Source: Lineus longissimus (taxonomy: Eukaryota > Nemertea > Pilidiophora > Heteronemertea > Lineidae). From it: a stretch of DNA of 64,000 nucleotides. Shown here one piece after another: positions 1 through 64,000 of the stretch. The stretch's first letter is position 1, and the number at the start of each line of letters is the position of its first letter. The translations under genes and the position numbers were made by a program. The DNA lies in the NCBI RefSeq assembly GCF_910592395.1, contig NC_088308.1, positions 12,107,001-12,171,000 of the forward strand, written 5' to 3'. Under the pieces are notes generated by a model. That model searched no databases. It was not told the DNA's origin and was given only the letters and a program-made list of their open reading frames with translations.

Positions 1-657
1 TTCAGCTTGAGACAAACCAGTCCATTTAGATGCATGGTCACAACCTAGGACAACTAGTAAATGCTGTCTGATCCATTGTATGAATTCTTTTAAAGTGTAG
101 GTTGTGAAAAATGAAATTTTAATTTTCAAAATGGCCGCCAATAGCCGCCTGGCGGCCATATTGGTAGGTGGATTTGACTGAAAATCAAGGATGTTGTAGA
201 GAGTACATATAATCACATGAAATTTGGTTGCAATCTGATTTTGTTTAATTTTCATATTTGAAGTCCGAGCGTGACAAATTTTTGGGATAGAATAGAGGGT
301 CCCAGATACATATCCTCACAAGTTCAGAAACTTCTAGCTCAAATAGTAACGAAACATGCCACCTATCGGTGATTTAGTGTACTTGACCTCTGTGACCTTG
401 AAAAGTAAGTCAAATCAAAAACCCGCGTGATATGTCATTTAACCTTATTAGATATACCCACCATAAACCATTTGTCACTCTACGTTCAACCATTAGCTTC
501 AAAAAGGCAAAAAACTATTTCCAAGATGGCCACCTGAGCAAGTTTTAGCCGTCTAGCCCTAACGAAACATGCTCCACAAACGGGCGACGGTGGACGCCAT
601 GGTATTGTATAATTTTTCAGTAGCCACTAGTTTTTGTAGCCAAAGAGTGAGACCATG
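1..657. other. Non-coding stretch with a dispersed AGGTCA-type repeat
   Basis: No gene is recognised. About 350-560 resembles, in reverse orientation, the unit of the tandem array at 42.56-43.47 kb: it carries the complement of AGGTCA-CAG-AGGTCA near 385-402, then a stretch matching the unit's start. A short GC-rich palindrome (GCCGCCTGGCGGC) lies near 140-155. Confidence 0.5.
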
Positions 658-912
658 GGTGGCACTACACAATGCGGAGGACGGCATCAAGGGCAGCGTC
701 AAATAGGCCCCAGGCAACCGACACCGGGTAGTCTTTCAGTTCCTGCTGAGGCCTAATCATACATCATAGGCACAATAATCCATTAATTTCTGGGTTCATA
801 TGAATCCAGAGAAGAAGTCTGCACATTTTCATTGCATTTAATTCATCAGTTCACCGATAGGTGGCGCCAGGGGGCCTACTTGATGCTGCCCTCCGCACCG
901 TGCAGTGCCACC
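658..912. mobile_element. MITE-like element with ~50-bp imperfect inverted repeats
   Basis: The left end (GGTGGCACTACACAATGCGG) and the reverse complement of the right end (GGTGGCACTGCACGGTGCGG) match, and the similarity continues inward through a GGCATCAAG block. The element is about 255 bp and non-coding. Its interior (about 770-860, an AATTCATCAGTTCACCGATA stretch and neighbours) recurs in reverse orientation at 13.81-13.91 kb, so it belongs to a dispersed family. No convincing target duplication is visible. Confidence 0.6.
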
Positions 913-1535
913 TAAACAGTAGCCTAGCGCCTTGATCAACCTAGATTGAGGATGATTTGTTTCTCGTTAGATAGAAATGCACTACTAACTCTACGCTGAA
1001 GATTGTAAACAGACACGGATGAAGAACAAGAGGCCCAAGGGCCTGGCGCTCAGCTGAAATGGATAGGTGAAGGCAAGGGCCAAGTGTGTGTCGGTACCGT
1101 TATTATGAGGCAACGTGAAGCTATAACGTCTAGCACGCAGAAGTGCTGATGCGAAAGACCTTCTTGCTATATCAGTGCATGCTGAAGTACTGAGTTGACG
1201 TCACCCTGGTATTATGACGTAAAGTCATTTCTATTGCCGTTGCAGTAGTTGGGTGTGTGATGACGTCAAGGAGTTGTGTGGTACGTGATGTCAAAGAGTG
1301 GAGTCCTTGTCTTCATGCAGCGTAGGTGGAACTAATAACATGCACATGGACACAAGGTACATAATTATTACAGTGTATTTTGTGAGGTGGGGCCTGGTGC
1401 TTTACAATGGTCAAATGAACCGACTGTTGTCTGGACATTGATGAAGTGGATGCAGCCAAATGTTTGGGACGGTCTTTTTTGTATGTGAAGAAAAGAAGAT
1501 AAAGAGCTGGTTAACAAAATGAACTTTATTGGTGC
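913..1535. other. Non-coding stretch, several CRE-like sites
   Basis: No gene is seen. Several TGACGTCA/TGACGTAA-type sites lie at about 1197-1270. An AAGAGGCCCAAGGGCCTGG stretch near 1028 looks like part of a dispersed repeat. Confidence 0.4.
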
Positions 1536-1539
1536 GGTA

Positions 1540-1617
1540 GATATTTGATGCCTTTCGGCAGATATTTGAAGCGCCTTGCGGCAGATATTTGTTGCCTTGC
1601 GGCAGATATTTGATAAC
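1540..1617. repeat. Short minisatellite, ~24-bp unit
   Basis: Three to four tandem copies of a unit of the form GCGGCAGATATTTGxxGCCTT. Open frames across it are repeat-derived. Confidence 0.7.
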
Positions 1618-3423
1618 GCTCTCCGGGAATGGAAAGCAGTAAAACGAGTAAGCACACCTTACTCTGAATGTGGGAACAGCAAGTGCTTTCCTGGACTTGA
1701 AATGTGCCAACGACTCCTCTTGCAATAACCAACAACAGTTAATCTGTAAAAAAAGAGAAGAGAAATTAACACTGACTGAATAAAAAAGGGTGACATAGAC
1801 GGAGAAATGTACACCACCGGATACAGTCTGTGCTTGATCAGGCATCGGTCAGATGATATCCTGAACAAGGCATCCATGGAAACAAATCCAGAAAGAGACT
1901 TAACCTTCGAAGGGCACACTTATTACTCAGTGAAAAGTCAGTCCTGTGGGCTGTTTTCCAATTCAAAATAAAAGTGTAACCTCTTTAAATTAGTCTCACA
2001 GACTGAACCATAACACTCAACAGCCAACCGTGCCCACATGATGTGAGCCGAGAGCTGGGCTTAAAGATGAGCGAGTGGTGTACTACATTTTGAAAATTGT
2101 CTATCGTCTACGACATGTGACAGAACAGGATCTAGTGGACTTAATGATGAAATACTATCAAATAAGGTGTCCATCAAATGAATCATGAGGGCCTGTTGAG
2201 TTATACTCTAAGCCTGTCCTATAGCCTTATAGGGCTAGGCTATGGTTTTTGTCTTTTTTACAGCTACAGTACAGCCATGCACAGCGCAGTGTACAGACAG
2301 TACAGGATTGCAAACCAAAAACATGAGCATTGCTGCGTAACGAAACTGCAGTGGAATTCATACTACGATGTCATAATGTGACTTTCAAAATAATTGTAAA
2401 CAAACGTAAATGGCGAAATTTGTTGCAAAATTGCCAACCACAACAACTCAGGGACCGTATCCAAAATGGCCGACGGCGAATTCTCCGGTCGCTAGCGCAG
2501 TCCATAAACAAGCATACCATCAATTTTACCAACTTTGGGCGCAAGCTTGGTCATCAAAGTTACAGAACTGTTAGAAATACATGTCCAAACAACATATATA
2601 TACAGTTAAAAGTGCATAAAAATCCCGTTTCAACCTCCGGGCGCAACCTTTTTTCTCCGCCAGACGCCGGGCCCTACCGGTCGTTATTTAGTGCGACCGC
2701 CACCAGAGCGTTTATCAGAATATCACGATCTTTCGCCGTTTTAATAGCGCGTTTTAGGCAGATTAATCAATTATTACATGCATGCATTATATATCACCGA
2801 AATGATAATTGCGTAGGCTATTTGAAACTAAGTTCAGATATTATTTTTGATCTTTGAATTGAATTTAGGCGAGTGATTTTTGACACCCGGTCGACATATC
2901 AGGACTTGCAAAATTCACGCGAGATCGCTTGCATCATCGGCACGTTTGAAAACCGAATTTCACAAATTCCACAAATATTTATCACATACCATATGTATCA
3001 CCACAAAGGTAACTCTCTAGACTATTTGAAACCAAGTTCAGATACTTATTTTCACAAAAATTCGAAGCTATGCAAGCGATTTTTCAGTGGTAGAGATCGA
3101 CGGAAACAAATTTCTCGCTCTAAAATGACATGAGACGAGCACCAACTTTCGCTAATTTGTGCACAAAATTTCCGCAATATTATAAAAAACTATCGATAAA
3201 TCTGAATTATATAGACTCTTTTCAGTACCTAAACAAATTTCAGGTACATGGTCATGTTGATTAAAAGAGTATCAACCGATTGAACATGAGAAAGTTCACT
3301 CCTCTTCATTGAAGCAGCGACTACCGCCATTTTTAAATGGTGGCATCTCTTCTATCGATCGGCCAATCAGCGGCACTGCTTGCAAAAAGTTGAGCCACCG
3401 CCAAATTTGAAATCGCCAAAATT
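1618..3423. other. Non-coding stretch
   Basis: No gene or clear repeat is recognised. Open frames are short and composition-driven. Confidence 0.4.
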
Positions 3424-3806
3424 CAGTAAATGTGCCTGCAGCGCCAACTGGCGGTGAAAACTATATTAATTCCATTAAAAGTAAAAAATGAAAAAATATT
3501 AAAAAATATTCAGCCACATTTGAAAACAATATTTGCTCTGTGGACCGAGGTACAAAGGGAAAGAAATCTAAACGCGAAATGACCTCATTCTCTTAATACA
3601 GGTCGGATCGCGCTGATTTTTCGTGTTTTGAGTTCACCTTGGGCAACTCCTAATTTAGCACCGTCAACGAAGTGGCTAGGCCTTCCCAATCAGAAATGTC
3701 CAATTTTGTCCACAGATGGGTCCCTAGATGGATGGATTGCAGGACGGACACCATTTGAACAGCTATTCTACCAGCTCCGCTGACTTTGTCAGCTGAGCTA
3801 AAAATG
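3424..3806 (-). repeat. Dispersed repeat R1, minus-strand copy
   Basis: The reverse complement of this block aligns along its length with 38720-39088. It starts with GCTCAGCTGACAAAGTCAGC, passes through a GTGTCCGTCC motif and ends at a CCAGTT(T/G)GCGCT motif. The inner part is recognisable again at about 6885-6980. It is non-coding and probably a degenerate transposon fragment of unassigned class. Confidence 0.65.
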
Positions 3807-4320
3807 GTATTTGCAGTTCAAAACTTTCGCAAATTTGTTTTTATTATCGCTAGATATTTATACAAGGGGCCTCCACATTTTTTTCCAGTTTCTTGTTTTG
3901 TTCGCCAATTGAGTATTTTTAACCGAATGGTGACAATGGCGAGCGTCAGCGGAAACCCTGTGGACAACCAACCAGTTTCAAAGTGCAAGTCGAGGACTAA
4001 GTCCAAGGGGTATGGTTTTTTAGCCCAAAGATACATTGATACACCAACTGCCACATACTCTTTAATCTTTTTTGAGTTCAGTTTTACAGGGAAAACGGAC
4101 GAAATACTAGAATCAACTGGTTGTTCTGATTACCACACGGGTGAGCACTGATCTTGGATGGGAGGTGCAAGGTGTTAGTTTGGTTCTATGAGTATGAGTG
4201 TAGCACAGCTCCTCTCTCTCGGTCATTTGTGATGTGGTCATCGAAAACTTTGAAATGCAGCTGTTGATCATCCCTGTAAATTAACAATAACATGATGAGA
4301 AAACATTTTAATTTTGCTTG

Positions 4321-4455
4321 CCAGGAACGAGTGCAACAATCCGCGTTCACGGGCCAAAACTAAAAGAAGTGCCACTGTTCATTGATTTATAGTTGAATGC
4401 GACCAAAGTGAAACTACAAATGTACGTCATTTCTGATTGGGGATAATAATTTTAA
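4321..4455 (+). repeat. Dispersed repeat R2, copy 1
   Basis: Similar to 8925-9075: both carry GGAACGAGT, a CAATCC(G/C)CGTTCACGG motif, GCCACTGTTCA and a final GTCATTTC(T/C)GA(T/G)TGGGGAT. The termini look like a weak inverted repeat (CAATCCCCGTT / GGGGATTGTAA in copy 2), suggesting a small MITE. Confidence 0.5.
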
Positions 4456-5730
4456 CCGGAAATCCATATGATCAAGGAAGTTCATTGATGTGATTGACAA
4501 TAAAACAAGATAATAATAGCAACAGTATCAGTGGATGCATGGGTCCCCTGCTGATCGTAAGCACACACCACTGAACAATTACAATAAGAACCTAATTTCG
4601 CCACGCCCTGAAATAAGTGTAAGTCCCCATGCTGTATTCACGGGGGTCAATAATGGCTTTATCATTTAAAGAGTAAGTAGAAAGCATTTAAAATCATTCG
4701 AAATACAGTTGACCCAGGAGACATAAACTCGATACATATCACAACTGACTAAATTTCTGTGCCGAAATATTGCCACATGACCTAATCAGAGATTTAAATC
4801 GGCCATTCAAGGGGCAAATATCTTGGCGCCAAAATCAGACGTCGGCCATGTTTACGAAAATGATGTCATACCAGGTCACTGAAGACAGACGTCCTCGTGT
4901 CATCGACAGGTCGGGTTCTTGCGAAATTTATGCACCTCGGTGCAATAGAGGTTGATATGACATAACATACAATTTTCTGACGTCCTATGATGTAAATGGC
5001 GGCCTCCGTGGACCAGAGCAGTTTTTTTGCAGGGAATGGCCAGCCAAAGGTAGATTGGCCCATAGAAGTCATATATACGACCTGATATTCGCTCAGAAGT
5101 TTCTGGGTAGTTTTAAATGCTCGCTGTGACTACAGTAATGAAAAGCAGTGTGGCTCGAATCTACTTACTCTTTAAACTAAATAGTTTGTCATCATATTCA
5201 TAATACAAAGGATTTGCATAAAATTATAAGAAACTAGAGCCTGGCGGCTATGATAGCTTCGCTTGGTGGACAGTTACAGTAAGTGTCAGACATGTCAATC
5301 AGATTGCTTGCTACAAACTTATTTAATTGACGTCCTGATTTGACTTCATGATCAGGTTGCGGTTCTTTGATACATAATACCATACGCAACAAGTGCACTT
5401 GTCTCAGGTCAGCATGGTCTGGAATAAGCCATCGTACGCATGCGCAAATGTGACGTATTATGCTATTAGCCAATAAGCGCGCATCTTCAAACCACATCTG
5501 CACACGTGTTCGCCAAACATGCATAAATTATTCATTCATGCACGCAAACACCGCATGTTTTTTGGGGAATACCTTGAATGACGTCATGTATTTTGAAATT
5601 TAGCGCCCTAAAAGTGAAGATCGAGGGCTTTCCGGCGATAAGCGGATGAACCACCAATGCACTTTTCCGGCATCCGCCATTTTTTCTCGATTTCATTTTT
5701 CACTCTGGATTTTATTACCAAGTTGGACAG
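4456..5730. other. Non-coding stretch
   Basis: No gene is seen. Short open frames here show no recognisable domain. Confidence 0.4.
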
Positions 5731-5738
5731 GTTAGGAT
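5731..5738. repeat. Left 8-bp target duplication of foldback element 1
   Basis: GTTAGGAT, repeated exactly at 6619-6626 on the other side of the element. Confidence 0.75.
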
Positions 5739-6618
5739 GGTTACAGGAAAATTCGTCCCCGGAAAATTCGTCCCTGCAAATTCGTCCCCAAGGATAATTC
5801 TTCCCCAAGGAAAATTCGTCCCTAGAAAATTCGTCCCCGAGGATAGTTCGTCCCCGGAAAATTTGTCCCCGAGGATAATTCGTCCCTGGAAAATGTCCCC
5901 GAGGATAATTCGTCCCCAGAAAATTTTACAAAGTTGAAAGTTTCTGACTTTACTTTCCAAGACTCTAAGTCTTGTCGAATGGACTGTAGTAATAACTACT
6001 ACTTTCGATTTTTCTCATTCAGTGTAACATCTCTCTTTACTACCCTACTAGCTAGTTACCTACCCCACTATTTTCATAGGTAGAGGTAGGCAGGCGAAAT
6101 ATTTTATTGAAGAATTTAGAGTTTTTCTTTCATTCTGACCAGTAAAAATACTTATTTGTAAAAAAATAAATTATTTCGCCTGCCTACCTCTACCTACTAT
6201 GAAAAGAGTAAAAAGAGTAGGTAACTAGCTAGTAGGGTAGTAACTAGAGATATAACACTGAATGTGAAAAGTCGAAAGTAGTAAGTAGTAGTTACTACTA
6301 GAAAGTAATGTCAGAAACTTTCAACTTTTGTTTAATTTTCCGGGTACGTTTTATCCTCGGGCACGAATTTCCCAGGGACAAATTATCCTAGGGGACATAT
6401 TTTCCGGGGACAAATATTCTGGGGACAAAATTTTCCTCAGGGACGAATTTTCCAGGGACGAATTATCCTCGGGGACGAATTTTCCTCGGGGACGAATTTT
6501 CCAGGGACGAATTATCCTCGGGGACGAATTTTCCGGGGACGAATTTTCCTAGGGGACGAATTTTCCGGGGACGACTTTTCCGGTGACGAATTTTCCGGGG
6601 ACGAATTTTCCTAGAGCC
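5739..6618. mobile_element. Foldback element 1 (TU/FB-like), 880 bp
   Basis: The whole element is a large inverted repeat. The outer arms (about 5745-5925 and 6345-6612) are tandem arrays of a 15-17-bp unit of the form GGGGACGAATTTTCC, in opposite orientations. The inner arms (about 5930-6102 and 6171-6345) are unique-sequence inverted repeats around a spacer of about 70 bp. The ends read GGTTACAGGAAAATTCG and, in reverse complement, GGCTCTAGGAAAATTCG, and are flanked by a perfect 8-bp direct repeat. Known foldback families (Drosophila FB, sea urchin TU) have this outer-array/inner-arm plan. It encodes nothing; open frames here are repeat-derived. Compare foldback element 2 at 50193-51276. 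Confidence 0.85.
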
Positions 6619-6626
6619 GTTAGGAT
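6619..6626. repeat. Right 8-bp target duplication of foldback element 1
   Basis: GTTAGGAT, identical to 5731-5738. Confidence 0.75.
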
Positions 6627-6884
6627 AATCGCCCAATACCACCAACTGTTGACATAAATCAAAACTAACTTATTTTATATCAAGACTCAATATTATGCAC
6701 ACCTCTTCAACTTTATTTCAAACTGCTATCTGCTGGAATAAAGCAACAATATTTTTTGCTAATTTATGCTTTTTGCCCCCTGGCTGGTGAGCTGAATTTC
6801 AGTCGAATCGCGATGAATTTTCTGTCAGCAGAATATCTTGGGCTGTTCTTCCTGACGTACAGATTTGAAGTGCCCACATATGTT

Positions 6885-6985
6885 GGTCTTACGGTTACAA
6901 AATGCCCAATTTGTCCACGGACCGACAGAAGGATGGATGGATGGATGGATGGATAGATGGATGGAAGGACGGACACCACTCGAAT
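6885..6985 (-). repeat. Partial R1 copy with GGAT microsatellite
   Basis: GTCTTACGGTTACAAAATGCCC matches the R1 repeat in reverse orientation. It is followed by a (GGAT)n microsatellite at about 6931-6966 and a GGACGGACACC motif also present in R1. Confidence 0.55.
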
Positions 6986-7104
6986 AGCACAGCGAGGAGT
7001 ATCATACGAAAAGGAACCTGGTATTGAGAATGAGATTCAATTTAATAATTCCATATATATGTGGACTCATTGCAGCAGATTTGTGATAGACAACATGTAC
7101 TTAC

Positions 7105-7249
7105 ACGGGCCTTCAATAGTAGCCTGGATATCTGTGATATCTTCATCGTTCGGAAATATTTTGATACCTTCAGGAGGATCACATGTTAATTCAGAGATTT
7201 CTTTTGCAACTTGGCGGATAGTTTGTGGAGATAAATTCTCAGCATTGCC
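7105..7249 (-). CDS. UBE2S: UBE2S-type ubiquitin-conjugating enzyme, internal exon
   Basis: On the minus strand this exon encodes an N-terminal E2 segment beginning [18 protein letters not shown] and ending [10 protein letters not shown], matching the start of the UBE2S/E2-EPF catalytic core: helix 1, then a [17 protein letters not shown] segment. UBE2S extends K11-linked ubiquitin chains with the anaphase-promoting complex. A TTTCAG acceptor precedes position 7249 in phase 0. A GTAAGT donor follows 7105, with an alternative GTGTAAG donor giving an end at 7107. Only this exon is recognised: the catalytic-Cys exon (family motif HPNV...GEICV) would lie towards lower coordinates and is not found, so the gene probably continues beyond position 1. 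The tiny first exon expected upstream is also not located. Assignment is by recall of the family; no alignment was run. Confidence 0.8.
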
Positions 7250-7308
7250 CTGAAATACAAAAGAATTCTTACAATTCATTTTTTTAGACAGGGTTACATG
7301 TTGGCTCT

Positions 7309-7518
7309 AGGAAAAGATGTCAAACTGGAGACATTGGAAGTCTCATCAACATAAATTGTAACACTATTAGTACACACTACATGCTCTAAGAACTGAAGAA
7401 CTGAAGAGGCCCAAGGAAAAGATGTCAAACTGGAGACATTGGAAGTCTCATCAACATAAATTGTAACTCTAATAGTACACACAACATGCTCTAAGAACTG
7501 AAGAACTGAAGAGGCCCA
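7309..7518. repeat. Tandem duplication of a 105-bp unit
   Basis: Two near-identical copies, 7309-7413 and 7414-7518, each running from AGGAAAAGATGTCAAACTGG to GAACTGAAGAGGCCC. The few differences indicate a recent duplication. Non-coding. Confidence 0.85.
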
Positions 7519-8924
7519 AGTCAAGAAAGTTTTCATTGTCAGCGCATGGAGGCCCACCCTTCGCCTAGTGTTTTCAGTTACTGTGTTTCAATCCAGACTG
7601 TAGTGTTTCTCTGCATTCTCTCTCACTCTCAGTCTCTGGTCTGTCCACATCTATTTTTATTGACTATAAAGCCCCATAAAAAAGTGTTTGTCTTTCATCT
7701 CCGCCCGCATCATTTTTTCAAACATTTTTCTAATCTCTAAATTTAACTTTGACTGTCTTTGAGCTCAACCAAGTTAGAATCGTTATAATTTGAAAAAAAT
7801 TGGATCATCAATATTTCTACCTTTTTTATGAAATTCCCTTTTTAACGACACCAAGCAATAAGCGTCATGTGGGTTAATTTTAATATCAGCACTCACTTAT
7901 TTGAATTAAGAAACTTCACTTATCCCACGATGTCAGCCGGCGGTATGCTGAACAGATGACAACTGATTCGCCACAAAAAGGCCAGCAGTCGTGCACACAT
8001 TGTATTACACCCAAACGCCATTGACCTGTCATATTTTAAAGTGTCCTGTAAAGGCATAATATCATCATGATAGTGATACCATTACTAGTTTTACAACAAT
8101 AAAGGAGATTCAGAGGCCTGTGTTCAACATAATCCACATTTTTTTCCCCTTCAGAATCACCTTATTCATGACGAGGTTTTACGTCTCATTCCAAGGACTG
8201 TCATGACTGTGAGGACTGTGACTGACATGACTGAAGAGCCGACGTCATGACAATTTTTCTTGTTGATTCTTCTCTCGATTACATTGCCATTGGAGCTCAA
8301 TCCATGATGTACATGCATACAGCTGCTCTATTTTGTACTTTGCAGATGTAGAAAAATTGTATTTTTCGGGCCTTATTTTAAAATATCCGGCAAGTCATGA
8401 GTTAGATGAGAAAAATTCCTCGTATCTGACTCTGAGTGACGCTGCCTCTGCTGGCATTAATCATGCGATGTTGAAATTTTTTCATCATGCCACAGCGATG
8501 ACCGGCCTTAGCCTAGGCTTACACATGCCCTGCATGCTAATTAGGCATGACATCAAAATGAAAATAATTTTTTAAGCAACGAATCCTGAACGATCCATCT
8601 AACCTAGCCACCCATTCGCCAGATTCCTCAAGCAGATAGGATTACCTGTCAGGTGACAGGTTTTGACTAATCGAAATCCCTGTATGAATGATTACGGCTG
8701 TGCTGTCTGTGCCGAATAAGCATGATAGCTTTCTTCTGATTGGTCAATACCTGCGAGTGTGAGGAAGTCCCAAAATTGCTGCATGATGAAAGTGGCGAAT
8801 TTTCAAGCAGCTGGTGTGGATTTGAATTTCGAAGAACAGGTAAGGTAAAGCGGTGCATGTTGTGAACTGAACGTGCGGACTGACTAAGCTGGCGCGGCAC
8901 CACTGACTGAGACTCAGACTGTGC
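7519..8924. other. Non-coding stretch
   Basis: No gene or clear repeat is recognised, apart from some pyrimidine-rich sequence at 7610-7740. Confidence 0.4.
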
Positions 8925-9075
8925 TAATCAGTGAGGAACGAGTTTACAATCCCCGTTCACGGCCCAAAAAAAGGTCATTGCCAGACTATAGAATAGAAGC
9001 GCCACTGTTCAATGGATTTTTGAATGCGATCAAACTACGTCATTTCCGAGTGGGGATTGTAAATTTTAGCCTCGG
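8925..9075 (+). repeat. Dispersed repeat R2, copy 2
   Basis: Shares several blocks with 4321-4455. The ends form a short inverted repeat (TTTACAATCCCC near 8942, GGGGATTGTAAA near 9054). Confidence 0.5.
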
Positions 9076-9404
9076 CAATCTGCAAGACGCCAGAGGTTTG
9101 GACTCATCATTCAATAGTCAATTTCACACCAGTCTCAGGAAGCCACTGTAGCCCCATTTCATGCATTTAGTACAGCAAATGCATTACACACTTTACAGGT
9201 ATCTCGAAAAAAGTCCCAGTAAAGTGCCCTTCAAACTTGGCACATGTGATTGGAGTTGGACCCCAAGAAGGATACAAAATGTGCCATTTTGCCATTTGAT
9301 GGCCAAAAAAATAGATGCAACTGCAACTTTTTCCCATTGTTCTACACCTTAACAATAGAATTTTTAAAGTATAAGTTTTAGATCCTTTGGGACACTCGCC
9401 AGGA
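9076..9404. other. Non-coding stretch
   Basis: Nothing recognised. Confidence 0.4.
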
Positions 9405-9482
9405 TCACTAGGAGGATTGCTATCCTAGAATCCCGAAGGATTACAATCCCAAAGAATTACAATCCCGAAGGATTGCTAGGAG
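9405..9482. repeat. Short minisatellite, ~17-bp unit
   Basis: About four degenerate copies of GGATTACAATCCCGAA-like units. Confidence 0.6.
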
Positions 9483-9754
9483 TGTTGTCTAATGCAATTA
9501 TCAACTCGTATCTTTTACCCCCCTCCTCAAGTTTCGACAAGATACGGCGTCGAATTTTGGCGAATCTTATGACTTAGGCCTAAGCATTATTTGTGCATTG
9601 CCGTCCTTAGTTTTGACGTTGATTGTATGCCTCCAGTGATCCGGCGTCAAATCTTGCCGATAAACAGGGCCGATGAACACCAAGTCTTGTCAAACTACTG
9701 GCAGCGATAAAGTGATGTTGCGTCGAAATCTTGGGTCAATCTACCTGGGTCAGG

Positions 9755-9913
9755 CCTATAGATTCATGCACTTGATTGGGAACAACGTTTACACAACGTA
9801 CAATGACGTAGTGTTGGCCGTCGTCACGTCACCATGCATTTTACATTACTGTAACGTGACGAGACGCGACGTTTTCGTAAACGTTGGTCCCAATCAAGTG
9901 CATGGATCTATAG
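9755..9913. mobile_element. 159-bp palindromic MITE
   Basis: The left arm starts CTATAGATTCATGCACTTGA and the reverse complement of the right arm starts CTATAGATCCATGCACTTGA. The match continues to a CAACGTTTAC block, giving arms of about 37 bp. The interior holds TGACGTAG and GTGACGAGACGCGACG. Non-coding. The target duplication is unclear. Confidence 0.7.
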
Positions 9914-12175
9914 TATCCGCCTAGTAAGTAATTGCATTTACTGTACTAAATAGGACTATCAGTGCCTTTCCTCCGCCTGGTGTGAAATTGACTATCATTG
10001 GGCAGTTGTGACCAAAAATATCTAACTTCATGAATACCGAATCGGCAGAATTGCAAACTAGTCAAAACTTGACCCGAAGACGAATATTTTGGTCAGCAGG
10101 CAGGCAGAATACCAAATTTCCAGATTTTTGCCTTTTAGGAGGCGAGGGATTCCCCAATTATATCTCATCGTTTAGCCATCCGATCTGGCTAAATCATAGT
10201 ATATACTTACTGTAGACATTGTTTTGACTATCTTTGGCCTTAACTATTTCCAAAAATGAAAAAATATTGAGTTGTAGAGATTTATTTTCTCTCTTCTCAG
10301 ATATTCGGCCAGTTTTGTTCCTTTTGTCGATGGCTTCGGCTATTGACCAATCAGATTGCTAGAAATTTTGAATTGGCATCCTCTGAATATTTTGCTAATT
10401 TTACGCCAAATTCATGAAATTTCGCATGAAAACACTTTCCTTTGCTGGATAAAATTAATTCATAATCATAATCGGGATATAATCTATAATTTTGATAAAA
10501 CATATATTTTTGAAGTCTCGTTTCCACAAATTTGCAAATTGATCGAACTTCACTTTCTCATATTCTCGCCGTATGATCAGTATCACTTAATTCGTGAAAT
10601 ATCAAATAATTTGTTCTTGGCAACCACATGTGAACATATGACGGTGAAATCGTCGTCGGGGAAATAGGCTGGTTGATAGAAAGGGGATGGATAAGTCAAC
10701 TTACCAATTAGTGAGGTTGCGACTAGGGGTGGATACCGCTTTCCTGGATGGAGGGGGGGGGTGGCGTAGTCCCCGATACTTATACTCACGCCGAAAGCGC
10801 GTTTTGAACGGTGGTCTGGGGCCCCTCCCCAGAAAAGTTTTTGAGAATGCGCTTTCTTCATATCTGACAACAACTTTATGGGTTTCGTTTGCCTGAAACA
10901 AATGATTGTTTTCTAACAAGGGTTTTTGTTATTTTTTATACCGACAGAAACAAAGCGTGCCATTTCTTGAATATGAAACTAAATTTATATAATGGAAAGT
11001 GACCAAAACTTAAGACACTTGTTTCGTTTTTCCGCCATGATGCTGCGATATATACCTGAGCGAGCGGGGGCGCTGGGGCGGAGCCTTTCGGACGCGGGAA
11101 GTATTATAGGATCACGTAGACGCAAACCTAGTGACCAGTCACACAGTGGTGCATGCAGGGCGTGGTAGTAACTGGTCCTTAGACACCGAAGGTATACCGG
11201 GGGGTTACCCTATTAACGACATTGTATAAATAATTGCGCATTGAACGATGCGGCGAACATATTTGGAGACAAAAAAAATTTCTGATGACCAAAAATTAGG
11301 GGGGGGGGCGTGCGGCCGGTGCGCCCACCCTTGGATCCGCACCTGGCGACCATGTATGGCTAATCGTCTTGGGCGTTGGTTAGAGGTGGGACAGCCAGCT
11401 CGCCAGTTTGATTGTCCTGAGAATCACAGTCCACTTAAAAAATTTGCTGCTGAATTTCATCGCAAAATATTGGACAAATGCAAATCACCCATTATCAATC
11501 AGGTTTTTTTTTGCTCCCAAACTCTATCTTTTGCCATCAGCCGATTGCCTGTTAATCAACTCTATCCTGAATTATATCAACTCCATGATGCACAGGCTAG
11601 ACTCCCGGGGCAGTCCATTGGGTCATCTAAATTGGATCTCCTTATGTGAGGGACGAGGCCGGTCTACAGCGTCCGCAGTGTAACACGGACCTGCATGTAA
11701 TGTATTTTCAATTATTTTATTATGGCCACGTTTCCTCCAGTGATCAAGGCACCACCAATCGTTCAGTTAGTGTTCGTGTTTGCTTGAAGGACTCAATTAA
11801 AGGAATGGCCAGTGGGCTAATTCTCGTCAAGGTTGTAAAATTAAACGATGTTTTTCCCTGTGGTGGCGCTACACCCCCCCCCCCCCCCCCAAGTAATGTA
11901 TAGACGCAGGCCGTTTCCATGTTCATGAAAGGTCCATCCTGATCCAAATACTTTTTACTGTGACGTCCTGGCCCTGCAGAGGGATCTTTGGTGATTTTAT
12001 GAGCCTAGCATATATGTTCAATTTGAAGCAGGTCTGAATGCCTAGTTTAGTGCGGGCCTCAATATGTAACACACCTTCCATCAGCCACGCGCAGTTGGGC
12101 GTAGTTGTGCGAGTGTCAATTATGTAGGCCCGTTTGAAGATCGCACACATCATGTCATTTCTTGGTCAATTCTTT
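9914..12175. other. Non-coding stretch with homopolymer runs
   Basis: No gene is recognised. Runs of G or C occur at about 10750, 11301 and 11873-11890. Open frames around them are on both strands and not gene-like. Confidence 0.4.
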
Positions 12176-12904
12176 GTGTTCACACTGGATGCGAATTGAA
12201 ACCGAATTCCGTAGAGCGCTCTCCGGAATACGAATTGATTAATCCAGTTTCAGAACGGTCGCGTCACACTGGCCCGAATACGCATTCAAATCGGTTTAAA
12301 ACGCGCCACACTCAATGCGTACTAACGACGCGCCATCTATTATTATTATTATTATTTATTAACCTCCCATTTGGGAGAATAAAATGTACAAGTACAAAAC
12401 ATATAAGTATATAATATCACAGTATCACACAGTCATTATTAACAAGTTAAAATCGCGTAAAGGTGCTTGACCATTTCCATCTCCCGGCCATGCCTATTGC
12501 CAAAGTTCGGGTCAAAGAGGAGTGTCCTCAGCGAGTCAACAACACCGTCGCTGAATGCGGAGAATCCCGGCCTCGCCCTCGAAAACGAGGCCAAAACCGG
12601 GGAAAACCCCGCCGCGACGATGTTGCTGACCAGCGTACCTTTGACCAACGAACCGGCGGCAACATACCTTGCCAGGAAATGGAATTGCAAGTCACGTGCA
12701 GGGGAGTTGATTCTCCCTATTCTATGGCATAACGAAAAACGATTTGAGTTAATGAGATCATTTAAATACATCAGTTAACTAGTTCGGAGCACTAGTTCCC
12801 GTGGTCAAAGGTCACTTTCCATGCGCCGGGCGCATGCGCAGTGCGATCGAAAAACTTAATTCGTATCAAGCGCGTCACACTTGAAATCTCAATACGGTTT
12901 CGTT
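12176..12904. repeat. 740-bp tandem repeat, copy 1
   Basis: Starts GTGTTCACACTGGATGCGAA and is repeated almost verbatim from 12916. The outer parts are rich in GAATTG/CAATTC, GTCACACT and CGGTTT motifs and look like a MITE. In minus orientation the middle carries the (TAA)n-tailed 3' end of a retroelement (about 12340-12440), whose tail lies at the ATTATT run. The two copies differ mainly in the ATT-repeat length and scattered substitutions. Confidence 0.8.
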
Positions 12905-12915
12905 TGGATTATGGT

Positions 12916-13652
12916 GTGTTCACACTGGATGCGAATTGAAACCGAATTCCGTAGAGCGCTCTCCGGAATACGAATTGGTTAATCCAGTTTCAGAACGGTC
13001 GCGTCACACTGGCCCGAATACGCATTCAAATCGGTTTAAAACGCGCCACACTCAATGCATACTAACGACGCGCCATCTAGTATTATTATTATTATTATTA
13101 TTATTTATTAACCTCCCATATGGGGGAATAAAATTTCAAGTACAAAACATATAAGTATATAATATCACAGTTTCACACAGTCATTATTAACAAGTTAAAA
13201 TCGCGTAAGGTGCTTGACCATTTCCATCTCCCGGCCATGCCTATTGCCAAAGTTCGGGTCAAAGAGGAGTGTCCTCAGCGAGTCGACACCACCGTCGCTA
13301 AATGCGGAGAATCCCGGCCTCGCCCTCGAAAACGAGGCCAAAACCGGGGAAAACCCCGCCGCGACGATGTTGCTGACCAGCGTACCTTTGACCAACGAAC
13401 CGGCGGCAACATACCTTGCCAGGAAATGGAAATGCAAGTCACGTGCAAGGGAGTTGATTTTTCCCTATTCTATGGCATAACGAAAAACGATTTGAGTTAA
13501 TGAGATCATTTAAATACATCAGTTGACTAGTTCGGAGCACTAGTTCCCGCGGTCAAAGGTCACTTTCCATGCGCCGGGCGCATGCGCAGTGCGATCGAAA
13601 ACCTTAATTCGTATCAAGCGCGTCACACTTGAAATCACAATACGGTTTCGTT
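12916..13652. repeat. 740-bp tandem repeat, copy 2
   Basis: Second copy of the 12176-12904 block. Beyond 13652 the sequence continues to about 13800 with further CAATTC/GTGTGACG motifs that resemble the reverse complement of the left end, so the original element probably spanned one unit plus this tail. Similar motifs recur at about 38545-38610. Confidence 0.8.
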
Positions 13653-13809
13653 GATTCGGATTAGCTGATTCGCATTCAATTCGGTTTAAGAACCGTGTTG
13701 GTTAAAGCGGATTGAGATCGGTATGAACCGAATTGAGTGTGACGCCCCAATACGTATCAACGTTTTAATTCGAATTCAATTCGTGTTAAAACCCCAGTAC
13801 ACACGGCAT

Positions 13810-13915
13810 TACTGGTGTCAGAGGTGGCGCCACCTATCGGTGCATTTATGAATTAAATGCTATGAAAATGCCGTAGATTTCTTCTCTGGATTCATACGAA
13901 CCCAGAAATGTATAA
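13810..13915 (-). repeat. Dispersed copy of the 658-912 MITE interior
   Basis: The reverse complement resembles about 770-865: both share TGGGTTC(A/G)TATGAATCCAGAG and the ACCGATAGGTGGCGCC end. Confidence 0.6.
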
Positions 13916-15255
13916 ATATTATGGTATCCACAGCGGTATATTCTAAAACAACCTGGTTTAGAATGAACCGCATTACAGTGTAAATGCACTATGCGCCAAT
14001 GAAGCCTCGTTTTGAATTCAGCGGTTCTGGTTAGGAAGCATTTCGAAAGCATTTAAAACCACACCTTTCGTTATCAAATTTGAGATGTTTTAGAATAGAA
14101 ATTGATACCTCACTGTCCGGTATTGATTGTCTCACGAAAACCGCTCGGGTGAAGCTAAAATATTGGCCAAAACCGAGGCGTACCAACACCTCCAATTCGG
14201 TATCAATTCCTTAAACATCATGTGCACACTCTGTCGATATCATTGACCTACGCCATTAGCTAATAATTTTTAATTTGTGATTGAATTTGAAAATTTTCAA
14301 TTGCGTAAAACTGAACGCTTCTGCTGTAGGTTGGAAACATCCCGGTGGTGTGCTGAGGCCTGGCCATCCTTACACGAATATTACGCAGTTGCATATGGTC
14401 ACTAGGAACCTTGTCAACATTATCTCATATCAGTATCATTACCTAACCTTTAATCCAGATACATGTAAGTTCAATTTACCGGCACAGTTCGATTTTTCCT
14501 ATGCGCGAATAAAGCCTGTCTGTGCTTCACAAGATAGGCTCTAAAACAAAAACTACTTAACCAAATCGGGCGATCTTGGTATCATTCCTCTCCTGGAAAG
14601 ATTCCCCATCCACTGATCTCAATGGTTTTGCCCCCTTGGTAGTGGAAGTATCCGGTTGCATTTTTTTCTGGACCCCCCCTGTAAAAATAAACTTGAGCTT
14701 CTACTTTTTGGCCCTCTGTGCAATCAGAAAAATGGTTCTACCCTAAAAAGAGTTTTTCTATTTCGCTTATGTGTAACTGGATCAAAAAGCAAAATCAGCA
14801 CTCGTGTGATGATTCCTGATTTCTTAAATGCCCTTAAAAGATACAGTCTATGATTTCCTGAACACATTTGTGAAATACGCAGAATTTCCCGATACCAAAA
14901 TATGGAATAATTTCAACAAGTATAGAATGAATATTGAACAATCGGGTGTGTGCACAAGGTTCGGTGAAATGAAAGACTCATGTGGATTTCACCCCTGCTG
15001 GTTATATCAGCACGCACATAGTATAGATACTTAAGGTTTCAGTTCGTTTCTTAGTATTGTTATCCATGGTAAAATCAAGTTCAATGGAATGTAAATGATG
15101 TAAAACTCTTTGTTTTGACATTGTTAATTATAATCCTACACTGCGAAGACCTCATCCCGCAGTGAGATAAACTTTTTGAAAATTTATGAGAAGTAATGGA
15201 AATTTCCCTTTTTGATAGTTTTTATGATCAAGCAGAAGAATTTTAGAAGGTTTTT
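13916..15255. other. Non-coding stretch
   Basis: No gene or clear repeat is recognised. Confidence 0.4.
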
Positions 15256-15257
15256 TT

Positions 15258-15306
15258 TGTGGTGGTGGTGGTGGTGGTGGTGGGGTGGGGGGGGGGGGGG
15301 GGGGGA
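15258..15306. repeat. (GTG)n microsatellite with long G run
   Basis: GTG repeats followed by an uninterrupted run of G, likely hard to sequence accurately. Confidence 0.85.
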
Positions 15307-15489
15307 GGACAAACACTGTTTTATATAATATGTCTGTTCAAGAGTGGGAGGGATTTTTGGTTATGTCGGCTACATCTGTGTATATATTCTCCCATGGAGG
15401 TATTAATACCTCCATGATTCTCCGGATCGTTTCCAAAACCGTTGTTCTATCTTTTTTTCCGGGACCCTTTCTGTTCCATGTTAATCATT

Positions 15490-15678
15490 GATAATTAATC
15501 TCAAGCAATTCTTGTATATCTTGTCGAATCACTTCTTTGTACTTAACCGCACCCTGTATATTAATTGCTTAGGCCTTTTCCTGTATGTATGTTCACGAAT
15601 TATATATAACGTATATTTTGATTGTACTCATCTTATAGGTGGAATAAAACTACGACAATCAATCAATCAATCACTACG
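15490..15678 (+). mobile_element. Probable 3' end of a non-LTR retroelement
   Basis: An AT-rich stretch leads into TCTTATAGGTGGAATAAAACT and then a (CAAT)n tail at about 15656-15675. A sequence ending in a 3-4-bp microsatellite is typical of LINE 3' termini. No reverse transcriptase is visible upstream, so this would be a severely 5'-truncated copy. Confidence 0.4.
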
Positions 15679-15679
15679 G

Positions 15680-17913
15680 CAATTAGAGTGAATATTAGGT
15701 GGGATGATTATATCTCCCCCTCATTTACTGTTTCTGCAGTTAAACAGTACATACATATGTATTGTGTATTAGTGGATTTCTATTTAACTGGATCACCAGT
15801 AATAAAGAACGGTGTACCCCTTTATGAGATAAATTACTGGGAACCAACAGATTATGGTCTCTGGCGAGCGCTAAATCGCGTTAACATTTCAACTTTTGCG
15901 GTGCCACCCCACCGCAATCACTAGTCCGATGCCGGTCTGAAATCTTAATTTTGATCTTGACATCACCCCGCCAATTCCGTCAAGAGCGTATTCTCCCATG
16001 AACATCTGTAAAATTCTATAAAATTCTGAACTTGGAACTTTTGAAGCTTGTCTTCTTTGAACAGTTACTTTAAGGTCTGAGTGTCGACCCAAACGTTGGA
16101 AAGTTTGATGCCGGCGGAGAATTTTATTCATAAAAATGATTAACCAAATACCTCACCTCAACCTTGTTTTTAACCTTTTACCTCCTGGACATAATTGTAT
16201 TTTCCACCTGCACCGGAGTAAGAAGCGAAGTCCAGTTCTCTCTACCTCGACTCCTCATGGAGCTGACATGTCACACTTTTGAACGGTCAAGCCGAATCCA
16301 TTGCCAATCTAAGTTTTAAAACTTATTGACATCCCATTCCGCTTCAATCACATTGACAAACTGTTTATCTCGACACGACCATGGAAAACGGAGGATGGGT
16401 TCCCCTTGAGGTCAATTACGTTTGGCACAGTTTTTCTTCATAACTTGCCTTCTCCGGATCATTGGTTGCTGTAATTCCAACTGCTGTGCAGATTACTTCA
16501 AACTACTTGAAGATTGAAGTTTGAAGTGACTTGGAGTTACTTCAAACTTCAAACTTCAATCATTATTCAGGCACCGCCATCATGATCAGAAGGTCGTGTG
16601 TTGGATTCCCACGTACTTTGTGAAGTTACCACCACTAACTCTGGTCGAATGGAAAAATAAGATAAGATAAGGGCAGGCGTACTGCAGGTTTGTCAGTCGA
16701 CCCAATACATACTAATTTATATTCTAATATAAGTTTGAAGTTTGAATAACCTGGAGCGACTTCAAACTTCAAACTTCAATACAATGTTGAAGTTTGAATG
16801 ATCCTTGGCTTTTATACGTTTGCGTATCATTTACATAGCCTACTCTCATGAAAAGTATGGCAATGATGATAAATGATCACACGATTGATTCCCGACATTC
16901 CATTGGGCCCATGCATTTACTAACTACAATAACCAAATCACGCCCTTGCGGATTTCAAAGGTATCACTACCATTGGAATGTTCTCTGAAGAAATCTCTCG
17001 TCGATTAATTTACCTCGCTTGCAGATAAACGCAAGCACAGTGCTGAAGTGACCCTTCCTGCTGCGACATATGATTCTCGGTTTCCTATTCACAGTTCGAA
17101 TCCATTAACACCTGAAAGCATTCGGACTATCGAACTTTGATTGAAGTCCGATGTGTCCGAGTTTGATTCTGCACGGCGCTATGCCTCCCACGGTAACGAT
17201 CTTTCGGAGCTTGAAAGATCACACTTCACGTCAATATCATGAGTTAGTAATGCATCCATTAGGTTAAATATACATATATTTGTCTTAGGTATTAGTATGA
17301 GCATGATTCATGTACGAATTCTAACCTTTTTACGTGAAAATCCAAGGCCTGTATGATGTCAACACTGCGATCTCCGTCAATATGGCCGCACGTGGTTTGG
17401 AACCACGCCTTCTGTGTTCTGCATCGGTGATTCATAGGCCGATTATTCATAAACTGTACATACGAATCCTCTTATATTTTTGATATAATGTGCTCCGATG
17501 ATTGACGAATATGATGTATGTATCCATTTGTGGGTGTCGAACTTAGAAATCGGGAAACTTTGAGAAAGTTTGCGGACTTTTTGAGAGCGTGTCTTCACGT
17601 GGCCGGCAGCCGCGATGCAAGGACGTTGTAGTACAAAATGTACGGGGCGCTAATCGCGCATAAATTAACAAGGTTTCGAAAACGAAAGTGGTACGACTTT
17701 CGTGTTTTCTCCAAAACGTTACATACGAATTTCGCCAAACTTCGGGAACTTAATCTTTGATCTCTTATGAACTTAGTTGTGTTTGTGTGATTAGGGTGTC
17801 GAACCTGTGACTTTGAGAACTTTGAGCCGATTTTTGGGTGTGGCCCTTCGCGTTCTCCGTTCCGACGTCCAACGTCGTTGCAAGTGTATTTACACGTGGA
17901 TTCTCCATGTATC
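15680..17913. other. Non-coding stretch with TTGAAGTTTGAAG repeats
   Basis: No gene is recognised. At 16497-16560 and 16732-16798 short palindromic repeats of ACTTCAAACTTCAAACTTCA and its complement occur. From about 17480 two loose repeats of a GGGTGTCGAAC...ACTTTGAGA block precede the retrotransposon, and a GGGTGTCG motif recurs after it at about 28180. Confidence 0.4.
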
Positions 17914-17917
17914 GTAA
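17914..17917. repeat. Left 4-bp target duplication of gypsy element 1
   Basis: GTAA, repeated at 27814-27817 directly after the 3' LTR. Confidence 0.75.
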
Positions 17918-18505
17918 TGTTGTATAATAGTTATCTGGTCTACATCTTACAAATTTGCGTAACCTCTCTAATGTGTATTTACCAACTTTGCACTTAGTGA
18001 TCTCCCGCCTTTTTTTGTTATTCTTGAACCTTTGTCATTGAGGCCATTGAGGTCGTTTCTATGACAACGCAAGTGCACCATCCATTCAATCATAATTTAA
18101 TCAATTAATAGTTTGCCTTGTGATTGGCCAGGGACTACTTTCTTTCATAATCCACCAATCACAGAGTAGCTTGGTCACGTGGTGACGCCCCACTTTTGAG
18201 GTGCGGGGCTTCTAAAAATCACTTGCCTGGGACACAAGCGGATGGTAACAACTCGTTGATTTTCTGTGCTATCCTTCAGAGTTCCCCAAGTCAGGGGTTC
18301 GTTTTCTTGAACCTTTAGCCATGTCGTAAATCAAGTACTGAAACATTTATCCTCTGTATGCCAGCTGGCATACCCTAGACGATGTAACACGTAATGGAGA
18401 AATAAACGTATAAAAGACATATCTGTGTTCTGGTTCAACTGCTGATCATCACGTGGATGTTCTAACAATCTTTCGCAGGAGACACTCACTCGATGGAATA
18501 TAACA
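17918..18505 (+). repeat. 5' LTR of gypsy element 1
   Basis: 588 bp, starts TGTTGTATAATAG and ends GAATATAACA. It contains an AATAAA at 18401-18406, a TATAAAAG at 18409-18416, CCAAT/ATTGG boxes and a CACGTG E-box near 18176, all plausible promoter parts. It matches 27226-27813. Confidence 0.95.
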
Positions 18506-18523
18506 TGGCGACCTCGCCCAGTT
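18506..18523 (+). promoter_or_regulatory. Primer-binding site candidate
   Basis: TGGCGACCTCGCCCAGTT begins immediately after the LTR with the TGG expected for pairing to a tRNA 3' CCA end. The cognate tRNA is not identified. Confidence 0.6.
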
Positions 18524-19882
18524 CTTGAGATTCGAAGGACCGTGGATCTATCATCATCCTCGGACTTGTGTCAAATTTCTGAATGTACATTCCATCTGTA
18601 CATCGACATCGTGTACGACTCGATCTGTACATCGTCACTGCGCTCGTGCATTTCATCATTCGTTGGAAAGTTTTTCTCCGTGAGTGAGAACGTTCGATCA
18701 TCATGACCATGTGATCATCACTGGATGTGTCAGTCCGTTTGAATTCTTGGAGCCATTGTCAATTTTGGCTTCTGTTAATAACGATTTGACGTTTTTGCAT
18801 ATCGTCATCAAGACATCTCGTGGTTCAAACCACTTTTGTCGCACTTTTGCATTGCACCGTCCTGCTGCATTGCACGCCAACCTGTGTACCAAACCCATGC
18901 CGTTCCTGATGAGTGATGTGATGTCCACTGCCCTGCTGCGATGTGTGTGATGTCCTGCCTGTTTGCTGCCTCATAATCTGACTTTAACATTCTTATATCC
19001 ATTGACATTCGGTTGATTGGCCTGTTGAGCTTTGCATCAGCTATTGGTTTTGAGAATTGCATGTTTTCTATTGTCTACCTGTAATTGTCACTGCCGATCC
19101 CTGTTGTGTTAAGTTCGGTCCGTCCCACCCTGAACTTTATCATACAATTTAAGTGTCATTCCTTTATTCAACCTGAGGAGATTCATCATCTGCTGCGCTG
19201 ATATACTTGTTGCATCTAAAAGAATCCTTTTGAGCATTCTAATACCATCTTAGCTTTCATCATAATTATTCTATAAACAAATTAATTCACTTTTTGGCAC
19301 CATAGTGTGGCTTGGTCAGACTCAGCACTTCGTAAATTGGCATTTCACTGTTCACCTTTTGAGACACCATATTCATATTATTGCATGCCATGATATTGAC
19401 CGCCCTTTTCAGCAACTAGAAGAAGACCCTTGATGATCGCCACCCCATACCCTCATTAATCCGTTTCATTTCAGACAATCATAACTTTTACTTCCCAAAT
19501 TAAAATGACTTTTCCTTCCAAGTAAATTAATCCACTCTATTTCAGCCCCCAGCTCTACTGATAGACCTAACTTAGTTAGCTATCCTATATTCACATTGTT
19601 AGCCTGTTAGCTTGCTTTTACATAGCCTCCAAGTAAAGTTATTAACATCAGACCCCCCTTGAAATAATAAATAAGTTGAGGCATTTATTTTCTACAAAAT
19701 TAATTTATCAGGTCACTATCGTCCCATCTGACTTGTGATTTAACACCATCACATTACTAGTACATGTACTTTCAAAGTTAAAACATAAATTAGTCTCAAG
19801 CAATCACCCCACCAATCTTGATTGCCATTTACCTCAACAGTAGCTAGCTAGTGATTATTGATTATATTACCATACAGTAACA
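18524..19882 (+). other. Untranslated leader of gypsy element 1
   Basis: About 1.36 kb between primer-binding site and gag without a recognisable gene. Unusually long for this class. Confidence 0.6.
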
Positions 19883-21054
19883 ATGGCTGTGGTACCAGCA
19901 CCAGCCCCTAGATTGCGGCCCACTGATTTCCTCCCTAAACCATTCTCAGGCGAGGTCATCGAGTATGACATCTGTCATGCCCATTTTCTCTCCTTTTTCG
20001 ATTACTTGCTTGCCCATGATCTCGATGATCCAGGCAACGATATAGCTGCTCTCGCTAACATCCATACTCTATTTAGGACAACCCTTGTGGGCAAAGCCCG
20101 TCTCTGGGCAGAGGGCAAGGTCTTCAATAACATTCAAAATCTCAGGGACGAGTTTTTGCAACGTTTCAGTCCAAGCCATTCCAATTTTGGGAATGTCAAA
20201 TACTTCAACAGTCTTCATCACACCCCTGGTGACTCTGCAGAGCAGACTCTCAATAAGATCCCATTGGCTGCTCAGCGTATTAACTACGGCAACCAACAGA
20301 TTCGGGATAAATTCCTTCAATCTCTCCCTGATAAGTGTCAGGCGGCCGTCATCATGTCCGCCCCACCAGATGCCACTGCACAAGTTTTAGCGCAGCGAGC
20401 ACAACAGTATTTTGACTTCTCTCCGGAGGACGTCGTGTCTAGTTCTGGTTCTGCAAAGCAAGTGACCTTTGACCAGGTCCATTTATCTCAGATATTAGAG
20501 CCCACTTCGGCTCAGACTAATGTCTTGTCAGAGCTTTCACAACAGGTTGCTCAAATTCAGAGTGATTTGAATTCACTCAGACTTAACTCTGTGTCCAATG
20601 ACCAGTCAGTTAATTATCATTCACAGTCTCAGGACCGTCGGTCTAGTTCCCCATACCCCCGTCTCCTGGCGAACATGTGTCTCGCCAATCTCATCGTCAT
20701 AGATCTGGTAGTGGTGATCGAGATCACTATAAAAACCGGAGCAATAGTCGCTCCCGTGGTTATAGCCGTTCTCCATATCGTGGTCATCAGTCAAACTCTC
20801 GGTATCGGTCCAATCAGTCGCCTCGGCGAAGTCACTTCAAGTGCCATTTCTGTGGCAAGCCCGGCCATAAATGGCGTGACTGCTATACATATAACAACAT
20901 GAAGCGTCAGGGAATAAATCCCTCATATTTTCCGCATCGACCCGCTTCAGGTCCCCAAGTTTCACCACCTGGGCAGTTTTATGACTCTGCCCAACCTTAT
21001 CCATTTCCACCAAGTCAGTCATATCAACCCAGTCAGCGTCAGGATTTTCACTAG
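19883..21054 (+). pseudogene. gag: gag polyprotein, one frame break
   Basis: Starts at the ATG at 19883. The first part (about 258 codons, to roughly 20660) is a retrotransposon gag: a FLPKPFSGEV start, helical capsid-like segments, an LWAEGKVF region and ...RFSPSHSNF. The nucleocapsid follows in the -1 frame: an Arg/Ser-rich stretch, then a CCHC zinc knuckle (CHFCGKPGHKWRDC, C-x2-C-x4-H-x4-C) near 20840-20880, ending at 21052-21054. The frame change lies at or near the five-C run 20656-20660. A lost base or a sequencing slip is more likely than programmed shifting, because it falls inside gag rather than between gag and pol. The pol frame is open before the gag stop and overlaps it in the -1 frame. 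Confidence 0.85.
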
Positions 21055-24000
21055 AGGGACGTTCTGCCAATACTGGCCGACACCAGGACGCGCCCTCTAG
21101 CGGATCTTCTTGCTCTCATCGTTGTATAAATCAATCTGTATATAACTCTGCCAAATCTCATTCTCAACCTTCTGTGCATTCTGATCTCAATCCTGAATCT
21201 CAGTATTTGGGTGATGAGCCTGCTGATATTCAATTGAACAGTAGGAATTATTGTAAAGGTTATTTGCCTACTGGTCAAGGTCTGGTCTGTCTATTTGATT
21301 CCGGTGCTACTCAGAGCTTGATTGGTCAGGAGACAGTCAGTGACTCTCCCTATTTGTCAAAATTGTCTAGGATTGATATCACCCCTATTCGCTTTCGCAT
21401 TGGCAATGGTGAATTTTTGTATGCCAAACAAGCCATAAAACCTGAAGTCAAATTTCAGGGTCACTCTTTCAAGCTGTTCACCATCATCGCTGAGAACTTT
21501 TCAGGTCCAGACATACTCATGGGTACTTCTACTCTCAAGGAATTGAAAGGTTCACTGGATTTTATCACCAACACTTTCAGGGCTAGACCCAAGAAAGCTT
21601 GGTTTACCCCCACTAAACCTGTTGTTGTCAAACCTGGCCATGTACAAACTGTACATGTCAAAGGGAAACTTCCAAAGCACATGAAAAATGCTGCTGTTCT
21701 GTTGAGACCCATTTCATCTCTGGCCAAATTTTGCCCCTCAATGATTCTTTCCAAGTTCAAACATGGTATAGCTCCCATGAGTATCTATAATCAGTCTAAG
21801 AAACCTCTCCATCTTAGGCAGGACAGACCTATTGCTTGTACTGATCTTGAAGATTTCATTCATGTGACACAGGCACTCCCAAGTGAATTCCTGACATCTC
21901 AAGTTTCTAAGCCAACTCCATCATCTCAGCCTACACGTAAGCCTCCAGTCTCTGATATTCAGGCTCAAAATTTGAAGGCGTATCCTCACCTAACTCCTGA
22001 TGATCCTGATTCTCACCTTTCTACTGGTGATATCATTAGGAGGGACATAAGACTTGATCAAAGTGTCCTCAGTCAAAGCCAGAAGCAAGACTTCTATCGG
22101 CTAATAGACCAGCATCATGAAGCTTTCAGCTTGTATGGTGAGGTTGGAACTTGTCCCAATTTTGAGGTAGATATCCATCTGACTGATACTAGTCCATTCT
22201 ATATTCGGCCTTACCCCGTTGTTGATGAGAACAAACCTATCATTGACAAGGAACTTACAAAACTGGTCAAACTTGGAATCCTTCAACAGGGTCATACCCC
22301 TTATACTAGTCCCGTTCTCTTGGTAAAAAAGCGGGATTCTAGTGAGAAGAGATGTGTTGTTGATCTCAGATTTCTCAACAATCTCTGTGTTAATGCTTAC
22401 AGTGATGTTGTTACTATTCATGACATTTTGCAGAAACTTGGCAAATCAAACTGTAAAGTGCTCAGTGTAATTGATCTTAAAAGTGCATTTCACTGTCTAT
22501 CCCTGTCTACCAAATCTCAGGCTTACACTGGGATATCCTCCTACAGAGGTGGCCCGACTTACTATCATAAGAAGCTTCCTATGGGACTCAAGATTTCAAC
22601 TTCAGTCTTCTCTCAGAAGCTCAATGACATCTTGTCAAAAATTCCAGACTCTGACTCTTTTTGTCAAGCTGTCCATGATGACATTCTCCTGTTCAGCAAA
22701 AGCATTGCTGATCATATCAAACATCTCTCTCTGATATTTCAAGCATTGAGAGACAATGGTCTCAAAATTTCACCTAAAAAGTGTAAATTTTTCCAGTCAC
22801 GTGTTGTCTACTTGGGTCATGTAATCTTTGTTTCGCCTGATGGTAAAGTAAACATCACTGCTCTCAATGACAGGTGTGTTGCAATTAGGAAAATGACAGC
22901 ACCCAAAAATATGCGTGGAGTGAGACGGTTCATTGGAGCTGTCATGTATCTCAGTACTTTCTTACCCAAGTTGCAATCTTTGCTCTCTCCCTTGCATGAA
23001 TTGACAAGGAAGAATCGAACTTTTTTTTGGGAATCTCGGCATGAAGAGGCATTTCAAGCAATAAAACAATTGCTGATTCAGCCTCCTGTTTTGTCTGCTC
23101 CAACTGGCAAAGGCCAGCTCAGACTTTACAGTGACACATCACGTGTTGCTACTGGTTCTTATTTGGCTGAATACATTGATGGAAAGGAGTACATCATAGC
23201 ATACTACTCAAAGCGACTCCCTCCAGCGGCAAAGAACTATTCTGTCAGTGAACTGGAACTTATGGGAATGTATTTGAATGTTTCTGCCTTTCGCCACATG
23301 CTTTTGGGCAAAGATTTTCAGATTTACTGTGACCATAGTGCTTTGGTCCAGATCTTCCGTAGCAAACGTCAACCACCAACCACTCGCATTCAGAAATTGC
23401 TTGAGCGTCTTTCTGAGTATAGTTTCCAACTAGCCTACATCAAAGGTTCAGATCTTGTGCTGTCTGATTTCTTGTCTAGGGCTCCCATTGATGATGACAA
23501 AGAATTCGATAGAATCCTACCCATTGCATTCTCTGCTGAGAATGAGAAAGTGTATGAACTTGAGTCACTGACTGATACAGTCACTCATGATGTGTTCTAC
23601 AATTTGCCAGCACCGGAGAAAATTGTAACCCGTGCATATGCAAGGAGAATGAATATTCCAGTCAAACCTCTCTACAAACCTAGACCACAACCCAGGCCTA
23701 GGAAAACTAGTGCTGTTAATGTTGGTGTTAACAATCCAGCTGTAGCCCCAGTGCTGCCACCCCCATCAGTATCTACTGTGGATACTAGTAAAGGTCTTTC
23801 ACTGCCTCAGGCAATGGCTCCCCCATTGCAGACTCCAGTGATCCAGTTTGTTCCACCAAAGCCTATTCGAGCATCTCAGTTGAATACAAACGCTCCAGAG
23901 CCTAGGTTAGTTGACTCTGTTGACAAATCCGACAATGTTGAGGAATTTTCAGGTGATATTTCAGATCTCTTGATTAAGCCCCAGCCTCTGATTCCCCAGA

Positions 24001-24440
24001 TTGACAAACTACAAACAAAACATGTGCCCAATCAGGCTTCCCTGAACAAAATGCTTCAGATTATTAAGCGCAAAGTCATTCGTGATTTCAATCTCCCAGT
24101 TGAGACCCAGCAATTCGCCATGGCTCAGCAAACCTCGCCACATTTCAAGCCCGTCTATGACTATCTTGCCCATGATATTCTCCCTTCTGAGAAAAAGTCT
24201 GCAAGGATTATCATCATCAAGTCTGAACAATACATATTGTGCAATGGGATTTTGTTTCGCCTTTTCTTCCCTTCCTCCTCTGATGATGATTTTTGCTTAC
24301 AATTGGCTGTGCCTGAAAAGTATATTGATACCATCATTGGTCTCCACCATGGTTCTGGCCTCCTAGGTCACGGTGGCTGTACTCTTGTAACCGTTGTCAA
24401 GAACTTAAGGGAAAACGCGACACGTGAGAACTTTTCATGA
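21051..24440 (+). CDS. pol: pol: protease, reverse transcriptase, RNase H, start of integrase
   Basis: One long frame, open upstream of 21174 and overlapping the gag stop, so it is presumably expressed by -1 frameshifting (a T run lies at 21045-21048, just before the gag stop). Counting residues from 21174: aspartic protease FDSGATQSLIG at about 41-51; RT with VVDLRFLNN, VIDLKSAFH (about 432) and the catalytic box VHDDILLFS (about 500); RNase H with LYSDTSRVATGSY near 650 and YCDHSALV; a Pro-rich linker; then the HHGSGLLGHGG start of the integrase HHCC zinc finger. The usual aromatic before the x-D-D of RT is replaced (V-H-D-D). The frame ends soon after the HH half; the CC half is not in frame. 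Confidence 0.9.
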   Translation, partial: LEGRSANTGRHQDAPSSGSSCSHRCINQSVYNSAKSHSQPSVHSDLNPESQYLGDEPADIQLNSRNYCKGYLPTGQGLVCLFDSGATQSLIGQETVSDSPYLSKLSRIDITPIRFRIGNGEFLYAKQAIKPEVKFQGHSFKLFTIIAENFSGPDILMGTSTLKELKGSLDFITNTFRARPKKAWFTPTKPVVVKPGHVQTVHVKGKLPKHMKNAAVLLRPISSLAKFCPSMILSKFKHGIAPMSIYNQSKKPLHLRQDRPIACTDLEDFIHVTQALPSEFLTSQVSKPTPSSQPTRKPPVSDIQAQNLKAYPHLTPDDPDSHLSTGDIIRRDIRLDQSVLSQSQKQDFYRLIDQHHEAFSLYGEVGTCPNFEVDIHLTDTSPFYIRPYPVVDENKPIIDKELTKLVKLGILQQGHTPYTSPVLLVKKRDSSEKRCVVDLRFLNNLCVNAYSDVVTIHDILQKLGKSNCKVLSVIDLKSAFHCLSLSTKSQAYTGISSYRGGPTYYHKKLPMGLKISTSVFSQKLNDILSKIPDSDSFCQAVHDDILLFSKSIADHIKHLSLIFQALRDNGLKISPKKCKFFQSRVVYLGHVIFVSPDGKVNITALNDRCVAIRKMTAPKNMRGVRRFIGAVMYLSTFLPKLQSLLSPLHELTRKNRTFFWESRHEEAFQAIKQLLIQPPVLSAPTGKGQLRLYSDTSRVATGSYLAEYIDGKEYIIAYYSKRLPPAAKNYSVSELELMGMYLNVSAFRHMLLGKDFQIYCDHSALVQIFRSKRQPPTTRIQKLLERLSEYSFQLAYIKGSDLVLSDFLSRAPIDDDKEFDRILPIAFSAENEKVYELESLTDTVTHDVFYNLPAPEKIVTRAYARRMNIPVKPLYKPRPQPRPRKTSAVNVGVNNPAVAPVLPPPSVSTVDTSKGLSLPQAMAPPLQTPVIQFVPPKPIRASQLNTNAPEPRLVDSVDKSDNVEEFSGDISDLLIKPQPLIPQIDKLQTKHVPNQASLNKMLQIIKRKVIRDFNLPVETQQFAMAQQTSPHFKPVYDYLAHDILPSEKKSARIIIIKSEQYILCNGILFRLFFPSSSDDDFCLQLAVPEKYIDTIIGLHHGSGLLGHGGCTLVTVVKNLRENATRENFS

Positions 24441-25833
24441 GCGTATCCCCGCCATCTTTGAACCATTTGACACCATTAGCTTGGACTTCAAGTCCATGCC
24501 TAAGTCTCCTAGTGGTTACAGTCATCTCATGATTGTTACATGTTCTATGACCCGCTTTGTAGTGGCTGTACCCCTACGCACTCTGGATGCTCCTACAGTA
24601 AGTGAAGCCCTAATTCAGAAGGTTATCACACTGTTTGGAGTCCCATCCACCATTATTTCTGATGCTGCTGCCTCTCTGACAGGCCACCTGATTGAATTGC
24701 TGTGCTCTACTCTTGGTATCCAGCAAAAGTTCATTTCTGTTGGCAACCATGGCAGCTTGCCAGCTGAGAGACAAATCAAGTCCATCGCTGAGCTCATCAG
24801 AGCCAATTTGTCCATTTATGGGACATCTTGGACTCAATTTGTGTCCACTGCGGTATACACCTACAACTCATTCTCGAGTGCTCATCTTGGTGGTTACTCA
24901 CCTTTCTATCTCTTGTTTCTGCGCGAACCTGCGGATTTGACGAGTTTACATTTCAAACCGCGCCTTGGTCTCTCCCGCTCTCATTCTGAGTATGTTGAGC
25001 ATCTCGAGCAAAAGTTTCAAAATGTTTCTAAGTGCATGCTTCAGTTACAGGAGCACCACCAACTTGCTCAAAATGCCAAACTTGCAAACAAATTGCAAAA
25101 GTCGCCAATCTATGCTGAGGGTCAATTGGTGTATCTCCACAAACCCAACACCACTGGCATGACTGCCAATTCTCGCAAATTCAAAACTCTTTGGGTAGGC
25201 CCCTTTGTAGTTCACCAAGCCCTTGATAGGACTCATTACATTCTGGCGGATTTAAAGGGCAATGTCATTCCAGACATTTTCAACTTCGCTCGTCTTAAGC
25301 CTGCCTATTTGAGGGCAACTGGTGAGAAGAATGTGCAACATCTTGATCATCTGCAGAGCTTGCTTCGCCACTCCATCCAGTCTGAGCAACCTGCAGCTCA
25401 TCAGTTCGCTGATGAAAAAGGTATCACATGTGAACCAACCTCTGTTGACGGTTGTTTCTGTCATGATCCTGTTGATGATCAGTCCTATAGTCTTAATCCA
25501 CATATAAGTTTCCAAGCCATGAATGAAGGTCTCTTGGCACCCTCCTTGTTGACTCCTTGGCAAAGGAAAAAGCAGACTGCGTTGCTTGCCGACAGTCCTG
25601 CTGAACATGACATGTCAGAGATTACAAAAGCTCGTTTTCAACATGGTCGCTTACAAATTCTGTTATCCATGCCATATGGTTCGACCACATTCTCATACTG
25701 GTGGTCTCCACTGCTCGACTCTCACTGTAGTGATTTAGTGGACTCTGTGTTGAATGGTAAATACGTACCATGCACTGGATCAGTTTCTAAGCATTTTGTA
25801 AAGATGTGCAAGAGAAACGAAGACAAAGTGTGA
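24424..25833 (+). pseudogene. int: Integrase core and C-terminus, separated from pol
   Basis: Catalytic core residues are visible: D in ISLDFKSMP, D in IISDAAASL and E in LPAERQIKS, with 34 residues between the last two by count. A GPY/F-type module follows (FKTLWVGPFVVHQALD... IFNFARLKPAYL). The core lies in a different frame from pol. Just upstream (about 24384-24410) a third frame encodes SCNRCQELKG, the CC half of the zinc finger, directly abutting the HH half, so roughly 30 codons between them are missing. The frame then changes at an A run (24412-24415). The missing block argues for a real internal deletion; the A-run change could be an error. Confidence 0.85.
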
Positions 25834-27225
25834 GTGCACTAGTTCAAAGTGTACTACACTGTTGACTATATGATCCCATGATATAATGTAGGGATCTGTC
25901 TCACAATGCTGACGGCTCTTCTCTAGTGGAATTGTAGCTTTGATTGGCTTCCTTTCTTATAAATATGTGTTCATCCAGAAAGTCTGGTTGTTGTTTGTTC
26001 TTCTTTGAGATTTTGGTACTCAATTTTGATATTTTATGTCTTCCAAGACATCAGTGGAACAGTTTCTTGAACTGTCTGTTGTGTAATGTTACTGTGAGTG
26101 GGGAACAAATATTGCTAAATAAAGCAATCAGGAAGTGTTTTGGAATCAGTGTGTCCAGTTCAATTAATCCTGGACTGCCTTTAGGGCAAAACATTGTTCA
26201 GTAAACTTTTACTCTGCTGTGCGTGTGTGCACTGTACACATAGTGTGTCCAATGTACACAACCTGTACTATGTACAGCAAGCTTTGTTTACATTTTGTGT
26301 CCTGCACTTTGGTCTCTTGGTTTTTACAACTGGGACACACCTAGTGCATTTCACAATGATGTTTAGGACATTCTGCTTCCTTGTATGATATTACTTACTA
26401 TAAATAGTTAGGTTGCATTTCCAATTTTACCTCTTTTTTTTTTTCTACAGTTTTAGTCAAGATATTTTGGACTTGTATTTTACGCGGTATGTTTGTCATG
26501 TTTGTCACAAGTCTGGCTTCAGACTTAATTTTCTAGCTACAGATAATTGGCGTCCACCAATGAATGCAATGCTATACTAGTTGCATTTCACTCACAATTT
26601 GGTGATTTTTGTCCATATCTTCTGCAGGTTTGCAAACTGTAGACTACTTAGGTTGTCCGCCTTCACAGGCTACCTTACAACCTTGCCAAAATATCTTCAT
26701 GATAGCCATTATCTTCACGTAGTTTACTTAACTGCTGTGTCACCCGTGCTGGTAGCGTGCCGTGTCGGCATGGCTGCCCACAGGTATTGTTTGACCTTCT
26801 TGACAATTTTCTTAAAAAACAAAAATTGAAATGCAACCTCATTGTTTGTTCTGTTTATTGTTTGTCTCCATCTGACTCAACCGGTGAATGTGAACTGCTG
26901 ATTATTCTGTGAGCGTCACTGTTGTGTCACTGAGTCAATTATGTTTATTTCCACATAAATTGCATTAATGCTATCTAAAATGCTCTAAAGGTTTTCTTAT
27001 GGATGTTAGGACTTATGATTTAAAGCTGAACTGAATAACAACTAGTGAACACCTACGTATAATATTGAATTGTTAAACATCTAATGAGCAATGGTTAAAA
27101 TTCATTTTGGACACTTCATGTACCCCTCTCAAAGTTTCTATGTATAAGTTCCAGCCCCCCCCCCCTTGCAAAACAAAAAATATTTTCACTGCGTTCTCAT
27201 ATATTTTTTTTCAAACTCTGCGGGA
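25834..27225 (+). other. 3' non-coding region of gypsy element 1
   Basis: No envelope-like protein (no signal peptide or coat architecture) is found in the short open frames. A C run (27158-27170) and a short purine tract GCGGGA before 27226 are the only candidates for polypurine-tract function. Confidence 0.55.
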
Positions 27226-27813
27226 TGTTGTATAATAGTTATCTGGTCTACATCTTACAAATTTGCGTAACCTCTCTAATGTGCATTTACCAACTTTGCA
27301 CTTAGTGATCTCCCGCCTTTTTTTGTTATTCTTGAACCTTTGTCATTGAGGCCATTGAGGTCGTTTCTATGACAACGCAAGTGCACCATCCATTCAATCA
27401 TAATTTAATCAATTAATAGTTTGCCTTGTGATTGGCCAGGGACTACTTTCTTTCATAATCCACCAATCACAGAGTAGCTTGGTCACGTGGTGACGCCCCA
27501 CTTTTGAGGTGCGGGGCTTCTAAAAATCACTTGCCTGGGACACAAGCGGATGGTAACAACTCGTTGATTTTCTGTGCTATCCTTCAGAGTTCCCCAAGTC
27601 AGGGGTTCGTTTTCTTGAACCTTTAGCCATGTCGTAAATCAAGTACTGAAACATTTATCCTCTGTATGCCAGCTGGCATACCCTAGACGATGTAACACGT
27701 AATGGAGAAATAAACGTATAAAAGACATATCTGTGTTCTGGTTCAACTGCTGATCATCACGTGGATGTTCAAACAATCTTTCGCAGGAGACACTCACTCG
27801 ATGGAATATAACA
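27226..27813 (+). repeat. 3' LTR of gypsy element 1
   Basis: 588 bp, same length as the 5' LTR, with two visible substitutions. Followed by GTAA at 27814-27817. Confidence 0.95.
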
Positions 27814-27817
27814 GTAA

Positions 27818-28994
27818 AGTGCGATACGGCCCCGGTCTTGCACATCATATGTAGAATATTTCTCATAACTTTTGTTGCAAATCCGACACCCTATACGTGC
27901 TATACGCATTTTGTATGTATAATATCTGATATCTTACGATGTGGATATCCAAATTTGAGAAAAATCGTATGTGTGGAATTCGAGATATCTGCCTGTAAAC
28001 TTGGGCAAAATACTGTAAATTCGCTCTTTTTACGACGAAATGCGCGGAAACGATCCCTCGAAATCTTGGAAATTTTGCCTTCAAAGTCCTGTTTAGCCAA
28101 ATCTGTACATACGAAATTTGATTTAATCCTTCCATTATACCCTTTGGATTGTACGGATTCTGAAATTATATACCTCATTAGGGTGTCGCACTTTGTTCTG
28201 GGCGAAATCAGTTTTAATTCAGCATTCGTCTCAAAATTTGGGGAAATTTAGGGTTTTTTGGCATCACGTGGTCGATTTCCGGGCACCTCATTGGCCCTCG
28301 CCGCGATCTCAGGACCTGGCTTAAGGTATATAAGCAGGGCTCGGATGGAGGATTTCATTCTTGATCTTGGTATCAAACTGGTCAAATCGTTTTAGCAAGG
28401 TACGCAGCTCAGCCTTAGCGGCCGCCCGGGCTTGGCCGGTGCGGCCCGCGTGTAGACCAATGCGTTATGCAATCCGCATAAGCCTTTCCACCATGTTGCA
28501 GCGATGTGATGCCTTATATGTACACTGATACCACCTAGATTAATCCCTTACCATCCTTTGATCAAGAGTCACACCATCCTATCCACCCGTCGCCCGGTTT
28601 AAAGCTGAACTGCCTGATAAATGTTGTGTTATGTATTGCCGCATATACACTGCTTCTACCATGATTTGACTGTCAGCTTACCATTACCAACCACCCGCCG
28701 AGTTCCATTGGGATAGCCATGCCCAGCCTACCATGAGATGACCAGTTTAAAGCTGAACTGTTTTCCGAAGCATGCCTACGTGGTATCATAGGTTTACTGT
28801 TTAAACAAAAAAACTTAACCAAGCTGATTTATGTAATCTTTTTCCGAGCAGAATAGCTGGGTTACACTTGGGATTTTCTTCGCCATGTAAATAACTTTGA
28901 AGAGATGTGAGGAAATATGTCTGGAAAGATGAAAATAATGAATTAGTTCTTTTTACATCTTACTTATGTTGGCCATTATTTCACGACGAACCCT
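27818..28994. other. Non-coding stretch with candidate promoter
   Basis: No gene is recognised. A CACGTG E-box (about 28265), ATTGG box (about 28289) and a TATATAAG at 28327-28334 form a promoter-like arrangement similar to that in the gypsy LTR, possibly a remnant LTR. The motif TTTAAAGCTGAACTG occurs twice (about 28598 and 28744). Confidence 0.4.
28327..28334 (+). promoter_or_regulatory. TATA-box candidate
   Basis: TATATAAG preceded by an inverted CCAAT box and an E-box within 70 bp. No transcript unit is recognised downstream. Confidence 0.35.
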
Positions 28995-28997
28995 AAC
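28995..28997. repeat. Left 3-bp target duplication of transposon A
   Basis: AAC, repeated at 33316-33318 directly outside the opposite terminus. Confidence 0.65.
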
Positions 28998-29533
28998 TAG
29001 TCCTGGAGCCAAGGGGTGTTTGCATGCATAAAAGGGCCCCACAATCACTCACCTGATTTTGATAAAGGACCACCTGGGACACCCATTGAGCGAGGGTGGA
29101 CATTCTGAAACCCAGCAGTTAACCTGCTATTCATGGTTTTGTTGCGATTCCTCGTGCGCATAACCGCCGCCAAAATTAGGGGTAGGGGAAATTCAAATTG
29201 ACCTAACGTCGTAAGGAAACACCCTAAGGTAACATATGACCACTCAACATGGAGCTTATAGTATCAGCTATATGATGAATGCAGAAGAAAAATGATTGGT
29301 TGAAGTTCAAGGTCACAAGAGGTCAAACTATGACGTAATTCGACCCTTGCTTAAAATCTGGACCCTTAAATATTAAAACAAGCCCAGAAATAATGTGAAT
29401 GAATGAATTATTCATTTATTGACCAATTCCAGTAGAGTACAATTTAGGTAAGTTTTTAAACCGATAGGGAGCAATAATCTTGTAGATTAACCCCTTGGGG
29501 TCCGATTGAAATTGTAATGAAATTAGCAAAAAT
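28998..29533. repeat. Left TIR of transposon A
   Basis: About 536 bp, inverted at 32780-33315. Contains TTCAAGGTCA and AGGTCA half-sites near 29306-29326 and a TGACGTAA site. Confidence 0.9.
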
Positions 29534-29886
29534 TAGCAAAAACCTGAAAACTACTATTCGGAAGCAATGGATAGGCTCAGGAGTGATGTAATTATATGGT
29601 GAGGTAGTGTTTTCATTTAAAATCACATGCATGTGTCTGATATATATTTTGTAGCCCAATAAACAATTACAGCTGGAGCATTTTGTAGAATCCATGGTGG
29701 GAAATCATCTGGGGAATCTCCACTTTGACCGCATGGCATCATGAAGCCACATCTCAGTTAGCAATGATATCATCAATTTTCATCGAAATCATGCCTTTTT
29801 AGGTGAGTAGATGGGATGCTAATACCATTATCTGATTGTACAGATTGCATAGAATATTAATTACATGAAATACTTTGTGTCTATAG

Positions 29887-32584
29887 ACATTTAATAATGA
29901 AGAATATGCTACAGTGTACACATCCCTAAAGAATTTCCAAGATGTTCTGAATCAGTTGAAGCAGTCTCATTTGCCTGTTGCATGTGATGAGGGGGTGTAC
30001 CATATTGCCCGTGAGATCATTATGAACAACCCAAGTGAATTTACTAACTTAGTGTTAATTTTAGGTTCCTTCCATCTCATTAAGATAGTCATGGGTGCCA
30101 TTGGAAAATACATTGATGGGTGTGGAGCTGAAACGATCTTCGTGGAGTCAAAGGCCTTTGGAAAGAATGTTGTCAAATCAGTGCTTGATGGAACACACAA
30201 TACCAGGTCACTGAAGGGATTATTGTTGCTCTGTGAATCAATAGAAAGGTTGCAGTGGACAGAATTCTTCCGAACCAAAGGAGTGGAACCATACAGGAAT
30301 AACCTTGAAATTCTTAAGCTGATGAAAGCTTCCGTGTCAGAAAAGAACAGGGAAGAAAGCAAACAACATTTACATGCATTCATCTCAACCTCATCAAACA
30401 TGATTGATGACTTCAATGCCTTCAGGTCTGAAAGCTGCGCGATGTCGGAGACATTTGCGTTCTGGGATCGGTTTGTCCAAATGGTGTGCGTCCTGAAAGA
30501 TCTAGTAAGAGCTGATCGTGAGGGAAACTGGGACCTACACCTCCATAGTGTACAGGCAGTTCTACCCTGGTTTGATGGATGTGACCGGATCAACTACCTC
30601 CGATGGGCCAGTGTGGGCGCAGACATGTGCCTTGAACAGACAATAAATCGATCCCAGAAGAGCGCAAGTGGCATTATCGGCAGTACAAAAAGAAAACAAT
30701 TCGTTGCTCAGTGGGAGATCATATAACATGAGATGTTAGCTGTCGTTAACCTTCAGCGTGAAATCAGTGGTGTGACCACACCCAGCACGGAACTTCACGT
30801 GAACCATGAGTTCAATCTACCTGCCACACGAACCTCCGAAGTCTTGATCCATGATATGATACAGTACATCAAGCAACATGAAAATCCAGCAATCATGTCC
30901 ACAGAGGGAGACCACGATGAATAGCATACCCTTCACAACATCCTCACCCAAGAAATCATGTCCAGCGAAATCCGTGACAACCTTCTCAATTTCCACACGA
31001 ATTCCAGCACGAAGTACAGTACATTTCGCACTGAAAGGTTTGTGACTAAGCAAAGAACCATCTTTGATACCATTCACAGGAATAACTTGAAAACGTTCAA
31101 ATCCATGAAGCCCAAGAAAAGCCAAAACCAAGCAAGAGACAAGGGGAGCAAAAAGCAATTAGCAGAGACTCAGAAGATCTTCGATATTGCCCGTGTCCGA
31201 GATTATGATATGAAGTATTTGTTGACGTTTGACCTGGTCGACAGCAGCTATCTCTTTGATGGGGATGGACTCATGAATAAACCCAACAAGAGTGACCTGT
31301 GCACTGAATTAGAGAAACAGCTTAACAAAAATGACTATCTCCCACCATCAAAATGGAAGCAGGCAAACACTGCCAGCATCATTGATGTGATGGGTTGCCT
31401 ACGCCGCATGCGCTTAGCCTCAGTGAAAACCTTTGGTGATCTTTGCACACACTTTTTGGATATGACACATGGACTTTGCAGCAATTCGAACCGCATCGAC
31501 TTTGTTTTTGACACATACACGGAGGGCTCTGTGAAAGACAGTGAAAAAGCAAGGAGATGTAGCTGCAGTCCCATCGACCTGAATGTAATGTATGGAGAGA
31601 CCCCTTTACCAGTTACTATGGACGCCTTTTGGGCATCATCCACCAACAAAGTCAAGGTACAAGGGTTACTTCGAAGCCACATCTTAGGCAACCCAAAGGC
31701 GGGGACAGATGTAGTAGTCAGTGCGATGGGTCCATCTTCTGAAATTGAACCATGCAGGGCTATTTTTAGTGACTGACATAACAGTACCTGATTTAGCTGT
31801 TGACATCGAAGAGGCAGATGTGAGGATGATACCACATGCTCTGCATGCTGTCAATTGCGGGGCAATCAGAGTTGTCTTGCTATCAAATGACACAGATGTC
31901 ATGGTCCTTGGATTGAATTACTGGAGCATTTTGAAAGGACATGGATTGAAAGAACTATGGATTAGGGCTGGTGTGGGGAATACCACAAGGTATATACCCC
32001 TCCATACCTTGGCCAATAGGTTGGGCACAGATATCTGCAAGGTCCTTATACCACTTCATTACCTTACTGGCTGCGATTCAACAAACAAATTTGGTACAAA
32101 AGCTGCTGGTCTCAAGGCAAATCCAGGTCATTATCTCCGAGACTTTGGAAAGGACCCAACTAACATCGACCTTGGCTTAGTAGAAGAATATCTTGTCAAT
32201 GTTTACAAAGCAGGCACGCCATGTAAATCGATGGATGAGCTCAGGTACCACCTCTACCACCACAGCAAGAAAACAATATTGGAACTACCCCCTACCACCC
32301 ATTCAACCAAAGGACACATCCTCAGGGCGTTCTATGGCACGTACCTGCAGTTACACTGTTTAGATAGTCCACAGCTAGATCCCCGAAGCTTTGGTTTCAG
32401 CCAAGAAGACGGCATCATGCAACCGGACCGACTTCAGATCTTGCTCCCAGATGACTTCCCGATGCCATGTAAATGCACATCCTGTGCTACCAAACGCTGT
32501 CCTTGCAGACAAGGTGATATAAAGTGTTGCCCCTACTGTAACTGTCAGGCATCAAATAAGGGCTGTAAGAACCCTGCAGGCTGA
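29887..32584 (+). pseudogene. Transposase-like protein of transposon A, truncated and broken
   Basis: Coding similarity starts right after an acceptor-like CTATAG (29881-29886), so an intron may precede it. Order: VACDEGVYHIAREI (candidate first catalytic D) near 29980; ILGSFHLIKIVMG (FH); an FVESKAFGKNVVKSV segment; CLEQTINRSQKSASGIIG (candidate E) near 30630; then LPVTMDAFW, IEEADVRMIPHA, LLSNDTDVMVLG and LTGCDSTNKFG, which fit the acidic sites of FEN1/XPG nucleases; and finally a Cys-rich module (CKC-x2-C-x4-CPC... ending CKNPAG). Breaks: in-frame stops at 30724-30726 and 30922-30924, and a frame change near 31760-31776. Compared with transposon B the first ~500 residues, including the zinc-binding N-terminus, are absent. 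Related proteins are recalled as unannotated predicted proteins in many invertebrates and fish. Confidence 0.85.
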
Positions 32585-32779
32585 TCATTTCCCAATGAAC
32601 TCAATACCCCCCCCCCCACCCCGTCTATACCTATGAACCGAAAAAGTCTTTAATATTAGCTTTTTGCATTGCTAAACACCTTTCACTTTGGTACAGAGGA
32701 GTTTTATATCATGTATATACACCACATCATCACTGTTAGTGAGTTTAACATTTTGCCAAAGTATGGCAGTTTTTATTCA

Positions 32780-33315
32780 TTTTTGCTAATTTCAGTACAA
32801 TTTTAATCGGACCCCAAGGGGTTAATCTACAAGATTATTGCTCCCTATCGGTTTTAAAAACTTACCTATATTGTACTCTACTGGAATTGGTCAATAAATG
32901 AATAATTCGTTCATTCACATTATTTCTGGGCTTGTTTTAATATTTAAGGGTCCAGATTTTAAGCAAGGGCCGAATTACGTCATAGTTTGACCTCTGGTGA
33001 CCTTGAACTTCAACCAATCATTTTTCTTCTGCAATCATCCTATAGCAGATACTATAAGCTCCATTTTGAGTGGTCATATGTTATCTTAGGTTGTTTCCTT
33101 ACAACGCTATGTCAATTTGAATTTCCCCTACCCCTAATTTTGGCGGCGGTTATGTGCACGAGGAATCGCAACAAAACCATGAATAGCAGGTTTACTGCCG
33201 GGTTTCAGAATGTCCACCCTCGCTCAAATGGTGTCCCAGGTGGTCCTTTATCAAAATCAGGTGAGTGATTGTGGGGCCCTTTTATGCATGCAAACACCCC
33301 TTGGCTCCTGCACTA
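32780..33315. repeat. Right TIR of transposon A
   Basis: Reverse complement of 28998-29533 with scattered differences. Confidence 0.9.
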
Positions 33316-33318
33316 AAC
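33316..33318. repeat. Right 3-bp target duplication of transposon A
   Basis: AAC, identical to 28995-28997. Confidence 0.65.
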
Positions 33319-34845
33319 CTTTGTAGCGTCGCCCTTATCGACGCCTATCTGAAGAGAGTCTGTCACCATTTCTATGTGAAACGCGAGGTTCATTTAATAA
33401 TAGTTGAAGTTCTCTGTGGACTATTGCCATGCCATACCAGTCCAACTAGCCTGCAACCAGCCAGCTTCACCAAGTCCCATACCTGCTTCCAAGGTTAATA
33501 ACAGAGCCGCACACTTACCGTGCCGGGTGTCGCCATGACCTTCAATCCATATCCAGGCTGTTACCAAGCCTTTCCGGGTGTGAACTGTGCCGTCCCCAGG
33601 CAGTAATCCAGGCTGTTACCAAGCCTCCCCGGATGTGAACCGTACCGTACCCAGGCCTGCCTGACTCAGATCATCCCTGATCTATCCATAAACCAGACCA
33701 GATTTAGTCATGCTTAACCTAGCACCTACCACATGGTGACCGTTCCAGTACCAGCCCGACCTTGGACCAGCACCAGAGTACAGAACAGACGGTTTCATAC
33801 AGACCAATTATGTCAACAGAGAACAATATTGTCAACTTTAGGGATACCAGTGTCTATCAAATGAAAGCACTTCAGGAACCTCGCATTTCGAACCATCTGA
33901 CGACAGACTCACTTCCATTATTGTCAGTAGTAAAAGGATGAACCATTCCAACGTCCTTTCCCCTTCCCTGCTACCCCGAGTGTACCAGGCCATGGACACA
34001 CGTTAAAGACTGAGTGAGAATCGCTACAGTAATACAAAATTAATGCACTACAAATCTTCCAAATATAACACCGAGCTGGGATTAAGATCAGACCGTTGGT
34101 GTTCCAGTTGGTTTCAGTGTGAAACTAAAACCTAATTTGAAATAGGATAATGCTAAAACTGAGTGTCAAAACTAACACCAGAACTGATTTCATTTCTGGT
34201 GTTTTGGAGAGTTTTAGTTTTAGTCCCGGTGTTAGTTTTTGACACTAAAACCATCCCTTAGTTTTAAGCTAAAACTGGACATAAAGCTAAAACCAACAAA
34301 CACCGACTTTGAAATAGGATGAAACTAAAACCCACTTCATTTCAATGCTGGTTTAATCAAGGGTTTTAGTGTCCCATTTAGTTTTAAAACTAAATCTAAA
34401 AACTGACTTTGAAATCAACCATTAGCTGAGGTTTCTGTCACAGAGCCTGGTTCGGGGCTCAACACCTCCAACCCAACGGCAAAACTAAACCTAACTTATA
34501 CTAGTTGGCACCCGACATACAAACTGGCCTACACTTTACCGTCGGGATGTTGCTTCACTTGAGGTCAATGAGGATGTCTGATCAATACAAAGATAGTTAA
34601 AACGCCTCGAATGGTTTAGCCAGACATACTGGGGACATACTTGCCACATCTTGGAAGTCGACCTGGTCGTCTGCTTTTCATCCCTGGTCGACATTCGATT
34701 TTTCTACACCCACCATGCTAATACCGTCGTATATGTGGCTACTGTCTACAAATTATTTGATATTGCACGAATTAATTGATATTGATCTAGTTGGTAAATG
34801 GCGATCATTCAAAAATTCTAGACCATTTCGCAGACTTTCCTCAAA
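33319..34845. other. Non-coding stretch with small repeats
   Basis: At 33549-33660 a CCAGGCTGTTACCAAGCCT block is present twice. At 34080-34410 many inverted TAAAAC/GTTTTA motifs centre on ACCAGAACTGATTTCATTTC, suggesting a decayed palindromic MITE. No gene is recognised before the exon at 34846. Confidence 0.4.
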
Positions 34846-34899
34846 ATGGCAGAGACAGCAGACATGGCAGAGGTACCAAAAAATTACACAGAGGAAGAG
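34846..34899 (+). CDS. Candidate first coding exon of the ARL6IP1-like gene
   Basis: ATG in a good context opens MAETADMAEVPKNYTEEE and runs directly into a GTAAGC donor in phase 0. The exon at 46964 begins in phase 0 with NDLVSKIKKELEGW, so the two would join in frame, and ARL6IP1 proteins have a short acidic N-terminus ahead of that helix. If correct, the first intron is about 12 kb and is filled with transposons. The link is inference: another gene could own this exon, or it could be chance. Confidence 0.45.
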
Positions 34900-35189
34900 G
34901 TAAGCTGCCTTTAACATCGTCATGTTCCTATTAATTGCTATTATCTTTGATGACTCAGTCACTCGACAGTCAGTTCTGAGTGTGTGCATCTGTTGTTATG
35001 ACTCCAGCTCCAGTATTGTTTTCGCTCCGGTTTCTCGTCCAATCACGTGACCTCTCCAACACTCGATAATCAATGCACTCTTCGTCCACGTTTTAGGCCA
35101 ATCTTCGGCATTAACATGAAATCTAATATGAGGAAGGCTCAGGCCTTGATAGGGAGCTCTTCGTTAATAGGGCTGGTGATCGAGCGAGA
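34900..35189. other. Start of presumed intron, nothing recognised
   Basis: No repeat or gene is seen. Confidence 0.35.
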
Positions 35190-35395
35190 AGACTCGGGTG
35201 GTGGTGGTGGGGGTTGGGGTTGGGGTTGGGGTTGGGGGGGGGGGGGGGTATATAGTTAGGATGATGCCATCATGGCAGTTGACTGAAGAAGCAGTTGGCT
35301 AGCACACAATGTCAATGATGGCGAGTAGTTGCTGGTTGGGAGAGGGGGGATATAGTTAGGATGATGCCATCATGGCAGTTGACCCAATAGACGCT
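35190..35395. repeat. GGTTGG microsatellite and 40-bp duplication
   Basis: GGTGGT then (GGTTGG)n and a G run to about 35247. TATAGTTAGGATGATGCCAT at about 35250 is repeated at about 35350 together with the following CATCATGGCAGTTGAC. Confidence 0.75.
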
Positions 35396-35563
35396 GTCGC
35401 AGTATAGAAAATAGGTGAGGAGAATGTGGGAAACTAAACACAACAGGAGATGAGCATAATGATCCCAAGACCCAAGTGTAGGATTTGAATTCAAAAAGAC
35501 CTTAGCCGACCCCCTGTCCTGAAGAGTTTGAGGTCTCACTAGCCAGTGGTGATCAGGTGTTAA

Positions 35564-35885
35564 AGCGAACTGGAACCGCCGAGCGATTTATTCAACTTTT
35601 CGACTTTCACCGCCCGAGAAAGTTGAGTTCAGATTTGTAGCCCCGCCCCCAGTGCCCGAGCATGCGCAGTTCAATTTGGTATTATTGAGAATCATGTGAG
35701 AATCACGTGAGTCATGCGATCTTTCATTCATGAATTTTCGTAGTAAATTCCATAGTAGTCACTACTATGGAATTTGAATGATTGACAGCTAGGCGCCATG
35801 TTTCATTCATGCCTCGTTCTGATCACCCGATACGCGGGAAATGAAAACGAGGTCATACGAACTGGCTTGGCGGTTCCAGTTCGCT
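35564..35885. mobile_element. 322-bp MITE with TTAA target sites
   Basis: Flanked by TTAA (35560-35563 and 35886-35889). The terminal inverted repeat AGCGAACTGGAACCGCC is perfect at both ends. It contains a strong inner palindrome around CCATAGTAGTCACTACTATGG (35751-35771). TTAA targets are used by piggyBac and Kolobok elements. Non-coding. Confidence 0.75.
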
Positions 35886-35889
35886 TTAA

Positions 35890-38719
35890 TCTTGAAGTTT
35901 ATATAAGGCATAGAGGTGAAATTTTACAAATTTGCGTTATACAAGGTGTCTCATGCATTGTGCTACATCAGTCTATGCACTTGACAGACCCTTGTGCTGG
36001 AACAACGCCTTCGGCCTTATGAGACGCTTAGGTTGGACTCGCATCCCCATGTAGTCAAAAAGCAACCAATCCACTGGCTTCTCAAAAAAAATCATATAAA
36101 ACAGCGCAATGCTCGGCACCTCTTCCGATTTATGTAACTTGCCGATATAACCCAAACCAGAAAACTCCAAAGTCGACCAAGTTTGCTGTCGAACCTCCAG
36201 GATATATTGCTTGATTTGTCTAGACAACGTTGAAACTTGGCCGGATGTATTCTACAAGAGACAAGCTATTCAGAAATGTAAAGGTTTGTGTGAGAGTAAG
36301 GTACTGCCAAGTCTAAAGCCGCTGGAACAGGGGTATGCATGAAATGACGTCGCGTCATTTTTGGAGGCAGGTAGGCCTGGCCTCCACACCGGCTAGTGAG
36401 ACCTGAGGGTAGCGCGTGCGTTTGAGTTAGTGCGCATGCGCTTTCTGAAAATAGAAATGGCTTGTGTTGTGGACGAGTGGTTTCAGGTTTCAAGGTAGGA
36501 TTTTGCCATGGAAACGGGGAAATAGACATTGAGACCAATGTACTTTCAAGATTATTGCATTATAAATGGAACCAGACCGTCGACATCTTGCCACACCCCA
36601 TGATATTGACGAAATCGTCGTCGAAACGGGCAGCCCTGGACCGATCATGTTGGTGCGCATGCGTACAACGGAAAAGTTAGCAGACTGAAAATCTTTTGCG
36701 GAATTTTGCCAGTTCAAAGCACGATTTCTTCGCGGAAAGAGAAAAATAATCTCTGGCAGCTATGTAGATTGTTGTTTAATGCATTTCGATTCGCCCCAGG
36801 GTATCGTCACACTTTGATTCGGCCCTGTTTTGACGAAATCTCCAACCGAACAGCGGCTACTCTGCGTAAACATCATCGCGTCCCGCTGAATTGTTTGGAA
36901 AAAGAAAATCTCTCCCCAGGTAAATTGCTGTGCATTGACGTATATGATTCGCGTGCAAAAATGTCACCTGGGCGCGGAGGTTTTCTGGTTCCGGTCAACC
37001 GGGTCAAGTTTTTTTCGTTGACGGTATACACACACACATTCGACCATTAACCATAAAGCTCGCTTAAGAGCTCCCTAATAAGCGCAGTACTTAAATCAGA
37101 TGTTTCTCTCGCCTTGAAAACATTCCTGGGTAAAATCCATTGAGATTAGCCAAGTTAATCTACTTTTTCCGTGCTTAAAATCTCTGCCGCTGAATTCTAT
37201 AAACAGAAACTATTAACATCGCGGCAGTGTGGTTCCCATTGTGCGCCCTCCCACTTCACACCATGACAGGAAGTTTTACGGAGAGGGAGGGCGTGCGGTA
37301 AGAAGAATGGCCAAAATGACGTCACGTTTTCCTGGCAATGCCTCTTGCCAGACCAGTCAAGCATTGGGAAAGCATCTTTAATTCAGACAACGTTAGAACT
37401 AGAAAAACGAATATGTTAATTTGCAAAAGTAATAGCAGATTTCACCACTAACCAGTCAAATCGGAATACGACGGCGCAAAATGTTCTCGCTTTCCTCCTG
37501 CTAAAAAAACCTTGTTCCCGCACTCCTATTTTAATTTATGCCCAGGAATATGATATGATCTGTTTTCACTTGTTCTATTATGACCTTAGTCAGCTTTCTT
37601 CAGGGCTGACAATCCTTCAAGATTTTCAGGATTCAGTCTTCACCCACATTCCACCTAAATCCTTGGATTCCTCAACTCAGGGAAAAAGTCCGTCTTTGAA
37701 TGAAAAGGGTTAAAGTTGCAATTTCTCCTTATTTGTTGCAAAATCTTCATTGGAGACCTAGGTAAGAGCAGTAGGCGATTTTCATTGAGTTCTGCTTAAC
37801 TATCAGCCAAAGATTGAGTCCTTTAGGACTCCCTGAAAGTACGTTAAAAAATTGATTTCTGATTTAGGATTGGCAATTTTGCCATGATTCCTTAAAGACT
37901 CAAGAAGCACACCATCAAAATCCTTAAATTCAGTGTCAAAAATCTTTGAGAGGTCTCCTAGGGGTTGGCAGCTCTGTCCCTTACCTTGCATTGATGTACT
38001 CTACTTGTACACATCTATACTGCTGAAAATTGCCAACGCTTCCAAAAAATTGTTTTGTACTTTTATGTATAATAGTTCACCTGAAAACTCGCTGTATCTA
38101 TTTGTAATACATGTAGTCAAATAAAGTAACAAATACATGTACGGTATTTTTCTAAATCTGCCTCCGTCTTTCATGAAAATTCATCAAGGCCAATAGCTTA
38201 CTCACCCACTGTAGTCTGAACTTCAACCACCAGCAAGAGTACACGAATACAAAGCCACTCAACATTCTCCATGAACAGATCCCATCGTTCAACTAGTCCT
38301 CTCTCCCCAGGTGCCTCACGGACCTTCAGGTTCCCATACTCAAGACCAACTCTTACGTTATCGCCCTCAAAACAACCCTGGAGTCATGAATTCACAGGTG
38401 CTCCTGTGAAATCTCAGTTCTAGTTTGTTAGATATTTTTCATAAACCCTTCATTGATGTACTGTACAAACTTTCTATAACAACACTGTGTTCAAACTGAA
38501 GGCGAATTTACCCGGAAAACAGTTTGGTTAAATTGCTTTCAAGTCAGTCACGTCTCACTTGGCCGAATGCGCATTCAATTCGGTCTTAAACGGGTCACAC
38601 TGAATTGACAGTAATGATACGCCAACTACAGTAGATTGTTGAACTCACTCCTGTGCTCAATCCAAGATGGATGTGCCCATGAGAGCAAACGGTGACGATG
38701 GAAATTATGAAAAATCTTG
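35890..38719. other. Non-coding stretch (presumed intron)
   Basis: No gene is recognised. About 38545-38610 carries motifs of the 12.2-13.8 kb GAATTC-rich repeat (ATGCGCATTCAATTCGGT). Confidence 0.35.
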
Positions 38720-39088
38720 TTTTTAGCTCAGCTGACAAAGTCAGCGAAGCTGGTAATATTACTAAGGGAATGGTGTCCGTCCTTCCATCCTTCCATGTCA
38801 ATTTTGGGCATTTTGTAACCGTAAGACCTAGGCACTTTGTTGAAGCTGCTAAATTAGGAGTAGCCCAAGGGGAACTCAGAAACCAAAAATCAGCGCGATC
38901 CGACCTACATTCGGCGAATGAGGTCATCGGGAAGTTTAAACTTCTTTCCTTTATACCTCGGGCCACAGAGGAAATATTGTTTTCAAATCTGGCCGAATAT
39001 TTTTTAATAACTTTTCATTTTGACTTGTATTTTGTAATGGAATTAGTTTAGTTTTCACTGCCAGTTTGCGCTACAGGCACATTTGACA
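38720..39088 (+). repeat. Dispersed repeat R1, plus-strand copy
   Basis: Aligns with the reverse complement of 3424-3806 along its full length. Confidence 0.65.
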
Positions 39089-39672
39089 GATTTTTTGACG
39101 ATTCAAAAGCCCGGGTTATGACGTATAGTTGCGCAGTTGTATTCTGCGCATTGAATTGGCCAGGGAACCAGGCTATATTTCAGCATACCCACTGTGACCA
39201 GTGTAAAGATGGAAGATTGATTTTGCAACAAGTAACCAATTTTCCGCTAAAAAGTAGTCAAGTAGGCGATATTATCACTAGTTCCTTTCAGTGGGTAGTC
39301 ATCAGGTCTTAAGGGAATACTTTCAGAAATTAGTTCTTGAAAATTTGGCCACAATTCTGTGAAAACGATATCGGAAGTGCACGCTCTGTTCGCGATGTAT
39401 TTTGAAGTGGAGAATTCCCACAGTATGTGCAGTGAATCGGCATGATTCTGTTTGCATATTAGTTTTTAGTACTACGATTCTTATATGAGTAAAAAGTAGA
39501 CGTTTTAAGCAACACAATAATGTTACTCCCATAAAAATTGATTGCAAATTGACGGAGCTACGGCATTCTGTTCGGCAATTGTCAGCACTGATAAAATACA
39601 TCGCTAATGCATGCCAAATTGGACAACGTAGGGAATCACCAGAAATGACGTCATCGCTGGTCTAAATCTTCT
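39089..39672. other. Non-coding stretch
   Basis: Nothing recognised. Confidence 0.35.
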
Positions 39673-39673
39673 A

Positions 39674-39964
39674 TATAATAATATTAGAAGGGGGACGAAT
39701 AAAGTCACACTTAGAGGCGTTGGATCGCCTTGAAATTTTGCATGAATGGTGGTGACACCTTACCCTGATGCAACGTCTTGGTTTTATCAAAAAATTTACT
39801 TCAGCGGAGCAGAAATGAGGGATTTTTAATCGGACACTGTCAATTCTCCTTACCACTCACAGAAGCCAAGCCATTGCTGTTAAGTTATGCAGGGGCTTAA
39901 TCAATTACCTGCACTCCCTGTGGGGTGAATAACATTACCTTTTGAACAGCTGGCTGTAGGCACA
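39674..39964 (+). mobile_element. 290-bp repeat, possible Helitron 5' end (copy 1)
   Basis: Starts TCTATATAATAATATTAGAA and matches 45196-45487 in reverse orientation for about 290 bp. TC followed by a TATATAATAATA string resembles 5' termini of some Helitrons. The gypsy pol fragment begins immediately after it. Whether the two copies are independent insertions or the ends of one larger structure is unclear. Confidence 0.45.
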
Positions 39965-39965
39965 T

Positions 39966-42161
39966 CAGTGTGATCAGGACGGTATCAGGCCAACAGATGA
40001 GAAAGTGGAAGCGATCGTAAATGCTCCAGTTCCAAGTAATCAGTCTGAACTCAGATCGTGGCTGGGAATGCTTCAATTCTATGCACGGTTTTTACTGAAT
40101 CTGTCATCTGAACTCAATCCGTTAAACAGACTGTTACAAAAGGGTGTCCCTTGGCGCTGGACTGAAGAGTGTGATCAAGCCATAGTGAAAACTAAAGAGG
40201 CACTCCGTAGTGCTGACGTGTTGGTTCACTATGATCCTAAGTTGCCGATAAAACTGTCATGTGACGCATCTCCGTATGGAGTAGGTGCAGTCATAGCTCA
40301 CGTGTTTTCTGATAAGTCCAAGAGACCTATAGCTTATGCATCGCGAACGCTAACGTCTAGCGAACGAAATTATGCACAGATCGAGAGAGAAGCTTTTGGA
40401 ATTGTGTTTGGCGTGAAAAAGTTTCACAAATACTTATTTGGGATATTGTTTACGCTAGTGACTGATAGCAAACCGTTAACAACGATTCTAGGTCCCAAGT
40501 CAGGCATTCCAACTGTTGCTGCCGCTAGAATGCAGCGGTGGGCTGTGATATTGTCCGGATATCACTATGAGATTGAGTATCTCAGATCAGTGGATCATGG
40601 GAACGCTTTATCTCGTTTGCCTTTACGTGTTGATAAAAGTGTTGAATCTGTAGATCAACAGATCTATACAATTTCGTATATGGACGAGTTGCCATTAATG
40701 GCTAAGGACATCGTGACAGCTACAAGGAAAGACCCAGTCTTAGCTCGTGTGTACGATTTCGTGGTCAATGGTTGGCTGGCTGTAGTGAAAGAGGAGAAAT
40801 TTCAACCGTATTTTCGGCGTCGTACTGAACTGTCAGTTGAAAACAACGTTCTTCTGTGGGGAATGCGAGTGGTTGTCCCTACTGTGTTAAGAAATCGTAT
40901 CTTAGGTGAACTGCACGAAGAACACTTAGGAATTGTGCGCTCTAAGTCGTTTGCTCGAAGTTATGTGTGGTGGCCGAGACTGGACAGTGACATAGAAGCG
41001 ATGGTAAAATCTTGTGCAGTGTGTTGTGCTGTACAGAAAAATCCACCAAAAGCACCATTGCATCCGTGGCAGTGGGCTACACGTCCGTGGCAACTTGTAC
41101 ACATAGATTTCGCAGAAAAGGAAGGAAAATATCTGCTGGTGATCTATGACTCTTATTCGAGGTGGATTGATGCGCTGCCTATGAGAACAATAACTGCTGA
41201 AAGGACCATTGAAAAACTGCGGGTAATTTTTGCTTATTTTGGATTACCTGAGACTGAGAGGGTAGTTTCAGATAATGGACCGCAATTTATCGCAGAACAG
41301 TTTCGTCAATTTATGCGTAACAATGGTGTCCAATCACTTAGTCCCAGTGTATCATCCAGCCTCCAATGGCGCAGCTGAACGAAGTGTTCAAACAGTGAAA
41401 TTAGCACTGACTAAGAAGGTCTTAGATGCAAGCGTGAATTCTAATCTGACCATGTCCCACAAACTAGCTTCATTTCTGATCGTGTATAGATCAACACCCC
41501 ATACTGTTACAGGACAGTCCCCAGCTACATTGTTTCTCAAACGTCGGATCAGAAACCGTTTCACTCTACTGAAACCTAACCTAGAACAAACTGTTAGTGA
41601 CAAATAGGCTCAACAGGTGAAAGATCATGACAAGAGTGGTGTGAAAATGCGTGAATTTAGGCCTGGAGAGGAAGTTAGAATCAAGAATTTCCGTGGTCAT
41701 GGTAATGAGAGATAGGTACCAGGTACCATTACTGAACGTGCAGGACTTTTAACATACAGAGTGAATGTTGGTGGTATCACTAAATTGGTTCATGTAGAAC
41801 ATATTAGGTCATGTAGTCAGAATTGTAATTATCAGTCCTCAACTGAGACGAGAGTACCAACTGTGTCTTAACAGATTACCATTCAGTGTATCAGATAAGT
41901 CCGTGTCTCTATCTTCTGAGCAAATTCTGAACTCGGATGTTCCAGTCATTTCTGACTTTCCAGCTGAAGTCACCAGAGAAGCCTACTAGTAGTAATACAT
42001 GTAATATGCCTGTAACTTGCTCTATTCCTCAAGTTTCTCAAAACACTCCCAGTATGGACATTCAGAATCATACTCCTGGCCCTATCAGTAATCCTTCTGC
42101 TGTAGTTGCTCCGAGGCGTTCACAGAGAGAACGTAAACCAAAGAAGATTTTTGATCTGTAA
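39966..42161 (+). pseudogene. pol: Second Ty3/gypsy pol, 5'-truncated (RT end, RNase H, integrase)
   Basis: Begins inside the RT (IRPTDEKVEAIVNAP), so protease and most of RT are missing. Then RNase H (LSCDASPYGVGAVIAHV, YAQIEREAFG, VTDSKPL); the integrase HHCC (LHEEHLG ... CAVCCAVQK); core D residues in HIDFAEKEG and SDNGPQFIAE; E in SNGAAERSVQ; and a C-terminal tail ending RRSQRERKPKKIFDL. Breaks: a frame change near 41330-41340 between the second D and the E, an in-frame stop at 41605-41607, and another near 41713. This is a different lineage from element 1 (standard SDNGPQF box, YASRTL RNase H). Confidence 0.88.
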
Positions 42162-42376
42162 CTGTTTAAAAGATTGTTCGGTCTTTGAGAACAACCAACT
42201 TGTAAGAGACATTGTGTGTGACGGACATTTCTATAGTATTCTTACGTAGCCGCTATATTTGGCTTGTTTCAAGTTGTAATTCCATTTTAGTTTAGGAGTC
42301 AGTTGTCGTTCTGATTGTGGTTGATTTACAGCTATAAAGCGTTGCCCTTGATAACGTTTCAATTAGGAGGGGACGG

Positions 42377-42529
42377 TGTAGTGTTTCTGCAGTGTTTGCT
42401 GAACCTCTCTAGTACTTGTAATGTACACTGCTGCCATCTATGTTTAGTAATTAAAGTTGTTGTTGTTAAACCCGCCATTATCGTAAGGTGTTCGTATTTC
42501 TGCCTCATCTAAGAACCCAAGTTACTACA
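42377..42529 (+). repeat. 3' LTR candidate of gypsy element 2, 153 bp
   Basis: Directly after the purine tract AGGAGGGGACGG comes TGTAGTGTTTCTGCAG; the segment ends GTTACTACA, giving TGTAGT/ACTACA inverted termini. It contains ATTAAA. No 5' partner exists because the element is truncated, so the boundaries rest on termini and purine tract only. Confidence 0.6.
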
Positions 42530-42554
42530 GAAACATTAAAAGTGTGATAACTCT

Positions 42555-43470
42555 CTGATGAGTGACTCGTTTTTCGATAAAATTTTTATGGTAGGTTGCA
42601 CCAAATGTCATGAGTTTTTGATTTGACCTAATTTTCAAGGTCACAGAGGTCAAATGGGATAAATTGGCCATTTGAGTATACCTATGGCATGTTTCTTAAC
42701 CGCTAAAAAAGCTATGAACTTGAAATTTGGTACACATGGCTCCCTACGTCATATAACCGCTGGCACCGAAATTCCGTCTAATATGATTTTCGTCTTGGCC
42801 ACCAGGCGGCCAAAACTAAAAAAGGTAAAAAGTGCAGTATCTCGCTTATTAGTGACTTGTTTTTCGGTGATATTTGTATGGTAAGTTGTCCTAGCAAGGA
42901 TACATCACATATATCCTACAGGATTTTGATTTTACCTAATTTTCACCGTCACAGAGGTCAAATGGTGTAAATTGGCCGTTTGAATGTAACTATGGTACGT
43001 TTCTTAACCGCTACAGCCATGAACTTGAAATTTAGTACACAAGAGTCCCTCTCGCATGTAACCTCTGACACCGAATTTTGATCCGATCTGATTCTCGACT
43101 TGGCCACCAGGAGGCCAAAACTAAAAAAGGTAAATAGTGCAATATCTCGCTTAAATTAGTGACTTGTTTTCGATGATTTTTTTATGGTAGATACTCCAAG
43201 CAAGGATACATCACATGTCATACCAACTTTGGTTTGACCTATACTATATACACGTAGCATGTTTCTTTACCAGGATGAATTCCTAATCACCTAACATCTA
43301 TAAGGTGAGCACAATGGCCCCTGGGCGTTTCATTATAATATTTTTTCTCCAAGGTACTCCAAGAAAGGATACATCATATGTCATACGAATTTTGATTCAA
43401 CCTACACTTTTCAAGGTCACAGAGGTCAAATCACAAAAATTAGTCATTAGGCCTTAACTATGGCACCTTT
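42555..43470 (+). repeat. Tandem array of ~290-307-bp AGGTCA-containing units
   Basis: Three units start near 42562, 42852 and 43159 (GTGACT(C/T)GTTTTTCG). Each contains a TTTGAC(C)TA...CAAGGTCACAGAGGTCAAAT-type block, TTCTTAACCGCT and GGCCACCAGGCGGCC-type motifs; the third is incomplete. Related single copies lie at about 350-560 (reverse), 45490-45660 and 47760-48080. Confidence 0.75.
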
Positions 43471-43475
43471 CTTAA

Positions 43476-44035
43476 CCCTTTAAGGACTACTCTCGCCGGG
43501 CGGCGAGAGATCAAAAATCAACGTTCTGGACTACTCTCGCCGCCCGGCGAGATATTGTGCTGTCCGACAATACTTCGTTCCGCTTATTCCATGGTTTGAG
43601 TTTGCTATTTATAACCACCCGGAGGGGATTCCCCAGATCATATGCTACAAGTTTGCTATTCATTGCGACTTTGTAGCGTGATTCTGAGTGTCGATAATTA
43701 TCATTTTTTTGCGGGACAACTTCGTCAAGACGTCAAAATGTCAAGACATCTGACTGTAGAAGACGTTCTGAGGGAACTTGTGGCGGACGATGATTCTGGA
43801 GATGAGGATTTTGCGGAAATACCAGACCTTGAGTTCATGATACCCCCCAGATGATTGCATTTTCAAAAACTAGAGGTAAAATGCTCAAAAAAGTTCAATT
43901 ACACCAAGGCTGTGGCATTGATGCTTATTCTTCAAAAATCACTTTGAATTTATGATGTCACATAATTTTTGTCAAGTCAAAACTCTGTTAGTCCGTGAGG
44001 TTGGTAAAATTATAACTCTGTTAGTCCTTAAAGGG
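43476..44035 (+). mobile_element. 560-bp piggyBac derivative
   Basis: Flanked by TTAA at 43472-43475 and 44036-44039. The terminal inverted repeat CCCTTTAAGGACTA is perfect at both ends. Two GC-rich subterminal palindromes (43490-43509 and 43532-43551) each follow a GGACTA motif. TTAA targets with CCCT-type ends are the hallmark of piggyBac. It lies within the AGGTCA array, inserted at the TTAA of its TTTCTTAACC motif. Confidence 0.88.
43738..43854 (+). pseudogene. N-terminal remnant of a piggyBac transposase
   Basis: ATG at 43738 opens 38 codons: a TVEDVLRELVADDDSGDED stretch, then FAEIPDLEF and a stop. An acidic helix of this type is typical of piggyBac transposase N-termini; the DDD catalytic core is absent. 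The element could be an internally deleted copy keeping promoter and start. Confidence 0.6.
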
Positions 44036-44039
44036 TTAA

Positions 44040-45195
44040 CCTCTTGAATCCCAAAACTTGAAAATTCCGGGATCCGAGGGTGATCACGTGGTTGTGAAAT
44101 TGGGTCTGACTTTCACAATGTATGCGCCCGCATACAACTGCCAACGTCCGGTACCGAGGCGCCATCTACCCAGGCATGCTCTAACTGACCCTACAGTACA
44201 TCAGACACGCTAAGTAATACAAGCAATAAACTAACATCCCAGCTCAAGGGAATGAAAATATCACATGAGACCGACCTGTCGGTCGTTGGGAAAAAATGTA
44301 CACAGGTACCGTATTCGGTACCCTATAGCATTGTATATAGTCAGGTGATCTCCGGGACTGATTCACCCCTTGGCCACCAGGGAGCAAAATATGAAAACCT
44401 TAAAAATGCAATTACTTCTTTCCTGATTGCCACCAATTTGATATCATGGGTACATCTAACCACCATTCTGTATTATATCATAACTAGCATTATACTCATG
44501 GCGCAGGCAGGTTCAAATGGGCTATATCTTGATTAGATTGAATTGCAATGAAAATCTAATGCAATATCAAAGGAGCAATATTGAAGAGGCAAATTAAACC
44601 AACCATTTGTCCACAGACTCGGACCTAGCTGTGGCGTCTTGTATGTGTGCATAAAAAGTGTATCAATTGGTCCGATAGAGATGATGAGGCAATGTCAATA
44701 TGCCTCGTTCCTCAGTCGGCAATATGCCCCTTTTTATACGGAGAAGAAGGAGAACTCAGATAGGCCTTCACATGTCGGCTTCCAAATGTCTCGGGCAAGG
44801 CACTTAGTCGAAAGGCAAGCTAGAAGTTCAGCATCGTGAGCAGCTCCTTGATAAGGCCATGCCAAGTTCAGAGTGCCTCTTCAGATACATCAAGTATTGA
44901 AAGCTGTGGTGAGCACATAAACAGACCATGGTCACCTTCATTTGAAAATTCCTTCATAATCAAGGGCTAGCTCTAACTAAAACAGCACCCATAAACAATA
45001 GACCATCAATTTGACCCCAGCTCCTAACTGCGGGAAAACCCAAGTCCAGCAACCAAAGTACCAAAAATACATTTTTGTTTACATTTGAACTGCACACATG
45101 CGTTTGTTTACAATTTCATTTCCCGCGAAATCGTGGATTGAAAATAACATTAACCTGGGTTCAGCAGGTCAGCAGGTATACCGGCTGTTCCAATC
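44040..45195. other. Non-coding stretch (presumed intron)
   Basis: No gene is recognised. 44250-44560 carries a weakly similar GGCCACCAGGGAGC motif of the AGGTCA repeat family. Confidence 0.35.
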
Positions 45196-45487
45196 ATCCC
45201 CCTACAGCCAGCTGTTCAAAAGGTAATGTTATTCACCCCAGAGGGAGTGCAGATAATTGATTAAGCCCCTGCATAATTTAACAGCAATGGCTTGGCTTCT
45301 GTAAGTGGTAAAGAGAATTGACAGTGTCCGATTAAAAATCCCTCATTACTGCTCCGCTGAAGTATATTTTTGAACAAAACCAAGACGTTGCATCAGGGTA
45401 AGGTGTCACCACAATTCATGCAAAATTTCAAGGCAATCCAACGCCTCTAAGTGTGACTTTATTCGTCCCCCTTCCAGTATTATTATA
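45196..45487 (-). mobile_element. 290-bp repeat, possible Helitron 5' end (copy 2, inverted)
   Basis: Reverse complement of 39674-39964, ending (plus strand) in TATTATTATATAGA followed by T, so that on the minus strand the TC start is preceded by A as in Helitron targets. Confidence 0.45.
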
Positions 45488-46963
45488 TAGATATGTCACA
45501 TTGGTTTTTGATTTGACCTAATTTTCAAGGTTGCAGAGATTAAATGGCATAAAATTTTTATTTGGTTATAGCATGTTTCTTAACCAGCATGAATTGTGAC
45601 TTGTCTACTAATTATCTATACAGTGAACAAATTGGCCCCTGGCCTTATCATTATCTATTATATTTGGTGCAGATCATACTTAAAGAACCGTATTACCTGA
45701 TGAACACAACAATGTTTCGTTAAGAGACTCCAGCACATTACCAGCAATTCCCAACCTTTTAGCTGCGCATGCGCCAAACTCCCTTCCAGAGCCAAGCATA
45801 CGTTTTCTATAGCAGATCGAGGTGAGAGACATCTCACGGCTTTCTGTGTAACTAAAGCCTAGTTGCCGATAGCATATGTGATTCTATGACTATCAAGGCA
45901 TTTTCAGGCCAAATTTTGAGTTGATTGGTGAAAATTTTTCCATGTCCACATATGGGTTGAAAATACCACGTGTATTGCAATTTTTCCTGGTGTAAATTTT
46001 AAGAAAACATGAAAATTGGCCGACTTCTGTGGCCGTTTTGAATCACATAGAGTTTGCATATTTAGTTTGCCGATAGCTCCTGCAAATGGCAGTATCATAC
46101 TGAGTGTACTGAAACACATGCCATTGGGAAAATTGAAAATTTTTCCATGTCCACAGGGGGGTCCAAATTGGCGTCCCAAGTGGATTTGAGGAGAGAATAT
46201 ATGTCCAAACATCAACATACATGAAAAGCTGGACCTCAAGTGATCTTTGAAGATATGAGAATGACTGCCCTTTGATAACTTCTTGCTTTATTTGTCCACT
46301 TTATGGCATAAGATCCCTAGCTTTGGATGGTTCAATTAGGGACACTAGGGCTGGGAAGGGTCATGTCAGGGGGGGGGTAGGCGGGTGACCAAGCCCGAAA
46401 TATTATATTGCATCGTTCCCTTCAGCATATTTGCCAAAGCTTTTGCTGTTGCATGGATTCCTCAGATGTTTGGGCTCTCTCAGCTCTGTCATTTGGTAAC
46501 CTTTGTCTGGGTGTTGGCTAGGTAGATAGGATAGGGGGGGGTTCCTGACAGTGTTGACAAGGAGAAACTCGGAAAACCGTGATTCTAGACAAAATCCTGT
46601 TCTTTTGATGAGCTGGAACACATTCAAAATTGTGAACCCACAAATTGAAGGCATAAAACTGACACAAGGCATTGATTTCTTGTACTAAAAATATATTTTA
46701 TTATTCGATGAACGCTCTGATTGGCTAAATTGGGTCACGTGTCAAACTCGATCGTAGCGCCTGCATTTAGCAGCGGCATAATAAAGTTGGGGATTGCTGG
46801 TAATGAACACAGTTTCTCTAACTTAATTGAATAAATTTTCCTTTCCAAGGACAGGGAAGCTCTGCAAACTGGAAGGCCTGATAAGTTTCTCGGCAATCTG
46901 AGGAATAAATTCTCTAGGGTGTTCCCGTTTTACGTCTTTGAAAGCAAATTTGCTCGTTTTCAG
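45488..46963. other. Non-coding stretch (presumed intron)
   Basis: 45490-45660 is a partial copy of the AGGTCA repeat unit. ATTACCAGCAATTCCCAAC near 45739 and GTTGGGGATTGCTGGTAAT near 46786 form a weak inverted pair. No coding similarity until the exon at 46964. Confidence 0.4.
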
Positions 46964-47097
46964 AATGACTTGGTATCTAAGATAAAGAAAGAACTGGAAG
47001 GATGGAGGGAGGTCCTCCTCCCTTTGAACAAGATGCTGACCTGGGAGAAGCCACATTACCCTGCCATCCTAGTGGGAGCGATATCATTTATTTTCAT
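46964..47097 (+). CDS. ARL6IP1: ARL6IP1-like protein, exon with first membrane hairpin
   Basis: Encodes NDLVSKIKKELEGWREVL, then LPLNKMLTWEKPHYPA and the start of a hydrophobic segment (ILVGAISFIF). This is the N-terminal helix plus first reticulon-like membrane hairpin of ARL6IP1, an ER-shaping membrane protein. A TTTTCAG acceptor precedes it and a GTAAGT donor follows 47097. The exon starts in phase 0 and ends after two bases of a codon, which the exon at 47612 completes. Assignment is by recall of the family (WEK/WER..P...G..S..F pattern). Confidence 0.85.
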
Positions 47098-47611
47098 GTA
47101 AGTTGCATTGTTGATTGTCTCATCCAAAATAAATTTTAGGGCTGGAGGCTTGCAGGATAATTTTATTTTTTATCATATTTTGTACAAAAGATGCACAAAA
47201 TGTGTAGGCAACCAAAAACCAAAATAATTGTTGCTAATGTTCCAAACAACATGTTTGTAGACTTTGAGGTTTTCCTGCTCAAATATACCTGTAGCTTTAA
47301 ATATGTAACAGGTGTTTTAAAAAAAGCATTTTTAAGTGCATGAAAACCTTTTTTTGTTTAAGGGAGCCATTTTAAAAAGGGAATTTAAATTTTCTGAAGA
47401 AAATTTTTACTGTGGGATATTTGTCAATATTCCCAGGGCCAGTCAGTTGACCGGCAACACAACAGTTATACCTGACGTTTCCTGACGTATACCTGACAAT
47501 TCCTGACGTTGGCTGCTTAATTTGGTGGTGACTGGCTTTAAAATCATTGGCTCAGGTGCTTTGTGTAAAAATGTTCTAAAATCATTGAGTGATTATTTTT
47601 TATCATTGTAG

Positions 47612-47731
47612 ATTGATATGGTACCTCGAGCCTTCAGTATTGACCACGTTTTCCTTGATAGGATTCCATGTGTGTCTCATAGACTATCTTGTACCAACTG
47701 TTGCAACGAATCTTTTCCGTTCGGATAACTG
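47612..47731 (+). CDS. ARL6IP1: ARL6IP1-like protein, next exon
   Basis: After a TTGTAG acceptor: LIWYLEPSVLTTFSLIGF, then HVCLIDYLVPTVATNLF and RSDNW, followed by a GTAAGT donor after 47731. This matches the WYLDPS...DYLVP...W region of ARL6IP1 and joins the previous exon in frame. The remaining C-terminal exons (second hairpin and KxxEKPK...YF region) were not found; a 6.4-kb element begins 1.3 kb downstream, so they may lie beyond it or beyond the window. Confidence 0.88.
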
Positions 47732-49045
47732 GTAAGTAACTGTCTTTTTAGTTCACCTCCAGAGAGGTGAGCTTTTCTTATGGCATGCCATCCATCATTA
47801 TCTGTCCATTAGCAAGGCACGTTTTTGACTGCTGGAGCTATCAACCTGAAACTTAGTATGTTTCCCCATGACACCTTGGAGTGGGAGACCAAATTTTGGT
47901 CGGTCCGATTTTGCCACCAGGTGGCTAAAATCAAAACCACAAAAAGTGCAATATCTACCTGACTACATGTAATGCATGTAAGGGCACCATCATCACAAAT
48001 AAGGTACAAGTTATGATGATACATGACATAACACACAGGATTTTGATTTGAGCTGCCTTTCAATCAAGGTCACAGAGGTCAATAGCGTAAATTGGCTGAA
48101 GGTGACACATTTTGTATTCTACTGGAGCTATTGACTTTGTAGCTGACATGCATGCATAAATCGCCCTAACGCTCGACCACCAAACAACCAACTGCACTTG
48201 AAACATCCGGGATCAAAGTTCCCGACCAACTGGTTGCATATGCGACCAGAAAATTACATATGCGACCGTAATTGAAACACCTCTCGCATGGTGCGATCTG
48301 AGCAAAACGGCTTTATACGACCTCTATTCTGAGACGATCCCGGTCACAATTTATTTAATAGCTCCTCTGGCTGCCTGCCAATAAGGTCAATCTCGCTCCA
48401 TGAAATGCGACTGTATTGGGTGGCAGATAACAAAGCAATGCATCATAAAAACACTGGGGACAAGTGAATCGCATACTAAGCAAACACAATGTATGAGGTA
48501 AGATGACGGACTCCAGACTCGCGGAGTCTGTTTGAATGCTCTGGTTTGTTTTGGATTACTTTCATGGAAGGCTTGCGTGATGTTCGGTGAGCTTGAAGGC
48601 CTATTGTGCGTTTTGGCAAGTGATGTCGTCACGAGTGAATTTAGTTCCGTCAAGACCAGCCTAGCGTTCATTCCCGGCGGCTGGCGTGGCTCGCTTCGCT
48701 CTTCTGCATGTATATTGTTGCTTGAGTGCCGTGGATGGCTATGGAGGTACGCCTTTGGTTCGGTCTATAAGATGCTATATACCGCCGAAATACAAAACTA
48801 TTTTCGAGATTTTATTTGCTCAAATAGACTTTTATGTTTCATCAAGATTTAGATTCTCGCCGACTGTGTAAAATGGCGGGAAAATAATTTACGACTGAAA
48901 ATTGTAAAATACGACCACGTTTTTCGAGATGCGGTCGCATGGTAAGCCTTGGTAAAAAGTGAACTTTGATCCCTGAACATGACAGACACTCACTCGACAA
49001 CACAAACGACAAGTTCATTGACGAGACCATGAAACATATTATAGG
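47732..49045. other. Intron sequence with AGGTCA repeat copy
   Basis: About 47755-48080 carries GTTCACCTCCAGAGAGGTGA, GCCACCAGGTGGC and CAAGGTCACAGAGGTCAA, related to the 42.6-43.5 kb array. No further exon is recognised. Confidence 0.45.
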
Positions 49046-49048
49046 TTA
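49046..49048. repeat. Left TTA target duplication of the Harbinger-like element
   Basis: TTA directly before GGGGCC; matched by TTA at 55450-55452. Confidence 0.6.
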
Positions 49049-49525
49049 GGGGCCGTCTCCAAATTGATTTCGTTTCAAACGCGTTTGAAACGTATCTAAG
49101 ATCGTTTGAAATTCGTTTGAAATGTGAACAATAAAAACGCACCCAAACGATCTTGAAACATTTGTAAAACGATTGTCAAACGCTGGCCCTACCGTTTATT
49201 TCCCGTTTGAAAGCGAACGCAATTTCGTTTCACCCTAAACGAACTTCGTTTGAAGAGCGTTTGAAATTCGTTTGAAGAACGTTTAGAAAAGCGTTTCGAT
49301 TTCGTTTCATCAAAAACGGCATTGCGCCATTTGTCAGCAAACGCGTTCCAAACGCTTTTCGTTTTCTTTCAAATAGTTTCCGTGAAAAAGAAATATAATC
49401 CTGCCATTTGTGTTCAAACGAATTCCAAACGGCTGGAGTTATCGTAAAAAATCATGAAAATGGCGACCTGTGCAAAACGAACGATGATTTTCTTCTGCTT
49501 CGATTCTAAAATATGTGGACAACAG

Positions 49526-49802
49526 TGCTCTTGGATGCCCATTCAGTGACCACATTACGTTTGCTTTTCAAGGGTTAAACACTATTTCTTTGTTAGAAAA
49601 ATGTAAAAAGATTCGGTGGGGTGCTTTTACTGACGTATTCATTTTGGTCGGGACGAATGACTGTGCTGCAAGCGGGCCCGGATTCTCGACGAAGGAAATT
49701 TGTGATCGCATTTATGAAAGTTTTCCAGCTAGCAGTCATCATGGTAGTGTTAGGCCTGCATTGATTTGGAAGGAACATGGAGCTAGTAAAGTTTGGCCAT
49801 AA
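49526..49802 (+). pseudogene. SGNH-hydrolase-like fragment (GTND block)
   Basis: Encodes FQGLNTISLLEKCKKI, then DVFILVGTNDCAASG and an EICDRIYESF helix. The VGTND block with a following helix is the oxyanion-side core of SGNH/GDSL-type hydrolase folds, also found in some retroelement and transposon proteins. The nucleophile Ser block expected upstream is not found. It lies inside the Harbinger-like element. Confidence 0.5.
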
Positions 49803-50044
49803 GTTTTATATGACGTAAAGTCCTTTTTAAATCAAATGATGAAGAAGCAATCATTGAACTTTTGCAAAATATTGTAAACATTGGAAGACATATGGATAGA
49901 CAACTTCAAGTATAAAATTGCTTGATTAAGTTGCTTGTTTCGAAGAAGAGGTTGATAGGGTTTTGAAATAGCGTTTTATGGTCTCTGTAATATTGCTTTC
50001 ATGAAATAGTATGTCATGTTACAAGTGCTGCACCAAATTCGTGT

Positions 50045-50180
50045 GTGACAGTTTCGACTATTCCTCCGAGGAACATGGATGACAAAGCGTGGTTGAAGGC
50101 ACAGCAGATCAACAAGGCTATCAAGGCATTGAAGATGACGTATGCAGTAGAGGTATTTTGTTTCAAAAGAACCCACGGAC
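50045..50180 (+). pseudogene. SGNH-like fragment (ISTIPPR block)
   Basis: Encodes TVSTIPPRNMDDKAWLKAQQ and INKAIKALKMTYAVEVF. A strand ending in PPR followed by an N-rich helix is the usual next block after GTND in SGNH proteins. Foldback element 2 starts 13 bases downstream and ends any further coding. Confidence 0.45.
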
Positions 50181-50184
50181 CACT

Positions 50185-50192
50185 TCATGAAC
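50185..50192. repeat. Left 8-bp target duplication of foldback element 2
   Basis: TCATGAAC, repeated at 51277-51284. Confidence 0.7.
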
Positions 50193-51276
50193 GGTTCATG
50201 CCCATTTCGCCTTGTCTTTTTTCGCCTTTTCCCATTTTGCCTTTAAAAAATATACATTTCGCCTTCTCCTATTTCGCCTTTTCCAATTTTGCCTCTTCCC
50301 AATCCGTCTTATTCTATCTCGCCTTTGTCTTTTTTCGCCTTTTCATTTTTCGCCTTATGCTATTTTGCCTCTGTTTTATCTTGCCTTATCACAAGTTGCC
50401 TTATCCATTCTTGCCTTCGTCTCAGTTTGCCATTGTCTTAATCTGCCTTCTCATATTTCACCTTGTCCTAATTTACCTTTGTCCTAATTCGCCTTCATCC
50501 TATCTCGCCTTTACCCGCCCCGCCTTTGTATTATTTCGCCTTCTTCCCATTTCGCCTTCTTCCTACTTTGCAACAAACTTGGTGTCTTTACCCATGTTTG
50601 TTGAGTCAATCTTTCATGTGAAAGTGTCTTCAACAGTGTTGAAGGGCTTCTAGGGTCCATTCGGGGGTACCCGCAACCAAAACCCGGTGGACATTGCCAA
50701 AATTACAAGTGTAGATAACTTCTCAGCCATTATAGTCATATTACATTACATACCATATTACAGAAGACTTTTGTCTCTTCTACCCATGTTTTACCCATGT
50801 TTGTGGGGCCAATCTTTCATATAAGAGTGTTTCCACGAATTATGTTTTGGTACCCTACCCAAGGCTGTTGCTTATTTACCAATATTTTCAAATCTTCATA
50901 ACTTCTGAACCATCTACATGTAAGCTTACATGTATCTCCAAAACCAACTTTTGGATTGATAAAAGGCGAGGTGAGATATGGCGAAACGGGAGAAGGCAAA
51001 ATGGGAAGAAGGCGAATTGACATAAAGGTCAATCAAGAAAAGGCAAGATGAGATAAGGCAGGATGGAACCAAGGCAGAATAGGACAAAGGCGAAATAAGA
51101 AAAGGCAAACTAGGATGAGGCAAGATGAGAGGAGGGCGAGTTAGGAAGAAGGCCAATTGGAACAAAGGCGAGATAAGACAATGGCGAAATCGTAGAAGGC
51201 GAATTGAGAAAAGGCAAGTTAGGAGAAGGCTAAATGGGAGAAGGCGAATAAGGTTAAGGCGGAATGGGCAGATACC
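50193..51276. mobile_element. Foldback element 2, 1084 bp
   Basis: Outer arms are tandem arrays of a ~15-bp TTCGCCTTNTCCNATT-like unit: forward at about 50200-50580 and reverse-complemented at about 50960-51270. Ends read GGTTCATGCCCATTTCGCC and, in reverse complement, GGTATCTGCCCATTCCGCC, flanked by a perfect 8-bp repeat. The inner part contains a direct repeat (TTTACCCATGTTTGT at about 50589 and 50800). Same architecture and duplication length as foldback element 1 but an unrelated repeat unit. Open frames across it are low-complexity. Confidence 0.82.
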
Positions 51277-51284
51277 TCATGAAC
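51277..51284. repeat. Right 8-bp target duplication of foldback element 2
   Basis: TCATGAAC, identical to 50185-50192. Confidence 0.7.
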
Positions 51285-52347
51285 ACCACATAAACATCCT
51301 TCAACTTGTCTGAAGTCTTCTGTGGTGTTTCAGAGGTGTTTTGAAGGGTGTTTTCTGAGGTGTTTTAGGGATTATTTTTAGTCGAGTTCTGATACTTGGC
51401 AATCCCCACAATGACGTCATCGATATTACCATGAATATTGATGTTACGGCTTTTTTTCATCGCCCTGAACTCTATAACGTAATCATCTTTTGCAGACGTA
51501 TTTGATTTTTGCTGATTATAGGCCCCAGATTCTGATCATTTCGGTGCTTTTGAAGCTCTTTTTGGCTCCGATTTTTAACATCACCGGCCGGCGAGGCCGG
51601 GATTTTGTCAATCACGCATACATTAGCATGTATTGAGCTCCGCCCCCGTTATGTTAACGTCATCCTCATGGCCGATCCCGCGAGCTGTCGAGTATGTTGA
51701 GCGAAGAAAACGGAGAACTGTGTGACGGTTGAAAGTAGGAATCAGAACTAAGAGCTGTAAATGCTTATCGATGAACTATCATGCCCATCTGACTGTTTGA
51801 ATGATTAATGAGCGTGTTATTTTGAGAAAGGAGCGAGCGAATATGTCCGGAAATAGATCATTCGCGAAACGGTATAGCGAATAGACAGGGAGATCACTAC
51901 ACTACTTCCTTTTGCAATGTTGAGCAGATTCGTAAAATCGCCATACCCACGTGTGAATGGCTGTGGAGCAACTCGTCACCCCCTGGTGATGGACACAAAT
52001 TTGCTGAAAGCAAATTTCACAGTTCCAGTTCAATACTTTAGTAATGCAGTGAAGACATGATGCTTTTTCTACCTTCCCAAAAGCAAAATAATGTCACAAC
52101 CTGCCCTACGCATTGCCAACATAACAATACAACCCAGCTATAATAAACATACTAACCAACACAAAATCGACAATATTTTCAGATTTATTATACGATTCAC
52201 CACTGATCAATTCACAATTAAAACCCTCAAATCTTACAATATATAAAGACTCTTCACCATTACAAAAAGATTTTAGGTCTACAATTCCAATTTTAATAAC
52301 AACCATCATAATCACCACAAACACATAAAAACACCCAAGTCTAGTCT
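51285..52347. other. Non-coding interior of the Harbinger-like element
   Basis: No gene is recognised. AT-rich stretch from about 52080. Confidence 0.35.
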
Positions 52348-52617
52348 TCACTTGTACCAAAACTGCTGACAATTTCCAGAACCGTGTCCAGCTGCCCTGC
52401 ACACCTGGCAGAACGAATATGGATAACGAACAACCACATCTTCAACTTTAGATGTACGAGCCCCCGGTAGCTTGAGAGCAATCTTCACAAGCTGCGTCAA
52501 CACCTTACTTCCTTCCAAAGTTGGGTGCAATCCATCATTGCGGCTCACCACATCTGCTTTTGCTGGCCTTTCATCCTGGCTGCTATCTTTCTGCCCACGG
52601 CCTCTACAGAAAACACG
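52348..52617 (-). CDS. Terminal exon: SGNH C-terminal block plus CCHC knuckle
   Basis: After a TTTCAG acceptor on the minus strand: a polar stretch (RGRGQKDSSQDERPAKAD), VVSRNDGLHPTLEGSKVLTQ, VKIALKLPG, and a final CQVCRAAGHGSGNCQQFWYK. NDGLHPT..G is the D-x-x-H catalytic block of SGNH hydrolases. CQVCRAAGHGSGNC is a C-x2-C-x4-H-x4-C zinc knuckle. The other SGNH blocks in this element are on the opposite strand, so an inversion has probably split the gene. Confidence 0.55.
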   Translation of the reverse strand, partial: RVFCRGRGQKDSSQDERPAKADVVSRNDGLHPTLEGSKVLTQLVKIALKLPGARTSKVEDVVVRYPYSFCQVCRAAGHGSGNCQQFWYK

Positions 52618-52803
52618 CTGAAATCATAACACACACTTATTAATTATATACCATGCACATAACATTCCAGCCTCGAATACTAATATGAACCGGCTCTATT
52701 ACACTTGCAAAACTTATGTTCATCACAAATCAAACACTAAGCCTGCACGCCATGAGTATCTCCGCTAGTAATAGTAATAACATCCTAACCAAAATCCACT
52801 TAC

Positions 52804-53005
52804 ACAAACATTGCATATCTTCACTGCATACGTCATATGTAGGCTGATATATTTTTTTGATTCCTCTGAGAGTCTTTTCATCCGTGAAAGGAATGAAGAA
52901 GACTCCATCAGTCGAACCGAGTTGAAATTTCAACAGAACAGAAAAAGACTTTAGTGATAGCCAATAGGCCGTCAAGCCTAAGAAGTTTCCAGACTTGGCA
53001 GCTCC
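52804..53005 (-). CDS. Internal exon of an unrecognised spliced gene
   Basis: Acceptor TTTGTACAG, then GAAKSGNFLGLTAYWLSLKS, an FSVLLKFQLGSTDGVFFIPF stretch, TDEKTLRGIKKI and DVCSEDMQCL, then a GTAAGT donor. It joins the 54109-54173 exon in frame. It does not join 52348-52617 in frame by my reading, so a small exon between may be missed. The protein family is not recognised. Confidence 0.5.
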
Positions 53006-53102
53006 TGTACAAATGTAAAATGATGATTAAATTGGTTTCACATGTACCAAATCCAAACTTTTGTTGTATCTTTTTTTTGATGAAATGTAGTGTACTTTTT
53101 TC

Positions 53103-53935
53103 CCTTTAAGTAACACTGACAGAGGCCCATGCGTGCCTATCAATCAAGGGGCGGGTTGACAAGACTGTGAATAGTGTTGTACCGGTATTGATTATAATTC
53201 TATTTTTATGCCAATATCGATGATTTGACGCAGACTTTGTGTCAAAATATTGAAAATAAGGATAACATACTGACATAGTGAACCAAAATATCAAAGTGTA
53301 AATGGGTGTGCGCATGCTACAATCCAGCCTTTCGTTCCAGTTAATACATTTTTTAATGTATTTTAAAAAAAAGAGCATTCAGAATTATGAAATATCAATG
53401 CACTACCAGAAGCCTACAGAAGCCTTAAGACCTCATGAAGCTGACCAGATAAATGTGCAAATTCATTTCATTATTCTAAATATAATTGTTAAATTGAAGC
53501 AACTTGTTTAGAAAGTGGCAGCTCAGTTTCCCTTTAAGTGACTCTGACAGAGGAACATGCGTGCCTATCAATCAACGGGCGGGCTGACAAGACTGAGAGT
53601 GAGAATAGTGTTGTACCGGTATTGATTATAATTCTATTTTATATGCCAATATCGGTGATTTGACGTAGACTTTGTGTCAAAATATTCAAAATAAGGATGA
53701 CATAGTGAACCAAAATAACAAAGTGTAAATGTTGTGTGCTGCAATCCAGCCTTCCGTTCGAGTTAATACATTTTTTTTCAAATATCAATTTCAAAAGAAT
53801 GAGCATTCAGAAAATGAAATCTTCATGCACTACCAGAAGCCTACAGAAGCCATAAGACCTCACGAAGCTGACCAGATAAATGTGCACGTTAATTTCATTA
53901 TTCTAAACATAGCCTTCTCTTGATTTGATAATGAA
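53103..53935. repeat. Tandem duplication of a ~428-bp unit
   Basis: CCCTTTAAGT(A/G)AC(A/T)CTGACAGAGG at 53103 and again at about 53530. Both copies run through GCCTATCAATCAA, GTTGTACCGGTATTGATTAT and CACTACCAGAAGCCTACAGA. Scattered differences indicate an older duplication. Non-coding, within the intron between the two minus-strand exons. Confidence 0.8.
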
Positions 53936-54108
53936 AACATGAAAACAGCTTGAATTTCCGGTAGGCATCTTCATTGGTGGCAGAAGGAAGTGTGAACACA
54001 ATTTATGAAACCAAGTATAAATACAGTACGGTAGATGGTTGGTATATCAAAGTTCGAAGAGAGCATTTTAGTATAGCAATTAGCATTACATTATAAAATC
54101 AAACCTAC

Positions 54109-54173
54109 CTTTTTCTGCACCTGGTAGGCCTATGTCATTGACATCACCGGGATCCATCATGCTGAACACAAAC
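54109..54173 (-). CDS. Candidate first coding exon of the unrecognised spliced gene
   Basis: After a TTTCAG acceptor, ATG codons at 54160 and 54157 open MMDPGDVNDIGLPGAEK, followed by a GTAGGT donor. Joins the exon ending at 53005 in frame. Confidence 0.45.
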
Positions 54174-55069
54174 CTGAAATAATTGGTGGTGGAGATGGGG
54201 TTTAAATACATGTACGATCGTTTAAATCTTAAATGCATTGGGGAATACCGGGGAGAATACAGTCACCCAAAAAATAATCTGGTGGTATCGGTATCACCCA
54301 GTATCACAACGCCCTCAAAAAATTTCTCTTGTTGTTGTCGGTTGGATTAAAATTATAACATTTATACGCATGTAGTTACTTTACAAAACGCTACTTCAGT
54401 CTGTTAACGTCATTAAGTAGGCCTGGGTCATTTGGTTGGTAATAAAGATTGGGTAAGTTCGAAACTTTAATAGTCATATACCAAGGCAATACGGCCACCG
54501 CGCTGACGATGTTTATTATATTTGTTTTGCAGCTTGGTATTGGCAGGACTCATTCAAATGAGAGAGCCAAGAGTACCAATATAGGGAATGGCTAGGATAG
54601 GCTATAGTGACTACTAGTATAGCCTACATGTGCAGTTACACAACGGCAAGTCTTGGAGGCAGGAATGATTCTGCCTATACATACATGTCATGTCTGGGCC
54701 GACCGCAAGATCGATGTGCGCGAATCGGTACTAATTTAATTCTAGTCATAGACCTAGGCCTACTTGATACAAGCCTTACTACTTGAAATGAGAATTTAGG
54801 ATTGATATTCAACACATGCGATCGGCCCTGATGTCGCAGGACTGTGAACAGATAGGCCTATAAAAGCACATTTATAGGCCGATTACTAAAAACAGTGATA
54901 CGGTAGCAATTAGAAGCAAATTTCTCTAGATGCAACTGTTGAATCTCAATTAGACTTACCGATAAAGATCGAAAATAACAAAGATAAATGGGCGAAATAC
55001 ACATCCGTCTTTCAAGATATAAATCAATGAAAGAATGAAACAAGAGCATCGCATGTGCATTTCGTGCAC
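54174..55069. other. Non-coding interior of the Harbinger-like element
   Basis: No gene is recognised. Confidence 0.35.
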
Positions 55070-55449
55070 ATTTCGTTTCAAACGAAGTACGTTTCAAGTT
55101 CGTTTGATAGTGCGTTTTCCGTTCGTTTGAAACGAATTACGTTTCCAGTTCGTTTGAAACGAAGTGCGTTCGACAATCGTTTCGTTTGAAACGAAGTGCG
55201 TTTGACAATCGTTTGACGTGCGTTTGAGATCCGTTTAGTGCGATCGTTTGGAAATCGTGTGGCAAGCGTTCTGATCGGGCGTGTTCGTTTGGGAGCGTTT
55301 CGAAATTTTCATCTGGGGTGTGCGTTTGTTTTCAAACGCTTTTCAAACGGCTGATAAACGGATGATTTTCGTTTGAATTTCGTTGTAGAATAAACGCTTT
55401 TTGCCCGTTTCAAACGCGTTTGAAACGAAATCAATTTGGAGACGGCCCC

Positions 55450-55452
55450 TTA
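55450..55452. repeat. Right TTA target duplication of the Harbinger-like element
   Basis: TTA directly after GGCCCC. Confidence 0.6.
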
Positions 55453-56001
55453 TAGAATTGACCCCATGAAATTTATAGGCGCATGCACTTAAGAACGACA
55501 AATTTGATCAGGTAAACAAGGGTGAAAACAAGCAGTTTTCGTTTATATGCGCGTGCGCCTTAATACGCGTAAATACGGTGTAAGCTTAAGACTATGTGAT
55601 AATGAATGACACCACATCATTATCCAGATTCAGTCTCGAAGTCATGGCTTATACCAAGAATTAAGAAAGACTGGTCTTTATCCTAAATAAGTATGGGTAG
55701 TGCTAATTGTCTGTCGTTGGGTTTGGTTCAGAAATTTCCGATGATTGCCGAAGTCATTAACCAATGAGAGGGCTTGTTTTCATTTACACGAAGCGCATGG
55801 CCTAGAAATCATGTGTTTGGGAGTCAATCATCAAGTTGTAATTGAATCAAGTTTTTTGAAGCGAGAACACGCAGCAGGTTGCTCCCTCTTCATCGACCAA
55901 AAAAACCTGTGCCTGAATTGAGATCCCGGATAATATGACAGTTGAAGTTACTTGCCCCTATAATGCAGTAATAAAGAGATAATAAATCTGTAATTAGAGA
56001 A
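55453..56001. other. Non-coding stretch
   Basis: Nothing recognised between the two large elements. Confidence 0.35.
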
Positions 56002-56004
56002 CAG
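56002..56004. repeat. Left 3-bp target duplication of transposon B
   Basis: CAG, repeated at 63486-63488. Confidence 0.65.
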
Positions 56005-56525
56005 TAGTCCAGACGCTGAGGGTGTTTTAGTGTGACCGAGAGAGGCCCGAAAAAACTCTTCAAATTATTAAAGTAGAGTATCTGGGTATTCAATTTTATG
56101 AGGGTAGAACTTCGTTGCCATGGTCACATTTTTGCAAATGGCGCCTGTTGTTGCCATGGTGACGTTTTTGGAGTCTTTCCCAAGATATTTATTTTGGTCT
56201 ATCTCCCGAACACCTGGGGCTAAATATGAAAACAAAACGTCAATATATATGTTGTTGGGTTCCCTCTATTCAAATATGCTAATGAGAGTTTCGTTAAAGG
56301 TCAAGGTCATTGTGAAAGGTCAAGGTCAAACCAAAAAGTCACCAAAAATTTCACTTCTGTGGCATATAGTTGGCTTTTGATAGTTGTTATTATCATAAAA
56401 GATATATACTTTGGCCTATTTTACTTCAGGGGGTAATGAGCTCTCAAAGTAAATTAAATAAAATTATGTTGCCATGGTAACCATACTGTAACAAGCTCGC
56501 TTTCAATCAAGCGCATTTTTCGCTC
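56005..56525. repeat. Left TIR of transposon B
   Basis: Inverted at 62965-63485. Contains paired AAAGGTCAAGGTCA motifs at about 56297-56330 and CCATGGTGAC/GTTGCCATGG motifs. Open frames inside it recur in the other arm only because the arms are copies. Confidence 0.9.
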
Positions 56526-57333
56526 AATCAAAGTTACGTTATTTTTGACACATTTTTCATTTCACCAAAATGTTTATGTATTACTTTATCGATATTCTAC
56601 ATCTTTTTAAGTGATGTTTAACGCTAAATATTTATCTTTTAATATGTGTAGGTCAGTCAATTTCTAGGGTCTGAGTAATTTAAGAGAAATCTAACTATTC
56701 TGGTGGGGATCCGCTCTTCGGTCGCGTTGGATTGTTTTCAGAAATGTAGATGTGGCATTTGCCAGCATAGTGGTGTATCATGCTTCATTACCGACCACTA
56801 AGGAATACAGTCGACAATAATAAACATCATACATAATAGTCGCTTCATCTCTCATCTGTGACGTCACAACGTCATGACCTAAACGTAGTCACAACAGAGC
56901 TTGATACGCAATAAGATAAGAAATGGCTATGAATGAACAGCGCACATTTATAGCAGGACAACAATTATAAGGTCGTGTAGGTAGGTGCAGCAACATCAGC
57001 TATTACTCTGCTGTCTCATCTTCTCAAAATCTATGAACTAACTCATGATGACATGAAAAAGGGCTCGATGACGCTATTGATATCAAAGACAGCGAGATGC
57101 ATGCAGTAAGTTTAGTTTTGGTATTCAGTATGAATACATACTAGTAAGCTTTGACACTGACTACTCAAATGTTTTGCCCCTACTGCTAAAGAAATGACCG
57201 GTGAAATATGATTTGACAAGGCATCGGCGTGTCATATGACGACGTGTATCATTACAAAGGCCATGTAAGGGTACACCCTCTGACTTCGATATTGTTATTG
57301 GCAAACGTTGAGTTTGCAAATGTAGTTCTTCAC
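56526..57333. other. 3' untranslated part of transposon B
   Basis: Between the left TIR and the end of the minus-strand gene; no gene is recognised. Confidence 0.5.
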
Positions 57334-60300
57334 TTATATCGGATAAGTGGAAATTGGATTTAGACACTGCTTGCTATTGCTATTGAAGTTGCACGAACAA
57401 AACCTGCTGCAGGCTGTCCCTTCCCCGACGCAGGGACACCTGTCTGTGGAACACCTTTCGCACTTGCATACCACAGTGTGATGATAAGGAATGGGGTTCA
57501 AGCCTAATTCTGCCACTAGTGAGTCGTTTCTATGAATAAATCTGTAATGAGTTGGGTCCAAGTAGTCGCTATAAGAGACATCCAAGACAGACATCATTCG
57601 GTAAGCAGCATACAACGCCCGTCTGATGTGGAAGGATACGGCATGGCTCGTAGGCGGTAGAGAGGATCTTCGGTTAACTTTGCTCTGAAAGTACTGACGT
57701 ATCCTTAGATCGTCCATTGTTTTGAATTTGAAACCGTTTTTTATCACTTGAACTAAGTATTCTTCACAGTGTGCCATCTGAGTCTTGGATAGACTAGGCT
57801 CCCTTCCGAAGCCTCTGAGATATACTGCTGCATCGGTTTTCAGCGCCATGTACTTTGTGCCCAACTTACTGGTGTAATCACACCCGGTAAGAGTATGGAT
57901 GGCAGGGAGGACCAGACACAATTCTTCACCAACGCAAGCAGCTAGTGTGTGAATAGGGATGTATCGCGTAGAATCACCGACGCCAGCTTTCTGCCAGAGT
58001 TCTTTGAGACCATTTTCGCTAAACTGTTTCCAGTAGTACAGCAGTAGGACGAACACGTCCGTGTCTGCCGATAAGACCACAACCCGCCTCGTTCCCTGTT
58101 TGACAGCATGCCACGCATGTGCTATTATCCGGTCATCTGCTTCTTCGATGGGTAGGTTATTTAGTTGTTCCAAAATGCTGATGTTACCGTTGTGTGACTG
58201 CCTGCAGGGTAAATCTTCTTCTTTTCTCAAAATGTGGCTAGCGACCACTTGCACATCTGGAAGCAATGTTTTTGCTCTGTCTAAAACACGTTCGTGTAGA
58301 AGTGCTTCAAGCTTGTCCTTGTTTGACTTTGAGGGCCAGAAGGTTTCCATTTTTACAGGCATTTTTGTTTCAGAAGCTACATCAGCAAGCTCGATTGGTG
58401 TTGCATGCTGCCGTCTCTGCCTTTCCCCATCTTTTATGGACACATCGCTGTCATTGTAGGAATCAAAGACTAAATCTAGTTGCGGTGCGTAGTAAGTTGA
58501 TGATCTGATGTACCGTATCTGCCCCTCTCAAAAATCTCCAAATGTCCTTTTTGGCTTGCCCTTCCGAACGATTCCCATCATGTCAACTATGGCTGTTGTA
58601 TGATCTCCATCGTCAAAGTTCCTATTCTCTCGATTCTCTGGCAATCGTTTTTCGAGTTCTTGCATCAGAGTGCTTTTGGCAGATTTCTTCATCATCTTGT
58701 CCTGATCAAATAGGTAGGAATCTGGTGAGACATCATATTTGAGTAGCTCTTCCATCGACACTCCCCTTGAAACCGCTACCTCTATGGAACGTTGGTAGTG
58801 AGCGTCCTTGTCTTTCCTAATATTTGCTTCATCCTGTGCTGTTGGTGCGGTTTTAAAGGTCTTTATATTTCTCCGATGAATTGTGCTGGAGAGCTTAACC
58901 GTTTTCTTTGTAAATCTCTCATCTCTAAGATTCGCGTACGCCTCAGAACCAATGTTGACAACGTTCAGAATTTCTAGGCGAACCTCATCTGTGGCGATGG
59001 CTTTTGTCATGATGTTGTGAAGCCGCCCATCAAGCCTATCTGTCGAAAATGGGTTACCTTGTTTGAGCAAGATTTGAAGGAGTGACTGCACATTTCTCTC
59101 CGAGGAGACAGTATCAGCAATGTTTAGCTCATGGTTCAGCATGTCCCCGACAAATGAGCATGTTCCAGCTAACTCTCTATGAAGATTAGAAATCGACAAC
59201 AACTCGTGGTTAATAAGCTCCCATTTGGCTACAAACGACTTTCTTTTCGTATCTCCAATGATTCCGCCAGCATCTTTCTGCGACCGGTTTATGGTTTGCT
59301 CTAGTGCCATGTCCATGCTGACGGAACGAAATTTGCCGGAAAGCCGTTTCACGACGAACCCTCCGTTACAAAATGCCCTGTAGACCTCAGGTGCCTGGTC
59401 AGGTAACTGCCTCATGTCCTCCATGTACAGCGAGCACCAACGAAGGTAATTGATAGAGTCAAAAGCAGCGAATAATGGGAGCAGAGTTTGGACTGATGCT
59501 AGATGCAGCTCCCAGTTCCCCTCTCGATCTGCTCGTATGAGATTTCGGACCCCTTCATACAACTCTCCAAACGTGTTCCAATAGCGAAATGTCTCATCTT
59601 TCTCTGAGGATTGTTCAAGGAACTGCTGATACTTTGAAAACATGCTTGAGCCACCTTTATTGCTGAAGGCCATCAGAAGTTTCTTACTTTCTTCTACCTT
59701 ATTGGTCTCTAAACAATGTTTCAAGTCCTGGAGCGTGCGCAGTGTGCCCTGGTGATTGGCGATTCCTTTCACATTCATATATTCTTTGATCTTCAGACGT
59801 GTCAAAGCTTCATTCAAGAGCTGGAAACCCTTCATGGATCGGTTATAATGCTTCCCTGACATCACCGACTCGACAACATTCACTCCGAAAACTCCGCTTT
59901 CAACAAAGATTTCCTCTGCTCCACTGTTTTTCAGATACTTGCCAATACACCCCAACGCTACCTTGGCCATGTGGAAGGTCCCTAAGCAGATAACTACATT
60001 GCCAAACTCGGTTGGTCGAAGAAGCTGAATTTCTCTTGCAATCCTATAGACTCCTTCATCACAAGCAACGGCCATCTTTGATTGTTTCAGATGTTTAAGA
60101 ATGGCTTGCATATTCTTCATTGCAGTGTATACCGTATCATGTTGGGTCACCGGGTACGGAAGGACTGGTAAAAATCCAACCTTGGTCTTTGGCGTCGAAT
60201 CATCGGACTACAGAGCATTTGTGCCTGTCCAAGATGGTGTGCACTGGTTTCCTGGGATGATATCTTTCACGTTCTGCTCCTCGTCGATGTTGATGCGGGC

Positions 60301-61891
60301 AAGGGACCAAGCAAAATCCTTATGAGCAGCGGTGGAGATCATTGGTTCATTCACGTACAAATCCGTAGCTACGCTGTAATTATCGGGAAGATTCGGTTTC
60401 TTGGCTGGCTTGTCGAAAACTTTCAGCTGCTGACACTTAAGTTCTGACTTGAATGCTCTTTCATCCTGCGCTATGCCGACCTCCGAAGGTCGCGGTTTGC
60501 TCTGCCGGACACCTTGATCTTCCTTAATAAGGACTGTCACGGTATCGTGACAACCACCTTTCCCCGAAAGAGTTGCCTCTTCATGGTCGAAGTTATCGAA
60601 TGCCGCAGTGGTAAATATCTCTGGATGAAAATTGCTGGGAAGAAGAGCATCTTCTTCATCACTGCCAGCTTGGTAGTTCGCTAAACCTGTCTGTAGGCGC
60701 ATTGCATCATCATAGCTGGAGCATAGGCCGTACCTATTAAAGGATTTCATCAGTGTTTTACTTTTGCACGTTTCATGTAATGCCTGACTGTTCATGATAT
60801 ATAAAGGTGTTCGTTTCTTACCGTTGTGTAATACGTAAAACATAATCTGGCAAAGCGACTTCATTCGGGTAACCTTGCTGTTAAACGGACACTCCTCTTC
60901 TTGGTCTGTCGTGTCCATTCTAACTCTCGCCTCGTTATCTTGGAAGTCCTTTGCATTGAAATTGAACAGTGTAGCGAAAAACGTAAGAAGAGGAGAAGGG
61001 ATTGCCTGGGAACGCCATGCATGTTCCAGGTCAGTACTATCGCAGAACCTGTCATCAAGATCAAAATCAAACTTAAGTAGCGCAGATCTAATCTCGGTTG
61101 CACACTGAACAATAGGGTCAATGCTTTGGACTTTCTCTGGAAGTTTAGGGGTGGAGAACACCTTCGCGCTAAACACTAATAGAGATTGGGTAGCTTTGCC
61201 AGACTTCGAAAACACAATGTCACTTCCAAATACATCACTTAGCTGCTTTTGAACTTGTTTATTGGTCACCTGACACATGTGATCCAGTTTCTCATTTATT
61301 CGGTCTCTTATGGTGCTTAGTTCATACCCCAATCCTTCCTCAAAACCGTCCTTAACCTCCAGCAGTATTTCATTCCACTTTTGGTCAGTGTGGTCGTTAT
61401 CTTTGTTCTCCTCTGACTTGTCGGCCAGGCGTTCATATAAACGTACGTAGTGTTTCATGCAGGATTTGTGATAGAATATGTCTGCGGCAAAAATTGCTTC
61501 CGCATCCTGCAAGTCGCATATTCGTAAATAAACGTTATCTTGCGAAAGGGCGGCACATTTCAGAAATTTTTCAGCGCAGTCCCTTTCCGAAAGTCCCTTT
61601 CCGAGTTAAACCACCGCGTTTGGAGTATCGCGCTGTGGTGTCTGATTCTGAATCATTGGACAGTGTAGATTTGGCTGGTGATTTCTTCATTGTATAGCGT
61701 TTGTAGCAGTCATTGTTCATGTGGCCTTTCGAGACAATATCATCCCTTTCAGTAGCTGTTTCACGTATCCTTTTGCATCCATTCGAAGTGCCCGATAACT
61801 TGACTGTCGAACATTTTTGGCAGAGAATGCAGCTCCTCTGGTCAAAAGGTATCGGCTCCCTTTCCGAAAAGGATAACTCAAGTGTTTTCAT
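57334..61891 (-). pseudogene. Transposase-like protein of transposon B, ~1500 codons, broken
   Basis: Read from 61891 downward: an N-terminal zinc-binding region (CILCQKC ... HMNNDCYKRY), a second His/Cys part (FYHKSCMKHYV near 61470), an AAFDNFDHEEATLSGKGGCH segment, then an RNase-H-like region: VACDEGVYRIAREI (D, about 60060), CLGTFHMAKVALG (FH, about 59975), FVESGVFGVNVVESV, and ALEQTINRSQKDAGGIIG (E, about 59300). Next comes a FEN1/XPG-like region: LPIEEADDRIIAHAW (about 58145), VLSADTDVFVLLLYYW (about 58055), LTGCDYTSKLG (about 57880). It ends with a Cys-rich module CKCERCSTDRCPC...CSCN. Breaks: a frame change near 61571-61600 inside a small tandem duplication, stops at 60208-60210 and 58528-58530; coding similarity continues through each. 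Catalytic roles are inferred from motif order, not aligned. Confidence 0.87.
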
Positions 61892-62964
61892 CGTTAAAAT
61901 TTAAAGTGCCTGAAATGCAAGAATAAAGGTAGCTTTACATAATTGTATTTTCATACATAATTACATAGTACTTAGATTGAGTATTGATACTTGTAGGAAG
62001 CTGGCCTTTCATTTGCTTTTGAAAAGAGGCCCTACCGATAATATTAATTTCATCTTAAGGTAGCTTTCAGGAGTTAGAAGTGTGTTCATGCGCCTTACTA
62101 CCCCTAACCGTAGTTCCTAAAAAATTGTGGATTCCCTGTTGCTCACGTTATCTATCACTGAACGAACACCTGCACGAGTTGGGACATGCCGTGAAGACTT
62201 CCTGAAACCTCTCGCACCGTTCAATAGATTGGTGTATTTCATAAACGCATTTTCGTCATAATGGCTGCGTAGGCGTTCACTGCATTGGGAGTGCATCGGC
62301 CAGGTGATCAGCTGTTTCACAGTCAAGTTTTTGGTGCATTTTCCGTGTTTTCGACAAAAATCAAAATAGTTCGAAAGTAAGCTGACTAAACTATATATTT
62401 TTTTGCATTTTTCTCGAGCCTGAGCTATTGCCTTTTATGCGAAAAACGACTATAGAACATATTCTAATAAAGTTAGTATACTTACGGCTTTTATTCCACA
62501 AAAAATTGTCCTTTTTGCATTGAAAAACGGCAAATACTGTTTTCGCGCTTCTTTTCCCTTTGAAATTTTTGATGGGTCCTCTCCTTTTTTCAAAAATCAT
62601 TGTTGGCGCCCAAAGTTACGTCACATCGTAATGACGTAACATTACGTCACATGATCTCATGTCAGATGATGCCACAGTTTCAAAAATTGCAATGGAGGAA
62701 ACATACCACTAAAATTTCTACTTTCAAAATGAAATCACATATCTGGTAAATAATTTCTTACTGAACTATTTCATATTGATGAAAAAAACAAATGACATAA
62801 AATTATAATCATAATTTAGTTTTAAAGCTCCGATGATTGTTAAACAATCTGTGACTTACATGTATGAGTTTTTACTTGGCGCTAATAATCGTATAAAGGG
62901 CTTACCCAATGATTTTAAAGTCTGTACTGAAGTATATGACGTAACTTCTCTTTCTTTTTGAGTT
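61892..62964. other. Upstream region of the transposon B gene
   Basis: About 1 kb between the gene start and the right TIR with no coding similarity. It contains the CRE-like cluster listed separately and probably the promoter. Confidence 0.45.
62616..62649 (-). promoter_or_regulatory. Cluster of CRE-like sites
   Basis: TTACGTCA (62616-62623), TGACGTAA (62632-62639) and TTACGTCA (62642-62649) within 34 bp, about 720 bp upstream of the transposon B gene. CREB/ATF-type binding is an inference from the motif. Confidence 0.4.
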
Positions 62965-63485
62965 AGCGAAAAATGCGCTTGATTGAAAGCGAGTCTGTTA
63001 CAGTACGGTTACCATGGCAACATAATTTTGCCTACATTACTTTGATAGCTCATTACCCCCTGAAGTAAAATAGGCAAAAGTATATGTCTTTTATGATAAA
63101 AACATCTATCAAAAGCCAACTATATGCCACAGAAGTGGAATTTTTTTGTGACTTTTTGGTTTGACCTTGAGCTTTCACAATGACCTTGACCTTTAACGAG
63201 ACTCTCATTAGCATATTTGAATAGAGGGAGCCCAACAACATATATATCGACGTTTTGTTTTCATATTTAGCCCCAGGCGTTCGGGAGATAGACCAAAATA
63301 AATATCTTGGGAAAGACTCCAAAAACGTCACCATGGCAACAACAGGCGCCATTTGCAAAAATGTGACCATGGCAACGAAGTTCTACCCTCGTAAAATTGA
63401 ATACCCTGATACTCTACTTTAATAATTTGAAGAATTTTTTCGGGCCTCTCTTGGTCACACAAAACCCCCCTCAGCGCCAGGACTA
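62965..63485. repeat. Right TIR of transposon B
   Basis: Reverse complement of 56005-56525 with scattered differences. Confidence 0.9.
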
Positions 63486-63488
63486 CAG
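63486..63488. repeat. Right 3-bp target duplication of transposon B
   Basis: CAG, identical to 56002-56004. Confidence 0.65.
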
Positions 63489-63689
63489 TGCTTGCACCCC
63501 CATCTCCACCACATTCATGACCACATCTTGCGCAGTACAAATTATTCCTGCCAAAATGGAGAAATTTGTTGCCCAGCAGCCTGATTTGTCTAAGCACCGA
63601 TAGTGGCGCTTCTCGGTTCCGAAGTTGCATTATGATAATGAGCCAAACCAAATGTCGGACAATTAGCAGTTCTCGATAAATATAGCTGA

Positions 63690-63940
63690 TCTCGATGGCC
63701 TAGTGGTTAGGCATCTGCCTCGTGAACAAAAGGTCGAAGGTTCGAGGCCCATTGGTAACCTCCTTCCAATGCCGGTTGGTTAGCTGCCAGCTAGTTAAAT
63801 ATAAGGGTACAAACTGCCTTCTCGCCAGGCGCCTGGCATTAGAGATCTAGGAGTTTGGAAGTAAAGAGTGTCTCATAAGCCAAAGCTGGCTGGCCCATTC
63901 ATTAGGGATGACACTATAATAAACAAACTTTACTTTACTT
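63690..63940 (+). mobile_element. tRNA-derived SINE
   Basis: The head resembles a tRNA: box A-like TGGCCTAGTGGTTAGGC (about 63695-63711) and box B GGTTCGAGGCC (63739-63749), 28 bases apart as in a tRNA gene. An unrelated body of about 170 bp follows and the element ends in a short TTTACTTTACTT tail. The tRNA fold is not completed at the 3' side of the head, so this is a SINE rather than a tRNA gene. Confidence 0.7.
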
Positions 63941-64000
63941 AGGCGAGACTTTTTTTATTAGTTGGTGCTCGGATTTTTGGAGGAATATATTTTTGAGGAG
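63941..64000. other. Window end, nothing recognised
   Basis: Short T-rich sequence only. Confidence 0.3.

Follow-up and report, generated by a model that had tools for sequence, protein, structure and literature searches.

The window analysed here, 64,000 nucleotides of the Lineus longissimus genome (NC_088308.1, positions 12,107,001 to 12,171,000), holds two degenerate genes for related large proteins, each lying between long inverted repeats, and the question is which kind of mobile element they belong to and which enzymes the protein contributes. An earlier note had described two diverged DNA transposons with common ends, 3-bp target-site duplications and the same giant protein, and had proposed the Academ superfamily. 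Both elements, E1 and E2, were found where that note had placed them (Table 1), with clear arm identity stopping at the edges and with exact flanking duplications. The terminal inverted repeats (TIRs) are likewise present, slightly longer than the approximately 520-540 bp first given (546/547 nt in E1), and their arms are 93-96% identical in E1 and 92-95% in E2; the repeat finder extended the E2 arms by 7 nt, 5 of 7 matching, and clear identity ends at the edges given in the table. E1 terminates in TAGTCCTGGAGCCAAGGG and TAGTGCAGGAGCCAAGGG between AAC and AAC, E2 in TAGTCCAGACGCTGAGGG and TAGTCCTGGCGCTGAGGG between CAG and CAG. The proposed GG(A/C)GC(C/T)(A/G)AGGG-type block is present at the other ends and deviates at the left end of E2, which has GA instead of GG. 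A 5-bp duplication (ACAGT, the element losing one base per end) would fit E2 taken by itself but not E1, so that 3 bp is the reading that suits both elements.

Beyond these ends the TIRs of E1 and E2 show no significant similarity, in line with the note's claim: the best match (83%, E 0.006) is confined to the first 24 positions of each, and the next best have an E value of 0.07. With up to 4 substitutions allowed, the terminal 18-mer of E1 matched three of the four element ends and no other place in the window, both strands included; each of 10 single-base shuffles, searched in a single orientation, gave 0 or 1 match.

Table 1. Features of E1 and E2 in the window, and two-ended copies and relatives elsewhere in the genome
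Feature	Position	Strand	Evidence or remark
Element E1, 4318 bp, non-autonomous deletion derivative	28998..33315	+	TIRs, ends, exact 3-bp duplication, 5 further copies with same edges
E1 left target-site duplication AAC	28995..28997	.	exact
E1 right target-site duplication AAC	33316..33318	.	exact
E1 left TIR, 546 nt	28998..29543	+	inverted-repeat search
E1 right TIR, 547 nt	32769..33315	-	inverted-repeat search
E1 remnant: transposase core and first part of nuclease	29887..31776	+	interrupted frames 29887-30726 and 30925-31776; without N-terminal part carrying first catalytic Asp
E1 C-terminal frame: second part of FEN/XPG-like nuclease and CXC motif	31718..32584	+	
Element E2, 7481 bp, near full length	56005..63485	-	gene on minus strand; TIRs, ends, duplication, frame
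E2 left target-site duplication CAG	56002..56004	.	exact
E2 right target-site duplication CAG	63486..63488	.	exact
E2 left TIR	56005..56532	+	inverted-repeat search
E2 right TIR	62957..63485	-	inverted-repeat search
E2 transposase/nuclease frame, 1423 codons	57334..61605	-	two in-frame stops (TAG at 60210, TGA at 58530)
E2 N-terminal piece, CxxC...HxxC type	61571..61900	-	another frame
E2 DDE transposase core as modelled	58726..60708	-	model pLDDT 88.9, P-element/Hermes/RAG1 matches, conservation
E2 Exo1/FEN1/XPG-like nuclease domain	57553..58680	-	acids D1008, D1048, E1155, D1157, D1181, D1183, D1243
E2 CXC (tesmin/TSO1-like) cysteine motif	57364..57468	-	read from sequence; Pfam TCR in 3/23 aligned family members (E <= 0.01)
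L009, E1 copy			duplication CTA
L010, E1 copy, internally deleted, 3579 bp			duplication TAA
L012, E1 copy			duplication CAT
L014, E1 copy			duplication GTA
L015, E1 copy			duplication TAA
L016, two-ended relative of E1, 72-76% DNA identity			no exact duplication
L018, two-ended 345-bp miniature			no exact duplication
L033, two-ended E2 copy, 1.57 kb, internally deleted			TGA on both sides if 2-nt loss at right end is allowed; counted as not exact

Other repeats in the window include a Gypsy-type LTR retrotransposon at 17917-27524, apparently young, whose 300-nt repeats (17917-18216 and 27225-27524) are 100% identical and enclose reverse transcriptase, RNase H and integrase frames, and a second, degraded Gypsy-type fragment at 39960-41607 that retains RNase H and integrase domains. 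A protein search with the Gypsy polyprotein had named matches at 41-44% identity only, in a sea cucumber and a limpet. Positions 12175-13652 hold a tandem duplication whose two copies, of about 740-748 bp, are 95-98% identical, and diverged repeat blocks of 90 and 139 nt (67-88% identity) lie at 42616-43481 with a spacing of about 305-470 bp.

The genes of the two elements are homologous and degenerate, their proteins aligning in two stretches at 39% and 45% identity. E2 is best explained as a decayed, near full-length copy. For E1 the description as the same giant protein holds as homology and is too strong otherwise, E1 being a deletion derivative that codes for the C-terminal approximately 60% of the protein only. 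Its homology begins at residue 488 of P0004, the reference protein for residue numbers, and the DNxD motif is therefore absent, as in all six near-identical E1 copies (E1 and five others). The C-terminal frame differs from that of the core in 6/6 E1 copies; this change was not seen at the corresponding place of the relative L016, and a short intron may lie there in the E1 copies. The dN/dS ratio of 0.11 between E1 and L016 (784 codons, gapped and stop codons dropped) places selection on the gene before the spread of E1 as a passenger. Because E1 cannot encode a working transposase and was nevertheless copied to several sites, we infer that the recently amplified family of deletion derivatives to which it belongs, lacking the first catalytic Asp, must have been mobilised in trans by another protein.

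Copies were searched for in the 391-Mb, 30-contig assembly containing the window. The first 103 bases of E1 matched at least 20 places (20/20 candidates scored), representing E1 and 12 other loci, all 12 of which were examined. Five further two-ended copies share the edges of E1 exactly, each with its own exact 3-bp duplication, and the six copies are 98.9-99.8% identical; apart from the relative L016 and the miniature L018, the remaining loci (L011, L013, L017, L019, L020) have one end or a truncated element. For the first 136 bases of E2 there were at least 15 matching places, E2 and 11 others, and 8 of these 11 were examined as nine stretches, three weak ones being left out; apart from L033, none of them has more than one intact end in the stretch examined. 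When the flanks of seven copies were joined, an open frame of 138 aa crossed the junction at L015, open frames of 65-105 aa, indistinguishable from chance, were seen at E1, E2, L009 and L014, and L010 and L012 had no open frame of at least 60 aa. L014 (G000:C10:8259082-8264116) seems to lie inside a putative Harbinger-like transposase gene.

Searching the genome with the E2 protein gave at least 38 matches (33/330 candidates scored), and ten loci chosen from them (L042-L051) were examined. L042-L045 are four copies of a younger element, L042 being 99.8% identical to each other copy over 6.4-6.9 kb except for the last approximately 440 bp of L043 (90%). All four carry an intact frame of 1589 aa (in pairwise comparison 1584-1587 residues are identical), the ends TAGTGCAGCGGCCAAGG / TAGTGTAGCGGCCAAGG and a 3-bp duplication (AAA, ATG, TAA, TAT); the end pattern is kept although the protein is only 28% identical to that of E2. 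A fourth family consists of L046 and L047, which are 99.9% identical, with intact 1627-aa frames, ends of TAGACCA or TAGGCCA, edges set at TAG...CTA by analogy, and duplications of TAAA (4 bp) and TTG (3 bp), which gives 3-bp duplications in 5/6 elements of these two further families and 4 bp in one. Among all 16 two-ended elements, all families together, 12 have exact 3-bp and one has exact 4-bp duplications, and three are not exact. The frames of L048 (1465 aa) and L049 (1352 aa) are intact; a search for inverted repeats around these two found none but carries little weight, since it also missed the short ends of L046/L047. L048 could be either a domesticated gene or an element whose ends are short. 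The frame of this 1465-aa relative (G000:C1:11987000-11996500) starts about 0.6 kb from the E1 copy L012.

The enzymatic make-up was addressed by modelling and structure comparison. The modelled core (P0004 numbering: DNxD 337-340, D516, GxxH 542-545, E769; pLDDT 88.9) is predicted to adopt an RNase H-like fold into which a large helical segment is inserted ahead of the last acidic residue. VIA-align matched it to P-element, Hermes, ISCth4 and RAG1; with Foldseek alone the DDE transposase matches of the core were not significant, and a PDB sequence search with P0004 alone gave no match. D516 and E769 are invariant in the aligned proteins, and GxxH has the His but not C/D in 37/37, L049 having RxxH; a C/DxxH motif between the second D and E is given for the hAT/P/MuDR/Kolobok/Dada group in a passage of PMC9587614 that does not list Academ there. 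The model indicates that the core belongs with the P/hAT/RAG transposases. For the C-terminal domain, structure comparison led to Exo1/FEN1/XPG, profile searches returning, among others, weak Exo1 matches only. Each of its seven putative metal-binding acids is present in 36/37 or 37/37 proteins that are 21-49% identical to E2, and the four aligned intact-frame proteins (L042, L046, L048, L049) retain them, which indicates a complete, fused Exo1/FEN1/XPG-like domain under strong conservation.

Protein searches gave 126 proteins at E <= 1e-5, and among the 120 matches listed many have about 1,570 aa and 37-48% identity; a second search, made with the distant alignment A4, added only 7 new proteins. 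The named sources are a pycnogonid, two wasps, an ant, two bivalves, a gastropod, an octocoral, a hydrozoan and a sponge. The relatives are named 'hypothetical' or 'uncharacterized', two of them fused into unrelated Nymphon gene models, and the family is tied here to elements with defined ends, as the earlier note had proposed in linking a widespread unannotated family to a transposon structure. At E <= 0.01, Pfam gave DUF6589 in 4/23 aligned members, mostly under its own cut-off, and the TSO1-like CXC motif in 3/23; NCBIfam had no match for four proteins. Carriage by viruses found no backing, as no relative turned up in the viral contigs scanned. In the literature searched, outside which most subscription journals lie, DUF6589 was not mentioned and no paper shared 'Academ' and 'XPG' as whole words. 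A tree built from 33 sequences and 279 columns places E1 beside P0023 and P0026 (support 0.76 and 0.91) and E2 beside P0005 (support 1.0; next neighbours weakly supported), so that the two are long-separated lineages in one genome.

The Academ superfamily and its AcademX lineage were reportedly described by Kapitonov and Jurka in 2010 and Kojima in 2020. E1 and E2 are very probably cut-and-paste transposons of this superfamily and of the AcademX type, with AcademX compared by its description; the earlier proposal of Academ is supported to that extent, with the folds taken from models. The nuclease together with 3-4-bp duplications makes AcademX, as described in PMC10045372, the closest match. 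Duplications of 3-4 bp, an XPG-type nuclease and a DDD/E transposase were each found here, and with multi-kb animal elements they are shared with AcademX, whose nuclease is XPG-like, no difference being apparent from its description; TIRs as long as about 530-546 bp and the amplification of a non-autonomous E1 are family-level traits beside this. The other lineage, AcademH, is set apart by a helicase and 9-10-bp duplications (PMC10045372), whereas the duplications here are 3-4 bp in 13/16 two-ended elements and no helicase family was found in Pfam for six window pieces, 23 aligned members and four own-genome proteins. KolobokP also combines a DDD/E transposase with a second nuclease and has 3-4- or 4-5-bp duplications, but with long terminal direct repeats and a His-Me finger endonuclease instead of inverted repeats and a FEN-type domain, and the TTAA-specific 4-bp duplications of Kolobok as first described (both from PMC9587614) differ from those found here (AAC, CAG, CTA, TAA, CAT, GTA, AAA, ATG, TAT, TTG, TAAA). 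The P element, hAT (Hermes) and RAG1/Transib have a similar core fold without a FEN-type nuclease. Their duplications of 8, 8 and 5 bp, respectively, are longer than those here. Exo1/FEN1/XPG nucleases share the fold and the seven putative metal-binding acids, which here are fused to a transposase on a mobile element.

Other explanations were weighed against this placement. The elements might be segmental duplications or palindromic repeats merely resembling transposons, and E1 and its nearest copy L012 are indeed 99.8% identical and share a contig, with about 148 kb between them. However, the six E1 copies have their own flanks, which rules out segmental duplication, and their own exact duplications (AAC, CTA, TAA, CAT, GTA, TAA), identity ends at the edges, and the TIRs of E1 and E2 lack significant similarity beyond 24 bp, leaving this explanation with practically no probability. 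A distinct superfamily outside Academ, in which a P/hAT/RAG-like DDE core and a FEN-type nuclease were fused independently and also make 3-4-bp duplications, would accord with the sparse profile matches (DUF6589, which carries no function, and the CXC motif). We consider it unlikely, since this very combination of nuclease and duplication length is given for AcademX (PMC10045372) and bivalve Academ elements, of a numerous superfamily there, are of similar size (curated mean 5565 bp; PMC10294476), the relatives here including bivalves. That the FEN/XPG-like domain is a structural or DNA-binding relic and not an active nuclease is very unlikely in view of the retention of its seven acids across such diverged proteins, the intact-frame ones included.

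Under the AcademX reading, a single protein of about 1,570 aa would bind the conserved outermost approximately 20 bp (TAGT-C-GG-GC--AGGG), probably through its N-terminal CxxC...HxxC zinc motifs and C-terminal CXC motif. The RNase H-like DDE core of the P-element/hAT/RAG kind would cut the ends and join them to the target with a 3-4-bp stagger, giving rise to the duplications, and the fused FEN1/XPG-like nuclease would most likely act on flaps or on the strand that is not transferred, either at the element ends or in the integration gap. More tentatively, and with considerable doubt on our part, the protein might be a two-nuclease transposase: the strand-transfer cuts would fall to the DDE core and the making or trimming of the other strand to the flap nuclease, and the 3-4-bp duplication would then be set by the nuclease and not by the DDE spacing alone. 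Beside this can be set AcademH, which has a helicase instead and makes 9-10 bp, a difference from AcademX (3-4 bp) that, according to PMC10045372, seems tied to the encoded helicase and nuclease.

The kind of transposon is already known, if little studied; the gain lies in structural support for two complete enzymes, in the connection with an unannotated protein family and in young families of the same genome whose genes are intact. Widespread 'hypothetical' or 'uncharacterized' animal proteins, a few of them weakly matching DUF6589, are thereby tied to a defined transposon in which two enzymes, ends and duplication length form one package, and the intact, 99.8% identical copies in one genome make the role of the nuclease and its link to duplication length directly testable.
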